Source: a virus
Length of the DNA: 20,811 nt
Virus record (IMG/VR): IMGVR_UViG_3300027985_000131
Location: 1 to 20,811 of that record
Reading direction: 5' to 3' (one strand)
Each line of letters begins with the position of its first letter. Positions within the stretch are counted from its first letter, which is position 1. The position numbers and the translations under genes were made by a program. The notes below the pieces were generated by a model. That model was given only the letters and a program-made list of their open reading frames with translations. It was not told the origin of the DNA and searched no databases. Positions 1 to 20,811 of this stretch are shown in pieces.

Positions 1-4
1 AGCT

Positions 5-721
5 ATGCAAATGTCGCAATTAAAACCGGCTTCGCAGCTTGCCCGCCGTTACGGCGTAAAGTCCGTCGTATTCGGTGCGCCGGGTTCGGGCAAAACCCCG
101 CTTATCAATACCGCACCGCGTCCGGTTTTACTTGTGACCGAACCCGGCATGTTGTCTATGCGCGGTTCCAACGTCCCGGCTTGGGAAGCATACACGCCCC
201 AACTTATCGCCGAATTCTTCGAATGGTTTATGAAATCCCGCGAAGCTTCGAATTTTGATACGTTGGGTATTGACAGTATTTCGAATATCGCCGAAATTAT
301 CTTGGCGGAAGAACTGTCGAAGGTTAAACACGGTATGAAGGCTTACGGTAATATGTCCGAACGCACAATGAAAATTGCGAACGACTTGTACTATATGCCG
401 CAAAAGCATATCGTAATGATTGCGAAACAAGGTCTAGTCGAAAACGGACGGCAAACCATTTTGCAGAACGGCGAAGTTACGTACGAACCGATTATGCAAA
501 AACGCCCGTTCTTTCCCGGCAAAGACCTTAACGTAAAGATTCCGCATTTATTCGACAACGTTATGCACTTGGGCGAAGCTTCCGTACCCGGACAGCCGAA
601 GCCGGTTCGGGCGTTGCGAACGAAAGAAATTCCCGAAGTGTTCGCGCGCGACCGCTTGGGGAACTTGGGCGAACTCGAACCGCCCGATTTGTCGGCGCTT
701 TTTGCAAAGGCAATGCAATAA
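5..721 (+). CDS. Sak4-like RecA-fold ATPase (AAA_24 type), phage recombination
   Basis: A 238-residue P-loop ATPase. The Walker A motif GAPGSGKT lies at residues 24-31, and a Walker B-like strand ends at Asp90 (TLGID). The size and the short N-terminus before the P-loop fit phage Sak4-type single-domain RecA-like proteins. These bind ssDNA and promote annealing or recombination, usually together with a phage ssDNA-binding protein. The next gene is such a protein, so the pair makes functional sense. The first ATG is only 4 bases from the window edge and a second lies two codons in (base 11), so the exact start cannot be settled; the frame is still open at the edge. The N-terminal pattern before the P-loop looks complete. 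Family placement is from motif and context. An alternative label is a generic AAA or nucleotide-binding phage protein. Confidence 0.85.
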   Translation: MQMSQLKPASQLARRYGVKSVVFGAPGSGKTPLINTAPRPVLLVTEPGMLSMRGSNVPAWEAYTPQLIAEFFEWFMKSREASNFDTLGIDSISNIAEIILAEELSKVKHGMKAYGNMSERTMKIANDLYYMPQKHIVMIAKQGLVENGRQTILQNGEVTYEPIMQKRPFFPGKDLNVKIPHLFDNVMHLGEASVPGQPKPVRALRTKEIPEVFARDRLGNLGELEPPDLSALFAKAMQ

Positions 722-729
722 ACGGTTAA

Positions 730-768
730 CTTCGCCGCCGTACACAATGGCGAAGACTTTTCGAAAAG
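730..768 (+). promoter_or_regulatory. Hairpin and 12-base palindrome before the ssDNA-binding protein gene
   Basis: The short gap between the ATPase and the next gene holds a 7-bp stem (cttcgcc at 730-736 pairing with ggcgaag at 749-755, 12-nt loop). Next to it is a perfect 12-base palindrome, cttttcgaaaag, at 757-768. The palindrome's last bases run into the ribosome binding site AAAAGGTGA of the downstream gene. It could be a weak terminator, an operator or a translation-control structure. There is no good T-tract, so a terminator call is weak. Confidence 0.35.
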
Positions 769-778
769 GTGAACTAAC

Positions 779-1537
779 ATGCAACTTATCCAACCCTTCA
801 ACGCGCAACAGTACGACCCGACCCAAGGCGTCGGAAGCCTGCCGATTGGCAAGCATCCGGTAATCATCGAATCGTCGGAAGTAAAGGCGAACAAAGCCAA
901 CGACGGCGGCTATCTGCAACTGAACTTGCGGATTATCGACGGCCCGCAGGCTGGCACGACTGGCGCGTATCGCTTGAACCTGTACCATTCCAACCAACAG
1001 ACCGTCGAAATCGCGCACCGCCAGTTGTCGGCGATTTGCCACGTTATCGGCGTGTTTCAAATCAACGATTCGTCGCAGCTTCATAACCTGCCGTTCCTTA
1101 TCGAAGTTGGCCCGCAGAAAAACGACCCGGCTTATACCGAAGTTAAAAAGGTCTTCGATATGAACGGCAACGAACCGGGCAAAGCTGGCGCAGGCGCAGC
1201 CCCGGCGCAACCGCAGCAACAGCCGCAAGGCCAACAGGGCGGCGCTTGGGGCGGTCAACCGCAGGGCCAGCCGCAGGGCCAGCCGAACGGCGCTTGGGGC
1301 GGCCAGCAACAGCAACCGGCACCGCAGGAACAGGCACCGCAAGGCGGCGCAGCATGGGGCGGCGGTCAGCCTGCCCAACAGCCCGCGCAGCAACCGGCGC
1401 AAGGTGGCGCGGCTTGGGGCCAGCAACCGCAGCAACAGCCCGCGCAGAACCAAGCCCCGGCCAACAACGGCGGCGGCTGGCAACAGGGCCAAGGCGGCGG
1501 CGCACCGGCTGGCGGGGCACCTTGGGGCGCGCGTTAA
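779..1537 (+). CDS. DUF669-family ssDNA-binding-like protein with W/G/Q-rich tail
   Basis: The product is 252 residues. The first ~125 match the DUF669 pattern (a conserved aromatic/Pro start, a strand ending in a basic patch, then LNLRIIDG and an AICHVIGV-like helix). DUF669 proteins are phage ssDNA-binding proteins that usually sit beside recombination ATPases, as here. Residues ~135-252 are low complexity: Q, P, G and A with recurring AWG/APWG units and evenly spaced Trp, presumably disordered and able to contact DNA or partners. The tail ends in APWGAR and lacks the acidic tip of bacterial SSB. That tip is found instead on the clamp-like protein at 4789-5931. The start is supported by AAAAGGTGA about 5 bases upstream of the ATG. 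Function is inferred from family and context. Confidence 0.8.
   Translation: MQLIQPFNAQQYDPTQGVGSLPIGKHPVIIESSEVKANKANDGGYLQLNLRIIDGPQAGTTGAYRLNLYHSNQQTVEIAHRQLSAICHVIGVFQINDSSQLHNLPFLIEVGPQKNDPAYTEVKKVFDMNGNEPGKAGAGAAPAQPQQQPQGQQGGAWGGQPQGQPQGQPNGAWGGQQQQPAPQEQAPQGGAAWGGGQPAQQPAQQPAQGGAAWGQQPQQQPAQNQAPANNGGGWQQGQGGGAPAGGAPWGAR
1249..1537 (+). repeat. Degenerate GC-rich repeats coding the W/G/Q tail
   Basis: This part of the ssDNA-binding protein gene is built from imperfect short repeats. An exact tandem pair of the 12-mer cagggccagccg lies at 1262-1285, and units encoding GAWGG, GAAWG and GGW recur to the stop codon. It is much richer in GC than its surroundings. Such tracts change length by slippage, so length variation between relatives is expected. 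Confidence 0.7.
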
Positions 1538-1556
1538 TACGCGACGCGGCGTAATT

Positions 1557-1587
1557 CGCCGGGGCTTTAACCGGCCCCGGCGTTTTT
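1557..1587 (+). terminator. Rho-independent terminator after the ssDNA-binding protein gene
   Basis: Perfect 9-bp GC-rich stem (cgccggggc at 1557-1565, gccccggcg at 1574-1582) with an 8-nt loop, followed directly by TTTTT at 1583-1587. It lies 20 bases after the stop of the ssDNA-binding protein and just before the DUF3268 gene. It probably separates high expression of the ATPase and ssDNA-binding protein from lower read-through into the rest of the module. Confidence 0.85.
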
Positions 1588-1605
1588 CTTTGGGGTTCCG
1601 TATTT

Positions 1606-2133
1606 ATGTCGAAAATCAAAGACGCATTGCCAGCGCCCGAACAATGCGATACCTGTTGTTCGTTTAATATTGAACTTACGACGAACGACCGGATTTACGG
1701 GCGCACTTACGGCGATTGGCCGCACATTTATTATTGCAACGACTGCCGGGCGGCTGTTGGCTGCCATCCGGGCACCTTTATTCCGCTTGGCCGAATGGCC
1801 GACCGCGCAACGCGCCAGCTAAGGACGAAGGCGCATAACGAATTCGACCGGCTTTGGCAAAGCGGTTTAATGCCGCGTTCCAAGGCTTACAATTGGCTTG
1901 CGTCGGAATTAGGAATAGACCCGTCGCAATGCCATATTTCGTGGCTGTCGAAAGACCAACTTAAAGACGTTGCGACACTTTCGGCGGATTATCTAAAAAA
2001 CAATTACGACGCCCTTATGCGGCGTAAGGCGAAGAACGATGCCAAGCAAGAAAAGCGAAACGAACGCGCAAGCGCAGTTGACAAGCGCACCGCAGACGAA
2101 GCAAGACGCCGGAAGACAAAACGTCGAACTTAG
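1606..2133 (+). CDS. DUF3268-family zinc-finger protein
   Basis: A 175-residue protein of the phage DUF3268 type (zinc-finger-containing domain of unknown function). Visible pairs are C14-x2-C17 and C44-x2-C47, with C53-H54 close behind. The pattern YYCNDCRAAVGCHPGTFIPLG and the following helix with the ADxxTRQLRxKAHxxFDxLW signature fit the family. Residues ~138-175 are strongly basic (KRNER, ARRRKTKRR), suggesting nucleic-acid contact. The gene sits between the ssDNA-binding protein and a nuclease, so a replication or recombination accessory role is likely. Its last 95 bases overlap the predicted start of the nuclease gene in another frame. The ribosome binding site is weak (GGGGTT about 11 bases upstream). 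Molecular function is unknown. Confidence 0.85.
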   Translation: MSKIKDALPAPEQCDTCCSFNIELTTNDRIYGRTYGDWPHIYYCNDCRAAVGCHPGTFIPLGRMADRATRQLRTKAHNEFDRLWQSGLMPRSKAYNWLASELGIDPSQCHISWLSKDQLKDVATLSADYLKNNYDALMRRKAKNDAKQEKRNERASAVDKRTADEARRRKTKRRT

Positions 2134-3136
2134 TTCGCCCGGCGTATCTGCCGCACTGGCAAAGCGCATCCTTGAAGATATAGACGAATATTGCGTTCGC
2201 ACTTACGACGGCGGGCACCGCTGGCACTTGGGCGCGTCGCTTATCGGTCGCGAATGCAAGCGGTATCTTTGGTACGTTTTCCGTTGGTGCCTTCACGAAA
2301 AGACGACAGGGCGTCAACAACGCTTGTTTAATCGTGGGCACCGTGAAGAAGAACGCTTTATAGAATGGCTGGAAGGTATCGGCTTTAAAATCTGGTTCGA
2401 AAACTACGAAGGCTTCGCATACCATGCCGAAAGCGATTCGTATTTGATAGCGAAGCCCGGTCAAGAAATCGACCCGCTTTGCGAATTCATTACGCCAGAA
2501 AATCCGAACTTCCGTGCCCACATTGCCCGCGCCAAGGCCGACGGTCTGGAATTCCCGCAATACAAGATTTCGGACGTTAACGGACACTTCGGCGGGTCGC
2601 TGGACGGCATTTGCAAATTTCCCGAACGCTACGGTATTGAAGAACCGGCGTTGCTTGAATTCAAGACCAACGGAACCGGGGCAGGCTTCAACAAACTAGG
2701 CGAAAGCGGAATGCCGGTAGCCAAGCCCGAACACTTCGCGCAAACTTCAACCTATGGCAAGAAATACGAATTTCGGTACGTCGTGTATTTGAATATCAAT
2801 AAAAACGACGATTCGTTACATATTGAAGTTACCAAGCTTGACCATAAGTTAGGCGAACAAATGATAAGCAAAGCGGAACAAATCATTTTGTCGCAAGAAG
2901 CGCCGCCGCGTTTGTCGGATAACCCGACGTTCCACAAGTGCGGCTATTGCGCAATGAAGGATATTTGCCACAAGGGCGCAATTCCCGAAAAGAATTGCCG
3001 AAGCTGCAAGAACGCCCGGCCAGTTGAAGGCGGCGAATGGTTTTGCGACGTTCATAACGGCGTAATTCCGCGCGAATTCGTGCCGCAGGCTTGCCCGTCT
3101 TACATTCCAATTACGGCGATTGCAAAGAATGACTAG
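2039..3136 (+). CDS. Cas4-like PD-(D/E)XK exonuclease with Cys clusters
   Basis: A 365-residue nuclease. The catalytic pattern is clear: GSLDG (Asp189), then LLEFKTN (Glu207, Lys209) and a motif Q helix (HFAQTSTY, Gln235). Cys73 (RECKRYLWY) plus Cys301, Cys304 and Cys310 have the layout of the Cas4/AddB Fe-S cluster, one Cys before and three after the nuclease core. Beyond it lie four more Cys (320, 323, 336, 352) that could bind a second metal. The likely role is processing DNA ends for recombination with the ATPase and ssDNA-binding protein, or nucleotide scavenging. The ATG at 2039 gives a 95-base overlap with the preceding gene; residues 1-33 are Ser/Gln/Thr-rich and not part of the fold, so a later start (for example TTG at 2078) is possible. 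It overlaps the helicase by 8 bases. Confidence 0.85.
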   Translation: MPSKKSETNAQAQLTSAPQTKQDAGRQNVELSSPGVSAALAKRILEDIDEYCVRTYDGGHRWHLGASLIGRECKRYLWYVFRWCLHEKTTGRQQRLFNRGHREEERFIEWLEGIGFKIWFENYEGFAYHAESDSYLIAKPGQEIDPLCEFITPENPNFRAHIARAKADGLEFPQYKISDVNGHFGGSLDGICKFPERYGIEEPALLEFKTNGTGAGFNKLGESGMPVAKPEHFAQTSTYGKKYEFRYVVYLNINKNDDSLHIEVTKLDHKLGEQMISKAEQIILSQEAPPRLSDNPTFHKCGYCAMKDICHKGAIPEKNCRSCKNARPVEGGEWFCDVHNGVIPREFVPQACPSYIPITAIAKND

Positions 3137-4784
3137 CCTTTACGTTCCGCGTTGGTATCAAGACGAAGCGGAATATTCGATATTCGATTACTTCGAACGC
3201 GGCGGGGCCGGAAACCCCGTCGTCGCCATGCCAACAGGTACGGGAAAGTCGGTAGTAATCGCGAATTTTATTCGCCGAATTTTCGGTTACTGGCCGAATC
3301 AGCGAATAATGATGCTTACGCATGTTAAAGAACTTATCGAACAGAACGCCGAAAAGCTTTTGTCGGTATGGCCTGTCGCGCCAATGGGTATTTATTCCGC
3401 AGGCTTGAACAGTCGCGAAATGATTATGCCAATCGTATTCGGCGGCGTTCAGTCCGTAGCCCCGGCAATTAAGCGCAGTCTTGAAGAAGACAACGACAAG
3501 CCGCCGCACCTTCGCCACTTTGGATGGCGCGACCTTCTTTTAATTGACGAATGCCATTTGTTAAGCGATAAAGAAGATTCGCATTACCAATATATTATCG
3601 CCGAATTAAAGAAGATTAATCCGCACCTAAAAGTAATCGGATTTACGGCGACGCCCTATCGAATGAAAATGGGGCTTATTACCGACAACGGTATTTTTAC
3701 CGACATTTGTTACGATATTACGGGCGTCGAATCGTTTAACCGTCTTATCGCCGAAGGTTATTTGTCGCCGCTAATTGCCAAGCCTACCCGAACCGAAATC
3801 GACGTTTCGGGCGTTGGACTTGTGGGCGGCGAATTCAATTCCAAACAGTTAGAACGGGCGGTAGATACCGACGAAGTTGTTTTTAATGCTGTTCGCGAAA
3901 TGACCGAAACAGCGTACGACCGTTCGACTTGGCTTGTCTTCGCAACTGGTATTGACAATACCGAACACGTCGCGCACGTTATCCAGTCTTACGGGCTGGA
4001 AGTTCTGCCGGTACATTCGAAATTGCCAGCGAAGACAAATACCGAACGCTTGCGCGCTTTCAAAGCTGGCGAACTTCGCGGTTTGGTATCCGGGCAGAAA
4101 CTTACAACAGGTTTCGACCATCCGCCGATAGACTATATCGCCGACCTTAACCCGACGCTTTCGCCGGGCAAACACGTTCAAAAGTTGGGACGCGGTACGC
4201 GACCTTCGCCGGAAACCGGCAAGCTTAATTGCTTGTACGGCGACTTCGCCGGGAATGTTCGTAGGCTTGGGCCAATCAACGACCCGCGTATTCCGAATCG
4301 CCCCGGCAAAGGTGGCGGCGACGCCCCGGTTCGTATCTGCGAAGTTTGCGGCGTATATAATCATGCTTCGGCCCGCGTTTGTATCAACTGCGGAACAGAA
4401 TTCAGCTTTGAAACAAAGATATTCGGAACAGCCGGGACGCTTGAACCGCTGCGAAGCGACGCGCCTTTGGTCGAATATTTCAACGTACAAAAAGTTATTT
4501 ACAACTTGCACGAAAAGCGCGACGCTAACGGCAATTTGACTAAACCGCCAATGATTAAAGTTAGCTACTTTTGCGGCTTTCAAATGTTTAACGAATTCGT
4601 AACGCTAGAACATCCGGGCTTCGCAGCGAAGCGCGCCCGCGAATGGTGGCGGCAGCGGCACCACGAAGAACCGCCGCCGACAACTTACGAAGCCTTGCGG
4701 CGTGTTTCCGAACTTCGCACGCCTACCCGTATTCGCGTATGGGTAAACAAGAAATATCCCGAAGTTCTTTCCGCTGAATGGTGA
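3129..4784 (+). CDS. Superfamily 2 DEAD/DEAH-like helicase with C-terminal zinc ribbon
   Basis: A 551-residue helicase from the ATG at 3129, which overlaps the nuclease stop by 8 bases. A TTG nine bases earlier is also in frame but less likely. Motifs in order: PxWYQ near the N-terminus, Walker A PTGTGKS (35-41), DECH (140-143), TATP (173-176), TTGFD (326-330) and QKLGRGTR (351-358). A zinc ribbon follows: C404-x2-C407 and C418-x2-C421. Layout and length fit phage SF2 helicases of the type II restriction/UvsW-like class. The likely role is unwinding or remodelling DNA at replication or recombination intermediates. The last ~130 residues contain WWRQRHHEEPPPTT and look like a phage-specific accessory domain of unknown role. 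The next gene follows after 4 bases, so translation is probably coupled. Confidence 0.9.
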   Translation: MTSLYVPRWYQDEAEYSIFDYFERGGAGNPVVAMPTGTGKSVVIANFIRRIFGYWPNQRIMMLTHVKELIEQNAEKLLSVWPVAPMGIYSAGLNSREMIMPIVFGGVQSVAPAIKRSLEEDNDKPPHLRHFGWRDLLLIDECHLLSDKEDSHYQYIIAELKKINPHLKVIGFTATPYRMKMGLITDNGIFTDICYDITGVESFNRLIAEGYLSPLIAKPTRTEIDVSGVGLVGGEFNSKQLERAVDTDEVVFNAVREMTETAYDRSTWLVFATGIDNTEHVAHVIQSYGLEVLPVHSKLPAKTNTERLRAFKAGELRGLVSGQKLTTGFDHPPIDYIADLNPTLSPGKHVQKLGRGTRPSPETGKLNCLYGDFAGNVRRLGPINDPRIPNRPGKGGGDAPVRICEVCGVYNHASARVCINCGTEFSFETKIFGTAGTLEPLRSDAPLVEYFNVQKVIYNLHEKRDANGNLTKPPMIKVSYFCGFQMFNEFVTLEHPGFAAKRAREWWRQRHHEEPPPTTYEALRRVSELRTPTRIRVWVNKKYPEVLSAEW

Positions 4785-4788
4785 ACTT

Positions 4789-5931
4789 ATGACAACCTTA
4801 GACAATAACGTTCCGCTTCCGCCCGAAGAACCGGCGAAGGAACCAGCCAAAAAGAAAAGCCCGGCCCGCAAGCGCGCGACGAAGAATAAAAGCGCAGCGC
4901 CGAACCCTGCGGCGTCGCTTATCGCGGCATTGAAGTTCGTTGCAGCCGCGCAGAAAAAGGCCGGGCCGACGAATGTTCAATTTGCCCACATTACGCACCA
5001 TTGGGCCGCAGCCTTCGACGGCGTGTTGACTGTCGCGCACCCTATCGAAGAAGACTTGGCAGCGTGCCCGCATACGTTGCAGTTTATCGACGCATTGTCG
5101 AAGGCTTCCGACGAATTGGCAATTACGCAACTTACGCCGAATTCGCTTGCCGTAGCGTCTGGCGTGTTCCGCGCGTTGGTGCCCTGCGTCGGCTTCGACG
5201 AAGTGCCCATAGCCCCGCCCGACCCGCAATGCGCAGTAATCGACGACCGGGTTAAAACGGCCTTGGCTGCGGTTTCAGGGCTGGCGACAGATAACGCCCC
5301 GGTCGCGACCTATGCCGCCGTCTTGCTGCAAGCTGGAAGCGCCGTAGCGACCAACGGGGCGGCCTTGCTGGAAGCGTGGCACGGTATCGACCTTCCGCCC
5401 GGCCTTATGCTGCCCAAGGCTGCCGCCGTGGCGATTTCGAAGGCACCTTACCCGCTAACCGGCTTCGGCTTTTCGGCGTCGTCTGCGACGTTCTATTTCG
5501 AAAACGGGGCGTTTATCAAAACGCAACTTTACGCCGAACGGTTCCCGAATTATTCCGGCTTAATGGAAGTCGAAGGCTTGAACCCTTGGGCGGTTCCCGA
5601 AGACTTCTTTAAAGGCGTTCGCGCGATTGAATCGTTTAGCCCGAACGGAAACGTATTCTTCGAAGACGGGGCGGTTCTGTCGAAGATGCACAAAGAAGAA
5701 GCTTCGACGTACAAAATCGAAGGTTTGCCCGACCGTATGGGCTTCGGCGTTAAAATGCTGTTGGCCGTCGAACATGCGTTTAAAAAGGCGCACTTTCTGC
5801 CGGAAGCAAACAAGGTCGTATTTTTCGGCGAAGACGTACGCGGGGCGCTAATGGGTCTTGACCTTGGCACCGAAGTTCCGTATAATCCGGCGAACTCCGA
5901 AGACGATTATTCGGACGACATACCGTTTTAA
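4789..5931 (+). CDS. Beta-sliding-clamp-like protein with SSB-type acidic C-terminal tip
   Basis: A 380-residue protein whose strand/helix pattern resembles a three-domain DnaN clamp: domain I about 60-145 (ending LAVASGVFRALVPC), domain II about 150-255 (AVATNGAALLEAWHGI, then LPPGLMLPK), domain III about 265-360 (ending KVVFFGEDVRGALMGL). Total length matches bacterial beta clamps. It stands between helicase and polymerase, and the polymerase ends in ALSFF, close to the clamp-binding peptide. Residues 17-34 are a Lys/Arg/Pro linker absent from ordinary clamps. The last residues, SEDDYSDDIPF, copy the SSB C-terminal tip (E. coli SSB ends DFDDDIPF), which recruits repair and replication proteins. 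The clamp assignment is from pattern and context without an alignment; the tip is seen directly. The start has GGTGA just upstream. Confidence 0.65.
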   Translation: MTTLDNNVPLPPEEPAKEPAKKKSPARKRATKNKSAAPNPAASLIAALKFVAAAQKKAGPTNVQFAHITHHWAAAFDGVLTVAHPIEEDLAACPHTLQFIDALSKASDELAITQLTPNSLAVASGVFRALVPCVGFDEVPIAPPDPQCAVIDDRVKTALAAVSGLATDNAPVATYAAVLLQAGSAVATNGAALLEAWHGIDLPPGLMLPKAAAVAISKAPYPLTGFGFSASSATFYFENGAFIKTQLYAERFPNYSGLMEVEGLNPWAVPEDFFKGVRAIESFSPNGNVFFEDGAVLSKMHKEEASTYKIEGLPDRMGFGVKMLLAVEHAFKKAHFLPEANKVVFFGEDVRGALMGLDLGTEVPYNPANSEDDYSDDIPF

Positions 5932-5941
5932 GGGGCATCGT

Positions 5942-6244
5942 ATGCTAAACGAAGAAGGCTTTATAGTTGCGAAGAAAAGCCGCGTCGTTGATAAACTGGC
6001 CGCAAGCATTCGGCAGGCTTTGCGGCCTGTCGAATTTATGACAGACGACGAATTAATGTTGCTGCCAGCGGGAAGCGTCTTCGTTTTCGACGTTGAAACT
6101 TACGTAAATTTCTTTTACGTCGCGTTTAAGTCGCTGGATAACGGAAAGTTCGTCGCGTTCGAACGTTCGCCCGACTTGGATTTTAACGAAACTAAGTTGC
6201 GTTGGATGCTTTGGCGCTTTTGCGAAATTATGACTTGCCGATGA
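5942..6244 (+). CDS. N-terminal piece of family B DNA polymerase (3'-5' exonuclease start)
   Basis: A 100-residue ORF with a strong ribosome binding site (AAGGGG, 7 bases before the ATG). Residues 46-54, SVFVFDVETY, carry the Exo I motif (Asp50, Glu52) of a DnaQ-like proofreading domain. The following strand and the helix KLRWMLWRF are what normally leads to Exo II in phage family B polymerases. The frame then runs into CEIMTCR and stops, while the matching continuation (NYDLPMIELAARG) is in the -1 frame. It is therefore the front end of the polymerase gene next door, split by a frameshift or small deletion near 6218-6230. It cannot be a complete exonuclease because Exo II and Exo III are missing. 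Its stop overlaps the downstream ATG as ATGA. Confidence 0.75.
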   Translation: MLNEEGFIVAKKSRVVDKLAASIRQALRPVEFMTDDELMLLPAGSVFVFDVETYVNFFYVAFKSLDNGKFVAFERSPDLDFNETKLRWMLWRFCEIMTCR

Positions 6245-7974
6245 TTGAACTAGCGGCACGCGGCGCAGATTGCAAGAAGCTTAAAGAAGCGTCCGATTTC
6301 ATCATTAAAAGCGGGCCGAACTATGGAACCGAAAAGGTAACGCCGTTCGCGTTCGAAAAGAAATACGGCGTACAAATTGGCCGATACAATCATATCGACC
6401 TTATCGAAGTTGCGCCGCTTCAAGGTTCGTTGAAGCTGTACGCGGGGCGCTTGCATTGCGAACGTATGCAAGACTTGCCATTTCCCGAAGACCATGTATT
6501 AACGCAGGAAGACGCCGAAATAGTGCGGCCTTATTGCTGCAACGACCTTTCGAATACCGAACTTTTGTTTAACGAACTTGCGCCCGAATTGAAATTGCGG
6601 GCCGAAATGTCGGAAGAATACGGCGTAGACCTTCGGTCGAAATCAGACGCACAAGTAGCCGAAGCGGTTATTAACTCCGAACTTCAAAAAGTCCTTGGCT
6701 ATTATCCGAAGAAGCCCACACTATCCGCCGATACCGTCTTGGTTTACGACGTGCCCGACTTCGTTTGCTATCAAACGACGCAGCTTCGCGAAATGCTGGA
6801 AGTCGTGCGAAACGCCCGATTCTATCTTGACGGCTTGGGGTCGCCAATCATGCCGCCCGAACTGGAAAAGCTGAAAGTAACCATCGGCGGTTCGACGTAT
6901 AAACTAGGTATGGGCGGTTTGCATTCTACCGAAAAGAAAACGGCGCACTATGCGACCGACGAAATAATTTTGGCAGACAACGACGTAGAATCGTTTTACC
7001 CGCGAACAATCCTTAATCAAAGACTTTGCCCGCCGCACTTGGGCGAAGCTTTCTTGACCGTTTACGAAAAAATTGTAAATACACGAATTCACGCCAAAGC
7101 CGAAGCGGCAAAGGCAAAGAAGGCGGGCGACCGCGCAGCCGCGAAGAAATGGAAGACAATTGCCGACAGTTTGAAGATTACCATTAACGGAAGCTTCGGA
7201 AAGCTTGGCAACAAATATTCGACGCTGTATGCGCCGCAACTTATGTTGCAAGTAACCATAACCGGGCAACTTGTCTTGCTAATGCTTATCGAAGCATTGG
7301 AAGGAATCGGCATCGAAGTTATATCCGGCAATACCGACGGTATTATTTCCAAGTATCACAAATCGCGGCACGAAGACGTAAGAAACATGATTGCAGCTTG
7401 GGAAGCGCACACCGGGTACAAGACCGAAGAAACGCGCTATAAGGCCGTCTATAGCCGGGACGTTAATTCTTACGTCGCCATTAAAGAAGACGGCGGCGAC
7501 GACGAAGCGCGCTTTTTGGACGAACGACTAGGGGCGAAGACCAAGGGCGCTTATTGCGAACGCGGATCGGCCCTTAATTCGATTCTGTCGAAGAATCCCG
7601 AAACCCTAATTTGTGCCGACGCCGTGTTGCAGTACCTAGTAAACGGCGTATCGGTCGAAACGACTATTCGTCAATGTCGGGACTTCCGCCGCTTTGTTGC
7701 AGTTAAGAACGTTCGGGGCGGCGGCGAAAAGAACGGTCGTTATTTGGGCAAGGTTGTTCGCTGGTATTACCCGAAAAACGAAGCCGGGCATATCGCGTAC
7801 GTAACCAGCGGAAACAAAGTAGGTAAAACGGACGGCGCGCGGCCTGTAATGGATTTACCGACAGACTTTCCCGACGATATTAATTACGATTGGTACATTA
7901 AAGAAGCAACGGATATGCTTTACGATTGCGGGCGGTTGAAGAAGGCAACAACCGCCGCGCTTTCGTTCTTTTAA
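6241..7974 (+). CDS. Family B DNA polymerase, main part
   Basis: 577 residues from ATG 6241; the frame is open back to 6187 and has a TTG at 6202. Motif A is DVESFYP (Asp248), motif B is K312-ITINGSFG, motif C is SGNTDG (Asp366). NTDG replaces the usual DTDS, but the catalytic second Asp is kept. Exo III is YCCND (Tyr98, Asp102). Together with the preceding 100-residue ORF, which holds Exo I, this makes one ~690-residue protein-primed-insert-free phage polymerase. The start lacks a ribosome binding site but overlaps the previous stop as ATGA, so restart after termination could give a polymerase with a damaged proofreading domain. The C-terminus, AALSFF, resembles the beta-clamp-binding peptide (family B E. 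coli Pol II ends QLGLF). It converges on the tail module with a 4-base overlap. Confidence 0.88.
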   Translation: MIELAARGADCKKLKEASDFIIKSGPNYGTEKVTPFAFEKKYGVQIGRYNHIDLIEVAPLQGSLKLYAGRLHCERMQDLPFPEDHVLTQEDAEIVRPYCCNDLSNTELLFNELAPELKLRAEMSEEYGVDLRSKSDAQVAEAVINSELQKVLGYYPKKPTLSADTVLVYDVPDFVCYQTTQLREMLEVVRNARFYLDGLGSPIMPPELEKLKVTIGGSTYKLGMGGLHSTEKKTAHYATDEIILADNDVESFYPRTILNQRLCPPHLGEAFLTVYEKIVNTRIHAKAEAAKAKKAGDRAAAKKWKTIADSLKITINGSFGKLGNKYSTLYAPQLMLQVTITGQLVLLMLIEALEGIGIEVISGNTDGIISKYHKSRHEDVRNMIAAWEAHTGYKTEETRYKAVYSRDVNSYVAIKEDGGDDEARFLDERLGAKTKGAYCERGSALNSILSKNPETLICADAVLQYLVNGVSVETTIRQCRDFRRFVAVKNVRGGGEKNGRYLGKVVRWYYPKNEAGHIAYVTSGNKVGKTDGARPVMDLPTDFPDDINYDWYIKEATDMLYDCGRLKKATTAALSFF

Positions 7975-8429
7975 ACAAGTCGTACAGTAAGTGCGCCGGT
8001 TGACGAATTGACGTAAACCCCGTCCAACGGTACGCCGCCGCTTGCTGCGGCTGTATCGTCGGCGTACTGGCCTAGCAACGAAGCTTCAAGAACCCAAGCC
8101 CCAGCAGCCCTTACCCAACGTTGCCCGGTATCAACGGCAAGGACGTTCCAGCTATTGCGCGCCGTGAACGCTTGCCATACGGAACCGTCCCAAGCAACCA
8201 ACTTGCCTTCGACGCCTACCCAAGCGCCCGTCGTGCCGCTTGCTGGCACCAAATAACGGTCGCCGCTGGCAGGCGAACCGGGCGGCGTTCCCGTCGTTGC
8301 CGACAGCACGCCAAGGGCCAACAGTGCCCCGATTGCTTTTAGGTTGCTGTCCATTTGGACATTCCAACCGGATTCGCCCAAGGCCCAACCGTAGTAAAGC
8401 CCTACATTCGGTTCTTGTGAAGCTGGCAT
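7971..8429 (-). CDS. DUF2793-like tail fibre/tip accessory protein
   Basis: A 152-residue protein at the 3' end of the tail operon. Residues ~42-110 match the DUF2793 pattern: SATTGTPPGSPASGDRYLVP, then GAWVGVEGKLVAWDGSVWQAF and a W-containing strand. This domain occurs in phage tail fibres and baseplate-associated proteins. The C-terminal ~40 residues are a short beta-rich extension. Position after the J-like hub fits a receptor-binding or fibre accessory role. The start is fixed by a GGAG 8 bases upstream (plus-strand 8438-8441), one of the few GAGs in the window. The stop overlaps the polymerase stop from the other strand by 4 bases. Exact role is unknown. Confidence 0.75.
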   Translation of the reverse strand: MPASQEPNVGLYYGWALGESGWNVQMDSNLKAIGALLALGVLSATTGTPPGSPASGDRYLVPASGTTGAWVGVEGKLVAWDGSVWQAFTARNSWNVLAVDTGQRWVRAAGAWVLEASLLGQYADDTAAASGGVPLDGVYVNSSTGALTVRLV

Positions 8430-8432
8430 GGT

Positions 8433-11400
8433 TTATTCTCCGTAGTTTAGGCCGTAGCCATAACCGTAACCGCTACGATTAAAGCTAAAGTCGTGTTGTT
8501 GGTAACTGTCGTACCCGTCGCGGGTAGATTTCAATTTTAAATTAAGTTCGCCGCTAAGTCTATTTTCCAAGCCTTCCACGGCAGGCGGTACGCCTTGTTC
8601 GTAAAGGTATTCAACTTCCGCAGCGTTGGGAATTCTGTTTACAAACAAATGAAAGTCGTCTATAAGCCCGTCGTAAAAGTCCGAAGGCGTGTTAGTGTCC
8701 CATTCTTGACCCAAAGAAGCGCGGGCGGCTACGACGCCAGAATACCAACCGACGTTCTCGCTTATTAACGGAATATTTGTAAGTATTTTATCCGCCCAAA
8801 CATAACAAGAAGTTTGCGAAAGAACTACGACCAAATGATGCCAATTGCCGTCGTTCAAAGTAACGCCAACGTTATTAGAAGCATCGGAAATTGTATTATT
8901 TGCGCCCACATACAAATTACCATTTTGCGCAATGCCGACGCGAAACACGTTGCCGCCTGTCGAAGTATGAAGCGAAAACAGGATATGCGAATAAATATAA
9001 GGGCCGCTTGTATCCGTGGTTTTGACCCATAGCGAAATAGCCATAGAATCCGCCGCTTCGATTGCGGCAGCCGCACCATTTAAAGTTACATAACCTGTCG
9101 AACCGTTAAAATCTAACGAATAGTCGCCTATTATAGCGTCGCCATTTTGTGCAACGCCGCCGACTAAAGTTCCGTTTACGTTGCCTTGGGCGTCGGTCAA
9201 AGTTGAACCGCTAACGGCGTCCATTGTATAACGCACGTAAGCTTGTGGGCTAGGCGAAGCTTTGAATTCGTCAAATAGCGATTTAATTTCGGAATCCGAC
9301 AAATTCGAACGATAGGCGCGAAGTTTGGAATAATTGCCTATAAGCGATTGCGTATTTTGAAACCCACCACCCGCCGAATCTTGGTCGTGCCCGAAAATGG
9401 CGCAACCGCTATCAACAGTCAAAGGCGAATTAGGCAAAGCCGCCGACGTGAAAATAAGAACGCCGTTTAAATAAAATTTGTCGTAAATATTTGAACCTAT
9501 TACTTCGCGCTTTACTGCAATATGAATCGGGCACATTGGCGGAATAACTGGCCCGGTTCCATTCGAACCGAAAGTAGCATTGTTTCTATCAAGCAACGCG
9601 ACTTGGTGCGAAGTAGAAAGATACAATAAAAAATCGTTATAAGAATAAGCGGAAGAACCCAAGCTGATAAATGCCGAAGTTGACGAATTCCATTGCGCCA
9701 TTCTTAACCAAAACGAAATAACAAGATTTGTTGAACCTGTAAAAACCGCATTGGGCATTGAAAGATATTGCGTAACAGCGCCGTTCATAAAAAGACTTGA
9801 CGTGCTTTCGTTGAATCCGGCTTGTTCTGTCAAGTTAGAAGCCGTTGCGTCGTATCCATTACCCGAAGCATCGGGTAAGCTAGAACCGGACAAACCGTCG
9901 GCAGGCCAAAACGCGGTAACGCCGCCTGGAATAACAACGCCGCCCGGCGAAATTTCCGTATAAATTCCGTTGCCAGCGTAAACAGCTTTAACGAAGTCGA
10001 TTAGTTCTTGGGCGTTTGTATAAGTTTGCGTAGTTCCGCTAATGCCCGAATAAGTACGCAACAAAACGCCGTCTTCGTCGTAAATATTTAGTTCGTAGGT
10101 CGTGTCTGTTTCCGGCCCTATGTTTCCGTCGAAGAAATCGTTAAGCGCCGCCGCTGTTTGCTGCAATCTGTCGCGGTGCGCCCAAGTTACAACAGTATCG
10201 CCAACAGCCAATGAAGCCGGGAAATATTCGCCGTTTGCCTTTACGTTTCCGGGCGCATACGGGCGCACGGCGCGCGAATTTAGAATTACGTTACTGTTCT
10301 GCGCATCGGCTAAGGCAAGTTGCCCGCTACCTGTAACGGTACACAAGCGAACGTCTACGTCGTCCGAAGCTACGTATTCGGTAGGGTCGCCGTCGGCGTA
10401 GTAGTCCCAAAAAATAAGCGGGTCGCCTGCGGTATGTTCTGCCGGTACAGTATCCAAGCAACCGCGTTGCACTGTAACGGTATCGCCAGAAATGCCAAGA
10501 TAACCCATTATTTCGTCGTTTAGTTGAAACCACGAACCTATAACAATTTCGTCGAAGTCTTGGCGGTTTTCAACGTCGAATGTTTCTTGAACACGATTAA
10601 TTGAAGCGACCAAAGTTGCCGAAGGTGAAAAATCGACTTGCCCGGCTTCTTCAAAACCCGCCCCACTATCTGTAAACAAGCGCGTATAAAGTGCCGCAGG
10701 AATAGGACGAACCGCAGCCGCCGAAACGTACCCGGCGTCGGGATTAGCAAGCAAAAGACTATCGACGGTCGTTTGGCCTTGAATTTGCACAAGTTCCAAA
10801 TAAGGCACTTCGAATGCCAATTGGTCAACAACCGGCACCGGGTCGGAAGACGGGTCAACCCAAACGGGCGGCGTTTCTGGAATAAAGGCCGTATCGGGAA
10901 GGGCGAAAACATCTTGGGCACATTGAATGCGAACGCGGTTTGTTTTACCGTCGCCGTATGCAATGCCAGTAACCCGCATTACAAGTTCGTTTATATCGAA
11001 ATCGGGCCAAGTAAGCTTAAAGACGCTACCTATATTCAAGTCTTCGGCATCAAGGTTCGCATAAATTGTACACGAAACAAGCGGCGTCGAAAGTTGTTTT
11101 AAATCACGCTGCGCAACGCGCGACGCAAGTTCGCCAGTAACAAAGCCCGGATATTTAATCGAAGAAAGGTTAGTATTGCCTTGCTGTTGCGCCAAGGCAA
11201 TATCGGCGACGGTAATTGTAGATTCTTCGCCGGTTTGCAAATCCCAATAAGTAACAGTAACAGCGTTAATAAGTTCGCCGAAACTAGGGCGCTTTAAATC
11301 CGAAATTTTGTCTATGTTATCTTCGTTCAATACCAGCAAAGAACCTTCGTCGAAATCGTCGCGAATTAGTTTTAGAAAGAACTTGCCGGTTTGTCTGTCA

Positions 11401-12512
11401 ATAAACAAGGCCGCGTCGATATGGCGTACAATTTCTTTAACGAATTCTTCGATTGCTGTTTGCGTATCCCATAGAATGCACATACCCATGCCTTCGTCGT
11501 AAAGACGGTCGGCGGCAGCGATAAACGAAGCGTCGTCTATATCGGCGTCTTGGTATCCCATGCCCCAATCTGGGTCGGTTAAGCATTCGCGGATAATGTG
11601 GGCAGGGTTCATCATTGCCCCGGCTGGTATCGTATCCAACGTAATCGAAATGCTGTTACCGCCTTGCGTTGCTGCGGTTTCTTCGCTAAATGCTTTTACG
11701 TATATTTCGTAAGTACCCGTCGCAGGTACGACGAAGTTTACCGGGTATTGGGAATTATTCGAAATGTCTATATTGTCGCGGTTAGATGCGCCGACATAAA
11801 CGCCGTTTACCCACATTACGCAACCGTTATCGGCCCGCGCTTGAATGGTCAAGCCTGCTGGTACGTTATATACGGTCTTACGAATCCAAATAACGCTAAG
11901 GTCTGTCGTCGGCCATCCGGGCGGCGTTGGGTAAAGCCAAATATAACTACTTGTAAACGGCAAATAGCCTTCGCCTTCCCAACCGCTAGTCGGCAAGGTT
12001 AATTGATTGTATCCGGGGTCGCTATGGAACGGCAAAACTTGATATTGCCAAGGGTCGTTCAAAATAGCGGAAGCATACGGGTTAATTTCGGCTTTTTCGT
12101 CGTACCATTGTACTTGGTCGTCGTAGCGCCTATGTATGCGCTGTACGCGAAAGTTCCAGTTTTTAAGATACGGGTTAAGACCCATATAAACTTGACGAAG
12201 GACAACGCCAACAACGCCACGAAACGCGGGTACAAGGCTTCCCAATTTCGACACAAGATACGAATTCGGCATTTGGGTATTTTTTCCCATTTGCACGTCT
12301 ACGGTTCCTTTTATGCCGCCTTCGCGTGATTCGCCGCCAAACAAATTCGGCTTGTCGATAGTAATACTTTCGTCGTCGGCTTCGCCGTACCAAGCGTCGC
12401 GGTCGTCAACTTGAATTCGAATAAGCTTGTCGGCTACGCCGTGACACAATACAAGGTGCATTCCGGCGTAATATTTATAACCGACGGTTACTTTTTTAGA
12501 ACTACCGCCCAT
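8433..12512 (-). CDS. J-like tail tip/hub protein with inserted jelly-roll and two LamG-like domains
   Basis: 1359 residues. The core (about 1-150 and 299-560) has the phage tail-tip pattern, including MNPAHIIRECLTDPDWGMGY (301-320) and the putative phage tail protein region of lambda J-like hubs. Residues ~155-298 interrupt this core with a beta-rich module (WIRKTVYNVPAG, NGCVMWVNGVYVG) like a PA14/glycosidase carbohydrate-binding jelly roll. Residues ~866-1080 and ~1094-1305 are two concanavalin/LamG-like domains (DASGNGYDATA; DFNGSTGYVTL, then LWVKTTD and WHHLVVVL). The end is Tyr/Gly-rich (SGYGYGYGLNYGE). The protein forms the tail tip and likely binds the host surface through the extra domains. 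The DNA coding the LamG part is visibly richer in A/T than the rest. AAAGGTGG precedes the ATG, which overlaps the previous gene by 11 bases. Confidence 0.88.
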   Translation of the reverse strand: MGGSSKKVTVGYKYYAGMHLVLCHGVADKLIRIQVDDRDAWYGEADDESITIDKPNLFGGESREGGIKGTVDVQMGKNTQMPNSYLVSKLGSLVPAFRGVVGVVLRQVYMGLNPYLKNWNFRVQRIHRRYDDQVQWYDEKAEINPYASAILNDPWQYQVLPFHSDPGYNQLTLPTSGWEGEGYLPFTSSYIWLYPTPPGWPTTDLSVIWIRKTVYNVPAGLTIQARADNGCVMWVNGVYVGASNRDNIDISNNSQYPVNFVVPATGTYEIYVKAFSEETAATQGGNSISITLDTIPAGAMMNPAHIIRECLTDPDWGMGYQDADIDDASFIAAADRLYDEGMGMCILWDTQTAIEEFVKEIVRHIDAALFIDRQTGKFFLKLIRDDFDEGSLLVLNEDNIDKISDLKRPSFGELINAVTVTYWDLQTGEESTITVADIALAQQQGNTNLSSIKYPGFVTGELASRVAQRDLKQLSTPLVSCTIYANLDAEDLNIGSVFKLTWPDFDINELVMRVTGIAYGDGKTNRVRIQCAQDVFALPDTAFIPETPPVWVDPSSDPVPVVDQLAFEVPYLELVQIQGQTTVDSLLLANPDAGYVSAAAVRPIPAALYTRLFTDSGAGFEEAGQVDFSPSATLVASINRVQETFDVENRQDFDEIVIGSWFQLNDEIMGYLGISGDTVTVQRGCLDTVPAEHTAGDPLIFWDYYADGDPTEYVASDDVDVRLCTVTGSGQLALADAQNSNVILNSRAVRPYAPGNVKANGEYFPASLAVGDTVVTWAHRDRLQQTAAALNDFFDGNIGPETDTTYELNIYDEDGVLLRTYSGISGTTQTYTNAQELIDFVKAVYAGNGIYTEISPGGVVIPGGVTAFWPADGLSGSSLPDASGNGYDATASNLTEQAGFNESTSSLFMNGAVTQYLSMPNAVFTGSTNLVISFWLRMAQWNSSTSAFISLGSSAYSYNDFLLYLSTSHQVALLDRNNATFGSNGTGPVIPPMCPIHIAVKREVIGSNIYDKFYLNGVLIFTSAALPNSPLTVDSGCAIFGHDQDSAGGGFQNTQSLIGNYSKLRAYRSNLSDSEIKSLFDEFKASPSPQAYVRYTMDAVSGSTLTDAQGNVNGTLVGGVAQNGDAIIGDYSLDFNGSTGYVTLNGAAAAIEAADSMAISLWVKTTDTSGPYIYSHILFSLHTSTGGNVFRVGIAQNGNLYVGANNTISDASNNVGVTLNDGNWHHLVVVLSQTSCYVWADKILTNIPLISENVGWYSGVVAARASLGQEWDTNTPSDFYDGLIDDFHLFVNRIPNAAEVEYLYEQGVPPAVEGLENRLSGELNLKLKSTRDGYDSYQQHDFSFNRSGYGYGYGLNYGE
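8438..8441 (-). promoter_or_regulatory. GGAG ribosome binding site retained despite GAG avoidance
   Basis: On the minus strand GGAG lies 8 bases upstream of the ATG of the DUF2793 gene. The spacing is the same as for the tail chaperone gene at 19232-19235. It holds one of only 12 GAG/CTC trinucleotides found in the window. Confidence 0.7.
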
Positions 12513-12699
12513 TGCGCGCCACCTTTACGACTTGCATTGCCATTGCGTCGCCGGTTGCTTCAAGCTTCGCAGTGTCTATGCCGTTTTTAATAAATTCGTT
12601 CCAGTCCAAGCCGTGACGTTCGAAAAAAGCGCGTGCGCCTTTGCTACACATACGCGCTTCGCGAATATGCCGCATTTTTACTTTTATTTCTTGCGTCAT
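12502..12699 (-). CDS. Small conserved tail-module protein
   Basis: A 65-residue soluble protein, rich in Met, Arg and Ala, with the pattern RHIREARMCSKGARAFFERH, then LDWNEF and an ending of VVKVARNGR. Small proteins of this type lie just upstream of the J-like gene in many phages of this tail type; their function is not known. The start overlaps the stop of the 76-residue gene as ATGA, so translation is coupled. The gene's end overlaps the start of the J-like gene by 11 bases. Position suggests tail-tip assembly. Identification rests on position and remembered family pattern. Confidence 0.7.
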   Translation of the reverse strand: MTQEIKVKMRHIREARMCSKGARAFFERHGLDWNEFIKNGIDTAKLEATGDAMAMQVVKVARNGR

Positions 12700-12926
12700 T
12701 TCTTGCCGCCTTTTTTCTTGATTGCGACGGCTTTAACGTCGCCGTACCAAACAACGTTCGGCCCTTTTATATCGCGCGTTCCGAACAAAACAGGAATAGC
12801 CCGGCCTTCGTCTGCGGTCGGCGCTTCGACTTCTTGAATAGCTGGCGATTGCTGTTGCGCGTTCGGTGCCATTGCGAAAGCAACGACAAGCGCAACAATA
12901 AAAACGGCGATATACCACCAAACCAT
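12696..12926 (-). CDS. Small membrane-anchored tail-tip protein
   Basis: A 76-residue protein. Residues 2-19 form one hydrophobic segment (VWWYIAVFIVALVVAFAM), followed by a Gln/Pro/Ala linker. A conserved-looking block, AIPVLFGTRDIKGPNVVWYG, is at 43-62, and the C-terminus is very basic (KKKGGKK). The IPVLFGTR...GPNVVWYGD block is typical of the small gene between the gpL-like and J-like genes in this phage tail type, in the position of lambda K/I. Function is unknown; it may help tip assembly or lie near the host membrane. It has a good ribosome binding site (AAGGGGCG) and starts 11 bases after the BR0599 gene ends. Confidence 0.7.
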   Translation of the reverse strand: MVWWYIAVFIVALVVAFAMAPNAQQQSPAIQEVEAPTADEGRAIPVLFGTRDIKGPNVVWYGDVKAVAIKKKGGKK

Positions 12927-12937
12927 AAGTTCGCCCC

Positions 12938-13753
12938 TTATACGATAGAACTTCCGCCAAACGGATTTTTAAGCGGAATAAACGGGTATCCGCCATAGTT
13001 TAGCAGATTTGAAAACTTGTCGTTACAAGTTTCTTTAGAACGGTCGCAGCCCGGATAAATGTTAACTACGACGCTTCCGTAAAAATTGCCGTAGTTATAG
13101 CCGTATCCACTATTTGCGAAAGCTTCGCTTAATGAATAAACCGGCCTTATTAAAGTAAGTGTCGAACCAACGTGGTTCGTAATAAACCTTAACGTTCCGT
13201 CCGGCGCTTCTATCATACCGGCAGTAAAATAACCGTCGGGAAATGTAGCGGCTTCGCCTACGCTAACAATAAGACCATTTGCCGACATTCCGCCAACAAC
13301 GCCCGACGTTTTCCAATCGTCTTTATTCAAACGACAACCGCGACCGTAAAGAACATGCGGGCAAGAACGTTGATAACGCTTACGAAGTCCTGCCCGGCGA
13401 AGCGAAGTAAAGATAGATTCAAAAACAAGCGTAATTGAAGTTACGTCCGGTTTTACAGAAGAAAGCCGCCCCTTCCAAACTACCATAACCGACGAAGTTT
13501 CAACGTCTTTTGAAAAAATACTAAGGGTAACAACGCTGTCGATAACTTCGCGCATCCAGCGTCGGGCTATGGGGCTGTCCAAATCGAAAGAAACTTCTAA
13601 GTTTGCCCGCGAAAGTTCGTTTTTCGATTCCGCTTCGTTTCGGCCAATGGTAGTCGAAACATAAGTTTCGCCGTTGTAATCTTCGTCGGCGTCTGAACTT
13701 GTAACAGTCCATACGTTAGAACCTTCGACGAACTTGTAAAGTTCTTTTCTCAT
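12938..13753 (-). CDS. BR0599-family (lambda gpL-like) tail tip protein
   Basis: A 271-residue protein of the phage BR0599 family. The signature CPHVLYGRGC (Cys131, Cys140) and the C-terminal CDRSKETC (Cys236, Cys243), followed by KFSNLLNYGGYPFIP, are diagnostic. The four Cys match, in spacing within each pair (9 and 7), the four that bind a 4Fe-4S cluster in lambda gpL as I recall it. The gap between pairs is longer here, so cluster binding is an inference. It lies between the gpM-position gene and the J-like gene, as L does in lambda, so it is a tail-tip structural protein. Residues 216-226 form a Tyr/Gly run similar to the end of the J-like protein. The start overlaps the upstream stop as ATGA; the rare GAG at 13749 lies in this overlap. 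Confidence 0.85.
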   Translation of the reverse strand: MRKELYKFVEGSNVWTVTSSDADEDYNGETYVSTTIGRNEAESKNELSRANLEVSFDLDSPIARRWMREVIDSVVTLSIFSKDVETSSVMVVWKGRLSSVKPDVTSITLVFESIFTSLRRAGLRKRYQRSCPHVLYGRGCRLNKDDWKTSGVVGGMSANGLIVSVGEAATFPDGYFTAGMIEAPDGTLRFITNHVGSTLTLIRPVYSLSEAFANSGYGYNYGNFYGSVVVNIYPGCDRSKETCNDKFSNLLNYGGYPFIPLKNPFGGSSIV

Positions 13754-14913
13754 TGGCTTATTTCCAAAATTCTAACTTCGCTTTCGGCTACATTGTTTCC
13801 GCGCCAAGTTATTTCGATACGGTCGGTATCCAAACGATTTAAGCCCAAATAGCAGATTCTTACAATCTTGTCGGCGCTTACGTTCAAAGCCGCCGACAAT
13901 GTTAATTGCATACTTTCCGGGCCTGTTTGGATTGGATTAGAAATGCCCCTAGTGTACCAAGTGCCGTCGGCTGTTTGAATAGCGATATTGTTACGAACCG
14001 AAGCGTAATCTATAAACGAATCCAACTTTACATAAAGGGCGCTTACGACAGTTCCGGTATTCAGCAAGCGCAAATTATTTTCAAACGTCGGCATATAAAA
14101 TTCGCGAAACTTACCAGCGCGACGGTATAAAAATTCCTTAAATACTCGCATTTCCGCCGCGCCTTCGATAATAGAACGATAGGGCGTGCCAAACTGCGAA
14201 TAATCCCAAGGCGAACGGCGGGCGATTGGCCCCAACGAATAGTCGATTACGTCCAAGCGTTGTTCTATAGTTCGCGAAATTCTGTCGCCGCTTAACAAAC
14301 CCGGTTCGTAATAAATGTCTTTCGATAAATATTGCGAAGGTGCCGACGGAACAAGCGCCAAGTTATCTTCGATTTGAAAAGTAACCGTCGATTTGCCGTT
14401 GTGTCCGTTTGTGGGCTTATCAACGTTTCCGGTAATCCAACCAAGGCGAACGGGAACAAGCCAAGCCCCGGACATTGCCGAAAGTACGTTAGTCGGCGTT
14501 ATTGAATCCGAAGCAATCGCGCCAATTTCTACAATTTGCCAGTTTTCGCAGCCTGCAAAAAGCAACGCAAGCGAATTTGCGCGAAGGTCGAAAATAGTTG
14601 TATCGCACGCAATAGAACCGGCAGAATCGACGACCGTTCCTACGTACTGCCCTTCCGTCCAAATTGGAACAGCCCAACGCTTGCGAATGGCCCCGGCTTC
14701 GGTATTAAACGCGGCGGCCATGTTCCAAGCCTGAACGGGTATTGTATACGCGAACGACTGGCGCGGCTTGGAACGCAATTGCAAACGCTGTTCTTCGCCG
14801 CTGTAAGCTTCCATAACATCGGTTAAAAATTCCAATGTTTCTTTAACCGGCGTTTCGGCAGGGTGCGGAAGAATTGCAAGTTCGCCGAAAAGCGTTGTCG
14901 TTATCTTAGCCAT
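13750..14913 (-). CDS. Distal tail protein, lambda gpM position
   Basis: A 387-residue, mostly beta protein directly downstream of the tape measure gene, where lambda M and other distal tail proteins lie. It has no membrane segment or catalytic motif. The visible block RRAGKFREFYMPTF (about 266-279) and the C-terminal strands (GISNPIQTGPESMQLTLS) are the kind of pattern seen in tail proteins annotated beside BR0599 genes. It presumably caps the tape measure and joins the tail tube to the tip. The start overlaps the tape measure stop by 8 bases (ATGGCTAA), and the end overlaps the next start by 4 bases. No closer family name is claimed. Confidence 0.72.
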   Translation of the reverse strand: MAKITTTLFGELAILPHPAETPVKETLEFLTDVMEAYSGEEQRLQLRSKPRQSFAYTIPVQAWNMAAAFNTEAGAIRKRWAVPIWTEGQYVGTVVDSAGSIACDTTIFDLRANSLALLFAGCENWQIVEIGAIASDSITPTNVLSAMSGAWLVPVRLGWITGNVDKPTNGHNGKSTVTFQIEDNLALVPSAPSQYLSKDIYYEPGLLSGDRISRTIEQRLDVIDYSLGPIARRSPWDYSQFGTPYRSIIEGAAEMRVFKEFLYRRAGKFREFYMPTFENNLRLLNTGTVVSALYVKLDSFIDYASVRNNIAIQTADGTWYTRGISNPIQTGPESMQLTLSAALNVSADKIVRICYLGLNRLDTDRIEITWRGNNVAESEVRILEISQ

Positions 14914-17900
14914 TCTGCAACGCCTGTTTAACTACGTCGGAATTTCGACGAATTGTATTTACAAAAACTTGTTCGCCTTCCGGCGTAGACAAGTAATCGC
15001 CGACCATTGCCGGGTCAAGAACGGTAATCATGCGAACGTTGGTTGTGTTGCCCACATTACCGCCGTTTTCGCCAGATACAGGCGCGGAACCTTGCGGGGC
15101 GGCCTGCGTCCCGTTGTTGCTGTTCTGCGATACTTGGGCAGCGCCAGACCGTAGGGCTTCAAGGTTCGCAACGCCTACGCGCGCCGTCGTTGCGGCGTCC
15201 ATTACGAATTCTTGACCGTGAACAACGCCCGCAACTTCGTTAACGCCTATCGAACCAGTGTAGCCGCCTTCGCGGAACCCGGTTTGTTGCGACCGGATTT
15301 GCGCAACGTTCGCCATGCCTGCCGCAATTGCAGCCGCAGCCGCAGCCGCGCCCAATACAGGGCCGACGTAAGGAATCGACGCCATAGCGGCATAAGCGCC
15401 GGTCGCGCTTTGGTACGTGTTAATTACGGCGTTCGTAATTGCGGCGGCTTTGCCAATTGCGGCAAGCTTTCTGTTATTCGACGATTGCAAACCTTCAAGC
15501 GAACTAAAGAACGTTTTTGCGGTCGATAGCTGCGCGTTTTGCTGCGCGTTCCAAATTTGCATTTTGGCCGCTGCGGCGGTTTGTTCGCTAATTAAATCTT
15601 GCTGCCGCAATGCGTCGATTTGTTCGTAAGCTTGGCCCAATTGGTCTACTTGCGCTTGTATCATTTCGGGCGAACCGGCCAGATATTGCCCGGCTTCGGT
15701 GCCGCCTATAGCGGTTAGCGCGTCCGAACGGGTAAAGCCCGAATCGGGGTTTTTAAGTAGGTTGTTAATCGCCGTAAGTTGGTCGATATACGCTTGGCGC
15801 TTACCTACGCTGTTGTCTAACAACGTTGCTTCTTGCTGCGATACTGCGTTTACTTGCTGTAACAACGTTAAGCGTTCGCGAAGCTGCGTCAATTCTTGTT
15901 CGTTAAGCACAATGCCTTTCGAAAGCAAGTCGTTTTGAACTTGCATAATTTGTTGTTCTACTTCGCGTTGTTTCGGAAGCATGGTCAACAATTCGAATTG
16001 TTGTTGTAAATCTTTGTTATATTGGCGCAACGGGTCTTGCGCATTTGCAAAAGCTTCGTTCGCCATAGTTACAGCGCGGGCGTAATGTTCTTGCGAAATC
16101 GCGCCCATATCTAACAACTTTTGCGCAGCTTCAAGGCTTGCGTTATAGGTACGCTGCGGCCCTACTGCGTCTTCGTAAATGCGGTCGAATTCCTGTTGAA
16201 CGATTGCCGCTTGCTGGATAGTCGCGATTTTTTCTTTAAGTGCGTCGGCTTCTTGCTTTGTGAGTGTAATTTTTTTACCCAACAACTGTTCTTCGATTTG
16301 GTCGAATTTCTGTTGGGCTTCGCGCGCAGGTTGAAGCATTCCAATTCGCGCCAATTCGTTGTCAAGCTGCGCGTTTACTTTCGCAAGTGCTGCGGCGCGG
16401 CTTTCGGCAGTTTTAGCGGTCTTGTCTGCGTTGGCTTCTTCTAGTGACTTTTGCACGCGCGAACGTGCGGCTTGTTCCGTGTTTTTCATCCAATCGGCAA
16501 TAAATTTCGAAGTAGCCGCTTTGTTGTTTTCCAAGTTGGTAACGTAGCTATCTACGAAAATATCCGAAAGTTCTTTACCGGAAGCGTCGGCAAATTCAGT
16601 CGGCAAACGGTCGAACGTAACTTTTTCGAACGGGTCGATTTGAACCGTCGAAATCTTGTTAAGTCCGGCAATGATTAAGTTTACTGCGTCAATCGCAGCA
16701 TTTGCCATGCCTTCGAAGTAGCCAATAACGACGTTCGTTACTTCGGCCATAATCTTTTTAACAGGCGAAGGAATCCGGGCGAATACTTCCGAAATTACGT
16801 CGCCGGTTGCTTGGATAAGCGCGACAATAGATTGCACCGAAAGCGCGATATAGCCAAGAATATTTTTAAACGTCTTCTTCGTAGATTCCCAAAGACCGCC
16901 GAACAAATCGCCCGCGCCTGTTCTTTCGTCAATGGTTGCCCACAATCCCTTCATTGTGTCGGTGAACGTTACCGTATCAAGGTCTAATTGTTTGATTTGC
17001 TTTTGAGTCGCGCCCAACGATTCGGCATACTTCTTCAAGTCTGCGCTTTTGTTTACTTCCGACTGAAACAACTTAAACGCGCCGACGGCTACGCCAAGCG
17101 CGGCCACAAGCGGAAGAAATGGGAGCAACAGCGCGCCGACAGCTTTTGCCATTGCGCCAAGACCTACGCCAGCTTGCGCGGCAATACCGCCAATTTGTGC
17201 GCCCTGTTGGATAAATACGGTAAGCGGGTTTTGCCCGGACGCCAGCGAAACGCCAATGTCTTGTATTTGGAAACCCAAGTTAACCAAATGATGCCGGGCA
17301 AGCTGCGAACCTTTGGCAGTTTTTACAAGTCCGTTATTAAGTGCGTTTTGGCCGATTCGCGCGGCTTCCATTTGTTCGGTACTGCGATTAACCGCGTCGG
17401 TATACGTTTTAACGTCAATCGCCCCGGCCTTGTAAAGCTTCAATGCCTGTTGAACGGCGGCATTGTGGGCTTGCTGCGCGTCGTACAGCGGGTAAAGCGA
17501 CCGTTTCAGGGCTTCGGCTTCGCGGGCCATCTTGTCGCCAGCCTGCGCGGCCTTTTCCTGCGCCTGTTGCAGCCGTAGGGCCGCAATGGCTGCCCGGTCT
17601 TCCGCTGCCGCCGCTTGGGCCGTTGCCGTGGCCGTACGGGCCTGTTCTGTCGCTAGGCGCTGCGCAGCCGTGGCCGTTTGCTGTTGGGCCGTGGCGGTGC
17701 GCGCCGTGGCCGTGGCTAGGGCTTCTTGGGCGGTAGTCGCGCGGGTCTGCGCTGCGGCGGCTTGCGCTGCGGCTGTCGCGGTGCGTTGCTGTTCGGTTGC
17801 CAGACGTTGCGAAGCAAGCGCCGTGTTGTTGATAGCGCGAGTCGCTGCGGTTGCATTTTGAAGAATTACGTTAAGATTACCGGCGTTAAGTTGCGCTAAT

Positions 17901-18022
17901 TGATTTTGCAGGTTCTTGACTGCGCCGTCGGCTGTTCGCGCTTCGGTCGCAATGGTTCGAAGCTTGGTCGAAATAGACGGCGAAACCTTGTCTTCTACCT
18001 TAATTTCGATATTTTCGGCCAT
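14906..18022 (-). CDS. Tape measure protein
   Basis: 1038 residues, the second longest gene here and downstream of the frameshifted chaperone, as tape measures are. Residues ~30-170 are an Ala/Thr/Gln-rich helix with an internal duplication. Hydrophobic segments lie at about 289-318 (GALLLPFLPLVAALGVAVGA) and 390-410, and again near 425-455. Long Gln-rich coiled-coil stretches fill the middle. The C-terminus has the tape-measure pattern GFREGGYTGSIG, then GQEFVMDAATT. It sets tail length and is ejected into the cell at infection. At about 0.15 nm per residue it predicts a tail of roughly 150 nm, so a long flexible tail. AAGGAA precedes the ATG. It probably binds the chaperones encoded just upstream. 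Confidence 0.92.
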   Translation of the reverse strand: MAENIEIKVEDKVSPSISTKLRTIATEARTADGAVKNLQNQLAQLNAGNLNVILQNATAATRAINNTALASQRLATEQQRTATAAAQAAAAQTRATTAQEALATATARTATAQQQTATAAQRLATEQARTATATAQAAAAEDRAAIAALRLQQAQEKAAQAGDKMAREAEALKRSLYPLYDAQQAHNAAVQQALKLYKAGAIDVKTYTDAVNRSTEQMEAARIGQNALNNGLVKTAKGSQLARHHLVNLGFQIQDIGVSLASGQNPLTVFIQQGAQIGGIAAQAGVGLGAMAKAVGALLLPFLPLVAALGVAVGAFKLFQSEVNKSADLKKYAESLGATQKQIKQLDLDTVTFTDTMKGLWATIDERTGAGDLFGGLWESTKKTFKNILGYIALSVQSIVALIQATGDVISEVFARIPSPVKKIMAEVTNVVIGYFEGMANAAIDAVNLIIAGLNKISTVQIDPFEKVTFDRLPTEFADASGKELSDIFVDSYVTNLENNKAATSKFIADWMKNTEQAARSRVQKSLEEANADKTAKTAESRAAALAKVNAQLDNELARIGMLQPAREAQQKFDQIEEQLLGKKITLTKQEADALKEKIATIQQAAIVQQEFDRIYEDAVGPQRTYNASLEAAQKLLDMGAISQEHYARAVTMANEAFANAQDPLRQYNKDLQQQFELLTMLPKQREVEQQIMQVQNDLLSKGIVLNEQELTQLRERLTLLQQVNAVSQQEATLLDNSVGKRQAYIDQLTAINNLLKNPDSGFTRSDALTAIGGTEAGQYLAGSPEMIQAQVDQLGQAYEQIDALRQQDLISEQTAAAAKMQIWNAQQNAQLSTAKTFFSSLEGLQSSNNRKLAAIGKAAAITNAVINTYQSATGAYAAMASIPYVGPVLGAAAAAAAIAAGMANVAQIRSQQTGFREGGYTGSIGVNEVAGVVHGQEFVMDAATTARVGVANLEALRSGAAQVSQNSNNGTQAAPQGSAPVSGENGGNVGNTTNVRMITVLDPAMVGDYLSTPEGEQVFVNTIRRNSDVVKQALQNG
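17594..17809 (-). repeat. Internal direct duplication in the tape measure gene
   Basis: Residues 72-94 and 121-143 of the tape measure share the pattern QRLATEQ-x-RTATA-x-AQAAAA, offset by 49 residues (147 bases). The copies lie at about 17741-17809 and 17594-17662. The DNA copies have diverged more than the protein. This suggests an old unit duplication in the N-terminal helix that lengthened the ruler. Confidence 0.6.
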
Positions 18023-18028
18023 TGCTTT

Positions 18029-18463
18029 TTATTCCTTAATCTTAAACTTCGACAGCATTTTGCGGCCAATTAATACGGCACGTTCAACGAAGCCCGCCGG
18101 GGCTTGTGCCGAATATCCGTCGTTAAGCCGCTTTATATACGGAAGGTTGTTCGTAATATAAATCGCCTGCCCCGGTTTCTTGTTCTTTAAAACGGTTTTG
18201 GCGTTCGCTATAGTTTCGGCGGCACTTGCGCGATACGTTGAACCTTGGGAACCGGGAAAGTGCGGCGCAATGGTTGACGCGGCGGGGCCGTCTAGTGTAA
18301 CTTGCCAGTTCGACAAGGCTTGCGACGTGTCTACGGGCGTTTTGTAAGCAAGGTCGCCCACAATAGCCAAGGCGGTATCGACGGCAGTTTGGGAAGCCGC
18401 TTCGTCGATTGCTTTTGCTTTCGCTTCCAGCGTTTCCGCCAAAGCTAGAAGGTCTTTCGCCAT
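18029..18463 (-). CDS. HK97 gp10-like / minor tail protein Z-like protein
   Basis: A 144-residue protein with an N-terminal Ala-rich helix, the motif KTPVDTSQALSNWQVTL (41-57) and the C-terminal pattern YITNNLPYIKRLNDGYSAQAPAGFVERA. This is characteristic of HK97 gp10 and gpZ-type tail completion or neck proteins. The start overlaps the stop of the chaperone extension (TAATG), and the tape measure gene starts 6 bases after its stop. In many phages this gene lies upstream of the tube protein gene; here it sits between chaperone and tape measure. It could therefore be a paralogue with a tail-assembly role. Family call is good, exact role is inferred. Confidence 0.75.
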   Translation of the reverse strand: MAKDLLALAETLEAKAKAIDEAASQTAVDTALAIVGDLAYKTPVDTSQALSNWQVTLDGPAASTIAPHFPGSQGSTYRASAAETIANAKTVLKNKKPGQAIYITNNLPYIKRLNDGYSAQAPAGFVERAVLIGRKMLSKFKIKE

Positions 18464-18801
18464 TATTTCGCCGCCGCCTTTCGCTTCGCTTCCAGTCGTT
18501 TTAAATGTTCCGAATCTAAACGACGAACGAAAAAATACAAATCTTCGGTTTGTTCTTCGTCAAATTCGAAAGCTCTTGCGTATGTTGCAATACTTGTCCA
18601 AGGTATCGCGGTTAATCCGTTGCCGTGCGAACGTTCGGAATCCAAATCGAAGAACGCTTGCAAAAACAGTTGTAAGCCCGGTTCAAGTTCTGGCGCGTTG
18701 GCTATGCGGTCGGGCAATGGTTGCCCGGCCCGCATAGCCTGTTTTGCTATCGCCTGTTCGTGCGGGCCTAATTCGAACAGGTAAACCAGAACTTCGGTTA
18801 G
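18463..18801 (-). CDS. Tail assembly chaperone frameshift extension (gpT-like part of gpGT)
   Basis: This frame is open from the slip site of the upstream chaperone gene to 18463 and encodes 112 residues when entered by -1 frameshift. The joined product has 253 residues. The join reads LTEVLVYLFELGPHEQAIAK, then the stretch starting MRAGQPLPD, whose Met (18735) also looks like a start but has no ribosome binding site. The C-terminal part is acidic then basic (FEFDEEQTEDLYFFVRR; LKRLEAKRKAAAK). As in lambda gpGT, the extension would bind the tape measure or tube protein during assembly, while the short form is made in excess. Length, position before the tape measure and the slippery site together make this secure. 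Confidence 0.85.
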   Translation of the reverse strand, partial: LTEVLVYLFELGPHEQAIAKQAMRAGQPLPDRIANAPELEPGLQLFLQAFFDLDSERSHGNGLTAIPWTSIATYARAFEFDEEQTEDLYFFVRRLDSEHLKRLEAKRKAAAK

Positions 18802-19223
18802 TTTTTTGCTTCGGCTTCCAACGAAGTATCGCGGAAGTTCGAAGAAATCTTGGCTTCTTCTTGCAGACGGTCGTAAACGTCCGGCAGTTCTTCAAGAAGC
18901 GCCTTTGCAGAATCCCGACTAAACGGAATTTCGTTGCCTTCTTCGTCCTGTACGTTGCGCCAGCCTTTAAGGACGGTATCTACGAACACGCCCATAAAAA
19001 GACCTTCGGCAACGTCGTTTTTCATCGTACCAAGTTCGACTTGGCGACGGTAAGGACGGGTCGCAGCTTCCAGCGCCTTGGAATAAGCCTTGTTCGACTT
19101 ACCCATACGGGAAACGATGAAAACAGGAATCGAACCGTCTTCGTTCTGCGCTTCGGGGAATTCGATTTCGACGCCTTCGTTTTCTTTGGTCGAATTCGTT
19201 TTGAATTGCTTATGCAGTCCCAT
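18798..19223 (-). CDS. Tail assembly chaperone, short form (gpG-like)
   Basis: A 141-residue acidic protein (EIEFPEAQNEDG, ALLEELPDVYDRLQEEAK) with the small helical look of siphovirus tail chaperones. It stands between the tube protein and tape measure genes, where lambda G lies. The block VFIVSRMGKSNKAYSKALEAATRPYRRQ is a typical feature of this chaperone type. It ends EAKN-stop on the slip site A AAA AAC, so part of the ribosomes continue into the extension. A GGAG 8 bases upstream of the ATG fixes the start and holds one of the rare GAGs. A terminator hairpin just upstream likely reduces its level relative to the tube protein. Confidence 0.88.
   Translation of the reverse strand: MGLHKQFKTNSTKENEGVEIEFPEAQNEDGSIPVFIVSRMGKSNKAYSKALEAATRPYRRQVELGTMKNDVAEGLFMGVFVDTVLKGWRNVQDEEGNEIPFSRDSAKALLEELPDVYDRLQEEAKISSNFRDTSLEAEAKN
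18801..18807 (-). promoter_or_regulatory. Programmed -1 ribosomal frameshift site A AAA AAC
   Basis: On the minus strand the chaperone frame ends GCA AAA AAC TAA. The heptamer A AAA AAC is a canonical X XXY YYZ slip site, in frame, placed directly before the TAA stop. Slipping by -1 makes CTA the next codon and opens a 112-codon extension to 18463. Tail chaperone genes of siphoviruses use this mechanism to set the ratio of short and long forms. Confidence 0.9.
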
Positions 19224-19231
19224 TGTTTTAA

Positions 19232-19235
19232 CTCC
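19232..19235 (-). promoter_or_regulatory. GGAG ribosome binding site of the tail chaperone gene
   Basis: Minus-strand GGAG, 8 bases before the chaperone ATG, identical in core and spacing to the site before the DUF2793 gene. It is one of only 12 GAG/CTC trinucleotides in the window, so it seems to be kept for translation. Confidence 0.7.
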
Positions 19236-19240
19236 GATTA

Positions 19241-19273
19241 AATGAAGAAAGGGCCGGGAAGTTCCGGCCCTTC
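19241..19273 (-). terminator. Rho-independent terminator between tube protein and chaperone genes
   Basis: A perfect 9-bp stem (plus-strand aagggccgg at 19249-19257 and ccggccctt at 19264-19272) with a 6-nt loop. Read on the minus strand it is followed by TTTCTTCATTT, a moderate U-rich tract. It lies 14 bases after the tube protein stop and before the chaperone gene. It probably allows partial read-through, giving much tube protein and less chaperone. Confidence 0.75.
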
Positions 19274-19286
19274 AATCATAGCCCAA

Positions 19287-20811
19287 TTAGTCGGGCATTG
19301 CTACAGTTGGAAGATATGCGAACACTTCGTAAAGCATCGTATAGCCGTTTTCGTTTTCCGCGCCCGCCGGTTCAAGCGGAACAGTAATTGGCGCGTCTTT
19401 TTCGACGTTAAGACGACCGCCGCCCAAGCCAAGCAACGGAATATCGAAGATAAAACCGGCGTTTTTCGAAGCGCCGATAATTGACATACCAACGTCGGCA
19501 TTCGCGCGAACAGCCTTAACGGCTGCAACAGTCGTAAAGTAAGCGGTAATCGAACCGCCGACTTCGAAGTTACCCGCCGTTGTGTCGAATGCGCCAAGAA
19601 TGCCGACGGCTTTATTTGGCGAAACGTTGTTGTTAATCGAAATATTCGCTTCGGACACGTAGCCGAACAGGGCCGCAGGGTTCGAAGCTGCCGGGTCGTG
19701 AACCGCCATCTTGATTCGGTAAATGTCCGACGAAGTATTGTAGGCATCTTCGCCCGGCGCACTTACGCGGGTTCCCGTCTTAATTTCGTCGTCAACTTCG
19801 CCGCTGCGATAAGTGTTATCGCAAGCGATAAACGCAAGGTCGGCGTTAAGCTTGTCGGCCTGCGGAACGTTCAACGTAAATTCGTTCGCTACCGCACCTT
19901 CCAAATATTCCGCTTGCGTCGAAGTATCGCCTTCGCCCAACTGCCGTTCGATATTGTACGAACGACGTTTGATAAGCGCCGGGGTCTTTTCGTTCTTGAT
20001 AACGGTTCCGACGAAAATTCGAATCGTCTTACCGGCCCCGCTTTCGTTCGCCCCGGCGTAGGTCGTATCGTCGAATACGATTGCGTTTGCCGAAACCGAC
20101 TTAATGCGCGCATAGCCCACATTATTAGCGAAGCGATTTGCGGCAAGGTCGCCGCCCAAGAACAGCCATTGACCGGCGAACAGACCGGGAAGGGTCGTAA
20201 AGTCGGTTACGGTCGAAACGATAGAACCAATACCGTCTACGACGGCGTAGTTAATATCATCGGCGGCCAGTTCGAACCCGACAGTCTGGAACTTGGCACC
20301 GGCTGGCGGCGAAGCTTCGTCGGTCAAAGCTTCCACGACTACGACGGTTCCAGCGGTCGAAGACGCAACAGTTTTAAGGCCGTTGTTCGACGCATTGGTA
20401 AAGCCCGACGCGAAGATAAGTTGACCGGCTGCGAACGACGCGCCGCCGCTGGCGACTGCGTAAGTCTTGGTCGCCGAATCGACGGACGAAATCGCGACTT
20501 GCGCCGCGTTAAGTCCGGCAGTTGACGGCAGTTCGCGGGCGTCTGCGAAAAAGAAACCTTGCAGAATACGAACAAGGTTCGACTTCGTAAAGTCCGTGTT
20601 AAAGCCGCCGCTTGCGTCAAGGTCGGTAATTGCGCCTTTCTTGTTCTGGCGCGACGGGTCGATAGGTGCGCGGGCTACGGTCGAAAGGTCGCCGCCGAAG
20701 TCCGAATAGCTGTTGGGTTCCAGACCGTACCAAACGGCCCCGTCGCCGCTGCCGGGCGCGCCGCCGCCGTCGGGAAGTTGCTTCAAGCATTCTTCTTCGG
20801 CGAATGCCAGC
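19287..20811 (-). CDS. Major tail tube protein (5' end cut by window edge)
   Basis: At least 508 residues, open to the window edge. An in-frame TTG at 20786 is not a likely start because the frame continues upstream (LAFAEEEC) without a stop. The N-terminal block APIDPSRQNKKGAITDLDA, then GFNTDFTKSNLVRILQGFFFAD, is the pattern of phage tail tube proteins of the Phage_tube_2 kind. The middle and end are beta-rich and Ala/Gly/Val-rich (LGAFDTTAGNFEVGGSITAYF; PITVPLEPAGAENENGYTMLYEVFAYLP). It polymerises into the tail tube around the tape measure. It is larger than the minimal tube fold (~200-250 residues), so residues ~85-270 may carry an extra beta-domain exposed on the tail. A terminator follows the gene. 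Confidence 0.85.
   Translation of the reverse strand, partial: LAFAEEECLKQLPDGGGAPGSGDGAVWYGLEPNSYSDFGGDLSTVARAPIDPSRQNKKGAITDLDASGGFNTDFTKSNLVRILQGFFFADARELPSTAGLNAAQVAISSVDSATKTYAVASGGASFAAGQLIFASGFTNASNNGLKTVASSTAGTVVVVEALTDEASPPAGAKFQTVGFELAADDINYAVVDGIGSIVSTVTDFTTLPGLFAGQWLFLGGDLAANRFANNVGYARIKSVSANAIVFDDTTYAGANESGAGKTIRIFVGTVIKNEKTPALIKRRSYNIERQLGEGDTSTQAEYLEGAVANEFTLNVPQADKLNADLAFIACDNTYRSGEVDDEIKTGTRVSAPGEDAYNTSSDIYRIKMAVHDPAASNPAALFGYVSEANISINNNVSPNKAVGILGAFDTTAGNFEVGGSITAYFTTVAAVKAVRANADVGMSIIGASKNAGFIFDIPLLGLGGGRLNVEKDAPITVPLEPAGAENENGYTMLYEVFAYLPTVAMPD

What the first reader, a model, noticed from the sequence alone, without database searches (positions are those of the whole stretch)
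1..20811. Near-absence of the trinucleotide GAG/CTC on both strands
Reading every line, I find only 12 sites: 674, 5895, 6675, 8438, 8757, 13749, 14145, 16262, 17005, 17123, 18573 and 19232 (first base, plus strand). Random sequence of this length would give about 650. The avoidance ignores reading frame and strand: Glu is GAA apart from one GAG (residue 1252 of the J-like protein), CTC Leu is almost unused, and GAG is also missing across codon borders. GC-ending codons are otherwise common, so this is not simple A/T pressure. It covers both modules, including the A/T-richer LamG part. Possible causes: a defence or modification system with a three-base asymmetric core, a modification chemistry of this phage, a CRISPR PAM, or a mutational bias. 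None is shown here.
Basis: seen in the sequence. Interest (0 to 1): 0.92.

Follow-up and report, generated by a model that had tools for sequence, protein, structure and literature searches.

The report
Phage lineage that shuns GAG/CTC
This phage fragment, and a whole lineage of related phages infecting many different proteobacteria, has lost 90-99% of one three-letter DNA word (GAG/CTC) on both strands; natural selection rather than mutation removes it, but the enzyme responsible is not yet known, so a very strong genome-wide pattern is waiting for a test.

Summary
The window is a fragment of a Septimatrevirus-like phage. Depletion is a lineage trait: phage 73 has 28 sites (826 expected), RcHartney 6 (840 expected), and it holds in relatives on alpha-, beta- and gamma-proteobacteria. 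E. coli K-12, alpha-proteobacterial chromosomes and 62 unselected viral contigs sit near 0.8 observed/expected.

All reading phases and both strands are hit. About half of phage 73's survivors are Shine-Dalgarno GGAG. In near-identical genomes, SNPs that make or break GAG are 12-fold too rare, so this is selection at DNA level, not mutational bias. It is separable from these phages' strong restriction-site avoidance. Relatives with 7-deazaguanine genes are not depleted.

GTG is depleted in step with GAG, chiefly GTG-purine. That word, GWGR, resembles the GTGA/GTGG priming site of NrS-1 PrimPol, a relative of the lineage's own primase. I therefore favour avoidance of the phage's own priming word (0.3). 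Against it: NrS-1 and pRN1 do not avoid GTG, near-identical primase domains occur in non-depleted relatives, and one unrelated R. capsulatus phage without such a primase reaches 0.37. An unknown defence remains a close rival.

The parts
1..20811 (.). Region of GAG/CTC depletion (13 sites; ~362 expected from dinucleotides)
   Evidence: same in whole relatives
674..676 (-). residual GAG (CTC on +), in the Sak4-like gene
5895..5897 (-). residual GAG (CTC on +), end of clamp gene
6675..6677 (-). residual GAG (CTC on +) in DNA polymerase, Asn-Ser-Glu context AACTCCGAA, also present in phages 73, SCUT-S3, BAPIC_0004 and KL1
8438..8440 (-). residual GAG read as Shine-Dalgarno GGAG shortly before the ATG of ORF 7971-8429(-)
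   Evidence: context; start at 8429
8757..8759 (-). residual GAG (CTC on +)
13749..13751 (-). residual GAG overlapping the start codon (ATGAG) of ORF 12938-13753(-)
14145..14147 (-). residual GAG (CTC on +)
16262..16264 (+). residual GAG in tape-measure gene
17005..17007 (+). residual GAG in tape-measure gene
17123..17125 (+). residual GAG in tape-measure gene
18573..18575 (-). residual GAG (CTC on +)
19232..19234 (-). residual GAG read as Shine-Dalgarno GGAG shortly before the ATG of ORF 18798-19223(-)
5..721 (+). Sak4-like ssDNA annealing protein (replication module)
   Evidence: phrog_124 4e-51
779..1537 (+). ssDNA-binding protein (DUF669)
   Evidence: PF05037; ortholog in phage 73
2039..3136 (+). 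Cas4-domain exonuclease
   Evidence: orthology to phage 73 28823-29920
3120..4784 (+). SF2 (ResIII/DEAD) helicase
   Evidence: PF04851 1e-20
4789..5931 (+). replicative clamp
   Evidence: orthology
5858..7974 (+). family-B DNA polymerase, split over two overlapping ORFs (5858-6244 and 6202-7974)
8433..12512 (-). J-like tail protein with two LamG-type lectin domains
   Evidence: PF13550, PF13385, PF00354
14906..18022 (-). tape measure protein
   Evidence: PF06791

Best explanation
GAG/CTC is removed from these genomes by purifying selection on double-stranded DNA sequence. The cost per site seems small, which is why Shine-Dalgarno sites and a few codons keep it, but it acts over the whole genome and across hosts, so the cause probably belongs to the phage lineage rather than to one host. 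The most likely reader of the word is the lineage's own replicative primase-helicase, a NrS-1-type PrimPol with a template-reading helical-bundle domain. Characterised relatives start DNA synthesis next to GTG (GTGA/GTGG in NrS-1). I infer that in this lineage GAG, and more weakly GTG followed by a purine (word GWGR), is a strong start site on whichever strand is single-stranded, and that extra start sites cost replication, for instance as too many short fragments in phages that carry no ligase of their own. Shown: the depletion, its spread, selection rather than mutation, tolerance at ribosome-binding sites, the linked GTGR depletion, the primase's family and fold. Inferred: that the primase reads GAG, and that priming is the cost.
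For: Lineage trait across hosts. Both strands and all phases. SNP test 3 vs 35.7. Survivors are largely Shine-Dalgarno sites in the Pseudomonas, Burkholderia and Xanthomonas phages. Phage 73 primase has PF22763, the NrS-1 helical-bundle domain; profile match to solved NrS-1 PrimPol, E ~1e-42; AF2 model pLDDT 89, best fold matches NrS-1 PrimPol then pRN1 primase. NrS-1 primes at GTGA/GTGG and pRN1 at GTG (PMC8718748). GTG level follows GAG level on the primase tree (contrast r 0.64, p 3e-11), and the extra avoidance of GTG before a purine follows it too (r 0.37, p 4e-4; CTG and GGG controls not significant; uncorrected rho 0.68 over 143 genomes). Residual GAG also favours a following pyrimidine, mainly T. 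Salmonella phage 9NA, with a distant primase of this family, has GAG as its lowest triplet, 0.51. An ATP-dependent ligase gene was found in 3 of 61 genomes, all non-depleted.
Against: NrS-1 itself does not avoid GTG (0.91) and pRN1 has more GTG than expected (1.35). Relatives with near-identical helical-bundle sequence can be non-depleted (L215, L229, L228 at 0.77-0.85), and a K-to-Q change that seemed to explain partial depletion failed on a fresh set (L197, L199 strongly depleted with Q; L176 at 0.32 with K). Seurat and Stenotrophomonas phage ply2008005c have the primase and no depletion. RcRhea has no such primase and reaches 0.37. Depletion also tracks GC content (contrast r -0.62). No case of a phage avoiding its own priming site came up in the searches made. 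The most depleted genome (G017, about 1 site in 33 kb) could not use GAG for lagging-strand priming.
Confidence: 0.3

Rival explanations
1. A host defence, restriction-like and widespread in proteobacteria, recognises GAG (or GWGR) in unmodified phage DNA; this lineage escapes by dropping the word, relatives by modifying their DNA.
For: The same phages avoid palindromic hexamers (obs/exp 0.3-0.6), CCWGG and often GATC; GAG level correlates with hexamer avoidance, rho 0.65. 7-deazaguanine clusters: 0 of 87 genomes with GAG below 0.6, 18 of 97 above. Two genomes with a C5 methylase have more GAG than their closest methylase-free relatives (0.119 vs 0.044; 0.177 vs 0.111). RcRhea on R. capsulatus YW1 is at 0.37 without the primase.
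Against: RcAqua on the same strain avoids GTAC and palindromes strongly but has GAG 0.62; LUZ19 on PAO1 has 0.78. GAG and restriction-site avoidance come apart both ways (L042, G014, G016; G010, G036, L013). I know of no restriction system with a 3-bp site. About 28 sites persist in phage 73, which a cutting enzyme would not forgive, whereas real 4-bp sites reach zero (GTAC 0 of ~480 in Rhodobacter phages). The dpd association is largely a few clades.
Confidence: 0.27
2. A phage-encoded nuclease conserved in the lineage (the VRR-NUC/Vsr-like protein, PHROG 824) attacks GAG-rich host DNA; the phage is spared because it has few sites.
For: The gene is in nearly all depleted genomes and has VRR-NUC similarity. 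It would explain host independence.
Against: It is also in many non-depleted relatives. VRR-NUC enzymes are structure-specific rather than triplet-specific as far as I know. Close pairs of residual sites show no strand bias, which a nick-density model would predict. It gives no reason for the linked GTGR depletion.
Confidence: 0.1
3. A neighbour-dependent mutation bias (hypermutable GAG, or a repair bias) empties the word without selection.
For: AAG and GAA are among the most over-represented triplets, as loss by transition would give.
Against: A hypermutable GAG would still be formed at the normal rate; GAG-changing SNPs are 12-fold too few in near-identical regions while most control triplets are near 1. 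In KP1, GAG gain along its branch roughly matches its standing level, so partial depletion looks like a steady state rather than decay.
Confidence: 0.04
4. Some other property of the lineage's DNA transactions (recombination by the SF2 helicase/Cas4/Sak4 module, packaging, or a DNA-binding regulator) makes GAG costly.
For: The whole replication-recombination module is conserved in depleted genomes, and depletion is lineage-bound.
Against: The module is equally present in non-depleted relatives; no triplet-specific activity of these families is known to me.
Confidence: 0.29

Closest known systems
Restriction-site avoidance in prokaryotic viruses (PMC6286503)
   Same: A short DNA word is removed genome-wide by selection; these phages also avoid palindromic hexamers, CCWGG and GATC.
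   Different: The word is 3 bp and asymmetric, kept across very different hosts, separable from restriction-site avoidance, and reaches a low steady level with functional exceptions rather than zero.
PAM depletion in phages of CRISPR hosts (PMC4246573)
   Same: Depletion of a short non-palindromic word.
   Different: Lineage-wide over many host genera; depletion here is up to 99% or more; no host CRISPR was tested.
HBD-type PrimPols: NrS-1 phage polymerase, pRN1 ORF904 (PMC8718748)
   Same: The lineage's primase belongs to this family by profile and predicted fold; the avoided word GWGR resembles the GTGA/GTGG priming word.
   Different: GAG, not GTG, is the main avoided triplet; NrS-1 and pRN1 themselves do not avoid GTG.
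7-deazaguanine-modified relatives (Seurat-like phages, Stenotrophomonas phage ply2008005c)
   Same: Share the primase and other replication-module genes.
   Different: They carry QueC/QueD/QueE/FolE/DpdA-type genes and show no GAG depletion (0.76-0.84).

Membership tests
Septimatrevirus-like phages (origin of the window) | Nucleotide relatedness and gene order of phage 73/SCUT-S3/Kakheti25 | tested here: met
   82.7% identity over 64% of the window to SCUT-S3 and the same gene order. Genus demarcation cannot be applied to a fragment.
Restriction-site avoidance | Avoided word is the site of a restriction system in the host | not testable with these tools
   Host of the window unknown; no REBASE search available.
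Restriction-site avoidance | Unrelated phages of the same host share the avoidance | tested here: inconclusive
   R. capsulatus YW1: RcAqua 0.62 (no), RcRhea 0.37 (partly); PAO1: LUZ19 0.78 (no). GTAC, in contrast, is absent from RcAqua and RcHartney (and 0 of ~6 in RcRhea).
CRISPR PAM depletion | Word equals the PAM of a host CRISPR system | not tested
   Spread over alpha-, beta- and gamma-proteobacterial hosts makes one shared PAM unlikely.
Mutational bias | New GAG alleles appear at the normal rate and are lost fast | tested here: not met
   3 observed vs 35.7 expected GAG-changing SNPs.
Hypermodified-DNA phages (7-deazaguanine) | DpdA plus preQ0 synthesis genes | tested here: not met
   Absent from all genomes with GAG below 0.6; many of these loci are partial genomes.
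NrS-1-type PrimPol with helical-bundle domain (lineage primase, outside the window) | PrimPol fold plus HBD | tested here: met
   PF22763 1.5e-8, PDB profile E ~1e-42, AF2 model and fold search.
NrS-1-type PrimPol with helical-bundle domain (lineage primase, outside the window) | Starts synthesis at a G-N-G triplet in the template | not testable with these tools
   Needs a primer-synthesis assay.

The most novel reading that the evidence does not exclude
A lytic phage lineage clears its own primase's recognition word from the whole genome on both strands, so that origin choice and Okazaki-fragment density are set by global depletion of start sites: a genome-scale self-avoidance that owes nothing to host defence.
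Probability: 0.25. Interest if true: 0.9.

Novelty: new variant of a known kind. Interest (0 to 1): 0.74.

Why it matters
Loss of 96-99% of a triplet from a 43-kb genome while proteins stay conserved is an extreme case of a sequence-wide constraint. It is ready for test in laboratory phages (phage 73 group on P. aeruginosa PAO1, Halfdan on E. coli K-12). If the primase reads GAG, this would be evidence that priming-site density is itself under selection. If a defence reads it, it would point to a widespread proteobacterial system with an unusually short target. Either way the word is a simple marker for this lineage in metagenomes, and a warning for codon-usage work on these phages.

Tried and rejected
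(a) Mutation bias: rejected by the SNP test (only the 99.5% setting completed, the looser one failed on an empty class; pairs of genomes are not independent). (b) Single HBD residues (K256 to Q, QNR) as the switch: looked perfect in 40 genomes, failed in 80 further loci. (c) Gene presence/absence as switch: no phage 73 gene is present in all strongly depleted and absent from all non-depleted genomes; the best, a 127-aa protein (PHROG 9241), mostly follows phylogeny. (d) Nickase needing opposed sites: no strand bias of close pairs. (e) Recombination as source of partial depletion in KP1 and FtMidnight: sites evenly spread. (f) mRNA-level or codon cause: both strands and all phases equal. (g) Conserved functional GAG sites: only a few residual CDS sites are shared between genomes, best explained by Ser-Glu codons in the capsid and polymerase genes. 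(h) Priming-word avoidance as a general rule: not seen in NrS-1 or pRN1. (i) Methyltransferases as a general relief: too rare to test. (j) Single-sequence AF2 of the full primase: useless, pLDDT 34. (k) Two scans spent without gain.
Full report
Check of the observation. A program count gives 4 GAG and 9 CTC in the window, 13 sites instead of the 12 listed; 17839 was missed. Base composition predicts about 330 of each and the dinucleotides 184 and 179. No other triplet comes near (GTG 0.43, CAC 0.50). In 62 unselected IMG/VR contigs the GAG/CTC ratio runs from 0.41 to 1.10 with median 0.80; E. coli K-12 is at 0.79 and 55 alpha-proteobacterial chromosome stretches at 0.64-0.93.

What the window is. 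It is an IMG/VR fragment, 82-84% identical at DNA level to Septimatrevirus phages (phage 73, SCUT-S3, Kakheti25, DLP1) with the same gene order. It carries the replication-recombination module (Sak4-like protein, SSB, Cas4 exonuclease, SF2 helicase, clamp, family-B polymerase) and the tail module with a J-like protein bearing LamG domains.

Spread. Whole genomes give GAG/CTC ratios of 0.034 (phage 73, 28 sites of 826 expected), 0.036 (KL1, Burkholderia), 0.040 (DoCa1, Xanthomonas), 0.030 (Lucius, Sphingomonas), 0.007 (RcHartney, Rhodobacter, 6 sites of 840 expected), 0.091 (Halfdan, E. coli), 0.111 (Pfeifenkraut), but 0.24 in FtMidnight and 0.28 in KP1. Loci collected by their polymerase or primase range from 0.002 to about 1. 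Depletion is thus graded within one phage supergroup, strongest in the 43-kb Septimatrevirus-like genomes.

Level of action. In phage 73 coding sequence 14 sites remain against about 1256 under a protein-preserving null, and all six combinations of triplet and codon phase are down by at least 97%. Non-Shine-Dalgarno survivors fall on the coding strand 94 times and on the template strand 127 times. The constraint is therefore on DNA, not on codons or mRNA. Thirteen to 17 of the 28-41 survivors in phages 73, SCUT-S3, BAPIC_0004, KL1, DoCa1 and PSV3 are GGAG before a start codon; in the window 8438 and 19232 are of this kind. Shared residual coding sites lie mainly in the major capsid protein and polymerase genes, mostly in Ser-Glu codon pairs. 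GAG is tolerated where translation needs it.

Selection, not mutation. Between ten close Septimatrevirus genomes, in stretches at least 99.5% identical, 306 SNPs included 3 that make or break GAG/CTC against 35.7 expected; CAG, GAC, TAG, CGA, ACG and GTG were at 0.93-1.12, although AAG, GGG and GGA were also low at 0.43-0.47. The same SNP can be counted in several pairs, so the numbers are not independent, but a hypermutable GAG would still be formed at the normal rate. In KP1, whose level is 0.28, branch-specific gains run at roughly 0.3 of those for CAG (75 vs 258), so this looks like a weaker steady state rather than decay. From the levels I infer small costs per site (population-scaled selection of order 1 to 6), unlike the complete loss of real restriction sites in the same genomes.

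Relation to restriction avoidance. The depleted phages are also strong avoiders of palindromic hexamers (obs/exp about 0.3-0.6), CCWGG and in many cases GATC, with lineage-specific losses such as GTAC in Rhodobacter and Sphingomonas phages and CATC in L219. The GAG level correlates with hexamer avoidance (rho 0.65), but the two come apart in both directions. RcAqua, an unrelated phage on the same R. capsulatus strain as RcHartney, shares its total lack of GTAC but has GAG at 0.62; LUZ19 on PAO1 is at 0.78. RcRhea, also on that strain, is at 0.37, so a host contribution cannot be dismissed. Relatives with the 7-deazaguanine cluster are never depleted: 0 of 87 genomes or loci below 0.6 against 18 of 97 above; most of these lie in a few clades, so this is suggestive only.

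The word and the primase. GTG is the next most depleted triplet in most depleted genomes, and on the primase tree its level changes with GAG (contrast r 0.64, p 3e-11, n 86). Within GTG, it is GTG followed by a purine that is avoided in depleted genomes (rho 0.68 over 143 genomes, highest of 14 triplets tested; contrast r 0.37, p 4e-4, with CTG and GGG controls at 0.19 and 0.18, not significant). Residual GAG also prefers a following pyrimidine. The inferred word is GWGR with A stronger than T. The lineage's primase-helicase (outside the window; L001 33398-35719) carries the NrS-1 helical-bundle domain, matches solved NrS-1 PrimPol by profile, and a model of its first 330 residues (pLDDT 89) finds NrS-1 and then pRN1 primase in the PDB. 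NrS-1 PrimPol initiates at GTGA and GTGG and pRN1 at GTG (PMC8718748). This is the only link found between a conserved phage enzyme and a word of this shape.

Limits of that link. NrS-1 (0.91) and pRN1 (1.35) do not avoid GTG; NrS-1 carries integrase and CI-like genes and pRN1 is a plasmid, so selection may act differently. A residue-level switch in the bundle domain looked convincing in the first 40 genomes and failed in a fresh set of 80 loci. The same primase is present in non-depleted relatives including Seurat and the Stenotrophomonas phage ply2008005c. RcRhea has no detectable PrimPol. Some lineages (L219, G036) deplete GAG but hardly GTG. Depletion also tracks GC content. I therefore hold the primase reading at 0.3, an unknown defence at 0.27 and other phage-intrinsic causes at about the same.

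Literature. In the searches made I found no report of triplet avoidance in these phages. Papers on KL1, DLP1/DLP2 and Loki describe ordinary restriction digests (PMC3483164, PMC4559383, PMC5313236), which speaks against global DNA modification in the group.

Noticed in passing
window 5858-7974: The DNA polymerase gene is split into two overlapping ORFs (5858-6244 and 6202-7974), so there is a frameshift near 6200-6244: an assembly error or a real lesion.
   Followed up: no
window and L001-L012: Strong avoidance of palindromic hexamers, CCWGG (0-1 vs ~40 sites in most genomes) and GATC (0 in phage 73, but 92 in DoCa1), largely lost in KP1 (L005).
   Followed up: partly
L008, G012, G017, L190 (Rhodobacter-type phages): Besides GAG, GTAC is absent (0 of ~480) and GGAC (0.05) and GTAG/CTAC (0.09) are nearly absent: lineage-specific short words avoided with no known cause.
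   Followed up: no
L219: CATC/GATG almost absent (2 vs 92 expected) together with GATC (0 vs 83): another short asymmetric word avoided in one lineage.
   Followed up: no
L261 34752-38561: Stenotrophomonas phage with the PrimPol primase carries a DpdA/FolE/QueD/QueC/QueE cluster next to the clamp gene.
   Followed up: partly
G046 (L183) and G048 (L188): C5 cytosine methylase genes in two depleted-clade phages that have somewhat more GAG than their nearest methylase-free relatives.
   Followed up: partly
L262 (RcRhea 1-16000): Temperate R. capsulatus phage without detectable PrimPol has GAG as its lowest triplet (0.37) and GTA at 0.47.
   Followed up: partly
L012 (PSV3 NODE_1): RefSeq record with many broken genes (polymerase, helicase, tape measure split into pieces), probably assembly errors.
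   Followed up: no
window 8433-12512: J-like tail protein with two C-terminal LamG-type domains; phage 73's counterpart is 813 aa against 1359 aa here, so a receptor-binding addition is likely.
   Followed up: no
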